Source: Stenocarpella maydis
Taxonomy: Eukaryota; Ascomycota; Sordariomycetes; Diaporthales; Diaporthaceae
Assembly: GCA_002270565.1 (NCBI GenBank)
Contig: NQMI01000159.1
Span: forward strand, 1-64,000
Reading direction: 5' to 3'
Length of the DNA stretch: 64,000 nucleotides
The notes beneath the pieces are model-generated. The model did not search any database, was not told the DNA's origin, and saw only the letters and a program-made list of their open reading frames with translations. Positions 1-64,000 of the stretch are shown piece by piece (the first letter of the stretch is position 1; each line of letters starts with the position of its first letter). The position numbers and the translations under genes are program-made.

Positions 1-156
1 GTATATAAGGAGGGCTTACAGAAGCCCAACTTAATTCAATACAAAGTTGTCCAGACCATTATCAATCGTCCGAATTCGCCTCAGAGCACCATACTGCAAC
101 CCTGCCAAAACACACATACGCTGAACTAAATGCTATTCTATAGCATAAATTCATCA
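1..156 (+). repeat. 3' part of a Gypsy-type LTR, sense
   Basis: The sequence starts at the TATA-like tatataagg, runs through the small hairpin gggcttacagaagccc and ends in ttcatca. It matches the end of the LTRs at 3238-3812 and 36971-37541 with many C-to-T and G-to-A changes, consistent with RIP. The beginning of this LTR lies outside the window. Confidence 0.75.
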
Positions 157-2395
157 GAAAAATAGTTTATAATACTTAACCTAAAGTATAGATACAACCT
201 TATTTAAATTAAAAAGGGAGAAGAATGGAAAACAGCACTTAGGATATATCATAGATATTATGAAGTAATGGTTATACCCTTTGGACTAACTAATGCACTA
301 GCTTTATTTTAAGAAATAATTAATTACACTATATATAAATACCTAAATATCTTTATTATTTTTTATTTTAATAATATTTCTTTTAGAAAACCTTAAAGAT
401 TATAAGGAATATATTAAGAAAGTACTATAGAAGCTTTAAGATATGAACCTTCTTATAAAACTAAAGAAATATAAATAGCACTCTTAGAAAGTTAACTACC
501 TTAGATATATAATTAAATTAGGAAGAATTAAGATATAAGAAGGTAAAGTTAAAGTAATTAAGGAATAGCTAATAATAACTAATATTAAGGATATTACAGT
601 GTTTTTTTTAAATATATTAACTTTTATAGATAATTTATTATATAATATAGTAATATTATAAAACCTCTTATAGACTTTATAAAAAAGGATCTTATATTTA
701 AATAAATAGAAATAAAATAATAAGCTTTTTAAATACTTAAGGATAAAGTTATAAAGATCCTGTACTAGAAGAAGTAGACTCTAAAAAAGAATTCAAAGTC
801 TATATAGATGCCTTAAATAATACTATAGGCAGAGAACTCACTTAGAAAGATAACTAAGGCAAAATACACATTATTGCCAGCTTTAGTAAAAAATTCAGTA
901 GATTACAGACCTAATATGCTACACCTAATAAGGAATTCATAATAATAATATATACATTTCAAGAATAGTAATACTACTTTATTAAAACTAAAAGATAGAT
1001 TAAGCTTTATATAGATTATAAGAATCTTGTAATCTTTATAATAATTAAAACTCTTAATAAATAATAAAATAAATATATAGAGTTCTTATTATAATTTAAT
1101 ATTAAGGTTATTTATATAAACGGAATTAAGAATACTATAGTAGATGTACTTAGCAGGAGACCTAACTATTAGGATAAAGACTTACTTATGGAATAGATAG
1201 TATTTAAGACTAAGGAAGATGGAAGCCTTATTCTTAACTAAGAGCTTAATACTATAATTAGAGTTAACTTCTAAAACCAAAGAACTCCTATAGATCTGAA
1301 AGAATAAAATAAGTTATTTTAAGAAATATATAAAGCATTAATATATAGCCATTAAGGAATTATAATAATTACTAAAAGGATTTAATACAATTACTAAATC
1401 CTTAACCTTAGGAGAAAGTTAAACACATTATTAGCAAATATAACTTATATAATAAAAATAAAGCTAATAAATATACACTATATGGACTATTAAAGCCCCT
1501 ACTAGGATCTATAACTATATAGTTATCCATTAGTCTAGAGTTTATCATTAAGCTACTCTTCTTATAAGAATTCTTAACTAGAGTACTATATAATAGCATC
1601 CTAGTAGTAGTTTATAAACTAAGCAAGTATATATACTTTATACCATATAAAGAAGATAGTATAGCAGAAGAACTTATATATATATTTTTATAAATTATTA
1701 TAAGTAATTATAGAATGCTATATAAAATTATCTTAGATAAAGATAAGCTCTTTATATTAAACTTCTAGAAATTGATAATAAAATAGCTTAAAGCAGAATA
1801 TAAACTCTTAATAATAGCATATCTGTAAATAAGTAGATAAATGGAATAAATTAACTGGATTATAAAATAATACCTTTAATACTATATTAATTAATTATAG
1901 CATAATTAGGTTAAATTACTATTACTAGTATAGTTTGTCTATAATGGTATAACCTCTAGTATAACTAAATAGTTACCTTTCTTTATACTTTATAGATGTA
2001 AGCTTCAGGCATATTATAAGTTATTACTAAATACTATACTAATAGAATTAGCGGAATAAAAAGTAATGCAAATTAGATAAATCTAATACGATATTTAGGA
2101 AGAACTTTCTTTCATATAAAAATAAATAATAAAATATACAAACTAGACAGAAATTAGAGCATTAATTCTTCAGAAAGAAGATAAAGTCTACTTATATAAT
2201 AAAGTATCAAAACTAAGAAACCTAATAATAAACTTTACTATAAAAACTTAGCCCCTTTAGAATTTTAGAGGAACTCTTAAATACTAATTACAGACTTTTA
2301 TTACCTTAGGGAATAAAATAATACCTAGTTTTTTATATTTTACTATTAAAACTAGCAGCTTAGAATGCAAAACTTGAAATATAGATTAAAACTTC
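157..2395 (+). mobile_element. RIP-degraded Ty3/Gypsy pol relic (RT, RNase H, integrase)
   Basis: No open frame survives, but pol can be read through the stops. Reverse transcriptase begins near 175 with a readable EEWKTALR followed by VIPFGLTNAL near 271-300; the catalytic YLDD box survives only as YFNN near 360. An RNase H-like stretch (EFKVYIDALNNTIG) lies near 790 and a DVLSRRPNY-like motif near 1145-1170. An integrase end (FVYNGITSSITK) is near 1935-1970, and a chromo-like tail (DKVYLYNKVSKLR, ending PSFLYFTI) is near 2180-2350. The base composition is extremely TA-rich and the decay is almost entirely transitions. This order is that of a Gypsy/chromovirus pol. Gag is missing upstream: RT starts only about 20 bases after the LTR end. 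The element is inactive. Confidence 0.85.
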
Positions 2396-2987
2396 TGAGA
2401 AATTGTGCTGTAGAATAGCATATATTCAGCGTGTGTTTTCCGACAGGGTCGTAGTATAGTGCTCTAAGGCAAATTGGGACAATTAATAATGGTCTAGACA
2501 ACTTTATATTAAATTAAGTTGGGCTTCTATAAGCCCTCCTTATATACCCTCTAACATCATCTCACCCGCAAGCATGCTATAGTGGGCTCTAGTGCAAGTT
2601 TGCAAAAGCCAGAAAATTCACCCTTCCAACACACCATCTTTAGTTCCAAGCAACCAGCCAACCATAGCCCTAGCAATGCCCAAATTAAGTATATATAAAC
2701 TTCAGAAATCAAGCTATCCAATAAACTAAGTTATATATTTTTTGGGTAAGAAATAAGGGTAATGCAGAGGTCTGAATTAAGGTGCAAATGCAGGCCAAAA
2801 TAATCGACTCACGGCCACCAAACTCATCTTGCGTCACGCACGCACTGGGCGTACTTAGCGAAAATCGCCTGACTCGCAAGTCTAGGGTAACTCCTTGCTA
2901 GGAAGTCTAGGGTAACTCCTTACAACGAAGTCTAGGGTAACTCCTTGCACGGAGTACCAACGCCCTGCTGAGCGGTTCCGTTTAACA
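2396..2987 (-). repeat. Full-length LTR, antisense, mutated over only part of its length
   Basis: In antisense orientation the LTR begins TGTTAAACGG (at 2987) and ends near 2396. Positions 2396 to about 2755 carry dense transitions relative to the copy at 3238-3812. From about 2756 to 2987 the two copies are nearly identical. This part contains three copies of a 20-24-base unit with the core gtctagggtaactcctt (about 2879-2950). The abrupt change suggests gene conversion, a chimeric join, or a later partial insertion. It is in opposite orientation to the pol relic and to the LTR at 1-156. Confidence 0.75.
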
Positions 2988-3226
2988 CCCCTTCTGTTGA
3001 AGATATAGGCCTAATAGGCCTATAGCATTTAACCCTTACTCTTAAAATGGAAACGGGAGAGAGAAATACAAGTAAAGAAAAGCCCCCCTTATAGAAAGAA
3101 ATCTATCTACTGAAGAAATAGTGGCTAGAGGGCCCTATTAGCCCTCTTCTAATCCACTAACTCTGCTAGACCTAATAGGCCTAGGAACACCTGAAATTTA
3201 GGTGCTGGAAGGGCTTTTGTAAGCCC
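2988..3226. other. Short unclassified repeat-like spacer before the contig join
   Basis: It contains several copies of the motif taggcctaatagg / cctaataggcc and a short hairpin near the end (gggcttttgtaagccc, which resembles the LTR hairpin). No coding potential is seen. Confidence 0.4.
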
Positions 3227-3227
3227 N
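3227..3227. other. Single N: probable contig join
   Basis: This is one of two ambiguous bases in the window. The sequence to its right is exactly the tip of the giant palindrome. The other N (43971) is flanked by an unmerged duplicate, which shows that single Ns in this assembly mark joins, so sequence order across 3227 should not be trusted. Confidence 0.7.
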
Positions 3228-3237
3228 GTACATATTC

Positions 3238-3812
3238 TGATGAATTTGTGCTATAGAATAGCATTCAGTTCAGCGTGTGTGTGTTTCGGCAGGGTCGCAG
3301 TATGGTGCTCTGAGGCGAATTGGGACGATTGACAATGGTCTGGACAACTTTGTATTGAATTAAGTTGGGCTTCTGTAAGCCCTCCTTATATACCCTCCGA
3401 CGTCGTCTCACCCCTGGGCACGCTGCGGTAGGCTCTGGTGCAAATTTGCAAATGCCGGAAAATTCGCCCTTCCAACACACCATCTTTGGTTCCAAGCAGC
3501 CAGCCAACCATAGCCCTAGCAATGCCCAAATTAAGTACATACAAACTTCAGAAATCAGGCTATCCAATGCACTAAGTCATATACTTTTTGGGTAAGAAAT
3601 AAGGGTAATGCAGAGGTCTGAATTAAGGTGCAAATGCAGGCCAAAATAATCGACTCACGGCCACCAAACTCATCTTGCGTCACGCACGCACTGGGCGTAC
3701 TTAGCGAAAATCGCCTGACTCGCAAGTCTAGGGTAACTCCTTGCTAAAAAGTCTAGGGTAACTCCTTGCACGAAGTCTAGGGTAAGTCCTTGCTGAGCGG
3801 TTCCGTTTAACA
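3238..3812 (-). repeat. Complete LTR, antisense (left-arm tip), not RIP-mutated
   Basis: In antisense it starts TGTTAAACGG (3812) and ends ATTCATCA (3238), giving TG...CA termini and 575 bp. It has a TATA-like tatataagg, a short hairpin just downstream, and about three copies of a 20-24-base unit with core gtctagggtaactcctt in its U3 part (about 3724-3795). Unlike its AT-rich surroundings it has near-normal composition, so it either arrived late or escaped RIP. Small open frames of 76-100 codons in it are accidental. Confidence 0.8.
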
Positions 3813-3910
3813 ATTACATTACTAAATAATTAAATAATTAATAAAGCCTTGATTATATATATATGTATATATATATAATATCATAATATCATAATATATT
3901 AATAAAGTTA

Positions 3911-4020
3911 TAATAAGCTATATTAGAAGGTGCTACTGTATTACATCTAAGTAAAAAATTAGCTAATATTCAAACTCTCCATTCAAATATCTCTTCTAAC
4001 CACCTTATATAGTGCGGACC
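3911..4020. repeat. Direct-repeat copy 1 of a short LTR-like pair
   Basis: It begins taataagctata and ends in the phrase caccttatatagtgcgga. A diverged second copy lies 308 bases downstream. The intervening 200 bases have no coding capacity, resembling a TRIM-like terminal-repeat element, but no primer-binding site was identified. Confidence 0.45.
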
Positions 4021-4218
4021 ATAATATTATACTTCTCCCCCTAAGGCTTCATCCTAAAGCCCTAGACATAGGTGACTAACCCTCAGATCTATACTAGGTA
4101 TTAAGTAATAAGACTAACTAGCCTAATAGTTGTAACCTATGAGTATATAGTTAATATAAGTAGGGATTAAACCTAAGACCTCTATATATTAGCATCCCTA
4201 GAGAGGTTAAATATAATA

Positions 4219-4328
4219 TAATAAGCTATACTAAAAGGTGTCACTATACTATATCTAAATATAAGATTAGCTAATATTAAACTCTTTATTTAAATAACTC
4301 TTTTAATTACCTTATATAGTATAAACTA
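4219..4328. repeat. Direct-repeat copy 2 of the short LTR-like pair
   Basis: Same start (taataagctata) and end (accttatatagt) as the copy at 3911-4020. Most differences are transitions toward A or T. Mirror copies of the pair lie at 36455-36564 and 36763-36872. Confidence 0.45.
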
Positions 4329-5800
4329 TAATAAAAGTATTAAGCTAGCTTAATATAATAATAAATACAAAGCTTATGAGTTATATAAAGACTTTTTAGG
4401 TATTTTGATTAATAATATATTAAATAAATAATAACTTATTAAAAAGTAACTAGGTATTATATATAGCTACTTTAATATTATATATATAAAATATTTATAC
4501 TAACTCTATTAAAAATATTAAACTAAGCCTAAAATAAATCTAAATTTCAGGGTAGCTTAAATTCTATATACTTTAGTTATAGTTTTTTTTTACTTAAGTT
4601 TCAAAATTTCCTTACATAAGTTATATTAGTATTATGAAATTATAAGGGTCTAAAATTAAATTCTCAAATAATTAAGGTAAGAAAATCCAAAATTTCTAAA
4701 AATAATACCCTAACTTATTTATATACTTATAATCAAACCCTGAAATTTTCAGTTATTTTAGGCCTAGTTTAAGGGTTTGAGCAGGGTGTACACGGACGTT
4801 TTTATATAGGAAAGCAGGATGGCCACTTCCTAGTCCTAGCTACTTCCTAATACCCTATGTTATATTAAATATATAAATTAATTAATTAATATAAAAGTAA
4901 TATAAAAATTAAATATATAACTTATATTTTAAAAATGCTGTTTTCTATAATCCTTAATACTTTCTAATCTTATTATATTTGTTTTAATCCTTTTAAAATA
5001 ATAAATTTACTTAAAAATAAATAATGAATTAAATATAATTAATATTAATATATATTAACGTTTATTAATAATTTAATATTAAATAAATGTTAAGGTTAGT
5101 CTAAGTAGGTAAATATAATAAAGTTATTATATATATATACTATTTATTAATAAATTATATTAACTATTAAGAATTAGCCAATTAATTTTCATTAAAAAAG
5201 ATATTTATATATTCTTTTTCAAAACCTTTAAATTAAGCTTAAAATAAAAATAAGTTTTAAAATGCCTTAAATTAAATATGGTAACTTAATACTTAAGTTT
5301 AAAATTTTTAGTTTTTTTATATAAGCTATATTAAAGAAATGAAATTATAGCTTTTTTAATAACTAAATAAAAGATTTTAAACTTTTAAATTAAATATATA
5401 GCTAATTTATACACCTATAATTAAACCCTGAGAATTTCGTTTATTTTAAGTGTAGTTTAAGAGTTTTAATAAGGTATATATAAATGTTTTTTATATAGAA
5501 AATAAGGTAGCTACTTCCTAGTCCTAGCTACTTCCTGGTACACTATATTATTGAAACTATTAATACAAGTTATGTATTAATATTAGGCCTATTACTCTTT
5601 TAGCCGTTATAGAGTAACTAGTAGTGTTATAAGTATAGCCTATATACTAGTTGGATCTATTTACTGGTTAGTGCGGACTAAGCTGGCGCTTAGTTATTAT
5701 ACTGCTGCAGTCACATACTGCAGTTGCCTACTGGCGTGTAGTTGCCCACTGCTGTTGCTATAGAAGTACTATTTTATAAAAAACAGGCCAACACCCTGGA

Positions 5801-6669
5801 TTTCCGCTCCACTGGGAGGGAGACCCGGACACCTGGAGTTGCTGGATTTGGTGTGGTGGTCAGAGGCATCTATCTATCTCATCACATTCGCACAACATGC
5901 TTCTCGTCAGGTTTTTGACCGCATCTAGATGCGGTCACTCCAGACGTGAAAGGCGGATATCACTTATCTGCCTCCACTACCTACCTAGGTAGGTAGGTAC
6001 TTCGTATGCATTGACCTTTCATGGAAGCGGCCACACTGTCATTGCCGAGACATCTGGAACCGTGCCAACTGAAAAGGTGGGTAGAATTCGCTGTACACTA
6101 ATAACGGGAAGAAGGTTCAAATAGCGGTCCTACTCTGGTGGGTGAGGACTAGAGGCCGTCCTGCTTTGGCGGCTGCTGGCCAAGGGCCGACCTGGCTGTT
6201 CTCTGGCGGGCTGGGCTGTCTGGGCTGTGCAGCTCTTCCCAGCTCCTGCCAAGCTCCTGCCAGTAACCTTGCAGCGTGCCAGGCACTACCCCACCCTCAA
6301 TCTGCTGTCACCGAGGGTCCATCAGGTCCAGACTCTTTGTGAGACGTTAGCATCGAGGCTGGAATCGTCGATCGTCTACCTATAGGTACCCTTATTACCT
6401 TCTACCCTACCTCAAGCGCAGTCTGGACCGTTCTGAACAGCCTTGCCTGAACACACCTCCTGCTGTGCCCCCGGCTTGGCTTCTTTATATGCGCGTGCTA
6501 CCCCGGACGTCGACTGAACACTACAACTGTCCCCTTCCCCCCCCTTCAACCGCTGCCAGACAAATCGTTCATCCGCACGTGCTTTCGGCCAGCACGCTTC
6601 TGTTCAATCCCCTGAGCCATCTCGGGGACGTCTTCTTGCAGCCCTACGTTTCCAAAACAGGATCTGATC
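5801..6669. other. Gene-free upstream region of the Laa2-like gene
   Basis: Normal base composition. A short palindrome of CTACCTAGGTAG type lies near 5980-6000, a motif common in intergenic DNA of filamentous ascomycetes. A C-rich stretch precedes the gene. No credible coding frame is present (the 66- and 82-codon frames show no codon structure). It probably contains the promoter of the gene starting at 6670. Confidence 0.5.
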
Positions 6670-8303
6670 ATGTCTGGCAGGCGGGACAGCCTTTCTCCTC
6701 CGGAGAGGACTGACACCAAAGATCCGGGAGCCCGGGAGCTAGGTACTTCTTCCTGCCCGCCAATGTGTCCCCTGGTTGCTCTATGCTATGTATCAAGACT
6801 CGGTCACTCACGTCGTCTCCCGGACAGATTCTGAATCCGAGGACCACTTCTCCGACGCTCAGTCCGCCCCTCACAGCCCAAGTGCTTCCCCTGTTCCAAG
6901 GCTTCGAGTGGAGAAGACCAGCAATGAGCCTTCCTATGGCGAAGTCCCCGGGACCGAGGCGTACAAGTTGCGGCAGGAGGATGCTGAGCCGGATGAGATA
7001 GCGGTGGTCGCCGAGGAGCAGAAGTCGGGCCGAGAGGAGGAAGAGCTCAGGTCACCCACACCTGGTGGCCGTCCCATCCCCATAACTGTAGTTGAGGAGA
7101 GCGACGGCAACACGGAGGAACAGTCCCACCCAGAGAAGAAGTACACGGCGGACACGCCAGCAGACCTTGTTCGCAAGCCTGATGGGTCGTCGGACGGGGA
7201 AGAGGGAACTGGTACGAAAGTGTAGTTGATCCTCCTCTCAAACAAGGCCCAAGAGTGCTGAGTATTTCTTTTGTAGACCAAGAACCAATATCACAGTCCT
7301 CGCCACAGCCCGATCGCTCCAGACGAGAGTCCTCTGTTGCCAATCAAGATGGTGCAGATGATGATGGCTTCGGAGATGACTTCGACGACTTCGAGGACGG
7401 TGATGACGACGCGGACTTCGGCGACTTTGACGATGGTTTCCAGGGGCCCGAAACGCCTGGCCCCCCTCCCGCTACATCATCAGCACCAGTTGTGCAGCAC
7501 CTATCATTTGTATGTGGTCTCCCTCTGCAACATGATCTGTTTCGACCCCCACATTCCATGCTGATGACTCTTGGCAGCCCATACCAGACTTTGACGGCAT
7601 GGATACAGACGATATCCTCAGCACAACAGAACCCTACCTCAACGCCCTATTCCCCTCAACAGCAGAAGACGAGGGCATCACAATAACATCACCGTCAAAA
7701 GACAACCCCATATTCCTCACCCCTCGCTCTGCCTCCCTCTGGTCCCAACTTGTCGCCCCGCCACCACTTCAACCCCCAGACTGGATCCGCTCACGCATCA
7801 GGCGACTCTTCCTCGTATCTCTGGGTGTTCCAGTGGACCTGGACGAGATCCTTCCCGCATCAAAACAGAAGAAACTGGTCCTGCCCTCGGTCCACTCACC
7901 CAGAACATCCAACGACTCCCGCCGATCAGGCTCCAAGGGACCCTCGCGCCTCAAGACCTCACAGCCGGGGCAGGAGGGCGGCAATGCCTCGGACTCCGGG
8001 GGAGGGACTGGTGGAGGAGGCGGAGGAGGTAGCGCGCGCGCGGGGACCAAGAGAAAGGCACCGCCGCCCGAGTTCGACCTGGTGGCCGCGAAGCAGCTGT
8101 GCGCGACGACGGACGAGGCCCTGGACGGCATGACGGATGCCGAGCTCAAGGAGCACGTAAAGAGGCTCGAGGGCCTGGACGGCACCGCCAAGGCGGTCCT
8201 GGACTACTGGCAGCAGAGGACGGACGAGCAGATCGGGGAGAGGGAGGCTTTCGAGGGCGTCATCGAGAACCTAGTGAAGCACGCTCGCAAGACGAGGAAG
8301 TGA
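6670..8303 (+). CDS. Laa2/aftiphilin-like AP-1 clathrin-adaptor accessory protein (left-arm copy)
   Basis: Four exons are inferred: 6670-6742, 6798-7211, 7277-7509 and 7578-8303, giving about 481 residues in consistent phase. The N-terminal half is acidic and disordered. The middle has a run of aspartates with DFDDFEDG and DFGDFDDGF, the acidic phenylalanine type of motif that binds AP-1 ear domains. After PIPDFDGMDTDDIL comes a segment with SLWSQLVAPPPLQPPDW and RRLFLVSLGVPVDLDEIL. It resembles the clathrin-binding region of aftiphilin, in which a W/L-rich stretch precedes a conserved LxSLG. A glycine-rich linker and a helical C-terminus follow. In yeast, Laa2 helps Laa1 place AP-1 on trans-Golgi/endosome membranes; that role is assigned here by inference. 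The start ATG gives a smooth join to exon 2; the neighbour is the convergent eIF2 gamma gene. Confidence 0.62.
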
Positions 8304-9093
8304 AAATAGACAGATAGAGAAAAAGAGAGAGAGAGAGGGAGAGAGACCAACGCGTTTCAAGGAAAGGGAACTACTAAAATAACTGGCAGGCATAGATTTT
8401 GGGAGCAGGTCCGGGCACTCGGAGGAAATGGCGCCGGCCTGCTGTAATTTTTTGGGAGCCTTGCCGGGCTCGATGGCCAGGTACTCTGGACAGCAGATTT
8501 TACTGACAGAACAACATACATCCAGAAGACTGCTGATGAGGTTAAAAGATTATGATATGTACGCTTTTAAAGTAAATACAGAGATCCACACAGGGAAAAT
8601 AGAGAGCACACTGGTACATCATTCGTGCCGTGATAATTAAGGGAGTATCACCCATCCTAACTCCCCTTTGCGGGGATCGAGCGATGAGATGTGCTTTTAG
8701 TATCCGTACTATGAGATTGGATGTCGTCGGACTGGGTATTGTCGGGGTGTGTGTGGAAGTGGGCGATGTACAGGTGCATCCCCTGTTCACGTGGGTGTAA
8801 ATCTCCAGTTTCTTTCAAATCACGGATGAGTGATAAGATTGGGAACTTTTGTGTATTCCGAAGCATGCGCCTGCGTGTAGGAATCGGGGCGCCACACATG
8901 CAACCCTGCCATGTCACTAAACCCAACGGCAAAGTCGCCCTCCCTTCCGTGGAAGGCACACCGCTGGCAGTCCTTTCTAAAAGTATTTTTTCTACTTTCG
9001 TGAACTGCTACAGCACCCGCCTTGCTCTACCTTTCCTTGGCCCGTATGGCTACGGCCGGACGTCTCTTTTCCCACCTCCTTCTCCGTCGCGAT
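8304..9093. other. Convergent intergenic region (left arm)
   Basis: It lies between the 3' ends of the Laa2-like gene and eIF2 gamma and should hold both 3' UTRs. A GA-rich run (8318-8346) follows the Laa2-like stop codon. Open frames of 70-137 codons overlap on both strands without codon bias; no gene is called. Confidence 0.5.
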
Positions 9094-10710
9094 TTAGTTT
9101 GTGCTGGGCTGCAGGGTGCTGCCGGCGGCGATAGTGGCCCAACCGATCAGGCGCCAGTGCTTCTCGATACGTCGAGACAGGGCAACCTTCTCTCCAATGC
9201 TCGTGCAAGCCGGGGATGTCAGGATCAGCTTGGCGGCGTCCTTCTTGATAGCGGCCACCTTGGCACCTGTTGACGTGGAACCGATGTTGACCATGATGAC
9301 CTCGTTCTTGGCCAGCTTCTCGACCTTGGCCTGCTTGCCGTCCGCAGTGCGGACACCAAGGAGTCGACGGAGCAGGTAGAAGTTGACCTCAATCTCGGAG
9401 TAGATATCCGGCAGGCGTCCCTTTAGGCCCAGGACGTGACCAACAAGGCGGTCGGCACGGCAGAGCGTAGGGTCAATGCGTGTTCCGACACCAATCAGAC
9501 CGCCAGGAACGGCGTACTTGAGTTCGTTGGACTCGGAGTTGAGTGAGACGATGCGGCTGAAGATGGGTGTGCACTTCAGGTCTCCCTTCTCGTCACGGGT
9601 GACGATACCGGGCCGAATCTCGATCTCGTCGCCGAGCTTAAGAACACCGTGCAGAATGGAGCCACCAGCAACACCACCCTTGAGCTCCTCGATCTCCGCA
9701 CCAGGCTTGTTGACGTCGAAGGATCGGATGACGATCATCTGAGGATCCTGGGTGAAGTCTCTTGGGGGGACAGGGATCGTATTGACGATGGCATCGAGGA
9801 CGGCGTCGACGTTGAACTTCAGCTGGGCGGAGATGGGGATGACGGGCGACTTGCCGGCAACTGTGCCTCGGATGAACTTGAGAATGGACTCGTAGTGCTG
9901 TTTTGCGGCCTCTTCCCTCATCAGGTCGACCTTGTTCTGAAGAATGATGATCTTGTCGAGCTTCATGATCTCGATAGCGGCCAAATGCTCCGAGGTCTGG
10001 GGCTGGGGGCAGGACTCGTTGCCAGCGATAAGCAGCAGCGCGGCGTCCATGACAGCGGCTCCCGACAACATGGTGCTCATGAGAATATCGTGACCTGGAC
10101 AGTCGACGAACCTGGGGACAGCAGGTCAGATTAGCCCTTGGGTTGCCCCCTTGAGGCGCGGGTGATATGATGTGGCGACTTACGAAACGTGTCTCAACAA
10201 CCTGTACCTGCCTTCACATCCATCCCGCTCGCAAGGAGGGTCGACCTCCTTGTCGCTCTTGTAACTCCTGAAGCAGCCAGGCCTTGGGCACGCGGGGTTG
10301 TCGCATTTGTAGATCTTGGCGTTGGCGTAGCCAAGTTTGATGGTAATGTTGCGGATCAGCTCGTTCTTGAATCGCACAGTCTGGACGCCCGATATGGCCT
10401 TTACGACGGTGGATTTTCCGTGAGCGACGTGGCCGATGGTTCCGATGTTGATTGTTGCTTGTCTCGCAATGATCTCTGGTGTGAGAGGGGAGAGTGTGGA
10501 GAGGTCGAGGTCCTTGGGCTCGGTCTGAGGGGGCAGGACTGGCTTCTCGACGACGGGCGCCGGGGCGGTCTTCTTCAGCGCAGGCTTGAGAGGCTTCTCC
10601 TCCTCGATCTCGTGGTCTGAGAGTCCCTGGCCAGCCTCGGAGCCCGAGGACTCGTCACCAGAGTCGGCGACGTCGTTCCCGAATTTGTCAATCTCGCCGT
10701 TGGCCGACAT
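9094..10710 (-). CDS. GCD11: Translation initiation factor eIF2 subunit gamma (left-arm copy)
   Basis: Two exons on the minus strand, 10184-10710 and 9094-10111, encode 514 residues; yeast Gcd11 is of similar length. This GTPase forms the eIF2 complex that brings initiator Met-tRNA to the 40S ribosome. An acidic N-terminal extension (residues 1-70) is followed by the G1 loop GHVAHGKST (93-101). A cysteine-rich knuckle (C136, C141, C146, C160, C165) comes next, then G3 DCPGH (179-183) and G4 NKVD. The phase-2 intron (10112-10183, 72 nt, GTAAGT donor) falls just before the G3 motif. The upstream in-frame TTG codon is ignored in favour of the ATG of [10 protein letters not shown]. The gene is essential and normally single copy, yet an identical second copy lies at 30073-31689. 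Confidence 0.97.
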
Positions 10711-12555
10711 GATGGCGGGGTAATCGATCAAGGACGCCCGTCTTTTGTGTTTGCGTCGGTGGCCAAGGCTGTCGGGTGGTTACTGAGGGGCAAGTCGTGA
10801 TAGTATTAGTGAAGGTGGGATGTGGGTTGAGCCGGCCCGTACTGGTCGTCGCGAAGCTGTCGAAGTCGAAGGTTGTCGAATCGGTGTCGAATGGTGGGTG
10901 GGCGGGATCTGACCAATTTGACTCACCAGTGCACAATGACTGCTTGGCCCAAAAAAAATCCAGTGCTGTCCTCCCCCTGTCATCCACCAGAGCCAAGACC
11001 AGCGGGCTGGAGAGCTGGTCTAACCCAACCGGGCTGCCACGAGACTGGAGGGTGGCCCGTGCATGGGCACAGGAAGATATCCTACATAGTGTAGACCCTC
11101 CTCCGCAGGAAGTCCTCCGGTGGTGCACAATACACGGTGCTCGCTTGGGATGCAAACTCGTGCAGTCTACCTAAAGAACTAGCCAACAGTTAACAGTGGG
11201 GGAGCCGGTAGAGGAATAGCTAGGTAATTGACGGTCCAATAAATGAGGCCATGGGAGATCTTACTGGGCTCCTTCGATCAGAAAGCTTGCTAGCCTATAA
11301 AAGACAATATGTCCCGTGATGTGACACTCTGGTTTGTGGACATCACGCGTGTTCCTATGAATAAGGTGGCGTCCGACTTCTGGGTGTTGGCATTCTGGGA
11401 AAGGTGCGGCAGAAACCGAGTGTGCGGCAACGGTTCCAGAGTCAGCCTGAAGACAACCAAAACGCAACAATTTTTCTACCATTCAGTAAGGAAAGAGTCA
11501 AGTAACAAGAAACCAAGCAAATATTACTTGATGTGCTTGCATGGCGTGAAAGTACACAAATTGGCGCCAGAGAATAAGCTCGTAGCTTCAAACTGGCACT
11601 TTGCAACGCAGCCTTGTGTGCCATTTCAAATAAGCCAATCAGAGACCTCAGCAGAAAGTAACTAAGACAAGGCTGGCTGCCAAGATAGACAACAGGAGTT
11701 TTCAACAGACCTTGAAATGTGTTATTCTAAAATTTAATATTTAGCTTAATGATATACTTATAAATAAACTCTGAAATTTATATTTTAATTAGGCTTAGTT
11801 TAAGGATTTTTATAAAGTATATATAAATATTTTTATATAAGAAACTAATTTATTTATTAATATATTTTAATTTTTAAAAACTATATTATAAATATATATA
11901 TAATTTATTTTATATATATAAGAACTATTAATAATTTATTTGAATCTAAGTATTTAATATTTATAGAATTTTATTTAAATTTAACACGGAGGCTTGAAGT
12001 AAAGGTGTCCGGGTAAGGCGGGGGGGGCGAAAGTGGGCCGCCCACATTAAGCCCGGATAGCTTAATTCGATAATTTGCAATCTGCATTGACAAATAGTCA
12101 CGAAGGTTTCTTACCCGAAACGGGGTCTTTAAAGGTTCTTCCTTATAAGGGGTTCTTTACTCATATAATTAGCTCTTGAGTTTCCTACCGGGTGGTAATT
12201 CTTCTGTTGAATGGAAAATTTATGTTGCATCCGGCAGAGTTCAGAGTCACTTGGGCTAAATAGCTCTTCGCGCGTACACTCTGAGTATGATCTTCAAAAT
12301 AATTGAGCCTTTCTTTGACCCATACTTACAGAAGCCAACGTAAACTCAAATCAAGCAGGTAGGAGATGATCACCTCAGCTTGGGCGGGCGAACTAAAAGT
12401 AATACACACATCCTGTCAACCAAACAATTACATGACATTATGTAACTAACTATCCCGTCCGATTCATTATCCTGACCCGAAGCAATCTGTTGTTCATCAC
12501 ATACGAAATATCAAAAATCCTCGGCGGCCACGTCCGGCGAGCAAACGAGTTAACA
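10711..12555. other. Intergenic region between eIF2 gamma and the SDR reductase (left arm)
   Basis: 10711 to about 11200 is CT/GA-rich and probably the eIF2 gamma promoter. 11200-11700 has frames up to 118 codons without recognisable features. About 11715-11990 is an AT-rich RIP-decayed patch related to the block at 4735-5550. Directly after it (12018-12055) comes a G-run followed by gtgggccgcccacatta, a phrase nearly shared with 40370-40410. The rest shows nothing recognisable. Confidence 0.5.
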
Positions 12556-13593
12556 TCATGTAGTCGCTTTCTCAGCTTCCAGTAGCTCAATGAAGGAGTC
12601 CTTCATGCTCGTCCTGAACGGCGTATACTCCATACCAAGAACCTTCTGCGCCTTGCTGGTATCAATGGCGTACACCCCACCTTCCTCCAGCTCCCTCCAT
12701 CCCGCACCAGGGTCACCCGCGGGGATGCGGCCCCTCAGCTCGGGAATGTCCTCCCTCACCGCGTCCGCAACGCTCTGGTAGTCAAAGTGGTGCGCGAGGA
12801 TAAACCTCTCCCCGCCAGCCTCGGGCACCGCGAACGCCGCCACGTGCGCCACCGCGTTGTCGCGCGCGTCCACGAAGCCCATGAAGTCCATTGGCGGCAG
12901 CTCGTCGTAGTCGACCATGCACCACAGCGCCGCGCTCGACTGGTTCAGCCCAGAGAGCCCGTGGCTGAGCGGCACGACGTGCGGGCCAAAGACCCAGGCT
13001 GGGCAGAGCGCGACGAGGTCGAAGGCGGGATTGTGCGCGGCCATCCAGTCCCACTGACTGCGCTCGGCGAGCGCTTTTGATGCGCAATACGCCACCGCCG
13101 GCTCGGCTGTCGTGGCCTCATCGTATGTCATTGGGTTCCAATCCTGCTCTGTGTACGTGTGACCTGGGCGCTTCCCCGCGAGCAGGTCCAGGTTGGAGGC
13201 GAACGAGGCAGTGGTGACGACGCGGCGGACGGAGGTACCGTACCGGGCAGTGGCCTCGAGGATGGTGACGGCGCCGTTGATTGCCGGGTCAAGGATATCG
13301 CGGCGCGGGTCCTCGTAGTCGAACACAAAGGGCGACGCCGTGTGTATCACCCCCGTGACGCCCGGCCCGAAGGAATCCTTGAAGCTCTCTACCTTGGTGA
13401 TGTCGGGGACGATGGTGGTCGAGAGCTGCGAGGAGTATGTCGGGAACGTATCCTTGAGCTGTGCTGCTGACCTGTCGGTACGGACGGCGCCTTTTACCTT
13501 GTAGCCGTTCTCCAGGGCCACTTTGATGATGTGGCCGGCTACGAACCCATTGGCGCCTGTAACGAGCAATGTCTGTTCAGATTGTGAAGGCAT
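12556..13593 (-). CDS. NADPH-dependent ketone/aldehyde reductase, extended SDR of the Gre2 / dihydroflavonol-reductase type (left-arm copy)
   Basis: A single exon encodes 345 residues, close to yeast Gre2 (342). The Rossmann dinucleotide motif TGANGFVAGH is at residues 12-21. The catalytic YxxxK is Y169-C-A-S-K173, with a serine-rich VVTTASFAS just before it, as in extended SDRs. These enzymes reduce carbonyl compounds such as methylglyoxal or 3-methylbutanal, or serve in secondary metabolism; the substrate here cannot be told. The ATG giving MPSQSEQTLLVTGANGF is preferred over an upstream non-ATG extension. It is transcribed in the same direction as the ATRR-like gene 2.4 kb away, separated by a pseudogene and a MITE, so a functional link is only possible. 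Confidence 0.88.
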   Translation of the reverse strand: MPSQSEQTLLVTGANGFVAGHIIKVALENGYKVKGAVRTDRSAAQLKDTFPTYSSQLSTTIVPDITKVESFKDSFGPGVTGVIHTASPFVFDYEDPRRDILDPAINGAVTILEATARYGTSVRRVVTTASFASNLDLLAGKRPGHTYTEQDWNPMTYDEATTAEPAVAYCASKALAERSQWDWMAAHNPAFDLVALCPAWVFGPHVVPLSHGLSGLNQSSAALWCMVDYDELPPMDFMGFVDARDNAVAHVAAFAVPEAGGERFILAHHFDYQSVADAVREDIPELRGRIPAGDPGAGWRELEEGGVYAIDTSKAQKVLGMEYTPFRTSMKDSFIELLEAEKATT

Positions 13594-14672
13594 TGTGTGG
13601 GAAGATTGCTTCCGCGGATTGGAGAGAAGTGAGACGAGATCAGTTGGCCAGTCAGTGGTGGATATTGGTATTAAGTTTCCCTGAGCGACTCCATGTCTTC
13701 GCAATCTCGACGCTATTTATGTATAACACCAGCCAACACGATTGGCCCTCCTAGCGTCGGACAACGTCGGCACGCCTCCGATGGCTCCATGTCCTGTTGA
13801 CCTGTCAACGGGTGCTTACTCACAGGATCATAAGCACTGTAGGATGGCATGTGCTGCCAAGACAAGTTGGGTACCAGTCTCCTATCCAAACTGTGTATCG
13901 AGCACGACACCTACTAGGCCTTGACGCCTCGTGTCACCCAGCGTTCCATTAATGACAGTGGTAGTCCATCATCGCAGCGATACTATCGGCCTGCAAGCTA
14001 GTGCTTACCGGTCTGCATGAAATCGTGATTCGAAAAGTGGCTTGTACCAAGGACATTCTCAATGGGTTTCAGATGTCCATCCCCCGATGGCATCGTAAAC
14101 ATGGCATGTAGAACACTATTAAAGGAGCTCAGTTGTAGACTTAATTATTGTTGTGGGTATGAACCTCTGCAAGAAGGTTCCATGCTCCCAGTGTTGGTCT
14201 TTTAATTCATCCCCGGTCTGTAGAAACATCGTGTTAAAGTTAGGTACTCCATACGGCGTACACAGGCCATAGTCCTTCAAATCAGAGACCGCCTGGGCAG
14301 CATTTGTAGGAGTGTGGCTTGGTATGTCGGACACGCTGAGTGGACAGAGACTGCATCGACATAGATTATAACAGGAGCTTGTAATACGTAATATCAGGTT
14401 TCATCGGCTCGTTACATTGCAGGTCTAGTAGACTGGTCTTTTGGCCAGTTCAGGATCAACACCAAAAGCTGATTCCAAATGTACAGCAAGGGTCTGCAGG
14501 CCACTTACAGCAGAGATCGAAAGACACGTTCAAAATCGCTTTTCAAGGGGAACCATTCTCGGCCAAACCTCACGCCTAGATAAACAAAGTAACTTTCACA
14601 ATCGCTAACCGCCTCGACAGATTCCAAGCAGCATAGTTTCCAGTCAACATCTGCTTGCTCAGCTTTTTAGGA
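13594..14672. other. Intergenic region upstream of the SDR reductase (left arm)
   Basis: It contains the reductase promoter (to about 13750) and otherwise unclassified sequence. A 71-codon frame at 14119-14334 (minus) begins at a non-ATG codon and is not recognised; it may be a gene relic. Confidence 0.4.
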
Positions 14673-15022
14673 CCGCACACCTAGCTTTTAACATTAGCCC
14701 ACCCAGTATGAGGAATTCAGCTTGTAGTTTACTATAACTTCTGGTACCCTCCCCCCCCCAAAAAAAATACCCCGCCCTAGAGCTCCCAAAAGCCCCAGGT
14801 GACCTCAATGCGCCCCAGAACCCCTCCATATGTCTACAGGAAGGGCCTCCACGCGCTTGGAGGGGCTCTGCGGAGGGCCTTCACAGAGGGGCTTCCCCTG
14901 GGTGTGTTGAGGGGCTCTAGGGCGAGGTTAAATTAGTGGGCTCTATAGGTATAAGAAACTGTAGCAGGCTATACGCTTATTATTGGTATTGGGTGGGCCA
15001 ACGTTAAAGGCTGGGTGGGCGG
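14673..15022. mobile_element. MITE-like element with 32-bp terminal inverted repeats (left-arm copy)
   Basis: The terminal inverted repeats are 14673-14704 and 14991-15022, matching at 27 of 32 positions; four of the five mismatches are transitions. The 350-bp interior has no coding capacity. It is rich in gaggggctc/gagcccctc blocks that can fold back, plus a C/A homopolymer run at 14752-14767. No clear target-site duplication was seen. It abuts the truncated 3' end of the BUD31 pseudogene. Confidence 0.6.
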
Positions 15023-15333
15023 ATGTTGAGTGCATAGCTTCTTATAACCCTGTTTTTCCAACCCCGCAATCAGCATTGCGTCTACGGAGCCGTATTTTAG
15101 CAGCCGGTTGTGAATTTTCTTACTGATTGCCTCATTCTCATAGCAGAGCTTATAGATTTACCGTCTCCGCTGGTGTGAGATCTGAAAATAGGCCACTGTG
15201 CCTGGTGCTCGCGTATATTGTCGGTGTTCTGTGCGTCCTTTATCTTGGTGCCGAAGATGAGTAAATTACCTTTGATGTCACTACAAACTCCCGGCGGTAG
15301 CTTGCGCTTTGAGGCGCGCCAGATGGCAGGCAT
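15023..15333 (-). pseudogene. BUD31: BUD31/G10 splicing-factor pseudogene, 3'-truncated (left-arm copy)
   Basis: This is the mirror of 25450-25760, where the reading is described. It carries the same lesions: a 1-base deletion, an internal stop, and loss of the zinc-binding C-terminus at the MITE boundary. Confidence 0.75.
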
Positions 15334-15961
15334 GTCGGGGTGATCGGGAAATACGGTGTTCAGACAGAGGGGTGGGGCAAGATACAGCTGATGATCCGGT
15401 TGTGGATGTTGCTGATAGTTCTCGGTACCTACCAGTCACTTTGTTGACAAGTGGTAAATTCTGGAGGCAGCCTTGTGGGGTTATGGGCCTGGCAGTGATG
15501 ACTTTGGTCGGTCTGTTCTACTTGTGTGGGCTTTGGTTGGCTCAGGCATCAAATTTCAGTCTTGAGGACTTGGTCTCTCTGCCAAGAAACCAATAGGACC
15601 CCCAGGCAACTGCGAAAACGGTATGCGGAGAAGAAATGCAGTATATGTAGTCCGTATACTTCAGTGATTTGGGGTGTGCATTGTGTTGGGCAAAAAGGAT
15701 AATTCATTTCCAGGGTTCAGAACTGCTTATACGAGTAGTCTTGATTTCTGGGCTCGGATCATTGGTCACCTTTGACACATAAACCCCGCCTGATAGTCTT
15801 GTATGAAGAATCGATGCTGAGTACAGCGGATAATGTGGGGTGCGGTGCTGATACTTGTTATTGTTCTATGAGTCGTCTACATCGTTTCCATACGGCCGTA
15901 TGCTCCATTACTCCCCATCTATGAGATTTGCCCAATCCATTCCTGTTCACCCCGAGCACAT
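15334..15961. other. Intergenic region downstream of ATRR (left arm)
   Basis: It contains the 3' UTR of the ATRR-like gene and an unclassified stretch. A 95-codon frame at 15309-15596 lies largely antisense to the BUD31 pseudogene promoter side and has no recognisable features. Confidence 0.4.
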
Positions 15962-18900
15962 CTAGATAGGCTCATCCCTCGGCTCAATAAGCACCTCGTT
16001 TACAGAGACGTGCTCCGGCCTGGTGACCGCATACACAATGGCGCCAGCGACGTCCTCGGGGTCCAGGATCTTGGCGCCGGTGGGCTCGCCGTACTTCTTG
16101 ACGGCCTCGGCGTCGGTCGACATGTTTAGCAGGTCTGTGGCGGTGTTGCCAGGCTGGATGCTGGTGACGCGCAGGCCGGAGCCGGCGGTCTCGACCCTCA
16201 GCGCCTGCAGGGTGCCCTCGACGAAGAACTTGGACGCAGAGTAGACGCCGAGCCCGGGGAAGACCTTCCTGCCGGCGTCGGAGCTGATGGCGACGATGTG
16301 GCCCTTGCCGCGGGCGAGCATGGACGGCACCGTCGAGGAGAGGCAGTGGAGGAGACCTTTGCAGTTGACGTCGACGGTGCGCTCCCACTCCTCGGTGTGG
16401 ACGTTCTTCATGAGGGTGAAGTACATGACGCCCGCGCAGGCGACCAGGATGTCCACGGGACCGAGCATCTCCTCGGTAGACTTGATGAGGGCCTCAACCT
16501 GCCTGCGGTTCGTAACGTCGGTTGCTTGCGCCATGGCCTTGACGCCAGAGGTTGAGACCATGGTCGACACAAGCGACTCGAGGACCTCGACTCTCCTCGC
16601 CGCAACAGCGACGTTTGCACCTTCGGCGGCGAGTGCCCTTGCTACGGCAGCACCGATGCCGGACGATGCCCCAGTGACGACGGCAACCTTGCCGGCGAGG
16701 GGGCCGCGGGGTTTGGCCTGGGCAGACATGTTGTCGATGGTCTTGCGGGGGGGGCGTGGCAGCCAGCCTCGGGCGTAGAAGTGCTTGGTGTATGTCTGAA
16801 GCAGCTTGGCGTCAATCTTGGGCCGGGCCAGGCCAAAGACGCCTTCGAGGACTGGCTGTGTTTTTGCGTCGTTCAGGACTGTCACCTCTTGGATGAAGTC
16901 GACAGTGGGCATGCCAGAGCGGAGGATGTCTACAGTGAAGGAGCCTTCACCCCACCGCCCGGAGCCACGCTTCGTCGACCACAGCGATACCCACTTGTCC
17001 CACGCAAGCTTTTCCGTGCTGAATCCTAATTGGCCCAGATAGCTAAATACGTCATTGGCGCCAATTGGGGAGGGGTCGCCGAGGTGGAAAATGCGCTGGG
17101 CCAGGTCGCGGTGGTCGCACAGTGCCGTGATGGCTCTGCTCACAAAGTCGACCGGTGTCATCTCCAGGCGCCAGTTTGGGATGTCTGGGGCATACCCAAT
17201 CTGCAGGGATTCCACTATGATTGCTGTCAAGAGGTCCCATGCATTGGTAGCGCCGGACCTGCTGTGGCCGCTGATCGTTCCGGGGCGGTAGATGCGCGTG
17301 GGAAGGCCGCGGCGGTTAGCTTCGATAACGAGCTGCTCGGCGACCCATTTGGTCTGGCTGTACCCGTCTTGTAGCTTGGTGGGCACGTCGTCCACGTCGA
17401 TGATGGTGTCCTCAGACCACCCCTCGCTTGACGGCGGGAGCACACCGTTGGTCGATACATGATGGACAGGCGCACCTGCCAGACATCCCAGCCGCAGGAT
17501 CTCACGAGTCCCGCCAACATTGGGTGCTCGAAGAGCAGCGTATGGGTAGACGAGGTTGACCGTGGCCGCGGCATGAATGATAACCTCCACTCTCGAGGCC
17601 AGCTCTTCGAAGTGATCAGGAGTAAGCCCCAGCCTCTTCCGTGCCAGATTGGCTGGGAGGATTTCGATGCGATCGATAATGGAGTCGTTCCAGAGACCAA
17701 GATCAACCAGGTTCTTGCGCACCCTGGCCATGCCAGCGGACCTCTGGTCATCAATGATGTCGTTGAAGCGAACCACGCAGATAACATCTGCTGCGGTATT
17801 CTCCAGGATGGAGTGAAGAATGAAGGCGCCCAAGAATCCAGTCGCACCTGTCAGCAGGACTGTCTCCGCATCGCTAAGTGAGCGCACCCTGGCATCCTTG
17901 GGCTGGATATCAGCCGGCAGCACCGAGTCGGCCCGGAGCACCGCGGGCAGATCCGCCTGAACAGCAGCGGTGTGGCCGTCGCGGGCAGCAGTCACAGCCT
18001 CGACGTGGCCCTTGATGGTTGGGTCGCCAGCCAGCGCCCCGATCGGGACGGGAAACCCAAACGTCTTCGCCATGCGGTTGGATAGATCCGCCAGGGTCAA
18101 GGAGTGGCCGCCGAGGTCGAAAAAGCTATGCTCCTTCGTGACGGCAGACGGGGGTATACCCAAGGCCGCAGCCCAGAGCTCACCGATCTTGTCAGGCTTG
18201 ATTGTGGTATTGTTGCTGGCGTTCGGCTTGCCGGGGCTACTGGCAGCAGCTGCCGGGCTAGGAGGCGGCGGCAGGCTCTTCAGGTTGACTTTCCCCGAGA
18301 CCTCATGAGTGGGCAACTCGTCCATCTCAACCCAGAGTGCTGGAATCATGTAGTGGGCCAAGTGCTCTGCGAGTGCTCGCCGGCCCTTTGGGCAGAACCC
18401 GGACTCGTCTATCGACAAGACAGGACGGTCGGGATCATCAGATGCATCCTTGTCTGGCACAACATAGGCGACTAATTGTCTCTCGATCCCGTCGCCCGAG
18501 GCGACGACAGCGCAGTGGCGGACAGCCAGATGCTTGACAATGGCATTCTCCACTGTTCCTGGCACAATACTGTAGCCGCGGACCTTGATCATGGCACCAA
18601 CTCGGCCGGTAATCTCCATCAAGCCCGAAGGGAGAATTCTTGCCATATCACCAGTCCTGTACATGCGAGCCCCAGGAGTCTCGTCAAAGGGGTCAGGCAA
18701 GAAAGCCTTTGCCGTGGTCTCCTCGAGGTTGAGGTAGCCGCGTGCCAGGAGCTGGCCTCCGATGAAGAGCTCGCCAGAAACACCAGGCCCGGCCGGCTTC
18801 TTGTTCTCATCAAGCACGTAGGTATGCTTTGGATCCAAGGGTGGGCCCACCGGGCAGTAGGGTCGTTCTGGGTTGATCATTTCTTTTATGTCACCGCAAG

Positions 18901-19816
18901 CGATCTCATGCGTCTCACTCGCGCTGTAACAGTTGAGCAGGCGAGTGTTGGGCAGAGCCCTCATTGCCCGCACCATCAGGTCGGTGGTAACGACCTCGCC
19001 GTTCATCCAAAGAGTCTTCAGCTCCGGCAGGCGCTCACCAAGTCTCGCGTGCCTCGTGAGGATTGTGGCAAGGAGAGTGGGCGTCATCAGGGTCTCGGTG
19101 ATGTTCCTTGAGGAGAGCAGGTCCACCAGAGCGACAGGATCATAGCTTGCCTCGTCCGGAATGCAGAAAGTGGTGGCTCCACGAAGCAGGGGCCGCAGGA
19201 TCTCCCATACGAAGAAGACATTGCAGGCAACCCGGTCTCCGGGCCCGAGATCGCTGAGCTTGAATCTCAGGTCGTAGGACCGGACTGCAGCCCGGTGAGG
19301 GTTCGCAATGCCCTTGGGCTTCCCGGTTGTCCCCGAAGAGTACGAGATGAAGGCCAATTTCTCCAGATCGTTTTCGTCGACCGAAGTGCCTACACCCCTC
19401 TTCGGGTTTCTGTTTATTGACTCTGGCTCATCCATGAGGATCAGAGGAACATCGGCCGTGATGCGGCCAACGTGCTCCCTCTTGGTCATGATGGCAGCTG
19501 GGCAGGCATCATCAATGACATTTGCGAGCATAGCGGGAGGATAGGCAAGCTCGAGGACTAGGAATGCACCTCCGGCCCGGAGTGTTGCCAGGCACGCGAT
19601 CACATAGTCTGCACTGCGCCCCATGAGAACGCCAACGGGACTGTCTCGGGCCACGCCATGTTGGGCCAACGAGCTGGCGAGCTTGCTGGTAATGTCATCA
19701 AGCTGGGCGTATGTGTAGGTGTGTGACTTGTCTTCCAAGGCTATTGCATCAGGTGTTGCGATGGCTTGTTGGGAGAAAACGGCAGCAAGATCTTTGTCTA
19801 TGTCGATGATGGCCAT
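15962..19816 (-). CDS. ATRR: NRPS-like carboxylate reductase, A-T-R-SDR, ATRR/glycine betaine reductase type (left-arm copy)
   Basis: This is the mirror of 20967-24821, with an identical 1284-residue product; see that entry for domains. Here it reads leftward, so the two copies are divergent with 1,150 bp between start codons. Its 3' end faces the BUD31 pseudogene/MITE and then the SDR reductase, all on the same strand. If the palindrome is real, dosage is doubled and both promoters share the same 575-bp half-site sequence up to the centre. Confidence 0.85.
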   Translation of the reverse strand: MAIIDIDKDLAAVFSQQAIATPDAIALEDKSHTYTYAQLDDITSKLASSLAQHGVARDSPVGVLMGRSADYVIACLATLRAGGAFLVLELAYPPAMLANVIDDACPAAIMTKREHVGRITADVPLILMDEPESINRNPKRGVGTSVDENDLEKLAFISYSSGTTGKPKGIANPHRAAVRSYDLRFKLSDLGPGDRVACNVFFVWEILRPLLRGATTFCIPDEASYDPVALVDLLSSRNITETLMTPTLLATILTRHARLGERLPELKTLWMNGEVVTTDLMVRAMRALPNTRLLNCYSASETHEIACGDIKEMINPERPYCPVGPPLDPKHTYVLDENKKPAGPGVSGELFIGGQLLARGYLNLEETTAKAFLPDPFDETPGARMYRTGDMARILPSGLMEITGRVGAMIKVRGYSIVPGTVENAIVKHLAVRHCAVVASGDGIERQLVAYVVPDKDASDDPDRPVLSIDESGFCPKGRRALAEHLAHYMIPALWVEMDELPTHEVSGKVNLKSLPPPPSPAAAASSPGKPNASNNTTIKPDKIGELWAAALGIPPSAVTKEHSFFDLGGHSLTLADLSNRMAKTFGFPVPIGALAGDPTIKGHVEAVTAARDGHTAAVQADLPAVLRADSVLPADIQPKDARVRSLSDAETVLLTGATGFLGAFILHSILENTAADVICVVRFNDIIDDQRSAGMARVRKNLVDLGLWNDSIIDRIEILPANLARKRLGLTPDHFEELASRVEVIIHAAATVNLVYPYAALRAPNVGGTREILRLGCLAGAPVHHVSTNGVLPPSSEGWSEDTIIDVDDVPTKLQDGYSQTKWVAEQLVIEANRRGLPTRIYRPGTISGHSRSGATNAWDLLTAIIVESLQIGYAPDIPNWRLEMTPVDFVSRAITALCDHRDLAQRIFHLGDPSPIGANDVFSYLGQLGFSTEKLAWDKWVSLWSTKRGSGRWGEGSFTVDILRSGMPTVDFIQEVTVLNDAKTQPVLEGVFGLARPKIDAKLLQTYTKHFYARGWLPRPPRKTIDNMSAQAKPRGPLAGKVAVVTGASSGIGAAVARALAAEGANVAVAARRVEVLESLVSTMVSTSGVKAMAQATDVTNRRQVEALIKSTEEMLGPVDILVACAGVMYFTLMKNVHTEEWERTVDVNCKGLLHCLSSTVPSMLARGKGHIVAISSDAGRKVFPGLGVYSASKFFVEGTLQALRVETAGSGLRVTSIQPGNTATDLLNMSTDAEAVKKYGEPTGAKILDPEDVAGAIVYAVTRPEHVSVNEVLIEPRDEPI

Positions 19817-20966
19817 TGTGATAGGGGCGGGAGAACTCCGGAAGACTTGGCTGGTATAACGACGTGCGGTCCCCTGAGAGCCCCTTCAATTAAGCTGTGC
19901 GCGATAGTATCGCTTTTAATTCCCGCCCAAGTGGTGGTGGTTGGCTGCGTGTTGAGTGAGAGTGAGGGTATGGGTCAGGGACGTGAATCTTGACTCGTCA
20001 TGGAATATGAAGGAAGCCGCCCGAACAGTTAGACCAAGAACAGCAACAACGTGTTGCCTGCGTGGTCTGAGTGGGCAACGGCGGTGAAAGTAGCCGAGCT
20101 GGGCAAATTGACTTGTCCGGGAGGAAGAAGTGAGGCTGTTTTTTTGTGTGTGTTTTGTTTTGTTTTTTGTTGGGGCGGCAATCAAGAGGCCATTGGAATT
20201 TCCAGCCAATGGGTGTTGGGTGAGGATGAGTCTTGATTTCCAGGAACGGAATTGCGATGCAAGACTAAGTTAAATGCTCTGTGCTCAAGAACAGCCAGGA
20301 GTTACATAGGCATTGGAACAGAAGCCCCAAGTGCTGGTGACAGAAAGCGGTAGAACAGAGAAGAATAAAAAATTACAGAGGCATCCAGCCATGGCTGGAT
20401 GCCTCTGTAATTTTTTATTCTTCTCTGTTCTACCGCTTTCTGTCACCAGCACTTGGGGCTTCTGTTCCAATGCCTATGTAACTCCTGGCTGTTCTTGAGC
20501 ACAGAGCATTTAACTTAGTCTTGCATCGCAATTCCGTTCCTGGAAATCAAGACTCATCCTCACCCAACACCCATTGGCTGGAAATTCCAATGGCCTCTTG
20601 ATTGCCGCCCCAACAAAAAACAAAACAAAACACACACAAAAAAACAGCCTCACTTCTTCCTCCCGGACAAGTCAATTTGCCCAGCTCGGCTACTTTCACC
20701 GCCGTTGCCCACTCAGACCACGCAGGCAACACGTTGTTGCTGTTCTTGGTCTAACTGTTCGGGCGGCTTCCTTCATATTCCATGACGAGTCAAGATTCAC
20801 GTCCCTGACCCATACCCTCACTCTCACTCAACACGCAGCCAACCACCACCACTTGGGCGGGAATTAAAAGCGATACTATCGCGCACAGCTTAATTGAAGG
20901 GGCTCTCAGGGGACCGCACGTCGTTATACCAGCCAAGTCTTCCGGAGTTCTCCCGCCCCTATCACA
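19817..20966. promoter_or_regulatory. Palindromic divergent promoter region of the two ATRR copies, containing the palindrome centre
   Basis: The 575 bp upstream of each ATRR start are exact reverse complements, meeting at CCATGG (20389-20394). A CAAT-like CCAATGG lies near 20196 and its mirror, and a T/A-rich run with ttttgttttg near 20137-20170. Because the region is self-complementary, apparent frames on either strand (for example 61 codons across 20285-20498) are identical and meaningless. A sequence this symmetric could extrude a very long hairpin in a single-stranded state. Confidence 0.7.
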
Positions 20967-23900
20967 ATGGCCATCATCGACATAGACAAAGATCTTGCTG
21001 CCGTTTTCTCCCAACAAGCCATCGCAACACCTGATGCAATAGCCTTGGAAGACAAGTCACACACCTACACATACGCCCAGCTTGATGACATTACCAGCAA
21101 GCTCGCCAGCTCGTTGGCCCAACATGGCGTGGCCCGAGACAGTCCCGTTGGCGTTCTCATGGGGCGCAGTGCAGACTATGTGATCGCGTGCCTGGCAACA
21201 CTCCGGGCCGGAGGTGCATTCCTAGTCCTCGAGCTTGCCTATCCTCCCGCTATGCTCGCAAATGTCATTGATGATGCCTGCCCAGCTGCCATCATGACCA
21301 AGAGGGAGCACGTTGGCCGCATCACGGCCGATGTTCCTCTGATCCTCATGGATGAGCCAGAGTCAATAAACAGAAACCCGAAGAGGGGTGTAGGCACTTC
21401 GGTCGACGAAAACGATCTGGAGAAATTGGCCTTCATCTCGTACTCTTCGGGGACAACCGGGAAGCCCAAGGGCATTGCGAACCCTCACCGGGCTGCAGTC
21501 CGGTCCTACGACCTGAGATTCAAGCTCAGCGATCTCGGGCCCGGAGACCGGGTTGCCTGCAATGTCTTCTTCGTATGGGAGATCCTGCGGCCCCTGCTTC
21601 GTGGAGCCACCACTTTCTGCATTCCGGACGAGGCAAGCTATGATCCTGTCGCTCTGGTGGACCTGCTCTCCTCAAGGAACATCACCGAGACCCTGATGAC
21701 GCCCACTCTCCTTGCCACAATCCTCACGAGGCACGCGAGACTTGGTGAGCGCCTGCCGGAGCTGAAGACTCTTTGGATGAACGGCGAGGTCGTTACCACC
21801 GACCTGATGGTGCGGGCAATGAGGGCTCTGCCCAACACTCGCCTGCTCAACTGTTACAGCGCGAGTGAGACGCATGAGATCGCTTGCGGTGACATAAAAG
21901 AAATGATCAACCCAGAACGACCCTACTGCCCGGTGGGCCCACCCTTGGATCCAAAGCATACCTACGTGCTTGATGAGAACAAGAAGCCGGCCGGGCCTGG
22001 TGTTTCTGGCGAGCTCTTCATCGGAGGCCAGCTCCTGGCACGCGGCTACCTCAACCTCGAGGAGACCACGGCAAAGGCTTTCTTGCCTGACCCCTTTGAC
22101 GAGACTCCTGGGGCTCGCATGTACAGGACTGGTGATATGGCAAGAATTCTCCCTTCGGGCTTGATGGAGATTACCGGCCGAGTTGGTGCCATGATCAAGG
22201 TCCGCGGCTACAGTATTGTGCCAGGAACAGTGGAGAATGCCATTGTCAAGCATCTGGCTGTCCGCCACTGCGCTGTCGTCGCCTCGGGCGACGGGATCGA
22301 GAGACAATTAGTCGCCTATGTTGTGCCAGACAAGGATGCATCTGATGATCCCGACCGTCCTGTCTTGTCGATAGACGAGTCCGGGTTCTGCCCAAAGGGC
22401 CGGCGAGCACTCGCAGAGCACTTGGCCCACTACATGATTCCAGCACTCTGGGTTGAGATGGACGAGTTGCCCACTCATGAGGTCTCGGGGAAAGTCAACC
22501 TGAAGAGCCTGCCGCCGCCTCCTAGCCCGGCAGCTGCTGCCAGTAGCCCCGGCAAGCCGAACGCCAGCAACAATACCACAATCAAGCCTGACAAGATCGG
22601 TGAGCTCTGGGCTGCGGCCTTGGGTATACCCCCGTCTGCCGTCACGAAGGAGCATAGCTTTTTCGACCTCGGCGGCCACTCCTTGACCCTGGCGGATCTA
22701 TCCAACCGCATGGCGAAGACGTTTGGGTTTCCCGTCCCGATCGGGGCGCTGGCTGGCGACCCAACCATCAAGGGCCACGTCGAGGCTGTGACTGCTGCCC
22801 GCGACGGCCACACCGCTGCTGTTCAGGCGGATCTGCCCGCGGTGCTCCGGGCCGACTCGGTGCTGCCGGCTGATATCCAGCCCAAGGATGCCAGGGTGCG
22901 CTCACTTAGCGATGCGGAGACAGTCCTGCTGACAGGTGCGACTGGATTCTTGGGCGCCTTCATTCTTCACTCCATCCTGGAGAATACCGCAGCAGATGTT
23001 ATCTGCGTGGTTCGCTTCAACGACATCATTGATGACCAGAGGTCCGCTGGCATGGCCAGGGTGCGCAAGAACCTGGTTGATCTTGGTCTCTGGAACGACT
23101 CCATTATCGATCGCATCGAAATCCTCCCAGCCAATCTGGCACGGAAGAGGCTGGGGCTTACTCCTGATCACTTCGAAGAGCTGGCCTCGAGAGTGGAGGT
23201 TATCATTCATGCCGCGGCCACGGTCAACCTCGTCTACCCATACGCTGCTCTTCGAGCACCCAATGTTGGCGGGACTCGTGAGATCCTGCGGCTGGGATGT
23301 CTGGCAGGTGCGCCTGTCCATCATGTATCGACCAACGGTGTGCTCCCGCCGTCAAGCGAGGGGTGGTCTGAGGACACCATCATCGACGTGGACGACGTGC
23401 CCACCAAGCTACAAGACGGGTACAGCCAGACCAAATGGGTCGCCGAGCAGCTCGTTATCGAAGCTAACCGCCGCGGCCTTCCCACGCGCATCTACCGCCC
23501 CGGAACGATCAGCGGCCACAGCAGGTCCGGCGCTACCAATGCATGGGACCTCTTGACAGCAATCATAGTGGAATCCCTGCAGATTGGGTATGCCCCAGAC
23601 ATCCCAAACTGGCGCCTGGAGATGACACCGGTCGACTTTGTGAGCAGAGCCATCACGGCACTGTGCGACCACCGCGACCTGGCCCAGCGCATTTTCCACC
23701 TCGGCGACCCCTCCCCAATTGGCGCCAATGACGTATTTAGCTATCTGGGCCAATTAGGATTCAGCACGGAAAAGCTTGCGTGGGACAAGTGGGTATCGCT
23801 GTGGTCGACGAAGCGTGGCTCCGGGCGGTGGGGTGAAGGCTCCTTCACTGTAGACATCCTCCGCTCTGGCATGCCCACTGTCGACTTCATCCAAGAGGTG

Positions 23901-24821
23901 ACAGTCCTGAACGACGCAAAAACACAGCCAGTCCTCGAAGGCGTCTTTGGCCTGGCCCGGCCCAAGATTGACGCCAAGCTGCTTCAGACATACACCAAGC
24001 ACTTCTACGCCCGAGGCTGGCTGCCACGCCCCCCCCGCAAGACCATCGACAACATGTCTGCCCAGGCCAAACCCCGCGGCCCCCTCGCCGGCAAGGTTGC
24101 CGTCGTCACTGGGGCATCGTCCGGCATCGGTGCTGCCGTAGCAAGGGCACTCGCCGCCGAAGGTGCAAACGTCGCTGTTGCGGCGAGGAGAGTCGAGGTC
24201 CTCGAGTCGCTTGTGTCGACCATGGTCTCAACCTCTGGCGTCAAGGCCATGGCGCAAGCAACCGACGTTACGAACCGCAGGCAGGTTGAGGCCCTCATCA
24301 AGTCTACCGAGGAGATGCTCGGTCCCGTGGACATCCTGGTCGCCTGCGCGGGCGTCATGTACTTCACCCTCATGAAGAACGTCCACACCGAGGAGTGGGA
24401 GCGCACCGTCGACGTCAACTGCAAAGGTCTCCTCCACTGCCTCTCCTCGACGGTGCCGTCCATGCTCGCCCGCGGCAAGGGCCACATCGTCGCCATCAGC
24501 TCCGACGCCGGCAGGAAGGTCTTCCCCGGGCTCGGCGTCTACTCTGCGTCCAAGTTCTTCGTCGAGGGCACCCTGCAGGCGCTGAGGGTCGAGACCGCCG
24601 GCTCCGGCCTGCGCGTCACCAGCATCCAGCCTGGCAACACCGCCACAGACCTGCTAAACATGTCGACCGACGCCGAGGCCGTCAAGAAGTACGGCGAGCC
24701 CACCGGCGCCAAGATCCTGGACCCCGAGGACGTCGCTGGCGCCATTGTGTATGCGGTCACCAGGCCGGAGCACGTCTCTGTAAACGAGGTGCTTATTGAG
24801 CCGAGGGATGAGCCTATCTAG
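20967..24821 (+). CDS. ATRR: NRPS-like carboxylate reductase, A-T-R-SDR, ATRR/glycine betaine reductase type (right-arm copy)
   Basis: An intronless frame encodes 1284 residues. The adenylation domain spans about 10-515, with SYSSGTTGKPKG near 158-169, FFVWEILRPLL at about 201-211 and NCYSASETHE near 295-304. The carrier domain has FFDLGGHSL with the phosphopantetheine serine near 572. A thioester-reductase domain starts at TGATGFLG (about 656-663) with Y819-xxx-K823. A second, classical SDR reductase has TGASSGIG (about 1048-1055) and Y1192-SAS-K1196. An A-T-R1-R2 layout of this length is that of the fungal ATRR enzyme, which activates glycine betaine and reduces it in two steps via betaine aldehyde to choline. 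The assignment rests on layout and on remembered family features. Other small carboxylic acids remain possible, because the substrate pocket was not compared. The start ATG is preceded by a C-rich leader. Confidence 0.85.
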   Translation: MAIIDIDKDLAAVFSQQAIATPDAIALEDKSHTYTYAQLDDITSKLASSLAQHGVARDSPVGVLMGRSADYVIACLATLRAGGAFLVLELAYPPAMLANVIDDACPAAIMTKREHVGRITADVPLILMDEPESINRNPKRGVGTSVDENDLEKLAFISYSSGTTGKPKGIANPHRAAVRSYDLRFKLSDLGPGDRVACNVFFVWEILRPLLRGATTFCIPDEASYDPVALVDLLSSRNITETLMTPTLLATILTRHARLGERLPELKTLWMNGEVVTTDLMVRAMRALPNTRLLNCYSASETHEIACGDIKEMINPERPYCPVGPPLDPKHTYVLDENKKPAGPGVSGELFIGGQLLARGYLNLEETTAKAFLPDPFDETPGARMYRTGDMARILPSGLMEITGRVGAMIKVRGYSIVPGTVENAIVKHLAVRHCAVVASGDGIERQLVAYVVPDKDASDDPDRPVLSIDESGFCPKGRRALAEHLAHYMIPALWVEMDELPTHEVSGKVNLKSLPPPPSPAAAASSPGKPNASNNTTIKPDKIGELWAAALGIPPSAVTKEHSFFDLGGHSLTLADLSNRMAKTFGFPVPIGALAGDPTIKGHVEAVTAARDGHTAAVQADLPAVLRADSVLPADIQPKDARVRSLSDAETVLLTGATGFLGAFILHSILENTAADVICVVRFNDIIDDQRSAGMARVRKNLVDLGLWNDSIIDRIEILPANLARKRLGLTPDHFEELASRVEVIIHAAATVNLVYPYAALRAPNVGGTREILRLGCLAGAPVHHVSTNGVLPPSSEGWSEDTIIDVDDVPTKLQDGYSQTKWVAEQLVIEANRRGLPTRIYRPGTISGHSRSGATNAWDLLTAIIVESLQIGYAPDIPNWRLEMTPVDFVSRAITALCDHRDLAQRIFHLGDPSPIGANDVFSYLGQLGFSTEKLAWDKWVSLWSTKRGSGRWGEGSFTVDILRSGMPTVDFIQEVTVLNDAKTQPVLEGVFGLARPKIDAKLLQTYTKHFYARGWLPRPPRKTIDNMSAQAKPRGPLAGKVAVVTGASSGIGAAVARALAAEGANVAVAARRVEVLESLVSTMVSTSGVKAMAQATDVTNRRQVEALIKSTEEMLGPVDILVACAGVMYFTLMKNVHTEEWERTVDVNCKGLLHCLSSTVPSMLARGKGHIVAISSDAGRKVFPGLGVYSASKFFVEGTLQALRVETAGSGLRVTSIQPGNTATDLLNMSTDAEAVKKYGEPTGAKILDPEDVAGAIVYAVTRPEHVSVNEVLIEPRDEPI

Positions 24822-25449
24822 ATGTGCTCGGGGTGAACAGGAATGGATTGGGCAAATCTCATAGATGGGGAGTAATGGAGCATACGGCCGTATGGAAACG
24901 ATGTAGACGACTCATAGAACAATAACAAGTATCAGCACCGCACCCCACATTATCCGCTGTACTCAGCATCGATTCTTCATACAAGACTATCAGGCGGGGT
25001 TTATGTGTCAAAGGTGACCAATGATCCGAGCCCAGAAATCAAGACTACTCGTATAAGCAGTTCTGAACCCTGGAAATGAATTATCCTTTTTGCCCAACAC
25101 AATGCACACCCCAAATCACTGAAGTATACGGACTACATATACTGCATTTCTTCTCCGCATACCGTTTTCGCAGTTGCCTGGGGGTCCTATTGGTTTCTTG
25201 GCAGAGAGACCAAGTCCTCAAGACTGAAATTTGATGCCTGAGCCAACCAAAGCCCACACAAGTAGAACAGACCGACCAAAGTCATCACTGCCAGGCCCAT
25301 AACCCCACAAGGCTGCCTCCAGAATTTACCACTTGTCAACAAAGTGACTGGTAGGTACCGAGAACTATCAGCAACATCCACAACCGGATCATCAGCTGTA
25401 TCTTGCCCCACCCCTCTGTCTGAACACCGTATTTCCCGATCACCCCGAC
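24822..25449. other. Intergenic region downstream of ATRR (right arm)
   Basis: Mirror of 15334-15961. Nothing recognisable is present beyond the expected 3' UTR. Confidence 0.4.
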
Positions 25450-25760
25450 ATGCCTGCCATCTGGCGCGCCTCAAAGCGCAAGCTACCGCCGGGAGTTTGT
25501 AGTGACATCAAAGGTAATTTACTCATCTTCGGCACCAAGATAAAGGACGCACAGAACACCGACAATATACGCGAGCACCAGGCACAGTGGCCTATTTTCA
25601 GATCTCACACCAGCGGAGACGGTAAATCTATAAGCTCTGCTATGAGAATGAGGCAATCAGTAAGAAAATTCACAACCGGCTGCTAAAATACGGCTCCGTA
25701 GACGCAATGCTGATTGCGGGGTTGGAAAAACAGGGTTATAAGAAGCTATGCACTCAACAT
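25450..25760 (+). pseudogene. BUD31: BUD31/G10 splicing-factor pseudogene, 3'-truncated (right-arm copy)
   Basis: The frame opens MPAIWRASKRKLPPG and continues through a DIKGNLLIFGTKIKDAQN-like stretch to AQWPIF, matching the N-terminus of Bud31 (RRSRKPPPxG ... WPIF). One base is missing right after the WPIF codons. In the shifted frame the homology goes on as ISHQRRR, a stop, then IYKLCYENEAISKKIHNRLL and AMLIAGLEKQGYKKLC, corresponding to IYDLFYKRKAIS ... LIAKWKKQGYENLC of Bud31. The C-terminal zinc-binding cysteine cluster is absent: homology stops where the MITE terminal repeat begins at 25761. No intron interrupts the readable 100 codons, so a retrocopy is possible. Bud31 is a spliceosome component; a functional copy should exist elsewhere. 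Confidence 0.78.
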
Positions 25761-26110
25761 CCGCCCACCCAGCCTTTAACGTTGGCCCACCCAATACCAA
25801 TAATAAGCGTATAGCCTGCTACAGTTTCTTATACCTATAGAGCCCACTAATTTAACCTCGCCCTAGAGCCCCTCAACACACCCAGGGGAAGCCCCTCTGT
25901 GAAGGCCCTCCGCAGAGCCCCTCCAAGCGCGTGGAGGCCCTTCCTGTAGACATATGGAGGGGTTCTGGGGCGCATTGAGGTCACCTGGGGCTTTTGGGAG
26001 CTCTAGGGCGGGGTATTTTTTTTGGGGGGGGGAGGGTACCAGAAGTTATAGTAAACTACAAGCTGAATTCCTCATACTGGGTGGGCTAATGTTAAAAGCT
26101 AGGTGTGCGG
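25761..26110. mobile_element. MITE-like element with 32-bp terminal inverted repeats (right-arm copy)
   Basis: The inverted repeats are 25761-25792 (starting ccgcccaccc) and 26079-26110 (ending aggtgtgcgg). Four of their five mismatches are transitions, compatible with light RIP. Whether the element inserted into BUD31 or merely lies at a deletion end cannot be told, because no BUD31 sequence is seen on its far side. Confidence 0.6.
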
Positions 26111-27189
26111 TCCTAAAAAGCTGAGCAAGCAGATGTTGACTGGAAACTATGCTGCTTGGAATCTGTCGAGGCGGTTAGCGATTGTGAAAGTTACTTTGTT
26201 TATCTAGGCGTGAGGTTTGGCCGAGAATGGTTCCCCTTGAAAAGCGATTTTGAACGTGTCTTTCGATCTCTGCTGTAAGTGGCCTGCAGACCCTTGCTGT
26301 ACATTTGGAATCAGCTTTTGGTGTTGATCCTGAACTGGCCAAAAGACCAGTCTACTAGACCTGCAATGTAACGAGCCGATGAAACCTGATATTACGTATT
26401 ACAAGCTCCTGTTATAATCTATGTCGATGCAGTCTCTGTCCACTCAGCGTGTCCGACATACCAAGCCACACTCCTACAAATGCTGCCCAGGCGGTCTCTG
26501 ATTTGAAGGACTATGGCCTGTGTACGCCGTATGGAGTACCTAACTTTAACACGATGTTTCTACAGACCGGGGATGAATTAAAAGACCAACACTGGGAGCA
26601 TGGAACCTTCTTGCAGAGGTTCATACCCACAACAATAATTAAGTCTACAACTGAGCTCCTTTAATAGTGTTCTACATGCCATGTTTACGATGCCATCGGG
26701 GGATGGACATCTGAAACCCATTGAGAATGTCCTTGGTACAAGCCACTTTTCGAATCACGATTTCATGCAGACCGGTAAGCACTAGCTTGCAGGCCGATAG
26801 TATCGCTGCGATGATGGACTACCACTGTCATTAATGGAACGCTGGGTGACACGAGGCGTCAAGGCCTAGTAGGTGTCGTGCTCGATACACAGTTTGGATA
26901 GGAGACTGGTACCCAACTTGTCTTGGCAGCACATGCCATCCTACAGTGCTTATGATCCTGTGAGTAAGCACCCGTTGACAGGTCAACAGGACATGGAGCC
27001 ATCGGAGGCGTGCCGACGTTGTCCGACGCTAGGAGGGCCAATCGTGTTGGCTGGTGTTATACATAAATAGCGTCGAGATTGCGAAGACATGGAGTCGCTC
27101 AGGGAAACTTAATACCAATATCCACCACTGACTGGCCAACTGATCTCGTCTCACTTCTCTCCAATCCGCGGAAGCAATCTTCCCACACA
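26111..27189. other. Intergenic region upstream of the SDR reductase (right arm)
   Basis: Mirror of 13594-14672. The unrecognised frame at 26449-26664 starts with GTG and is not called as a gene. Confidence 0.4.
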
Positions 27190-28227
27190 ATGCCTTCACA
27201 ATCTGAACAGACATTGCTCGTTACAGGCGCCAATGGGTTCGTAGCCGGCCACATCATCAAAGTGGCCCTGGAGAACGGCTACAAGGTAAAAGGCGCCGTC
27301 CGTACCGACAGGTCAGCAGCACAGCTCAAGGATACGTTCCCGACATACTCCTCGCAGCTCTCGACCACCATCGTCCCCGACATCACCAAGGTAGAGAGCT
27401 TCAAGGATTCCTTCGGGCCGGGCGTCACGGGGGTGATACACACGGCGTCGCCCTTTGTGTTCGACTACGAGGACCCGCGCCGCGATATCCTTGACCCGGC
27501 AATCAACGGCGCCGTCACCATCCTCGAGGCCACTGCCCGGTACGGTACCTCCGTCCGCCGCGTCGTCACCACTGCCTCGTTCGCCTCCAACCTGGACCTG
27601 CTCGCGGGGAAGCGCCCAGGTCACACGTACACAGAGCAGGATTGGAACCCAATGACATACGATGAGGCCACGACAGCCGAGCCGGCGGTGGCGTATTGCG
27701 CATCAAAAGCGCTCGCCGAGCGCAGTCAGTGGGACTGGATGGCCGCGCACAATCCCGCCTTCGACCTCGTCGCGCTCTGCCCAGCCTGGGTCTTTGGCCC
27801 GCACGTCGTGCCGCTCAGCCACGGGCTCTCTGGGCTGAACCAGTCGAGCGCGGCGCTGTGGTGCATGGTCGACTACGACGAGCTGCCGCCAATGGACTTC
27901 ATGGGCTTCGTGGACGCGCGCGACAACGCGGTGGCGCACGTGGCGGCGTTCGCGGTGCCCGAGGCTGGCGGGGAGAGGTTTATCCTCGCGCACCACTTTG
28001 ACTACCAGAGCGTTGCGGACGCGGTGAGGGAGGACATTCCCGAGCTGAGGGGCCGCATCCCCGCGGGTGACCCTGGTGCGGGATGGAGGGAGCTGGAGGA
28101 AGGTGGGGTGTACGCCATTGATACCAGCAAGGCGCAGAAGGTTCTTGGTATGGAGTATACGCCGTTCAGGACGAGCATGAAGGACTCCTTCATTGAGCTA
28201 CTGGAAGCTGAGAAAGCGACTACATGA
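27190..28227 (+). CDS. NADPH-dependent ketone/aldehyde reductase, Gre2-type SDR (right-arm copy)
   Basis: Product identical to that of 12556-13593. In this orientation it lies 2.4 kb downstream of the right ATRR copy on the same strand. The ATG context is cacaATGcc, preceded by a CT-rich leader typical of filamentous fungi. No second SDR copy-specific mutation is present. Confidence 0.88.
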   Translation: MPSQSEQTLLVTGANGFVAGHIIKVALENGYKVKGAVRTDRSAAQLKDTFPTYSSQLSTTIVPDITKVESFKDSFGPGVTGVIHTASPFVFDYEDPRRDILDPAINGAVTILEATARYGTSVRRVVTTASFASNLDLLAGKRPGHTYTEQDWNPMTYDEATTAEPAVAYCASKALAERSQWDWMAAHNPAFDLVALCPAWVFGPHVVPLSHGLSGLNQSSAALWCMVDYDELPPMDFMGFVDARDNAVAHVAAFAVPEAGGERFILAHHFDYQSVADAVREDIPELRGRIPAGDPGAGWRELEEGGVYAIDTSKAQKVLGMEYTPFRTSMKDSFIELLEAEKATT

Positions 28228-30072
28228 TGTTAACTCGTTTGCTCGCCGGACGTGGCCGCCGAGGATTTTTGATATTTCGTATGTGATGAACAACAGATTG
28301 CTTCGGGTCAGGATAATGAATCGGACGGGATAGTTAGTTACATAATGTCATGTAATTGTTTGGTTGACAGGATGTGTGTATTACTTTTAGTTCGCCCGCC
28401 CAAGCTGAGGTGATCATCTCCTACCTGCTTGATTTGAGTTTACGTTGGCTTCTGTAAGTATGGGTCAAAGAAAGGCTCAATTATTTTGAAGATCATACTC
28501 AGAGTGTACGCGCGAAGAGCTATTTAGCCCAAGTGACTCTGAACTCTGCCGGATGCAACATAAATTTTCCATTCAACAGAAGAATTACCACCCGGTAGGA
28601 AACTCAAGAGCTAATTATATGAGTAAAGAACCCCTTATAAGGAAGAACCTTTAAAGACCCCGTTTCGGGTAAGAAACCTTCGTGACTATTTGTCAATGCA
28701 GATTGCAAATTATCGAATTAAGCTATCCGGGCTTAATGTGGGCGGCCCACTTTCGCCCCCCCCGCCTTACCCGGACACCTTTACTTCAAGCCTCCGTGTT
28801 AAATTTAAATAAAATTCTATAAATATTAAATACTTAGATTCAAATAAATTATTAATAGTTCTTATATATATAAAATAAATTATATATATATTTATAATAT
28901 AGTTTTTAAAAATTAAAATATATTAATAAATAAATTAGTTTCTTATATAAAAATATTTATATATACTTTATAAAAATCCTTAAACTAAGCCTAATTAAAA
29001 TATAAATTTCAGAGTTTATTTATAAGTATATCATTAAGCTAAATATTAAATTTTAGAATAACACATTTCAAGGTCTGTTGAAAACTCCTGTTGTCTATCT
29101 TGGCAGCCAGCCTTGTCTTAGTTACTTTCTGCTGAGGTCTCTGATTGGCTTATTTGAAATGGCACACAAGGCTGCGTTGCAAAGTGCCAGTTTGAAGCTA
29201 CGAGCTTATTCTCTGGCGCCAATTTGTGTACTTTCACGCCATGCAAGCACATCAAGTAATATTTGCTTGGTTTCTTGTTACTTGACTCTTTCCTTACTGA
29301 ATGGTAGAAAAATTGTTGCGTTTTGGTTGTCTTCAGGCTGACTCTGGAACCGTTGCCGCACACTCGGTTTCTGCCGCACCTTTCCCAGAATGCCAACACC
29401 CAGAAGTCGGACGCCACCTTATTCATAGGAACACGCGTGATGTCCACAAACCAGAGTGTCACATCACGGGACATATTGTCTTTTATAGGCTAGCAAGCTT
29501 TCTGATCGAAGGAGCCCAGTAAGATCTCCCATGGCCTCATTTATTGGACCGTCAATTACCTAGCTATTCCTCTACCGGCTCCCCCACTGTTAACTGTTGG
29601 CTAGTTCTTTAGGTAGACTGCACGAGTTTGCATCCCAAGCGAGCACCGTGTATTGTGCACCACCGGAGGACTTCCTGCGGAGGAGGGTCTACACTATGTA
29701 GGATATCTTCCTGTGCCCATGCACGGGCCACCCTCCAGTCTCGTGGCAGCCCGGTTGGGTTAGACCAGCTCTCCAGCCCGCTGGTCTTGGCTCTGGTGGA
29801 TGACAGGGGGAGGACAGCACTGGATTTTTTTTGGGCCAAGCAGTCATTGTGCACTGGTGAGTCAAATTGGTCAGATCCCGCCCACCCACCATTCGACACC
29901 GATTCGACAACCTTCGACTTCGACAGCTTCGCGACGACCAGTACGGGCCGGCTCAACCCACATCCCACCTTCACTAATACTATCACGACTTGCCCCTCAG
30001 TAACCACCCGACAGCCTTGGCCACCGACGCAAACACAAAAGACGGGCGTCCTTGATCGATTACCCCGCCATC
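28228..30072. other. Intergenic region between the SDR reductase and eIF2 gamma (right arm)
   Basis: Mirror of 10711-12555. The AT-rich RIP-decayed patch is at about 28793-29068, the cccac/gtggg phrase at about 28728-28765, and the eIF2 gamma promoter side at about 29580-30072. Confidence 0.5.
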
Positions 30073-31689
30073 ATGTCGGCCAACGGCGAGATTGACAAAT
30101 TCGGGAACGACGTCGCCGACTCTGGTGACGAGTCCTCGGGCTCCGAGGCTGGCCAGGGACTCTCAGACCACGAGATCGAGGAGGAGAAGCCTCTCAAGCC
30201 TGCGCTGAAGAAGACCGCCCCGGCGCCCGTCGTCGAGAAGCCAGTCCTGCCCCCTCAGACCGAGCCCAAGGACCTCGACCTCTCCACACTCTCCCCTCTC
30301 ACACCAGAGATCATTGCGAGACAAGCAACAATCAACATCGGAACCATCGGCCACGTCGCTCACGGAAAATCCACCGTCGTAAAGGCCATATCGGGCGTCC
30401 AGACTGTGCGATTCAAGAACGAGCTGATCCGCAACATTACCATCAAACTTGGCTACGCCAACGCCAAGATCTACAAATGCGACAACCCCGCGTGCCCAAG
30501 GCCTGGCTGCTTCAGGAGTTACAAGAGCGACAAGGAGGTCGACCCTCCTTGCGAGCGGGATGGATGTGAAGGCAGGTACAGGTTGTTGAGACACGTTTCG
30601 TAAGTCGCCACATCATATCACCCGCGCCTCAAGGGGGCAACCCAAGGGCTAATCTGACCTGCTGTCCCCAGGTTCGTCGACTGTCCAGGTCACGATATTC
30701 TCATGAGCACCATGTTGTCGGGAGCCGCTGTCATGGACGCCGCGCTGCTGCTTATCGCTGGCAACGAGTCCTGCCCCCAGCCCCAGACCTCGGAGCATTT
30801 GGCCGCTATCGAGATCATGAAGCTCGACAAGATCATCATTCTTCAGAACAAGGTCGACCTGATGAGGGAAGAGGCCGCAAAACAGCACTACGAGTCCATT
30901 CTCAAGTTCATCCGAGGCACAGTTGCCGGCAAGTCGCCCGTCATCCCCATCTCCGCCCAGCTGAAGTTCAACGTCGACGCCGTCCTCGATGCCATCGTCA
31001 ATACGATCCCTGTCCCCCCAAGAGACTTCACCCAGGATCCTCAGATGATCGTCATCCGATCCTTCGACGTCAACAAGCCTGGTGCGGAGATCGAGGAGCT
31101 CAAGGGTGGTGTTGCTGGTGGCTCCATTCTGCACGGTGTTCTTAAGCTCGGCGACGAGATCGAGATTCGGCCCGGTATCGTCACCCGTGACGAGAAGGGA
31201 GACCTGAAGTGCACACCCATCTTCAGCCGCATCGTCTCACTCAACTCCGAGTCCAACGAACTCAAGTACGCCGTTCCTGGCGGTCTGATTGGTGTCGGAA
31301 CACGCATTGACCCTACGCTCTGCCGTGCCGACCGCCTTGTTGGTCACGTCCTGGGCCTAAAGGGACGCCTGCCGGATATCTACTCCGAGATTGAGGTCAA
31401 CTTCTACCTGCTCCGTCGACTCCTTGGTGTCCGCACTGCGGACGGCAAGCAGGCCAAGGTCGAGAAGCTGGCCAAGAACGAGGTCATCATGGTCAACATC
31501 GGTTCCACGTCAACAGGTGCCAAGGTGGCCGCTATCAAGAAGGACGCCGCCAAGCTGATCCTGACATCCCCGGCTTGCACGAGCATTGGAGAGAAGGTTG
31601 CCCTGTCTCGACGTATCGAGAAGCACTGGCGCCTGATCGGTTGGGCCACTATCGCCGCCGGCAGCACCCTGCAGCCCAGCACAAACTAA
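30073..31689 (+). CDS. GCD11: Translation initiation factor eIF2 subunit gamma (right-arm copy)
   Basis: Exons are 30073-30599 and 30672-31689, and the intron 30600-30671 is unchanged from the left copy. The 514-residue product is identical to that of 9094-10710. This arm is continuous with unique chromosomal sequence, so if only one copy is real this is the better-supported one. Confidence 0.97.
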
Positions 31690-32479
31690 ATCGCGACGGA
31701 GAAGGAGGTGGGAAAAGAGACGTCCGGCCGTAGCCATACGGGCCAAGGAAAGGTAGAGCAAGGCGGGTGCTGTAGCAGTTCACGAAAGTAGAAAAAATAC
31801 TTTTAGAAAGGACTGCCAGCGGTGTGCCTTCCACGGAAGGGAGGGCGACTTTGCCGTTGGGTTTAGTGACATGGCAGGGTTGCATGTGTGGCGCCCCGAT
31901 TCCTACACGCAGGCGCATGCTTCGGAATACACAAAAGTTCCCAATCTTATCACTCATCCGTGATTTGAAAGAAACTGGAGATTTACACCCACGTGAACAG
32001 GGGATGCACCTGTACATCGCCCACTTCCACACACACCCCGACAATACCCAGTCCGACGACATCCAATCTCATAGTACGGATACTAAAAGCACATCTCATC
32101 GCTCGATCCCCGCAAAGGGGAGTTAGGATGGGTGATACTCCCTTAATTATCACGGCACGAATGATGTACCAGTGTGCTCTCTATTTTCCCTGTGTGGATC
32201 TCTGTATTTACTTTAAAAGCGTACATATCATAATCTTTTAACCTCATCAGCAGTCTTCTGGATGTATGTTGTTCTGTCAGTAAAATCTGCTGTCCAGAGT
32301 ACCTGGCCATCGAGCCCGGCAAGGCTCCCAAAAAATTACAGCAGGCCGGCGCCATTTCCTCCGAGTGCCCGGACCTGCTCCCAAAATCTATGCCTGCCAG
32401 TTATTTTAGTAGTTCCCTTTCCTTGAAACGCGTTGGTCTCTCTCCCTCTCTCTCTCTCTTTTTCTCTATCTGTCTATTT
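31690..32479. other. Convergent intergenic region (right arm)
   Basis: Mirror of 8304-9093; holds the 3' UTRs of eIF2 gamma and the Laa2-like gene. No gene is seen. Confidence 0.5.
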
Positions 32480-34113
32480 TCACTTCCTCGTCTTGCGAGC
32501 GTGCTTCACTAGGTTCTCGATGACGCCCTCGAAAGCCTCCCTCTCCCCGATCTGCTCGTCCGTCCTCTGCTGCCAGTAGTCCAGGACCGCCTTGGCGGTG
32601 CCGTCCAGGCCCTCGAGCCTCTTTACGTGCTCCTTGAGCTCGGCATCCGTCATGCCGTCCAGGGCCTCGTCCGTCGTCGCGCACAGCTGCTTCGCGGCCA
32701 CCAGGTCGAACTCGGGCGGCGGTGCCTTTCTCTTGGTCCCCGCGCGCGCGCTACCTCCTCCGCCTCCTCCACCAGTCCCTCCCCCGGAGTCCGAGGCATT
32801 GCCGCCCTCCTGCCCCGGCTGTGAGGTCTTGAGGCGCGAGGGTCCCTTGGAGCCTGATCGGCGGGAGTCGTTGGATGTTCTGGGTGAGTGGACCGAGGGC
32901 AGGACCAGTTTCTTCTGTTTTGATGCGGGAAGGATCTCGTCCAGGTCCACTGGAACACCCAGAGATACGAGGAAGAGTCGCCTGATGCGTGAGCGGATCC
33001 AGTCTGGGGGTTGAAGTGGTGGCGGGGCGACAAGTTGGGACCAGAGGGAGGCAGAGCGAGGGGTGAGGAATATGGGGTTGTCTTTTGACGGTGATGTTAT
33101 TGTGATGCCCTCGTCTTCTGCTGTTGAGGGGAATAGGGCGTTGAGGTAGGGTTCTGTTGTGCTGAGGATATCGTCTGTATCCATGCCGTCAAAGTCTGGT
33201 ATGGGCTGCCAAGAGTCATCAGCATGGAATGTGGGGGTCGAAACAGATCATGTTGCAGAGGGAGACCACATACAAATGATAGGTGCTGCACAACTGGTGC
33301 TGATGATGTAGCGGGAGGGGGGCCAGGCGTTTCGGGCCCCTGGAAACCATCGTCAAAGTCGCCGAAGTCCGCGTCGTCATCACCGTCCTCGAAGTCGTCG
33401 AAGTCATCTCCGAAGCCATCATCATCTGCACCATCTTGATTGGCAACAGAGGACTCTCGTCTGGAGCGATCGGGCTGTGGCGAGGACTGTGATATTGGTT
33501 CTTGGTCTACAAAAGAAATACTCAGCACTCTTGGGCCTTGTTTGAGAGGAGGATCAACTACACTTTCGTACCAGTTCCCTCTTCCCCGTCCGACGACCCA
33601 TCAGGCTTGCGAACAAGGTCTGCTGGCGTGTCCGCCGTGTACTTCTTCTCTGGGTGGGACTGTTCCTCCGTGTTGCCGTCGCTCTCCTCAACTACAGTTA
33701 TGGGGATGGGACGGCCACCAGGTGTGGGTGACCTGAGCTCTTCCTCCTCTCGGCCCGACTTCTGCTCCTCGGCGACCACCGCTATCTCATCCGGCTCAGC
33801 ATCCTCCTGCCGCAACTTGTACGCCTCGGTCCCGGGGACTTCGCCATAGGAAGGCTCATTGCTGGTCTTCTCCACTCGAAGCCTTGGAACAGGGGAAGCA
33901 CTTGGGCTGTGAGGGGCGGACTGAGCGTCGGAGAAGTGGTCCTCGGATTCAGAATCTGTCCGGGAGACGACGTGAGTGACCGAGTCTTGATACATAGCAT
34001 AGAGCAACCAGGGGACACATTGGCGGGCAGGAAGAAGTACCTAGCTCCCGGGCTCCCGGATCTTTGGTGTCAGTCCTCTCCGGAGGAGAAAGGCTGTCCC
34101 GCCTGCCAGACAT
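32480..34113 (-). CDS. Laa2/aftiphilin-like AP-1 clathrin-adaptor accessory protein (right-arm copy)
   Basis: Minus-strand exons are 34041-34113, 33572-33985, 33274-33506 and 32480-33205, exact mirrors of the left copy with the same product. All introns use GT-AG. Intron 1 (55 nt) and intron 2 (65 nt) both break a glycine/aspartate codon after its first base. Confidence 0.62.
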
Positions 34114-34982
34114 GATCAGATCCTGTTTTGGAAACGTAGGGCTGCAAGAAGACGTCCCCGAGATGGCTCAGGGGATTGAACAGAAGCGTGCTGGCCGAAA
34201 GCACGTGCGGATGAACGATTTGTCTGGCAGCGGTTGAAGGGGGGGGAAGGGGACAGTTGTAGTGTTCAGTCGACGTCCGGGGTAGCACGCGCATATAAAG
34301 AAGCCAAGCCGGGGGCACAGCAGGAGGTGTGTTCAGGCAAGGCTGTTCAGAACGGTCCAGACTGCGCTTGAGGTAGGGTAGAAGGTAATAAGGGTACCTA
34401 TAGGTAGACGATCGACGATTCCAGCCTCGATGCTAACGTCTCACAAAGAGTCTGGACCTGATGGACCCTCGGTGACAGCAGATTGAGGGTGGGGTAGTGC
34501 CTGGCACGCTGCAAGGTTACTGGCAGGAGCTTGGCAGGAGCTGGGAAGAGCTGCACAGCCCAGACAGCCCAGCCCGCCAGAGAACAGCCAGGTCGGCCCT
34601 TGGCCAGCAGCCGCCAAAGCAGGACGGCCTCTAGTCCTCACCCACCAGAGTAGGACCGCTATTTGAACCTTCTTCCCGTTATTAGTGTACAGCGAATTCT
34701 ACCCACCTTTTCAGTTGGCACGGTTCCAGATGTCTCGGCAATGACAGTGTGGCCGCTTCCATGAAAGGTCAATGCATACGAAGTACCTACCTACCTAGGT
34801 AGGTAGTGGAGGCAGATAAGTGATATCCGCCTTTCACGTCTGGAGTGACCGCATCTAGATGCGGTCAAAAACCTGACGAGAAGCATGTTGTGCGAATGTG
34901 ATGAGATAGATAGATGCCTCTGACCACCACACCAAATCCAGCAACTCCAGGTGTCCGGGTCTCCCTCCCAGTGGAGCGGAAA
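34114..34982. other. Gene-free upstream region of the Laa2-like gene (right arm)
   Basis: Mirror of 5801-6669, including the CTACCTAGGTAG-type palindrome near 34783-34803. No gene is seen. Confidence 0.5.
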
Positions 34983-36970
34983 TCCAGGGTGTTGGCCTGT
35001 TTTTTATAAAATAGTACTTCTATAGCAACAGCAGTGGGCAACTACACGCCAGTAGGCAACTGCAGTATGTGACTGCAGCAGTATAATAACTAAGCGCCAG
35101 CTTAGTCCGCACTAACCAGTAAATAGATCCAACTAGTATATAGGCTATACTTATAACACTACTAGTTACTCTATAACGGCTAAAAGAGTAATAGGCCTAA
35201 TATTAATACATAACTTGTATTAATAGTTTCAATAATATAGTGTACCAGGAAGTAGCTAGGACTAGGAAGTAGCTACCTTATTTTCTATATAAAAAACATT
35301 TATATATACCTTATTAAAACTCTTAAACTACACTTAAAATAAACGAAATTCTCAGGGTTTAATTATAGGTGTATAAATTAGCTATATATTTAATTTAAAA
35401 GTTTAAAATCTTTTATTTAGTTATTAAAAAAGCTATAATTTCATTTCTTTAATATAGCTTATATAAAAAAACTAAAAATTTTAAACTTAAGTATTAAGTT
35501 ACCATATTTAATTTAAGGCATTTTAAAACTTATTTTTATTTTAAGCTTAATTTAAAGGTTTTGAAAAAGAATATATAAATATCTTTTTTAATGAAAATTA
35601 ATTGGCTAATTCTTAATAGTTAATATAATTTATTAATAAATAGTATATATATATAATAACTTTATTATATTTACCTACTTAGACTAACCTTAACATTTAT
35701 TTAATATTAAATTATTAATAAACGTTAATATATATTAATATTAATTATATTTAATTCATTATTTATTTTTAAGTAAATTTATTATTTTAAAAGGATTAAA
35801 ACAAATATAATAAGATTAAAAAGTATTAAGGATTATAGAAAACAGCATTTTTAAAATATAAGTTATATATTTAATTTTTATATTACTTTTATATTAATTA
35901 ATTAATTTATATATTTAATATAACATAGGGTATTAGGAAGTAGCTAGGACTAGGAAGTGGCCATCCTGCTTTCCTATATAAAAACGTCCGTGTACACCCT
36001 GCTCAAACCCTTAAACTAGGCCTAAAATAACTGAAAATTTCAGGGTTTGATTATAAGTATATAAATAAGTTAGGGTATTATTTTTAGAAATTTTGGATTT
36101 TCTTACCTTAATTATTTGAGAATTTAATTTTAGACCCTTATAATTTCATAATACTAATATAACTTATGTAAGGAAATTTTGAAACTTAAGTAAAAAAAAA
36201 CTATAACTAAAGTATATAGAATTTAAGCTACCCTGAAATTTAGATTTATTTTAGGCTTAGTTTAATATTTTTAATAGAGTTAGTATAAATATTTTATATA
36301 TATAATATTAAAGTAGCTATATATAATACCTAGTTACTTTTTAATAAGTTATTATTTATTTAATATATTATTAATCAAAATACCTAAAAAGTCTTTATAT
36401 AACTCATAAGCTTTGTATTTATTATTATATTAAGCTAGCTTAATACTTTTATTATAGTTTATACTATATAAGGTAATTAAAAGAGTTATTTAAATAAAGA
36501 GTTTAATATTAGCTAATCTTATATTTAGATATAGTATAGTGACACCTTTTAGTATAGCTTATTATATTATATTTAACCTCTCTAGGGATGCTAATATATA
36601 GAGGTCTTAGGTTTAATCCCTACTTATATTAACTATATACTCATAGGTTACAACTATTAGGCTAGTTAGTCTTATTACTTAATACCTAGTATAGATCTGA
36701 GGGTTAGTCACCTATGTCTAGGGCTTTAGGATGAAGCCTTAGGGGGAGAAGTATAATATTATGGTCCGCACTATATAAGGTGGTTAGAAGAGATATTTGA
36801 ATGGAGAGTTTGAATATTAGCTAATTTTTTACTTAGATGTAATACAGTAGCACCTTCTAATATAGCTTATTATAACTTTATTAATATATTATGATATTAT
36901 GATATTATATATATATACATATATATATAATCAAGGCTTTATTAATTATTTAATTATTTAGTAATGTAAT
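34983..36970. repeat. AT-rich RIP-decayed repeat block (right arm)
   Basis: Mirror of 3813-5800. The 110-bp direct repeats fall at 36455-36564 and 36763-36872. There is not a single additional transition relative to the left-arm block over 2 kb, despite its RIP-type decay. Confidence 0.7.
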
Positions 36971-37541
36971 TGTTAAACGGAACCGCTCAGCAAGGACTTA
37001 CCCTAGACTTCGTGCAAGGAGTTACCCTAGACTTTTTAGCAAGGAGTTACCCTAGACTTGCGAGTCAGGCGATTTTCGCTAAGTACGCCCAGTGCGTGCG
37101 TGACGCAAGATGAGTTTGGTGGCCGTGAGTCGATTATTTTGGCCTGCATTTGCACCTTAATTCAGACCTCTGCATTACCCTTATTTCTTACCCAAAAAGT
37201 ATATGACTTAGTGCATTGGATAGCCTGATTTCTGAAGTTTGTATGTACTTAATTTGGGCATTGCTAGGGCTATGGTTGGCTGGCTGCTTGGAACCAAAGA
37301 TGGTGTGTTGGAAGGGCGAATTTTCCGGCATTTGCAAATTTGCACCAGAGCCGACCGCAGCGTGCCCAGGGGTGAGACGACGTCGGAGGGTATATAAGGA
37401 GGGCTTACAGAAGCCCAACTTAATTCAATACAAAGTTGTCCAGACCATTGTCAATCGTCCCAATTCGCCTCAGAGCACCACACTGCGACCCTGCCGAAAC
37501 ACACGCTGAACTGAATGCTATTCTATAGCACAAATTCATCA
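36971..37541 (+). repeat. Complete LTR, sense (right-arm tip)
   Basis: It begins TGTTAAACGG and ends ATTCATCA, 571 bp, with tatataagg near 37391 and the hairpin just downstream. It differs from the left-arm LTR by two substitutions (37353, 37481) and a 4-base shorter GT/CA run. No target-site duplication is apparent, as expected if later rearrangement followed insertion. Confidence 0.8.
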
Positions 37542-37544
37542 GAA

Positions 37545-37848
37545 TATGTACTTAATTTGGGTATTGCTAGGGCTATGGTTGGCTAGTTGCTTGGAACCAA
37601 AGATGGTGTGTTGGAAGGGCGAATTTTCCGGCATTTGCAAATTTGCACCAGAGCCTACCGCAGCGTGCCCAGGGGTGAGACGACGTCGGAGGGTATATAA
37701 GGAGGGCTTACAGAAGCCCAACTTAATTCAATACAAAGTTGTCCAGACCATTGTCAATCGTCCGAATTCGCCTCAGAGCACCATACTGCGACCCTGCCGA
37801 AACACACACACGCTGAACTGAATGCTATTCTATAGCACAAATTCATCA
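37545..37848 (+). repeat. Partial second LTR in tandem, sense
   Basis: About 304 bp matching the last part of the LTR (from tatgtacttaatttggg to ATTCATCA), directly following the complete copy. At all three positions where the palindrome arms differ, this copy agrees with the left-arm LTR. Confidence 0.75.
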
Positions 37849-40380
37849 GAATTATAATATTAGTTCTTAGGGCTAGAAGGGGTGCTTATCCTAGGTAGTC
37901 TTATGGTTCCTTCTACTGGGCTTATAGCGTAAGTATAGCCTAAGGGATAGGTTTTCCTTCTATCCTAGGGTCAATCTGCAGGAGTTCCTCCCTATTTCTT
38001 ACTGCTAGGGTTCTTCCCTACTTTCCTAAAGCGTTCTTAGGAAACTATCCGGTGGCTTCCTTATTACTATAGTGAGTAATATAGCTGTTGTTAAAGCAAG
38101 CTATCTAACTGAGCGATATGTATATTATTCTGGGCTTCTGGGGATTCTTTATTAGTAGGATAAGCTGCTATTGTGCCTTATCTTTCTGATGTTTCTTATA
38201 CTAGGACTTAGTGTATTATGAGAAGTATAGACTATTATAAAGGTCTTCTTCATTAAGGTTATAAAAGTTGCATTCTTTATCTAAGTCTTAATTTAGATAT
38301 ACTTAATATTAATTATATACATTTATTCTATAGATATAGTACTTATTTATAAGTTCCTATTACGGTTTGGACCCAGGTGGTTCTCGTATGCTGCGGGCGG
38401 CTATATTGGCTTAACGGGTAGCTTCATTAGCTTGTTGGGTTCCTTTAGGTACTGACTTCCAGTTCCTGTTTTTCTTTAGAGCCCTATATTCTGAAGCAAA
38501 GTGTTCTATCTTGTTGCAATTATAGCACTTAATGCTTTTCTTATTCTTGCATTAGGCAACATCCAGCTTTATAGGGCCTGCATATTATCCCTACTAAGTG
38601 CTTAGCTTCTAATACTTCTTTCCTATATTAGATTTATACTTATAGAATGTAGTTTATTTAGAAGTTTATTCTTTTTTTTTAAGCATTATTTATAAAGTCT
38701 ATTATTAATCTAGATAGCTATTTCCATATAGCATAAAAAATCATTAGATTAGTTTATAACTTTACTAAGTTCGTTTTTTACTTTATTCTTTAATCCGCAG
38801 TAGAATATGAATTTCTTTATATTATTAGTGTAGTTAATTTTAATATAGATTTATTGGAATTCTGCCATATAGTTAATTGCTGAATCATGCTGTTTGCAAT
38901 TCGCTAGGTCCCTTTCTGCCTGCCGTTCTTCATTTGGGTCCTAAAATAGGGACCTAAGGGCGTCCTTATAGCCTTTATAGCTGCTGAAAATCCATTGCAT
39001 TTTAAGCTTACAGGCTTTAAATGATTCCATATTAATAAAGTTAATTAGGTAGGGTTCAAACTAAGCTAAGGCTTATTCTTTAAGGAAAGAGGATGCATAT
39101 ATAACCCTTTTTCCCCTAGGCTGTGCATCTAGCTTATGGAAGTACTAATAGGCCCTAACCTATGTTAAGTATGCCTGAAGTTATTTAGTAATTCCATTAT
39201 AGGGGGCTGGAGTATTAAGCTTAATATATTCCTTTATTTGGATTGGGGTGTTAATAATGTTGGCTCCAGCTTGGAGAGTAGTAATCTCCTATTAAAGCTG
39301 TTTGACTTCTGTATTGCATTAAGCTTAACCTTCTATATGGAGGTGCAACTACTCAACCTTATTAACTAGTTCCTGGATATAAGGGTTTATAGTCTTGTTG
39401 TTAGTAAGTTTGTTCAGCTTGTGGAGAAGGTTGCGGGTAGGAGTGGTTATTCTAGAGTCTGATATTATAAAGAATTTTGTGTATAATATTGCTTAAAGTC
39501 TGTATAGCAATATATAAATAAGAGTTATTAAAATATAATAATTAAAAGGGTTTCTAAGTATATTAATTCTAAAAGATCAAGGGTTTATATCTAAAATATA
39601 TTATTACGTAGTTATTAAGTAATATTATTAACTTAATAATAATTACTAGCTATAAGGCTATTTAATATTAGAATTAAATACTTAGATTAATAACTGAAGA
39701 GTCTGTTCTATAAAAGCTACCTAATATAATAATAATTATGTCCTTATATGTTCTGACTCTTTATTCATTATTAATAGTATTGATGGTAATCCTGTTGATT
39801 AAGTGTTGCTTGATGGAATCGATAATGATCTTATCGATTGTGGTGGGTCCCTAACCCTAACCCTGATAAGGTGGCGTTACTGATTGGATCAGGCCCCCGC
39901 GAGGAAAACCCCCGGTGAAGGGCTGGACGCCCCAACAGAAGACGCCATCAGTCGGCGGTTACACTGTTGGTCCATAACAGGAAGGTAAGGTAAGCTATAA
40001 GGGCCTTTATTTTTAATTAAGTTAATCTAAGGCCTAAGCTACTTTAGTTAATAATAAATAATACTAATAAGTCTTCCTAATAGTTAGAAAGATATTATTA
40101 AGAGTTAGTAGCTTTGTAATATTTAATAATGCTTATATAATAATGATAAAGTATTAATATACGTATAGATTATAGTTTAGAAATAGCTTTTAAAGATATA
40201 TTATTAGCTATTACTATAAGAGTATTATAAATATTAGCTTTTATATGCTACTTTATAATAGTCTAGTTGAGTTATAGAAGAAGTTTAGTAATAAGAAAAA
40301 AATCCCTTATTAAGGAATTAAAGTTTTTTTATTAGGGGGTACTAGATATAAATATTGCATTATGCGTATGCGGGGGGGGC
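37849..40380 (-). mobile_element. RIP-degraded Ty3/Gypsy gag relic and leader, antisense
   Basis: On the minus strand a decayed gag is readable through stops from about 39480 to 38350. It includes a capsid-like stretch (WFEPYLINFI, then DPNEERQAERDLANCKQ, then FYCGLKNKVKNELSK) and a CCHC-type knuckle CYNCNKIEHFASEY near 38530-38480, whose last cysteine is now tyrosine. Upstream in its own orientation (about 39990-39840) is a GC-richer leader containing a short telomere-like repeat. From about 39960 to 40370 the sequence is again AT-rich. Pol is absent from this piece; gag here and pol at 157-2395 may come from the same family. Confidence 0.78.
39849..39864. repeat. Short interstitial telomere-like repeat
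   Basis: Two and two-thirds units of CCCTAA occur in the GC-richer leader of the gag relic. It is too short to be a telomere. Confidence 0.6.
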
Positions 40381-40973
40381 CGAATGTGGGCCACCCACGT
40401 TAAACTTTTATGCTAAATAGCAGAAAGTATTTTATACGACCGCATCATATGGTTGCGATTAGTGTATTCCCAAAAGGTCTTGGCGGTCTTGGCGATATAC
40501 TCACAGAAAGCTGCGTCAGGTTCTGATAGCCTGTCAAAATGAGTTGCCTAGTGTACATGTAAATAATTCATTACCCGTAGCGTGTCGTAAATCATTGTGA
40601 CACCTGCAAACATACAGCCAGCCTCTCATGGAAAGAAGTCCTAATGTGCTCCGTAGATACTGGTCAGCACCCTCCATTCGGATTTGTGACTGGAAGCCTA
40701 GCCCGTCGGGACCAGTCGGCCTTGTAACTAGCCACTCATTACACTGGTTAGCATCCCATACCTCATGACCAACCAGTATAGCTTCATAACTGGTCTCACG
40801 GGTATTACAAACTGGTTTTTTTTTTGGACTGCCTTGCTGAGTATACAAGTTTGAATATGATTGATGAATTCTCAGCCCATATGTAACCTCGAAAAGCCAC
40901 CGGCATACTTAACTAGGTGGAGAATGGCTGGATTCGACCACTAGTTCCAGAGTCTTCACTTGGCAAGACCAAT
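40381..40973. other. Gene-free stretch
   Basis: Transition from RIP-decayed DNA to normal composition. The phrase gtgggccacccacgtta at about 40389-40405 resembles 12032-12048. Several aactggt/accagt phrases occur at 40700-40815. A 104-codon minus frame begins with TTG and is not accepted. Confidence 0.4.
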
Positions 40974-42474
40974 CTATCCGGCCATCAACTGTACCAAAAC
41001 CGCCGAGCTCTGGAACATAGTGATTTTAGCCCGCCTGTTCTCCACGGCCAGAACCTCGGTGTCATTCCGGACACCCGTAGCCTCCTTTCCCAGGCTCTCA
41101 TATGTCCACTGACTCCCCCCATATGTAATCGTATCAGCGCTTGCGCCTGCGCCCAACGGACTACTAAGCAAGTCCACCTTCACACTGGTGACGCCTTCCG
41201 GCAGCCCAACCGCGATGGTCTGACTGGCCCTCCCTGTCGCGGAGCTCGAGCTGTTCCAGTAGTCCAGGTTCACAAGGGCCAGCCTCTTTGGCGCGCCATC
41301 TTCAAAGGCTGCATACCCGGCCCAGTTCCCGGTGGGCTCGTCCGTAATGTGCAGCTGCGTCACCCGGGCCCTGCCGCTGCTGCCGACAAGGTCCGCCACG
41401 AACGGCTGCGCGTAGTAGCTGGCGAACACCTGCGGCTGGGAGTCGCGCGAGGCCACCGGCAGCCAGAGGTCGAAGCCGCTGTGCACTGCAGCATTGAGAG
41501 TCAGCTTTTAAAGAACCATTGAAGAAGTTTCGTTCAAACATAGCGTGGATCAGGCCATAGTATGGCCATGGAATTAAGATATAGGCGCCGGGAGGGGACT
41601 TCTTATCCCAAAGCGGTTCAAAAATGACTCTAGAAGCTGCTTACTGATCTGCTGGAAGTTGAAGCGGGCGATGCCGATGGTCAGGCTGTAGAGCTGGAAG
41701 TCGACCTGCCAGAGTGCGGAGCCCAGGAACGGCCTGGTAGGGGTAGTCGTGGGTTGGGTTTAGGGAGTTGCCGATTTCGGACAAGACATAAGGGATGTGA
41801 GGTTTGTTCTCCTTGAGCCAGTCGACTGCAGGCTTCAGGAGGTCGAGGCGGCGCCTTATGGCGCTATGAGACATCAGCCCTGTCTCGAAGTCTTCAGCTG
41901 TGCCGCAGCAGTCTATCTGGTAGTAGTGGTGCGCGACAGTCTTGACAATATTGCCATCGTCGATGCCCAGGCCGAAGCCTGTGGGCACATCAAGGATATA
42001 GGCGTCCTCGAGACCAAAGTGGGCGCTGGTGTCGAAGGCCTGGAAGAAAGGCTCGGCCGGAATATCCACGGCCTTGAGAATGGCGCCTGCATATGCCGTG
42101 AAATTTCCAACATAAGATTCATTACCCTGCTTGCCTTGACAGGTCGGCGGCCCCAGTGGACCTGAAGGATAAAGATCGGCCTCGTTCCCTGGCTCGAATG
42201 AATGGATCCTGTCGATGCCGATATGATCCGCCACAGTCGTGGCCCAGAGCACAGTCTCGGTTATATCCGTGATAGCGAGAGGTGTTTGGATGATGTATGA
42301 CGCATCAGGGAAATTAAGACACAGGTCCCAATAAGACGGGCCGATTGTGGTCCCGCCCACATCTTGATAGTTGTCGACCTCTGCCCTGGGCCCAGCAGGC
42401 GTCGTCTGGGACGACTGACGGGACCGATACATGAGGGGATGCTGCAGTAGAGACTGCGAGGTACCCGGTGACAT
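40974..42474 (-). pseudogene. Glycoside hydrolase family 79 (beta-glucuronidase-like) pseudogene, 5'-truncated and frameshifted
   Basis: The frame from 42474 holds TIGPSYWDLC, then HSFEPGNEADLY, whose E in GNE fits the GH79 acid/base region, and VLSEIGNSLNPTHDYPYQAV (nucleophile region). At about 41715 one extra C shifts the frame. In the next frame homology resumes as GSALWQVDFQLYSLTIG and IARFNFQQI. The last exon (about 40974-41482) encodes the GH79 C-terminal beta domain, with FASYYAQPFVADLVGSSG, RLALVNLDYWNSSSS and ADTITYGGSQWTYES, up to SSAVLVQLMAG. The expected signal peptide and first 100 or so residues are absent upstream of VGGTT. Whether the extra C is real or a sequencing error should be checked, but the missing 5' end argues for a dead gene. 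Confidence 0.75.
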
Positions 42475-43496
42475 GCTGCATGCATCGAGGCATCATTGCA
42501 GCCACAACTTCGACTGCCCTGGGGCAAGTTGTCAAGCCTACAAAATAGTAAATACGTTGATGCTATGAGGTTCTCTTCAGGAGCTAGTTAGTTAGTACTT
42601 TCCAGTGGGCACCAGATGCGCCAGCCCAGGTGACTTCTTGAATTATCCAGACAGCTTCTCACAATATCCGTGCACTGCACCTTTACATACATATGCAGCT
42701 TGCCTTGACCAGCCATTGTGCCTGTGAGGTGTGAAGACCAGCAAGGTTTGATTGCAGCCATGTCTGTCCTCGGACCGTGAGGGGCCCGGTCATTCAGCAA
42801 CACAGCTGCATGTCTACCAAGACCAAAGCCTTCGCCGTCCAAGTTAAGAGGGGTGAAGGCCCCACCCTTTAAGGCCATGGCTGTCATCATGGCTGTCCTG
42901 ATCGGCAATGATCTGAGCTATGGTCGATTGCGTTGCCTCTTCTTACCAAGACGGATGTTCTGCAAAAATCAAGTAGACCCACAAATGTCGAGCAGGCGAG
43001 CCCTTCCCCGCAGGTCGGTGTGCGTGAGTATTAATGCGTACTTATTAGATAGGTACGTCACGAGGCAGCCAGGATGGACACAGGGGTGCATTTTGTGTGA
43101 TGATATATTTGCTGGGCTGTTTGGGTAGGTATGTACAGGTTGCTGATGTACTCGTGGACATTACTCTTCGTGCCCATCTGAGTGATGATCACTTGTGACA
43201 AATGGCAGCCTAGAAATATTCCAGCCGACTGAGGTGGTTACTATGACAGATGCTGCATAAGAAAAATTCCAAATTTTCTTGCCTAGTTTCATCCAGAGCA
43301 TTCTAAGTGTGGACCCCCCACCACATTAACAACTATTGGGTTAATTGCCCTTTGATGCCCACCCGCTTTGGTATCAAGTTGTAGGTAGTCTCGGGACAGA
43401 GGGGCAATTGAATGTGCGGGGCCTCTATGCTGAGACACCACCCAACATCTAATTAGCAAACCATGCACGCGTTCCACTGACTCCCAACTGCCACGC
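42475..43496. other. Gene-free stretch between GH79 relic and secreted-protein gene
   Basis: Frames of 91-107 codons on both strands show no domain, signal peptide or splice-consistent extension. The missing GH79 N-terminus was looked for here and not found. Confidence 0.45.
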
Positions 43497-43920
43497 CTAG
43501 CAAAGACAAGGCAAGTGCAGCGTCTGGTAATTACTGCATGTGGCACCGCTGGGCATCGCGCTGCCCGTCTGCAGGTAGACCTGCCAGTAGCCCCCGTCGA
43601 GTTTGCAGGCAAGGAAGTTGAGTTCTGCCGAGATCACAACAGGGCGGACGCCCGTCAGCCTTCCATCCCCGGGGCTTGGATTTCTCCCTCGTGAGAATGT
43701 GAGAAAGGGGGACGTGTCGGAGGATGATACTCACGCCTTCCCCAGCTGCTCCCTTGCGCCGTGATGATGGTGTCGCCCTCGAGGGCCCACGCGCTCATGG
43801 ACGCCGCCGGGCCGAACGTCAGCGTCTTGTACGAGGTGCTGTCGCTGCCAACGTTGAGATAGAGGCTCGTGTTGGTGGACTGGACTGTTGGTCATGTTAA
43901 GAGGTAATTTTTTTCTTTTC

Positions 43921-43951
<31 letters not shown>

Positions 43952-44418
43952 AAAACAAAAACTTTTTGTGNGTTGGTCATGTTAAGAGGTAATTTTTTTC
44001 TTTTCCTTTCTTTTTTTTTTTTAAAAAAAAAAAAGAAAAACAAAAACTTTTTGTGATGTATGGCCCACCGTCCCCCCTCCCCCCCCCCACCAGGGGGTAG
44101 GCTGACTTACTGCTACCATTAATATTAAAGGTCGCGGCCGAGGCCTCGGGTCCCACCACGACAAGGGAGGCTGCCATCCCGCAAAACGTCAGCAGAGATG
44201 TTGGTCCGGTAAAGCAAAGCCGCGCGTTTCTCCCGTCTTTCTCATCTCGCCACTTTTTAGATATGTGGAGTGGGTTGTGCAAGCTACTTGCCGTTCTTGG
44301 GGTACGACTGCAGGTAAAGATGATAGATGGGATCCTGCACGGCGCGGATCTGCTCCGGCTTAGCCAGGGCGGCGCCCGCGCAAGCCACGGCATAGGCGGC
44401 AAGGATGGAATATAGCAT
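43497..44418 (-). CDS. Small secreted protein of unknown function
   Basis: Four exons on the minus strand (44292-44418, 44111-44170, 43735-43884, 43497-43624) join in phase to 154 residues. Residues 1-19 (MLYSILAAYAVACAGAALA) look like a signal peptide. The mature part contains HLYLQSYPKN, LVVVGPEASAATFNI, TNTSLYLNVGSDSTSY, AWALEGDTIITAQGSSWG and YWQVYLQTGS, ending in HLPCLC. Four cysteines lie in the last exon, suggesting disulfides in an extracellular protein. I do not recognise a named family. Intron 1 uses a GC donor (GCAAGT) with AG acceptor if this model is right. Intron 2 (43885-44110) contains the contig join and an 84-bp duplicate, so its true length is probably near 141 nt. Confidence 0.7.
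43887..44055. other. Contig join: N at 43971 flanked by an 84-bp duplicated end
   Basis: 43887-43970 and 43972-44055 both run from gttggtcatgttaagagg through a poly-T/poly-A tract to actttttgtg. They differ only inside the homopolymer. This is the pattern of two overlapping contig ends that were abutted instead of merged. Confidence 0.85.
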
Positions 44419-44961
44419 AATGTGAAGTTGGCCGGACAGGCTGTGCTCGAGTTCCACCGAGAGCTGAGTGGACTTTCACCCAGGGTGGGAATGAGTGCAG
44501 GCAGCCAGGAATTTATGGCCACTTCCAAAAATACAGCACTTACTTGCGCGGGATTTCAATTGGATGGAATCCGCGTATGCGTAACCCCTTCTTCATTTTT
44601 TTTCGGAGGGCTGTTGTCCCGGATAAATTGAATGGTAGTCGTTATCTGACATCCGTTCGGAGCCACAGGTCCGAGTCGGAACAGCATCGTCCAGTCCATA
44701 TTGATCGGAAGAGTTCCACTGTGCAAAAAAGAAGTATCATTCCGCCCATATCCTAATAGAAAACGCGCTCGAACGTACAAGTACACTGCGATATGTTACA
44801 ATCCAGAGCCCGCACAGTTTTCCGAATCCACTGGGCCATTTGCCTCGTGGCGGGAACAATGCCTGGTCCAGTATAGTAAAATAAGAAATCGTCCGCTGGT
44901 ATGGTATCATCAAAGACATTTGAGGCCACCACCAATAATACATGGCACACAAGAAACGAGG
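44419..44961. promoter_or_regulatory. Region between SPX gene end and secreted-protein gene start
   Basis: It contains the promoter of the secreted-protein gene and the 3' UTR of the SPX gene. A T-run lies near 44597-44604. No further gene is seen. Confidence 0.45.
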
Positions 44962-46740
44962 TCACAGAGCTGAGTTGCCCATGACCAATACAAGTAGCAT
45001 CCCGTTGAGCACGCAGGTTGTGGCGAAGGTGACAGACACAACAATCTTGTTGGCGATGCTCAACAAGTCCCACCGGGCCATGGTCAGGGCCAGCGCGGTG
45101 CACGCGCAGCCCATGGATACGACGCTACCTATCGTCACGCCCGCATCGACCTCGACCCGCAGCTTGTGCCGCCCTGTGAGCATGAGGACGGTCGAGATGC
45201 CCAGGAGCAAGAACGATATGGCGTACAGGCCGCTGGTGACCATGAACATGACGCGGTCCTTATACATGGCCATGCGTTGGTCGCTGACTGAAGGCAGCGT
45301 CGCCCAGTGAGTCTCGTATCCCGCTGGGAATTCCTCAGAACTCGCATAGCCAATGCCTGGCCCGAGATCAAAGTCGGCGTCGTCGTCCTCGCCATCTGTC
45401 GCGACCGTGGTATGAGAATCACTCCCACTACTCTGGAGTTGTCGAGCTGCCGGGCTCGTGAGGTAGCCGTCCTGAGCTGGAGGGTTGCTGCCGTCGGTGG
45501 CGCCGTAGCCGGTGGCACTGTTAGGATTACCCAGGAGCGGTAGGCGCTCGCGCCGTCGCACCTTGACCCAGGAGCGGGCTTTCGAGAACGGGGCGGTAAT
45601 GGCATTGACCAGGGCCTTCAGATCTGCGCCGTAGTCGGTCTCTTCGTCAGGGTTGATATATATGACATATTCGTCACTGGCGTCTCCGTTCTCACTGCCA
45701 TTGTCATATTCGTTCCAATACCCGGCTTGCCGATTTGAATAATTGAATGTGTGGGTTTCGGGTGGTCCGGCGCGGATGGTTACTCGCCTCAGGGGCTGCC
45801 GGGGGGTATCCGGCGCCCCCGAGTTGGAGGAGCCGGCGTCAGAGGCAGGGGACTCGGGACAAGTTTGCGCGGGTGTCGATGCTTGGATGGTTGACAGCAG
45901 CTCATCATATGCCTGTTGTAGGTGGTCGAAGTCCCTCCGAGTAAAACTCATTGGCTGTGTCAAGACGTCATCTCTGAAGCGGTTACCCAGACTGCTCGAG
46001 CCAGTCCATTTCTGATCGGTGCACGTTAGCGGATAAGCGGTAGGCAAGGCGCTGACTGTCACCCACCCTATACTTCTTGAGCAGCTTTCTGAAGGCGATC
46101 GACTGAGCGCTAACAAAGCGCCGGAGGTCCTGTATATCGTTGCCGCACTTGAGGACATCTCGCTCGAGTCTGATGAACCTGCGCTGCCTCTTGCGCGAGA
46201 CCCGTTCGGGGTCGTCCTCGTTGCATCGTGCAATGAGCCGTTGTACCTGGATGGACAGGTGTTCTGTGAGGCGAAGTCAGCCATGCTGGTTCCTCAGTGA
46301 GGTGCAATACATGCGCCGAAAGCCACTGATGTGGCGCATGTGACAAGGCAGGCGGGCATGAGGGGACACACGGAGGCGCCGCGTTATCTCGTCGGCCTTT
46401 GCGGACACGAAGAGGCCGGCGCGGTCATGTTGGGCGCACAGTTCGTAGTAGAGCTCGTCTTCGACCTTTGCGAGGTGGGTGTCGGGTTGGCCGGGTATTG
46501 CTATTGCCTTGCCCTGGTCCCTGGTCGTGTTGGCCTTGATGAAGTGTTTCAGGGAATTGTAGTCGATGTTATCTGTGCCACAATAAAAGGGAGGTGTCAG
46601 TTGCAGATACTAAGCAGGTTATGATTCCCGGATGGGATGGGACATGACGGGGCGGCAGGCCGAATTGGGTGGGCGCATTGGCACGTACGAATGCTCCATT
46701 CTGGCACCGATTCCTTCTCGAAGTTTTGACCGTATTTCAT
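44962..46740 (-). CDS. SPX-domain membrane protein with three C-terminal transmembrane segments
   Basis: Four exons (46689-46740, 46372-46572, 46067-46263, 44962-46011) give 499 residues in phase. The start MKYGQNFEKESVPEWSIH and the following NIDYNSLKHFIKANTTRDQ, ITRRLQHLSIQVQRLI and KKYRKWTGSSSLGNRF are the classic SPX pattern, a domain that senses inositol pyrophosphates and phosphate status. A long polar linker follows, rich in Ser, Asp and Pro. The C-terminus has three hydrophobic segments (about residues 395-416, 431-454 and 466-490 by position from the end), an arrangement reminiscent of the Vtc membrane domain. A vacuolar or phosphate-related role is inferred. The central polymerase domain of Vtc2/4 is absent, so this is not a complete polyphosphate polymerase. 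Confidence 0.85.
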
Positions 46741-49700
46741 TGCGGGTGCACCGCGGATGCAGGGCAGGGCTGGGCTGGGCTGGACAGGACAGGACAGGAC
46801 AGGACAGGAAAACGCTGAGGCAAGCCACGACAGCAGTGCCGAGTCGAGTGTGGCTGCGGTCTGCAGGAGCCGAGACGGGGTGGGTATGGGCGCGATTCAG
46901 AATTCTCTCCTTGAATTAATACTGCGGTTTTTTTTTTCCCCTCCCCCTTCTTCTTCTTCTCTTCTTTTTGCACTTGCAATACAGGCTCTGGTGGACTGTC
47001 GAGTGACAAGAGGCAAGAGGCAGGAAGTCAGGTGGGAGAAGGTAGAGTGTCTGCTATGGAAGAGCAATTGCCAAGGAGAGGGAATGCCGCAGACCTTGGG
47101 AAGTGAATCGGTCGCTGGCCGTGAGGTGAGGCTGCGATAAAGGGTGGTTGCCGGGTGGGCATCACAAGCTTTTATTTTGGACAAAGGCGCCGTTGGGTAC
47201 TGGGTAGGTACTCGGTAGGGACCCACAACAATAGCACAGAGCAGGGGCAAGCAGGTGTAGTATCTACTCCGTAGTGTGCCTAGCCCAGCCCAGGCACAGT
47301 ATGTACATAGATACTAAAAGTATCTCTGGCCAAGGCAGGCAGGGCCTGGCTGCCCAGCTTGTCTTGGGAGCCTTCTGGTCGGTCGTGGACGAGACTTGCC
47401 AGGGCTGCAGGGGTCGAGACTCGACAGGGTGGGAGCCCGGGAAGTGTGGTCCGTCATCTTTGGCTCTCTGGGCAACCCCTGACGCAGGCCCGTCATCGAG
47501 TGGGGGGTGGGGCCCATGTTTTGACCTGGTCTTGCTTGGCTGTCTGGCCGTCTGGTCGGAGGCTGCTGCGTGTTGTGTGTCCATGGTCACCTCTGGCTGG
47601 AGATATCCCGTCTGCTGCACGTGAATGCCGTACGGGGGGGGGGTTCTTACATGCCCATGTCCATGCACAACCACATGCCACATGCGCATGCAATCGCCGT
47701 GGTGGTCTCCATAGCTCCGGCCCAGGAAATGTGGTTGGTCGGCTGCAACCTCCCCCCACCTGCTTAGCTCTCGATCAAATCAATTGACCACTGCGATACG
47801 GTCGATATACTTTGTGCAAGGCCGTCGATAGCCTTGGGCCCTTCTTCCCTTTGTTTCCCTCCAGGGCCGCCTTCGAAACAGGTCGGCGGCCGGGTGGACT
47901 CCCCTCCCCCATCCCTCAGGCCCACGCCGAGGGCTGCAAGACGAGGGCTGCCTCCTGCGGCCCTGCGGTAGTGTGGCTGATTTCCTTTATTATTCCCGCT
48001 CTACAGCCTCCTTCCGAGGGGCTGACAGAGATAGCGCGACAGCACGGCGACGGCGACCGGTGGTCTAGACTGTAGTACGCTAGACATTGTGAGATTTGAC
48101 GACAGAGTTTTTTTGCACGTAAACTTTCGCCTGCCCTGTCTGTTCTGCACCCGCCTTGTCGTATCATCCCTCCCACCGATCACGGTCACCGCACTGTCAT
48201 ATGAGTCCCCATATACGGACGTATACTCTAACCTCTCACACCCACCAATCCCCATGCCTGGAGCTTACCCAGGTGCTCCGCAGGTATCGATCCGTCCTGC
48301 TAGCTTCATTCATGGCCAGACCTCACACCATTGCGTACTATCATCTCCCTGTCTGTCAATGGCCCGGATGGCGAATGCCACACAGTAGCGTACTGTATCT
48401 ACCTACACTAGCAGGCTACACGTACATATGTAGTAACCCCCATCACATCTCACCGCCCCATACTGCTTGAGGCTCTCCCATTCCTGGCAACGGTGGATCC
48501 CAATTCCTGGCCATGCCTCCCTCTCACATTCGCCATAAAAATAAGAATACTCTGCCTGTCTATCTTCCGTGTTCCGTCCGATCCGTGCGCCCGTTGCGAC
48601 GCCGTTGAGCCGATTCGGGAAAGCAAACTGCGCATCCGAGGTTCCCCTCTCCAAATGCACAGCAGTGTTGCCCTCTCCGGATCGGTTAGGCGCTGCGCAA
48701 GTCTGGGATTAAGTTTGAAGGCTGCTCAGCTGGAACTCTGTTCCTCGCCTCCACCGTGACTCCCATCCCATCCCTGGCTCGACTCGCGCTGGACCAGCCC
48801 GTCGAAATGGACGCAGGTCTGGCCAAAGTTGCTTCCGATAACGGTACCCACTGCAGTTCCCCGGAAGACCGGGTAATTGGTCTCTTATTATTCGTGATAC
48901 TGGTATGCTTGAGGGTACAGTATATACTTGCTGTAAAGCGTTTACTAACCCTTCCATTGTTGGTAGTCTTTCCGCGGGCGCCGATCCGGTTTGGCCCGTG
49001 GAGACTTCGCGACTGGACTCTGGAGATGATCCAGGATGTTGGCGGGGGAGTGTGCCTCCGACAGGATCCACGGCAAGGTCCAACGCAGCCGCGGCTCCGC
49101 TGCCCCCCGGGCTACGGAGCCGTGAGGTGTAGCCGGGTGCTTAGCTGCTAACTCGGCACCGCTGTGGTTGCACCCAGGCGCCGCAGGCTGACTCGGTCTG
49201 CTACAACTTGACAGTAGAGAGCTGCATAACTGCTACTTGCCATAAGTCCGCCTTGCATGAGAGATGGGCTTCCGAGCTGCTTCCTGCTAACCTCGTATTG
49301 AAGTCCTCGTGGTACCGAGGTACAAGGTCCTTCCATCCACTGCATATCGACGCGGTCAAGAGTCACCGGCGCCGATGAGGCGATGCGCCATTCGCCTCGC
49401 GTTACTTGGCACGATCCCGAAGTCCGCAGTAGCACGTTGCCCCTCTTGATCTGCGTGATATACATCAGTTCCCATGTCCCCCTCAGACCATGCCCGCTTT
49501 GGCGCCTGGAGGACCAGCTATCGTGGATATCGTGCGCCATCGGACGGTAGCGCTTAGGCTCGGCCTCTCCAAGCCCGGCACCGACTCGCCGTCCCGCCTA
49601 CGGCCACGAGTCGGCCGTCGGGATCTCGAGGACGGCCTCTGAATGATAGCAAGGGGCCAATGGTGCCCTCTATTCCAGGGTGCACAGACTGAGCGGGCTC

Positions 49701-50969
49701 TCTTGTGAGGCGATGCTTGAGCGTCGCTACCCCTTGTTCGCCCCCCTGGGCACGGAGGGGAGAACTCGCATGGTGCATTTGTGCAGGAACACAGCCCGGA
49801 CTCGGCATCATCGTTGTCAAGCAGGTGGCAGATTGTGTGTGCAATGACGCGTGGAACGGTTGCAATGTTCATGCAGAATGCCATACCCTCGAGAGGTGGA
49901 TTCATCTCGAGCAACCGGGGACAGAGGATCGCAACCGCGACATCGCAACGTCTGCTCGCGTGACCTCGTTCCCTCTTTGTCTCACGATGGGCGATGCTCC
50001 ATCGCTAATAATGCACGTCGGTGACATGACCCTGGGGGCGTGTAGCAAGAGTCAGTCAAGATGTGAAAAGTGGGCCCTGCGGTGCCAGCCAAGCGTATTG
50101 AGTGAGCATGGTGAATAGCGACGACTTCGGACGGACGTATACGTGCTGTGCCTAGGAAGGACTCGAGTGACAGCATATGGTAGAGGGAAGAAGCCATTAG
50201 ACTGCCCGACACTATCATTTCAAGCAGTACGTAATGGTCCTTCGCCACCTGGCGGAGATGGAAGGATATCCATCGATGATTTACGGGCCGGATGCAAATG
50301 CAATGCAACGCAGTTTGATGGGGAGGGGCAGCTGCAGGCCACAGCGGCAGGCAGATCGTTGTTCGAGCAACAGCTCCTACACTACTCCGTAGTGTAATGT
50401 ACACATAGTGTAGACAAAATGCAGACATCTCCACGGGTTCTCGACCCTCGGTGCCTTGACGCGGGACATTCTTCATGCGATCCACCTTGCGGGCCATAAA
50501 GTATACTCCGTACATATCTACATAGCACGCTACATACTGTGCACTCAAAACAGCCTGATAAACCAAACACGTGCTGTGCTGCAGTGTGATGTATCAAATT
50601 CTGCACCAGTTACGGGGTATATACACAAGAGCACTCCTTGTCTGTGTAGCCACGGCATCAGCACTGGTACTCACCGTGCTCTACATATGTACACATACAT
50701 GGCGAAAGCAGCATTTGAAGGCTGCACTACACACAGAACATTGGACCAGGGCCACTAGGCAGGGCCCGCACTTCAACGGCCCACATCTCGCAACCAATCA
50801 AGCCACTTTTCCATGCGATGGCCAAATTTTTTCCTGCAGGCTACTTTCGAGCCTCGTCAAACCGCCGCAGCTGCACCGGAAATGCAACCAGCAACCAATT
50901 CACCCCCAGCCGGCCCTCGAGACCGATTGTGAAGCCGCACAACCCCTGCCGAGCGTCGCGAGACCGAAG
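46741..50969. other. 4.2-kb stretch without a convincing gene
   Basis: Normal GC content, no RIP-type decay. A (GGACA)n minisatellite at about 46781-46809 lies within the 5' side of the SPX gene, followed by a T/C-rich run near 46926-46970. Frames up to 143 codons exist on both strands but overlap each other, lack codon structure and were not recognised. The last few hundred bases before 50970 are the MPP10 promoter/leader. A non-coding RNA or fast-evolving small gene cannot be excluded. Confidence 0.4.
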
Positions 50970-53210
50970 ATGGCCGGAGAAGGCAGCACCTCATCGTCGC
51001 TAACCTCAACGTCCCACACGCTCACTCACCCCGCGCCAACTAGCAACGCCATGGCCGCAACCACCACCGCCCCGCTAGAGGCCGCCTCCATGCTGGCCTT
51101 CCTCGATTCCCTCAAATCCGAGAACCGCCATGTCTTCCTTCAGCCACAGGCCTCGCTATCTACGGCGTCTCTGCATTGGGCCAAGCAGGCCCTCGACGCA
51201 TTCGCTGGGCAGGTCAGCGACGAGCAGCAGGCGGCCAGGTTGCGCGACAGGAAGAGGAAGCGAGAGGCCGGCCCCAGTGGTGACATTTTGAAGATCAGGA
51301 AGGTCCACGTGGATGGCTTCGAGACCGGCCAGGTCTGGCAGCAGACCAGGAGGATTATAAACAACGCCCTCAGCCTGTCTCAAGACGTCCTGCAAGAGCT
51401 GCAAGAGAAGGAGCAGATCGAGACGGATGGAGCCCAGCCCGGGACGCAAAATGGCGGCGCACGCACGCTACCGGGCGATGAGGATGCATCTGACGGTGCC
51501 TCGTCCGCCGAGGACGAGTCCACCAGCGAATCAGACGAGGACGGCGAGGAGAAGTGGGAGGATGCCGAGTCGCAGCAGGGCAAGAGCGAAGCCTCAGTAG
51601 AAGGCGATGAGGACGCCGATGAGGACCTTGAGAATATCGAGGACGAGGGAACGCAGGATGATGACGACCAAGACGATTTTGATGACCAGCCAGACAGTGT
51701 TTACGTCGAGGATCCGCACGGCCTTAATGACGGGTTCTTCTCAATAGACGACTTCAACAAGCAGTCGCAGTATTTCGAAGACCAAGACGCCAAGGCTGAT
51801 CCGTTTACGGATCAAGCAGATGACGACGACGAAGTCGACTGGCACGCAGATCCGTTCGCAGAGCCCAAGGGCAAGGCATCCAAGAAACCCAACGACGAGG
51901 AATCGCCGGAGGCCGAGGACGAAGAAGAGGACGGCGACGACGGCGATGCTGGCCCAACCTTTGGCGACATGGACCTGAACGCCCCGGAAGGAGCAAGTGA
52001 TGACGAGGGCGATCTGGCCGACGGGATTGATGGTGATATGGGGCTTGATCTTACTGCGAATGACATATTCTACGACGATTTTTTTGCGCCGCCCCCCAGA
52101 AAGGCAAAAAGGGGAGAGAAGCCGAGAAAACCCAAGCCTGCAAGGCAGGGCACGCCAGATGAGCGAGATGTGGAGCGGGCTATGGATAACGTCCGGCGTG
52201 ATCTCTTTGATGATATCTCAGACAACTCGGACGATGAGGATGCTTTGTCGGACGCATCAGCTGGCGACCCCAAGTCTCGTCGGTCGGCACACCAACGGAG
52301 ACAGGCCAAACTGTCCGAGGAGATCCGCAAGATGGAAGCCGAGCTCGTGGCCAAGCGAGCCTGGACGCTCTCTGGCGAGGCATCCGCATCCGCGCGCCCA
52401 GTCAACTCATTGCTAGAGGAGGATCTGGACTTTGAGCACGCGGGCAAGCCCATTCCCGTCATCACAGAGGAGGTCAGCGAGGAGCTAGAAGACCTTATCA
52501 AGCGGCGCATCATTGCAGGCGAGTTTGATGGGGTCCCGAAGCGGAGGCCGGACGCGGACGTGCCTGCGGACATGCGGCGTGGGCTCGTCGAACTCGATGA
52601 CTCCAAGGCGAAGCAGAGCCTCGCAGAAATCTACGAGGAAGACCATATCAAGGAGACCAACCCGGACTCGTACGTCAGCGCCAAGGACGAGAAGCTACGA
52701 AGAGAGGAGAAGGAGATCGAGGCGATGTGGAAAGATGTCTCAGCAAAGCTCGACTCGCTCAGCAGTTGGCATTACAAGCCAAAGCCGGCGGCGCCATCGC
52801 TGCAAGTTGTGGCGGACGTTGCTACAGTCACCATGGAGGACGCCCAGCCAACAACGGCCCAAGGCGTCAGCGGAGGCTCGAGCATGATCGCGCCGCAGGA
52901 GGTTTACAACCCGAGCAAGGACTCGGCGGAGAAGGGCGAGGTGGTGGCCAAGAGCGGGCTGCCGGTCGCGAGGCAGGAGATGAGCCGGGAGGACAAGGTG
53001 CGCAGACGCAGGCGGGAGAAGGAGAGAACCAAGAAGGCCGGCGGGAAGACGACCAAGATCAGCAAGAAGGCTCAGGACAAGAAGGACATGATGGCGGACC
53101 TCAGGAAGGGCGGCGTCAAGGTCATCAACAGGAAAGGCGAGATCATGGACATGGAAGGGAAGAAGCCGCAGGCCGCCAGGGCCGTCACCAGCGGGAGCTT
53201 CAAGTTATAG
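50970..53210 (+). CDS. MPP10: U3 small nucleolar ribonucleoprotein Mpp10 (SSU processome)
   Basis: An intronless frame encodes 746 residues from the ATG of MAGEGSTSSS; the open frame extends upstream without an ATG of suitable context. Mpp10 joins Imp3 and Imp4 in the SSU processome that cleaves pre-rRNA for 18S rRNA in the nucleolus. An N-terminal helical part is followed by a very acidic middle rich in D/E. Then comes the conserved FYDDFFAPPP, a DERDVERAMDNVRRDLFDD stretch, LIKRRIIAGEFDGVPKR, GLVELDDSKAKQSLAEIYE and KLDSLSSWHYKPKP. Near the end are APQEVY and a basic KVRRRRREKERTKKAG tail. It is divergent from nothing nearby; the next gene starts 0.5 kb downstream on the same strand. Confidence 0.95.
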   Translation: MAGEGSTSSSLTSTSHTLTHPAPTSNAMAATTTAPLEAASMLAFLDSLKSENRHVFLQPQASLSTASLHWAKQALDAFAGQVSDEQQAARLRDRKRKREAGPSGDILKIRKVHVDGFETGQVWQQTRRIINNALSLSQDVLQELQEKEQIETDGAQPGTQNGGARTLPGDEDASDGASSAEDESTSESDEDGEEKWEDAESQQGKSEASVEGDEDADEDLENIEDEGTQDDDDQDDFDDQPDSVYVEDPHGLNDGFFSIDDFNKQSQYFEDQDAKADPFTDQADDDDEVDWHADPFAEPKGKASKKPNDEESPEAEDEEEDGDDGDAGPTFGDMDLNAPEGASDDEGDLADGIDGDMGLDLTANDIFYDDFFAPPPRKAKRGEKPRKPKPARQGTPDERDVERAMDNVRRDLFDDISDNSDDEDALSDASAGDPKSRRSAHQRRQAKLSEEIRKMEAELVAKRAWTLSGEASASARPVNSLLEEDLDFEHAGKPIPVITEEVSEELEDLIKRRIIAGEFDGVPKRRPDADVPADMRRGLVELDDSKAKQSLAEIYEEDHIKETNPDSYVSAKDEKLRREEKEIEAMWKDVSAKLDSLSSWHYKPKPAAPSLQVVADVATVTMEDAQPTTAQGVSGGSSMIAPQEVYNPSKDSAEKGEVVAKSGLPVARQEMSREDKVRRRRREKERTKKAGGKTTKISKKAQDKKDMMADLRKGGVKVINRKGEIMDMEGKKPQAARAVTSGSFKL

Positions 53211-53696
53211 ACGTCGAGTACTCTGCGTCGAGGTATCATGGGAAAGCATCTCGGGTGGATTTGATCACGTCCGCAACTGGTGGGCGCAGAGAGGATGGAC
53301 ACTGGTCATATCTGACCCTCCCCAATACGGCGGCAGGCTGTAGATACTTGAACAAGTCCTTTGTGTGCTGATCGGTGACCCCTGTTGTTGACTCTGAAGG
53401 GATTGTTCGCGTTTCAAAGCCGTTGAGCCGTGGTGACGTTGACCATCCCGGTAGCCGCATCTGAAGGCCGCGGCTCTCCGGACCCACCCGTCAAGCCCAG
53501 GCCAATCAGGGCCTCCAGGTTGGTGATCAAGCGGCGATTTCTAGCGCACCTCAGCTCGCAACGCTCTTCGCCCACATCTCGAGAGAGTCTTCAGCAACGT
53601 CCCTTTCCCGTCGGCTGCAGCAACCCACTCCCTCTCCACTCCCTTTCCCAACTCCCGACCGAAGACTCGACCGGGTACCTCACATTCAGATCCACA
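53211..53696. promoter_or_regulatory. Intergenic region upstream of the complex I gene
   Basis: 3' UTR of MPP10 and promoter of the NDUFS7 gene, with a CT-rich leader (about 53610-53650). No other feature is seen. Confidence 0.5.
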
Positions 53697-54592
53697 ATGT
53701 CGGGAGCATTACGGACGTCGGCCTCAATGGCCCTGAGAGGTGCGTAAAAGCCACAAGCATCAATGATGTGCCAACACGGACAGCACACCCCGGCCTCGAC
53801 ATATCCACCCGGTGTGGCGGACGAGTATCATGTAAACTGACGGGCACATCACCACTGCAGCCAGGCCAACACACTTCCTCACCCCCTACCGCCTCGCCGC
53901 CGCCTCCATCTCGTCGTCGACCAAGAACAACGCCGCACAGGTCCAGCCCCACGGCGCCTCGACGTCGCTTCTCAAGCCCCAACGGAAGGAAGTTCCCCTG
54001 CCGAGCCAGGAGACCCCAAAAGGCGCGGTCCAATATGTCCTGTACGTCACGGACCTGCCCCCCACCCAGCCCAGGGACCCCCATACGAGATGCGGCACCC
54101 GGCCAAGAACACGAGGCTAACAGCGAAACACGCCGACACAGCACGACCCTCGACCAGATCGTCAACTGGGGCCGGCAGTCGTCCCTCTGGCCCATGACCT
54201 TCGGGCTGGCGTGCTGCGCCCTGGAGATGATGCACCTCTCGACCCCGCGGTACGACCAGGACCGCATGGGCATCATCTTCCGCGCCTCGCCCCGCCAGTC
54301 GGACGTCATGATCGTGGCCGGCACCCTGACCAACAAGATGGCGCCCGCCCTGCGCCAGGTCTACGACCAGATGCCCGACCCGCGCTGGGTCATCTCCATG
54401 GGCTCGTGCGCCAACGGCGGCGGCTACTACCACTACAGCTACAGCGTCGTCCGCGGGTGCGACCGCATCGTGCCCGTCGACGTCTACGTCCCCGGGTGCC
54501 CGCCCACCAGCGAGGCCCTTATGTACGGCATCTTCCAGCTGCAGAAGAAGATGAGGGAGACCAAGATCACGAGGATGTGGTACCGCAAGTAA
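53697..54592 (+). CDS. NDUFS7: NADH:ubiquinone oxidoreductase 20-kDa subunit (PSST/NDUFS7)
   Basis: Three exons (53697-53739, 53861-54041, 54142-54592) give 224 residues, matching fungal complex I 19.3-20-kDa subunits. It is the mitochondrial subunit that holds iron-sulfur cluster N2 next to the quinone site. The ligands are visible: tandem C99-C100 in [12 protein letters not shown]164 in MGSCANGGG and C194 in PGCPPTSE. The first 50 or so residues ([15 protein letters not shown], rich in Ser/Arg/Ala) form a mitochondrial presequence. The conserved part begins at [13 protein letters not shown], with intron 2 splitting the Leu codon. The in-frame readings of both introns shown by a long open frame are not coding. 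Confidence 0.95.
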
Positions 54593-55894
54593 GGTACTCG
54601 TGCTGCGGGTTATCCTGGTGGATGACGGTGGCGAATACGTCTTGGAAGCTGTGGGCGTGTAGTGGACAACGGACAGAGAGACTGATGACTTTGGGAACGA
54701 GTTCTGCGAAGGAAGAAGAGTGTCCGGGTCACAAAATCCCGCAGGTACGGCTGTGGATTTCAGCAGAGATGGCCTACATGGGTTGAGAATGGAATAAACA
54801 AAAACCATACAGCGGGCATACATCGTGGCCGTTTCCTTTTCATTTGTCTTGCCGCGTGTGCTCTAGTTCTGTACATAAGGCGTGAAGGGCTGGTCGGCAA
54901 GGAATAGGAGTGCCAAACAAGACAGATGTCGATCGATATGCAAACTCGTTATGCGCCGTGACTCCATCTCTGCCTACCCCGGAGTAACAGCGACTGGCTT
55001 CCCAATATGCCGGCACTCAACCAGAGTGTGTGAGCCTATGTCTGGCCCGGCGAACACAGCCACCTCGAATTCTCCCAGTCCGCTTCTGCCGGGGAACTTA
55101 AAAGGAAAGAAGGATGGCTGTCGGTCAGGAAATAGGCAAGGTGCAGCCTGGCCCCCGGCCTGATCTCATCTTTAAGAAGGAGAAAGAAGGACAATATCGC
55201 CTCGGTAGCTGCTGGGTGGGCTTAGGATCGTCAGGTGGGTGTCGTGAGATACAGTCAAGGATCCGGAAACAACAATACCCTAAAATACGACAGTGTGTGT
55301 GATAATGCAAGTGGTGGCAGGATCGTTCGCACCCAGTTGACTAGGAGACAACCCCCCCCCCCCAAAAAAAAAAAAAAGTCAGACCAAAGTCCAGTTCTCG
55401 TGCTCTGGATGCCTGGGGGCAGGGGCAATGGGGGATGTTTACAAATCAGAAGACTAGAACCTGTTCGACACAGCGAAGTTGGAAGCAAAGCGTTTACAAT
55501 TCCTAAAGCTCGAGAATGCCTGCCCTCCGATACGTGCTATATGTTCCTCGAAACAGCGTTGCTATAAACGACAGACTCTGTGGAGACCCTTGTGTCCAGT
55601 CTCAACTAAATGTGTAATAATAAAAAAATGCACACCATCTCTGTTCTCGCCAAAACAGCGTGTGGATGGATGATGGCCAATATCTCCATACTACGAAAGG
55701 ATACATGCTGTCTGTGTCGGTCCAATCACGCCTGAACGCCTTCCGGTAGTAATTGTAGCTCCGACTCGAGCGCTCAGGCCCCTTTCCAGTCCACAAGGGA
55801 CGTTATCTGCAGCTCATCGCCCGTCGTTTGCCTACCGAAGCCCGCAGATCGCCATGGATGCTCCCTTTTTATGTAAAGCACAACGTTTGGGTGA
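54593..55894. other. Convergent intergenic region
   Basis: Between the 3' ends of the complex I gene and RSP5. It has a C-run next to an A-run at 55352-55377, an easy place for sequencing errors. No gene is recognised. Confidence 0.5.
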
Positions 55895-58613
<2,719 letters not shown>

Positions 58614-60427
58614 GTTGATTCCCGTCAGCGGATGGTCTCACGAATAGCATCACCAACACCACGCACCACACGGTCGTGTGCATGCCTGGGGGGGGGGAGG
58701 TCTTGGGGGCGGGATGCTCGCGCGAGCCAGGGTGATGATGAAACGTACGCAGCCGGCCCGGAGTCGTTTCGACGACTCATCTTTGCAGCGGCAAGCAGGT
58801 TGTCCTGCTATCGTGGACGTCGTCCTCTCACAGTCGACAGGAAAACCGCAGAGGCGATGAAGGGATCAAGGGAGAAGGCAAGCGAGGAGAAATGGCTCAG
58901 GAATCCACTTGTTGTTTGAAAAGGAGTGGGCAGGCGAGGAGGACTGCAGCAGGATGAACAGGCACTAGATTGCTGACAATGACGATTTGGTACGGCTGGC
59001 CCAAGGGCGCAACGCAGGCGGGTTGAGGCTGTGCTCTCTCGGGCCCCCCGCTCTCCCAGATGCTCTAACCAATCCCACGCACCGGGCCAGGCGTATCAGA
59101 TCAGAATCGTGTAGTGGCAGGGGTTGGAGGCGGCCAGCTGCAACTTGTTGTCAGCGGGATTCGGTGGGCGGATGGGTGCATCAACAAGCGTGCAGCGAGT
59201 CGCTGGTGGATGGAAAGGCGTCAAAAATCTCAAGACGGGGGTGAGTAGTCGAAGGCGAAGTGGGTATGTTCCAGCCAGCCAGCCCCTCGCAGGCGAGAAT
59301 GTGTGTGTTGTGTGTGGATGTGGATGTGCGGGTGTGCCTCTCTGGTGAGCAAGAAGCACTGGGCACTGGCTGGTCCTGGGAGCCGGAGGCTACTCCGTCC
59401 CAACTGGCTACACCTTGTCGCGCGCCTCCCCGTGGCCCAAAACACACACGCTTCATCGCCGCCACACAAGGTTCATGCGACCCGGTTGGCCAGACATCCG
59501 GCCAAACATTGCACCTTGGTTGTGTGAGCTCCGAGCAGAGAATCCCTCTGCCGTCTGGTGTGTGTACTCGCTCATTGATTGATAGTCTACAGATTTTACC
59601 CACTGTTACAGAGGAGACTTTGCATCCATATCAGCGAGACTATACCTGGCATATACAATCTGGGTCCTGATGGCGACACGCGAGAGTGCTTAATGTACAC
59701 AGTACTCCTTACTGGGCCATTTATAGTCTCTACAACGCTTTGTTATTGTTACGCCTCAGGACATCAACTCGATCCAAACTCGCGTGCTTGTTTCGTCCTG
59801 TCGCATCGTATTCGTCACTGCTGCTACATGCAATATCTTTGGCCATCCCAATTGTATCTTGCTCCAGCCTGTGCTGGGCCCGGTTGGTGGAGCTGCCTAT
59901 GACGTTACGTTGATCTACACTATCTGCCTCCTGGGTCGGGGCCGGCGCGGGGCAAAGCAGATCGAGAGTAACTCGAAAGACGCCCCATGTCTAAGCATCT
60001 TCTGGAAAGACATCGAGGGCACCTGAGAGGGCGAGATCCAGCCCACATTCGGCCCTCGACCCACTCCAAGGGGAGACGGCTTTTCCAGGTCCGCGCCGGA
60101 GCTTGAGGCCAGTATACAACTCGCACAAGGGCAGGCATCTCGCGGCAAGAAATGCCAGAATACATACACCTCCCTGCATCATCGTGCCTGTGTGGCGAGG
60201 TTCCATTTGGCAAGTAGAATAATGGCATGGAGCAGCCTGTCCTTTGACCCCTATAACCCGATACGCCCTAGGCAAAAGCAACTGCAACGGTCACTTCTGG
60301 CTGACCAAGCCGTGCGTGCAGGCTGGGATTTCTATCGTACACCCAGCAATTCCTGGTGCCACCTCAAATATGCCATCGTCTTGGAGTCCTCGTACCAACG
60401 GTGGCGGAGCCACCGCACACAACCACC
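58614..60427. other. Intergenic region upstream of RSP5 and downstream of the Pab2-like gene
   Basis: 1.8 kb without a supported gene. A G-run lies at 58688-58697, and a gt-rich microsatellite-like stretch at about 59300-59340. Frames up to 140 codons on opposite strands overlap and show no domain. Confidence 0.45.
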
Positions 60428-61194
<767 letters not shown>

Positions 61195-62012
61195 GTTGTA
61201 TCCTGTCGTTAGTACCGCCGACTGCAATGGGAAGGTTAAAGAATAGTAAGGAACTGTCGATGTGGGTCAGCGGGAGCCTTGCGCGCAGACATATTCGGCC
61301 TCTTTATTATAGAGGTCGCCCTCGACCAGTTATGCGAGCGACTCAGCTTGCGCCATCTGTCGGTGCAGTCTGGGGGTGCACGGCGCAGATGTGTGTGCGA
61401 CTGGGGATTATGGAAGGTTGGCTTACCTCCCAAGACAGGATAATACACGTCGAGTTCACAGACCCTTCGCGCGGTGAGAAAGCAAGAGGAGGGAGCCTGG
61501 GATGTTAGCAGAAGGGAAAATGGGCAAGCCAAGTAAACACTTGAAATTAAGGCTCCGGCCGCGAGGCTTATCTGCGATAAGGGAACCGGTGCTGGATTGC
61601 CTGCAGGGATCCTAGCTGCTACCTTGGTAGCCCCTACTTAAATACCTCTAGGGTGGTACCAAGATTTTCCCCTACCTACACATGTGCTCAGGCACTCCAC
61701 GAGACGTGTAGCTTGACGTAGGATATATTCCTCTTAGCAAAACGCCCGTCTGTCTTGAAGACAATCTTTGGTATTCACGGCAAAACAATGACTCACCCTA
61801 CCTTGGTATTCACTCTTCGTCGCCCGAGACGAGGCGTGAGGGATCCATGCGATCTCAGGCCCACCTAGCGTCGCCTCGGCGCCGTTTTGTGTCTTTGGAC
61901 TCGCTACTTATTAAGTACATAGGTATTTTGAATTCCAGTATCCGTTTGGAAATACCCCGCTCCTGCAGGCAGGCCCATAATAAGTTAATAACCCCGTACG
62001 CCAGTAGGCATC
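61195..62012. promoter_or_regulatory. Divergent intergenic region
   Basis: Promoter side of the Pab2-like gene (to about 61550), then upstream DNA of the pseudogene. A CTACCTTGGTAG-type palindrome lies at about 61618-61630 and related ctacct/ggtac phrases follow to 61680. No gene is seen. Confidence 0.45.
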
Positions 62013-63383
62013 ATGGCCTTGGTCCCTCCTGTCGACAAAGACGGCTTCTCCTACGCGGGATACTCGCTCTTCCGTGAGGCAAGCAACCTCGGCCGCCATC
62101 GTCGAGCGACACTCCCCGAGCTTAAGGCACACTTTGCCGGCAAGGACGCCGAGAACAGGCCTGCCCACTGGTACGAGGCTCAACTGCTCCACTATGGCTT
62201 GCCTCCCAGCAAGGTCAATGGCACAGCTCACAAACGCGGTAAGTTGTTTACAAAGTATCGGTCAAACAAGCTTCCCCAACGATGTTTCATGCAGAAGGGT
62301 TGAGTATACGGTCTGGGCGTGGTTATGACCGCCTCGGCGCCCCATATACACGCTATTCAGTAGTTCAATAGCTTAGCTGACTCTGTATGCCCCCAGTCTT
62401 CGATACTGTGATGGCCAAGGGCGGCCTCAAAGTGCCAGCTCACATCCAGAAAATCAGGCCGACCTGAACAAGGAGTGGAACAAGAGAGAGCGAGAGGCAA
62501 AGAAGGTCCTCAAACAGTCAGAGGGCCGAGGCACCAAGCGTAAAGCTGACCAAATCTACCGATTTCAGAGTCAACGTCTCTGTTCACATCTCCAGCTCAG
62601 GGGCCGTTCAGGTTCAGGCCGCTCAGCCCTCCGCGAACCGGGCAGAGTCAGGGTCTGTGGGAACATCCACTTCCACGAAGACGGCCACTGCTCCTGCCCC
62701 TGCAGCTAAGGCTAAGAAGGCACCCGCTACCCGAGTTGAGAAGGTCAAGCCTGTTCCAAAACTAGCCAATGCTGCAGACAAGAAATCGACTGTGTAGAAA
62801 CCAGCCCAAAAGCCTCACCCTCCTAGACTGAGCACTGCCCAAGCCGTCCGGGTACGTATTTGGAGGACCGAGCAGAAGCTACGTCAATGCTCCCCCTCCT
62901 TACTGGGAGGTTGACACCAGTCACGGCTCTGCGTTTCAGTCCAGCCCTCGGCGAAGCATCGGCCTTCTCAACGGCGAGTGGACTGCCCTCACATGGAGAA
63001 CAATCTCCCCGAGACCGGGGTCGACTTTGGAAGCGTCACGACCCTGGACGGCAACATGCTCTGGTTGAAGTTTGACTGGGGCCCACTGTTCGGCATCGTG
63101 AGGATTGATCGACCCCATGAGCCGGACGACGATGGGGACGGAACTGTGCTGCTCTGGCGTAGAGAGGACGACTGGGCCCAACAGGACATCAATATCGACA
63201 CCTTTGCCCTTGCCGGCGACGAAAACAGGTTGTATTTTTTCTGGGGGCGGTGGTCGCATCCGGTGCACGATTGCATACGGTCCGCATGTGATTGACTTCG
63301 ATACATACCGAATCACTGGCCGGTCCATCACCTCTGAGGTCAACCCCAGACAGGCACGAGACGAGTGGGCTAGACGGGGGTAG
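62013..63383 (+). pseudogene. Frameshifted gene of an unnamed fungal family with a SAP-like N-terminal motif
   Basis: Exon 1 (62013-62240) reads MALVPPVDKDGFSYAGYSLF, then ELKAHFAGK and EAQLLHYGLPPSKVNGTAHKR. An intron (about 62241-62399) leads to VFDTVMAKGGLKVPAHIQKI. The helix-turn-helix spacing around LLHYGLPPSKVNG resembles a SAP-type nucleic-acid-binding motif. Immediately after QKI one base appears to be missing; homology continues in the next frame (ADLNKEWNKREREAKK). It shifts again near 62550 to DFRVNVSVHISSSG and meets a stop near 62797. The C-terminal part, readable in pieces, has APPPYWEVDTSHGSAF, LNGEWTALTW, MLWLKFDWGPLFGIVRIDRP and, in yet another frame, ITGRSITSEVNPRQARDEW before the stop at 63381. 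I recognise the family only as a repeatedly seen hypothetical fungal protein; function unknown. Confidence 0.65.
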
Positions 63384-64000
63384 CCCACTTGGGCGTCAAC
63401 AGCGCTTCAGGAGAACGAGAAGTCAGGAAGAGGTCGAATCTACCGATCCCAGTCGACGAATGTGGCAATGCCCCAGTGCCGTGCGATAAGATACCATTGT
63501 CGAGGGATAACAGTCTATCTTGCCGCCCGCTCGTAAGACACAGGTGTGTGTCGAGCTGTTCCGTGCAAGATGTATGGTCCTCCTGTACATCATTTGGACT
63601 GCATCAGGAAAACGGTGTTCATAGTGTGGGAGTACAAGTAACTTATCACCACCTTTCAATACTATAGACAGGGGTGAGCTCGCTCCATTAAATGGTTTTC
63701 AGCCATGTGGCACGATGCTATGAATACCACGGGAGAATCCTCTTAAGATTATCCGTCACGGACGAGCGGAGATGGCCCCAGCCCTCAGAAGGCAGAGGAA
63801 CATGTCAGGATCCGTGAGTGTGGATTATAACTGACAATGTCGAGTTAAAAGTAGTTATTATATTGTAAGTTCTGGGGTGTCCGCGCGACTTGTCCAAGAT
63901 TTGAAGGTGGGTTTTGTTTGCCACAGACAGCAGTTTTCTACACACGTGTATAACCTTTGGAAGCACCCCCGCAGCCGTCCTAATGTTGTTGCTTGGTTTG
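63384..64000. other. Gene-free window end
   Basis: Short frames only, none recognised. A gene may begin beyond the window. Confidence 0.4.

What the first reader, a model, noticed from the sequence alone, without database searches (positions are those of the whole stretch)
3228..37555. A 34.3-kb perfect palindrome with no spacer, carrying five gene loci per arm
Each base x equals the complement of base 40783-x. All open frames in one arm recur identically at exactly mirrored coordinates, so arms of about 17 kb have no net indel, and the centre has no loop at all. Natural inverted duplications usually keep a small asymmetric spacer, and palindromes of this size are hard to replicate. It is either a very recent fold-back duplication (isochromosome-like, or a dimerised broken end) or a fold-back artefact of library or assembly.
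Basis: partly seen in the sequence, partly recalled or inferred. Interest (0 to 1): 0.9.

Follow-up and report, generated by a model that had tools for sequence, protein, structure and literature searches.

The report
Fold-back palindrome, probably an assembly artefact
A fungal scaffold contains a 34-kb stretch that mirrors itself almost base for base, but one of its two outer ends stops at a scaffold gap inside repeated DNA, so it is more likely an assembly or library fold-back than a real chromosome structure.

Summary
The palindrome is in the sequence: centre 20391|20392, no spacer, perfect for 15,427 bases per arm, reaching 3228 and 37551 with three substitutions and one 4-base indel. It lies in a 97.6-kb scaffold of a 53.5-Mb fungal assembly, by MPP10 probably a Diaporthe. 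The arms hold ATRR, BUD31, an epimerase, eIF2-gamma and LAA2; LAA2 and the eIF2-gamma C-terminal domain were found nowhere else.

No outer breakpoint is sequenced. A single N at 3227 abuts the left arm, which copies the right arm up to that N, including a 24-mer found exactly nowhere else. The arm ends in an LTR whose last ~345 bases have 40 other near-identical listed copies and at which this assembly repeatedly, not always, breaks. Before the N lie 278 bases of identical multicopy repeat, then a diverged repeat copy that could still anchor the link. Elsewhere a telomere array sits inside a scaffold beside a gap. If reads were short, as suspected, the arms' identity is no independent evidence. 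I favour an artefact (0.68); a genuine recent fusion is not excluded. Read depth or one spanning long read would decide.

The parts
20391..20392 (.). Centre of the palindrome, zero spacer
   Evidence: Symmetric outwards for 15,427 bases; the 92 and 575 bases next to it were found only in the two arms
20392..37551 (+). Right arm, contiguous without N with the right flank up to 43970
3228..20391 (-). Left arm, mirror of the right arm; starts at the base after a single N
3227..3227 (.). Single N: scaffold join at the outer end of the left arm (inferred from its likeness to the other single Ns)
   Evidence: other single Ns in this scaffold at 43971 and C66:83145
1..3226 (.). Left piece of the scaffold: AT-rich repeat (GC 0.28) with LTR fragments at 1-159 and 2393-2948
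   Evidence: 2949-3226 has 5 other full-score copies; 160-2392 has 50 other listed matches at 75-86%
36973..37544 (+). LTR at the outer end of the right arm
   Evidence: Its last ~345 bases match 40 other listed places at 98-100%
3235..3810 (-). LTR at the outer end of the left arm, 99.0% to the right one, alternating between the two right-hand copies at variable sites
37545..37851 (+). Partial second tandem LTR copy; the palindrome runs 7 bases into it and the left arm then ends at the N
41641..42474 (-). 277-aa ORF in the right flank, single copy: unique anchor of the right side before the next N
   Evidence: ORF; only its own place found
20967..24821 (+). ATRR-type NRPS-like carboxylate reductase, 1284 aa (right arm)
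   Evidence: ORF; AMP-binding, PP-binding, NAD_binding_4, adh_short; homologues
15962..19816 (-). ATRR-type gene (left arm copy)
   Evidence: ORF, mirror of 20967-24821
25545..25757 (+). BUD31 exon (right arm); mirror 15026-15238 -
   Evidence: PF01125
27190..28227 (+). NAD-dependent epimerase/3-beta-HSD-like gene, 345-aa ORF (right arm); mirror 12556-13593 -
   Evidence: PF01370/PF01073, ORFs
30673..31653 (+). eIF2-gamma domains (right arm); mirror 9130-10110 -
   Evidence: PF00009, PF03144, PF09173; PF09173 found only at these two places
32483..33226 (-). LAA2/YBL010C exon (right arm); mirror 7557-8300 +
   Evidence: PF17104; found only at these two places

Best explanation
It is most likely an assembly or library fold-back. 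Single-copy sequence (from 20392 outward to the LTR at 36973-37544, then the right flank) lost its true neighbour at 20391|20392. There it was joined to its own reverse complement, by a fold-back chimeric read, by a contig end overlapping its own reverse complement, or by a graph path read out in both directions. The mirrored copy then runs back out until it meets the high-copy LTR, where the contig stops; a scaffolder put a repeat-derived piece in front with one N. Shown: symmetry up to the N, repeat-derived left piece, several contig breaks at this LTR. Inferred: the join at the centre is false, the N is a scaffold join, and short reads were used.
For: (1) The left arm's outer end is a single N at 3227. 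The arm still copies the right arm at its last base, including the 24-mer 3228-3251/37528-37551, found exactly nowhere else in the assembly (two one-mismatch places). No outer breakpoint is seen in contiguous sequence. (2) The 278 bases before the N are multicopy, 5 other places with the same full score. (3) The outer end is an LTR with 40 other listed places at 98-100%. Single Ns lie within 8 bases of an LTR copy at C66:3227, C66:83145, C246:3461 and C134:6452, 4 of the 7 single Ns seen (C246 and C134 were fetched because the LTR was near their starts, as were C13 and C131, which showed no N). Scaffolds C66, C60 and C134 begin inside the LTR. (4) A T/A homopolymer at 43971, with an 84-base near-duplicate on both sides, also breaks contigs; this and the LTR breaks suggest short reads, which would collapse both arms. 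(5) The arms differ only in the outermost 10% (4 of 4 differences, post hoc); the left LTR alternates between the two right-hand copies, as when repeat reads fill two ends separately. (6) A telomere array lies inside scaffold C100, beside a 6-N gap, so false joins probably exist here. (7) Zero spacer: all 21 sequenced human inverted-duplication junctions in PMC3907307 had one (766-70,466 bp; passages).
Against: The LTR is also passed without an N in stretches fetched from C13, C131, C70, C5 and C30, so it does not always break contigs, and the breaking repeat may be a longer element, which weakens the short-read inference. No other scaffold was found to carry the sequence next to the centre, so the true neighbour that an artefact requires was not found. 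No second comparable fold-back was found in 277 kb of non-N sequence, about 0.5% of the genome. One arm difference (4964) lies outside the LTR. No adapter was recognised by eye at the centre. A genuine duplication could also end in an LTR, since broken dicentrics are stabilised through repeats (PMC10622511, passages). Read depth and spanning reads were not available.
Confidence: 0.68

Rival explanations
1. A genuine, recent inverted duplication from fusion of two broken sister chromatids (U-type fusion, breakage-fusion-bridge): both ends joined at the same base, giving zero spacer; the dicentric broke again about 17 kb out, and the end was rescued through the LTR into the locus now seen at 1-3226.
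For: Zero spacer is what U-type fusion predicts; PMC3907307 states absence of a spacer as its key feature (passage). Open ORFs in both arms and near-identity fit a young event. The gene part of the arms shows no RIP-like skew while the AT islands do. An outer end in a dispersed LTR fits rescue through repeats (PMC10622511, passages; LTR). The left piece contains a distinguishable repeat copy.
Against: No outer breakpoint in contiguous sequence. The distal segment that must have been lost was not identified. A 17-kb-arm zero-spacer palindrome is expected to be unstable (recalled). Many LTR copies are 98-100% alike and the local one is not RIP-skewed, so lack of RIP is no sign of special recency.
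Confidence: 0.19
2. A genuine fold-back inversion: a resected broken end annealed to itself at a short native inverted repeat, was filled in and replicated. The loop is invisible because it was itself a short palindrome (for example around CCATGG at the centre).
For: Yeast fold-backs use natural 3-15 bp inverted repeats (PMC10622511, passages) with small loops, medians 5-5.5 nt in sae2 or mre11 mutants and 35.5 nt with both genes intact (PMC7467729, passages). The central sequence is CCAGCCA|TGGCTGG.
Against: Needs a self-complementary loop; otherwise a few unpaired bases should remain at the centre, and none do. No native inverted repeat can be shown because the distal side is missing. Shares the objections about the unsequenced outer breakpoint.
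Confidence: 0.09
3. An old palindrome kept uniform by arm-to-arm gene conversion.
For: Differences lie at the outer ends, as conversion can leave them.
Against: Known cases keep a spacer (recalled). Two of three substitutions and the indel lie in the LTR and follow another LTR copy rather than new mutations. Collapse by a short-read assembler explains identity more simply.
Confidence: 0.04

Closest known systems
Palindromic library or assembly artefacts (phi29/MDA inverted chimeras, missed hairpin adapters, palindromic scaffolds of draft assemblies)
   Same: A sequence joined to its own reverse complement. Palindromic blocks reported in the first Adineta vaga genome: a later assembly found a single palindrome, with its authors' caveat of a low N50 (PMC7749112, passage), and PMC5916493 names assembly method as one possible explanation (passages). 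Missed adapters: about 1% of PacBio reads in PMC3504050 (passage).
   Different: MDA chimeras have distances between the parts from 0 to over 5,000 nt with a peak at 250-300 nt (PMC4595205, passages); here it is zero. The sequencing method of this assembly is unknown.
U-type sister-chromatid fusion / breakage-fusion-bridge inverted duplication
   Same: Predicts zero spacer (PMC3907307, passage) and identical arms.
   Different: No terminal deletion, rescued end or outer breakpoint could be shown here.
Fold-back inversions of Saccharomyces cerevisiae and human inverted duplications
   Same: Mirrored arms; broken dicentrics may be rescued at repeats (PMC10622511, passages).
   Different: Those have a loop or spacer (PMC3907307, PMC7467729, passages); this has none.
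Y-chromosome-type and bdelloid or springtail gene palindromes
   Same: Inverted blocks of several genes on one scaffold (PMC5490193, passages).
   Different: One springtail palindrome has a reported synonymous divergence of 0.2; here 15.4 kb is identical with no spacer.

Membership tests
Assembly/library fold-back artefact | Symmetry ends at a contig or scaffold break rather than at a sequenced breakpoint | tested here: met
   N at 3227 abuts the left arm; symmetry unbroken to that base
Assembly/library fold-back artefact | Only one unique flank | tested here: inconclusive
   Right: an ORF at 41641-42474, before the next N, is single copy. Left: 2949-3226 is identical multicopy repeat but 160-2392 is a diverged, distinguishable repeat copy
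Assembly/library fold-back artefact | Single-copy read depth over the arms | not testable with these tools
   No reads held
Assembly/library fold-back artefact | True continuation of the locus found on another scaffold | tested here: inconclusive
   Sequence next to the centre found only in the arms; the true neighbour is unknown, and a scaffold beginning beyond the join would not be seen
Assembly/library fold-back artefact | Other fold-backs in the same assembly | tested here: inconclusive
   With arms of 16 bases or more and spacers up to 8, only this palindrome and homopolymer palindromes near 43.9-44.0 kb in 277,021 non-N bases, about 0.5% of the genome
Sister-chromatid (U-type) fusion / BFB | No spacer between the inverted copies | tested here: met
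Sister-chromatid (U-type) fusion / BFB | Distal segment lost, mirrored arm joined to a telomere or another locus | tested here: inconclusive
   Left arm joined only across an N to repeat-derived sequence; no telomere array of four or more units listed for C66 (list cut but in contig order past C66)
DSB fold-back inversion | Spacer or loop between the arms | tested here: not met
   Zero spacer; human junctions 21 of 21 with spacer (PMC3907307, passages)
DSB fold-back inversion | Short native inverted repeat at the centre | not testable with these tools
   Needs the unrearranged locus from a relative; no fungal relative could be fetched here
Gene-converting palindrome | Present in other isolates or species | not testable with these tools
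   No other Diaporthe genome could be fetched here

The most novel reading that the evidence does not exclude
A Diaporthe strain truly carries a fresh 17-kb-arm, spacer-free inverted duplication, made by fusion of sister chromatids or by fold-back of a broken end within a housekeeping region and rescued through an LTR, thereby doubling eIF2-gamma, BUD31, LAA2, an epimerase and ATRR, and is viable with it.
Probability: 0.25. Interest if true: 0.6.

Novelty: not a real feature. Interest (0 to 1): 0.17.

Why it matters
Mainly as a warning: this assembly would be annotated with two copies of five genes, including eIF2-gamma, that are probably single copy, and a duplication scan would report a spectacular recent palindrome. 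If it proved real, it would be a spacer-free natural palindrome of a size thought hard to keep, caught soon after it formed, and a direct test of whether sister-chromatid fusions occur and survive in filamentous fungi.

Tried and rejected
Isochromosome: rejected as a leading idea, since nothing ties the arms to a centromere or a chromosome end; one search lists no telomere array of four or more units in C66, and one search found one two-unit match, at 39849. Dating by arm identity: rejected, because a short-read assembly would enforce identity. RIP as a clock: computed but not decisive, since the local LTR is unskewed and many LTR copies are near-identical. A programmed biological palindrome: no supporting element was seen; the arms hold ordinary conserved genes.

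Ancestral gene order: I tried to learn what normally lies beyond ATRR. Protein searches with ATRR, the MPP10 ORF and LAA2 pointed to the genus but give no context. The listed contig lengths put ATRR and MPP10 on different contigs in two Cytospora species, which says little about Diaporthe. Identifying the assembly from the literature failed (0 papers; no match by size seen among the 15 of 1,112 listed). Paper searches on self-complementary contigs and palindrome artefacts gave the artefact papers cited; one search found none. Sampling for other palindromes covered about 0.5% of the genome. For that count I dropped 11 loci, L001, L002 and L004-L012 (search-hit flanks, the palindrome centre itself and a copy of the window start); two kept loci of C66 overlap by about 6.4 kb; each sequence's list was cut at six rows. 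Seven of eight short N runs seen are one base long, the eighth six; long N runs were set aside as possibly withheld.
Full report
What is there. Position x pairs with 40783-x without exception for 15,427 bases on each side of 20391|20392. Outside this the match continues with substitutions at 4964, 3430 and 3302 and a 4-base insertion in the left arm at 3275-3278, to 3228 on the left and 37551 on the right; BLASTN reports 34,328 bases at 99.96%. In 20 shuffles of the window the longest spacer-free arm was 7-11 bases; in the window right of the palindrome it was 16, in homopolymer sequence.

Where it is. The window is the first 64 kb of scaffold C66 (97,587 bases) of a 53.5-Mb assembly in 312 pieces. 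An ORF in the window (50589-53210) is MPP10, whose best named relatives are Diaporthe species at 83-85%, so the fungus is probably a Diaporthe (inferred). The arm carries an ATRR-type reductase, BUD31, an epimerase, eIF2-gamma and LAA2 (the minus strand of 20392-28890 was not scanned). LAA2 and the eIF2-gamma C-terminal domain were found at exactly two places each in the assembly, both in the arms. The 575 bases between the centre and the ATRR start codon were also found only there.

The left end is not a sequenced breakpoint. Position 3227 is a single N and the left arm begins at 3228. All of C66 was read: its only other Ns are single, at 43971 and 83145. At 43971 an 84-base near-duplicate in T/A homopolymer sequence of different run lengths lies on both sides, as when two contig ends overlap but were not merged. 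Up to the N at 3227 the left arm still copies the right arm: the right-hand LTR is followed by a partial second LTR copy, and the 24-mer across that junction occurs exactly only at 37528-37551 and, mirrored, at 3228-3251; two other places match with one mismatch. So the symmetry has no observed outer end. This does not exclude an exchange inside the second LTR copy.

What flanks it. On the right the sequence runs without N to 43970 and includes an ORF at 41641-42474 found at one place only; next to the palindrome lies repeat whose 39 other listed matches are 84-88% alike. On the left, beyond the N, the nearest 278 bases match 5 other places with the same full score, among 42 matches listed; then come an LTR fragment (90.5% to the arm's LTR) and 160-2392, a repeat copy whose 50 other listed matches are 75-86% alike. 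That last stretch is distinguishable from its relatives, so read pairs could have anchored the link. I therefore do not claim that a second flank is absent, only that none is joined in contiguous sequence.

Why it stops there. The outer end is an LTR whose last ~345 bases match 40 other listed places at 98-100% (a lower bound). This assembly repeatedly breaks at it: single Ns lie within 8 bases of an LTR copy at C66:3227, C66:83145, C246:3461 and C134:6452, 4 of the 7 single Ns seen; a fifth is 45 bases away; scaffolds C66, C60 and C134 start inside the LTR. C246 and C134 were fetched because the LTR was near their starts; C13 and C131, fetched for the same reason, show no N, and copies in stretches of C70, C5 and C30 are also passed without one. 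The breaks, with the homopolymer break at 43971, suggest short reads (inference; a longer element could also be the obstacle). If so, the data could not resolve a 34-kb palindrome and would give identical arms from one collapsed sequence whether or not a second copy exists. Arm identity is then no evidence of recency, and the palindrome rests on the join at 20391|20392.

The few differences. All four lie in the outer 10% of the arm (about 0.0001 if uniform; post hoc). The left LTR agrees with the second right-hand LTR copy at the three places inside the LTR where it differs from its mirror, and with the mirror at the interleaved ones, which looks like repeat reads filling the two ends separately. 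The difference at 4964 lies outside the LTR and is unexplained.

Other signs of joining errors. Scaffold C100 (530 kb) has a telomere array at 438287-438454, 12 (telomere-like) bases after a 6-base N run: either an interstitial array or, more likely, a chromosome end scaffolded internally.

Biology versus artefact. In PMC3907307 (passages) all 21 sequenced human inverted-duplication junctions have a spacer of 766-70,466 bp, and zero spacer is named as the mark of U-type sister-chromatid fusion. In yeast, fold-backs use hairpin loops (PMC7467729, passages) at 3-15-bp inverted repeats, and broken dicentrics are rescued through repeats (PMC10622511, passages). A real event ending in an LTR is thus possible. 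Against it stand the unsequenced outer breakpoint, the expected instability of a spacer-free 17-kb-arm palindrome (recalled), and precedents: of the palindromes of the first Adineta vaga genome a later assembly recovered a single one, with the caveat of a low N50 (PMC7749112, passage; see also PMC5916493, passages), and fold-back reads are known artefacts of some libraries (PMC3504050, PMC4595205, PMC13265396, passages). In Botryllus, by contrast, palindromes were judged real after depth and other checks (PMC12448946, passages), which is the test needed here.

Points against my reading. I did not find the true neighbour that an artefact implies. No second fold-back was found, although only about 0.5% of the genome was examined. 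The left piece may be a true flank. I do not know the sequencing method. RIP-like skew is strong in the AT islands (TpA/ApT 1.37) and absent from the arms' gene part (0.70), which fits either no duplication or one later than the last RIP-competent cross.

Verdict. The palindrome is real as a string and probably not real as a chromosome: artefact 0.68 (0.75), genuine sister fusion 0.19, genuine fold-back 0.09, old converting palindrome 0.04.

Noticed in passing
window 43887-44055: 84-base near-duplicate (97.6%) on both sides of a single N at 43971, in T/A homopolymers of different length: probably two overlapping contig ends left unmerged.
   Followed up: partly
G000:C100:438269-438454 (L037): A telomere array (CCCTAA repeats) lies inside a 530-kb scaffold, 12 telomere-like bases after a 6-N gap: probable scaffolding error or an interstitial telomere; the 50 bases shown after it equal those after the array near the start of C56.
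   Followed up: partly
window 36973-37851 and copies listed: A young LTR family with 40 other listed copies at 98-100% over about 345 bases, some in partial tandem (C63, C134, C299), in a genome whose AT-rich islands carry RIP-like skew: the family may have spread after RIP weakened.
   Followed up: no
window 4408-5583, 25750-26142, 28733-29060: Short AT-rich elements with inverted-repeat character (MITE-like) and many matches of about 70-85% across the genome.
   Followed up: no
window 39849: A two-unit telomere-like match (CCCTAACCCTAA) in the AT-rich right flank, 2.3 kb beyond the palindrome.
   Followed up: no
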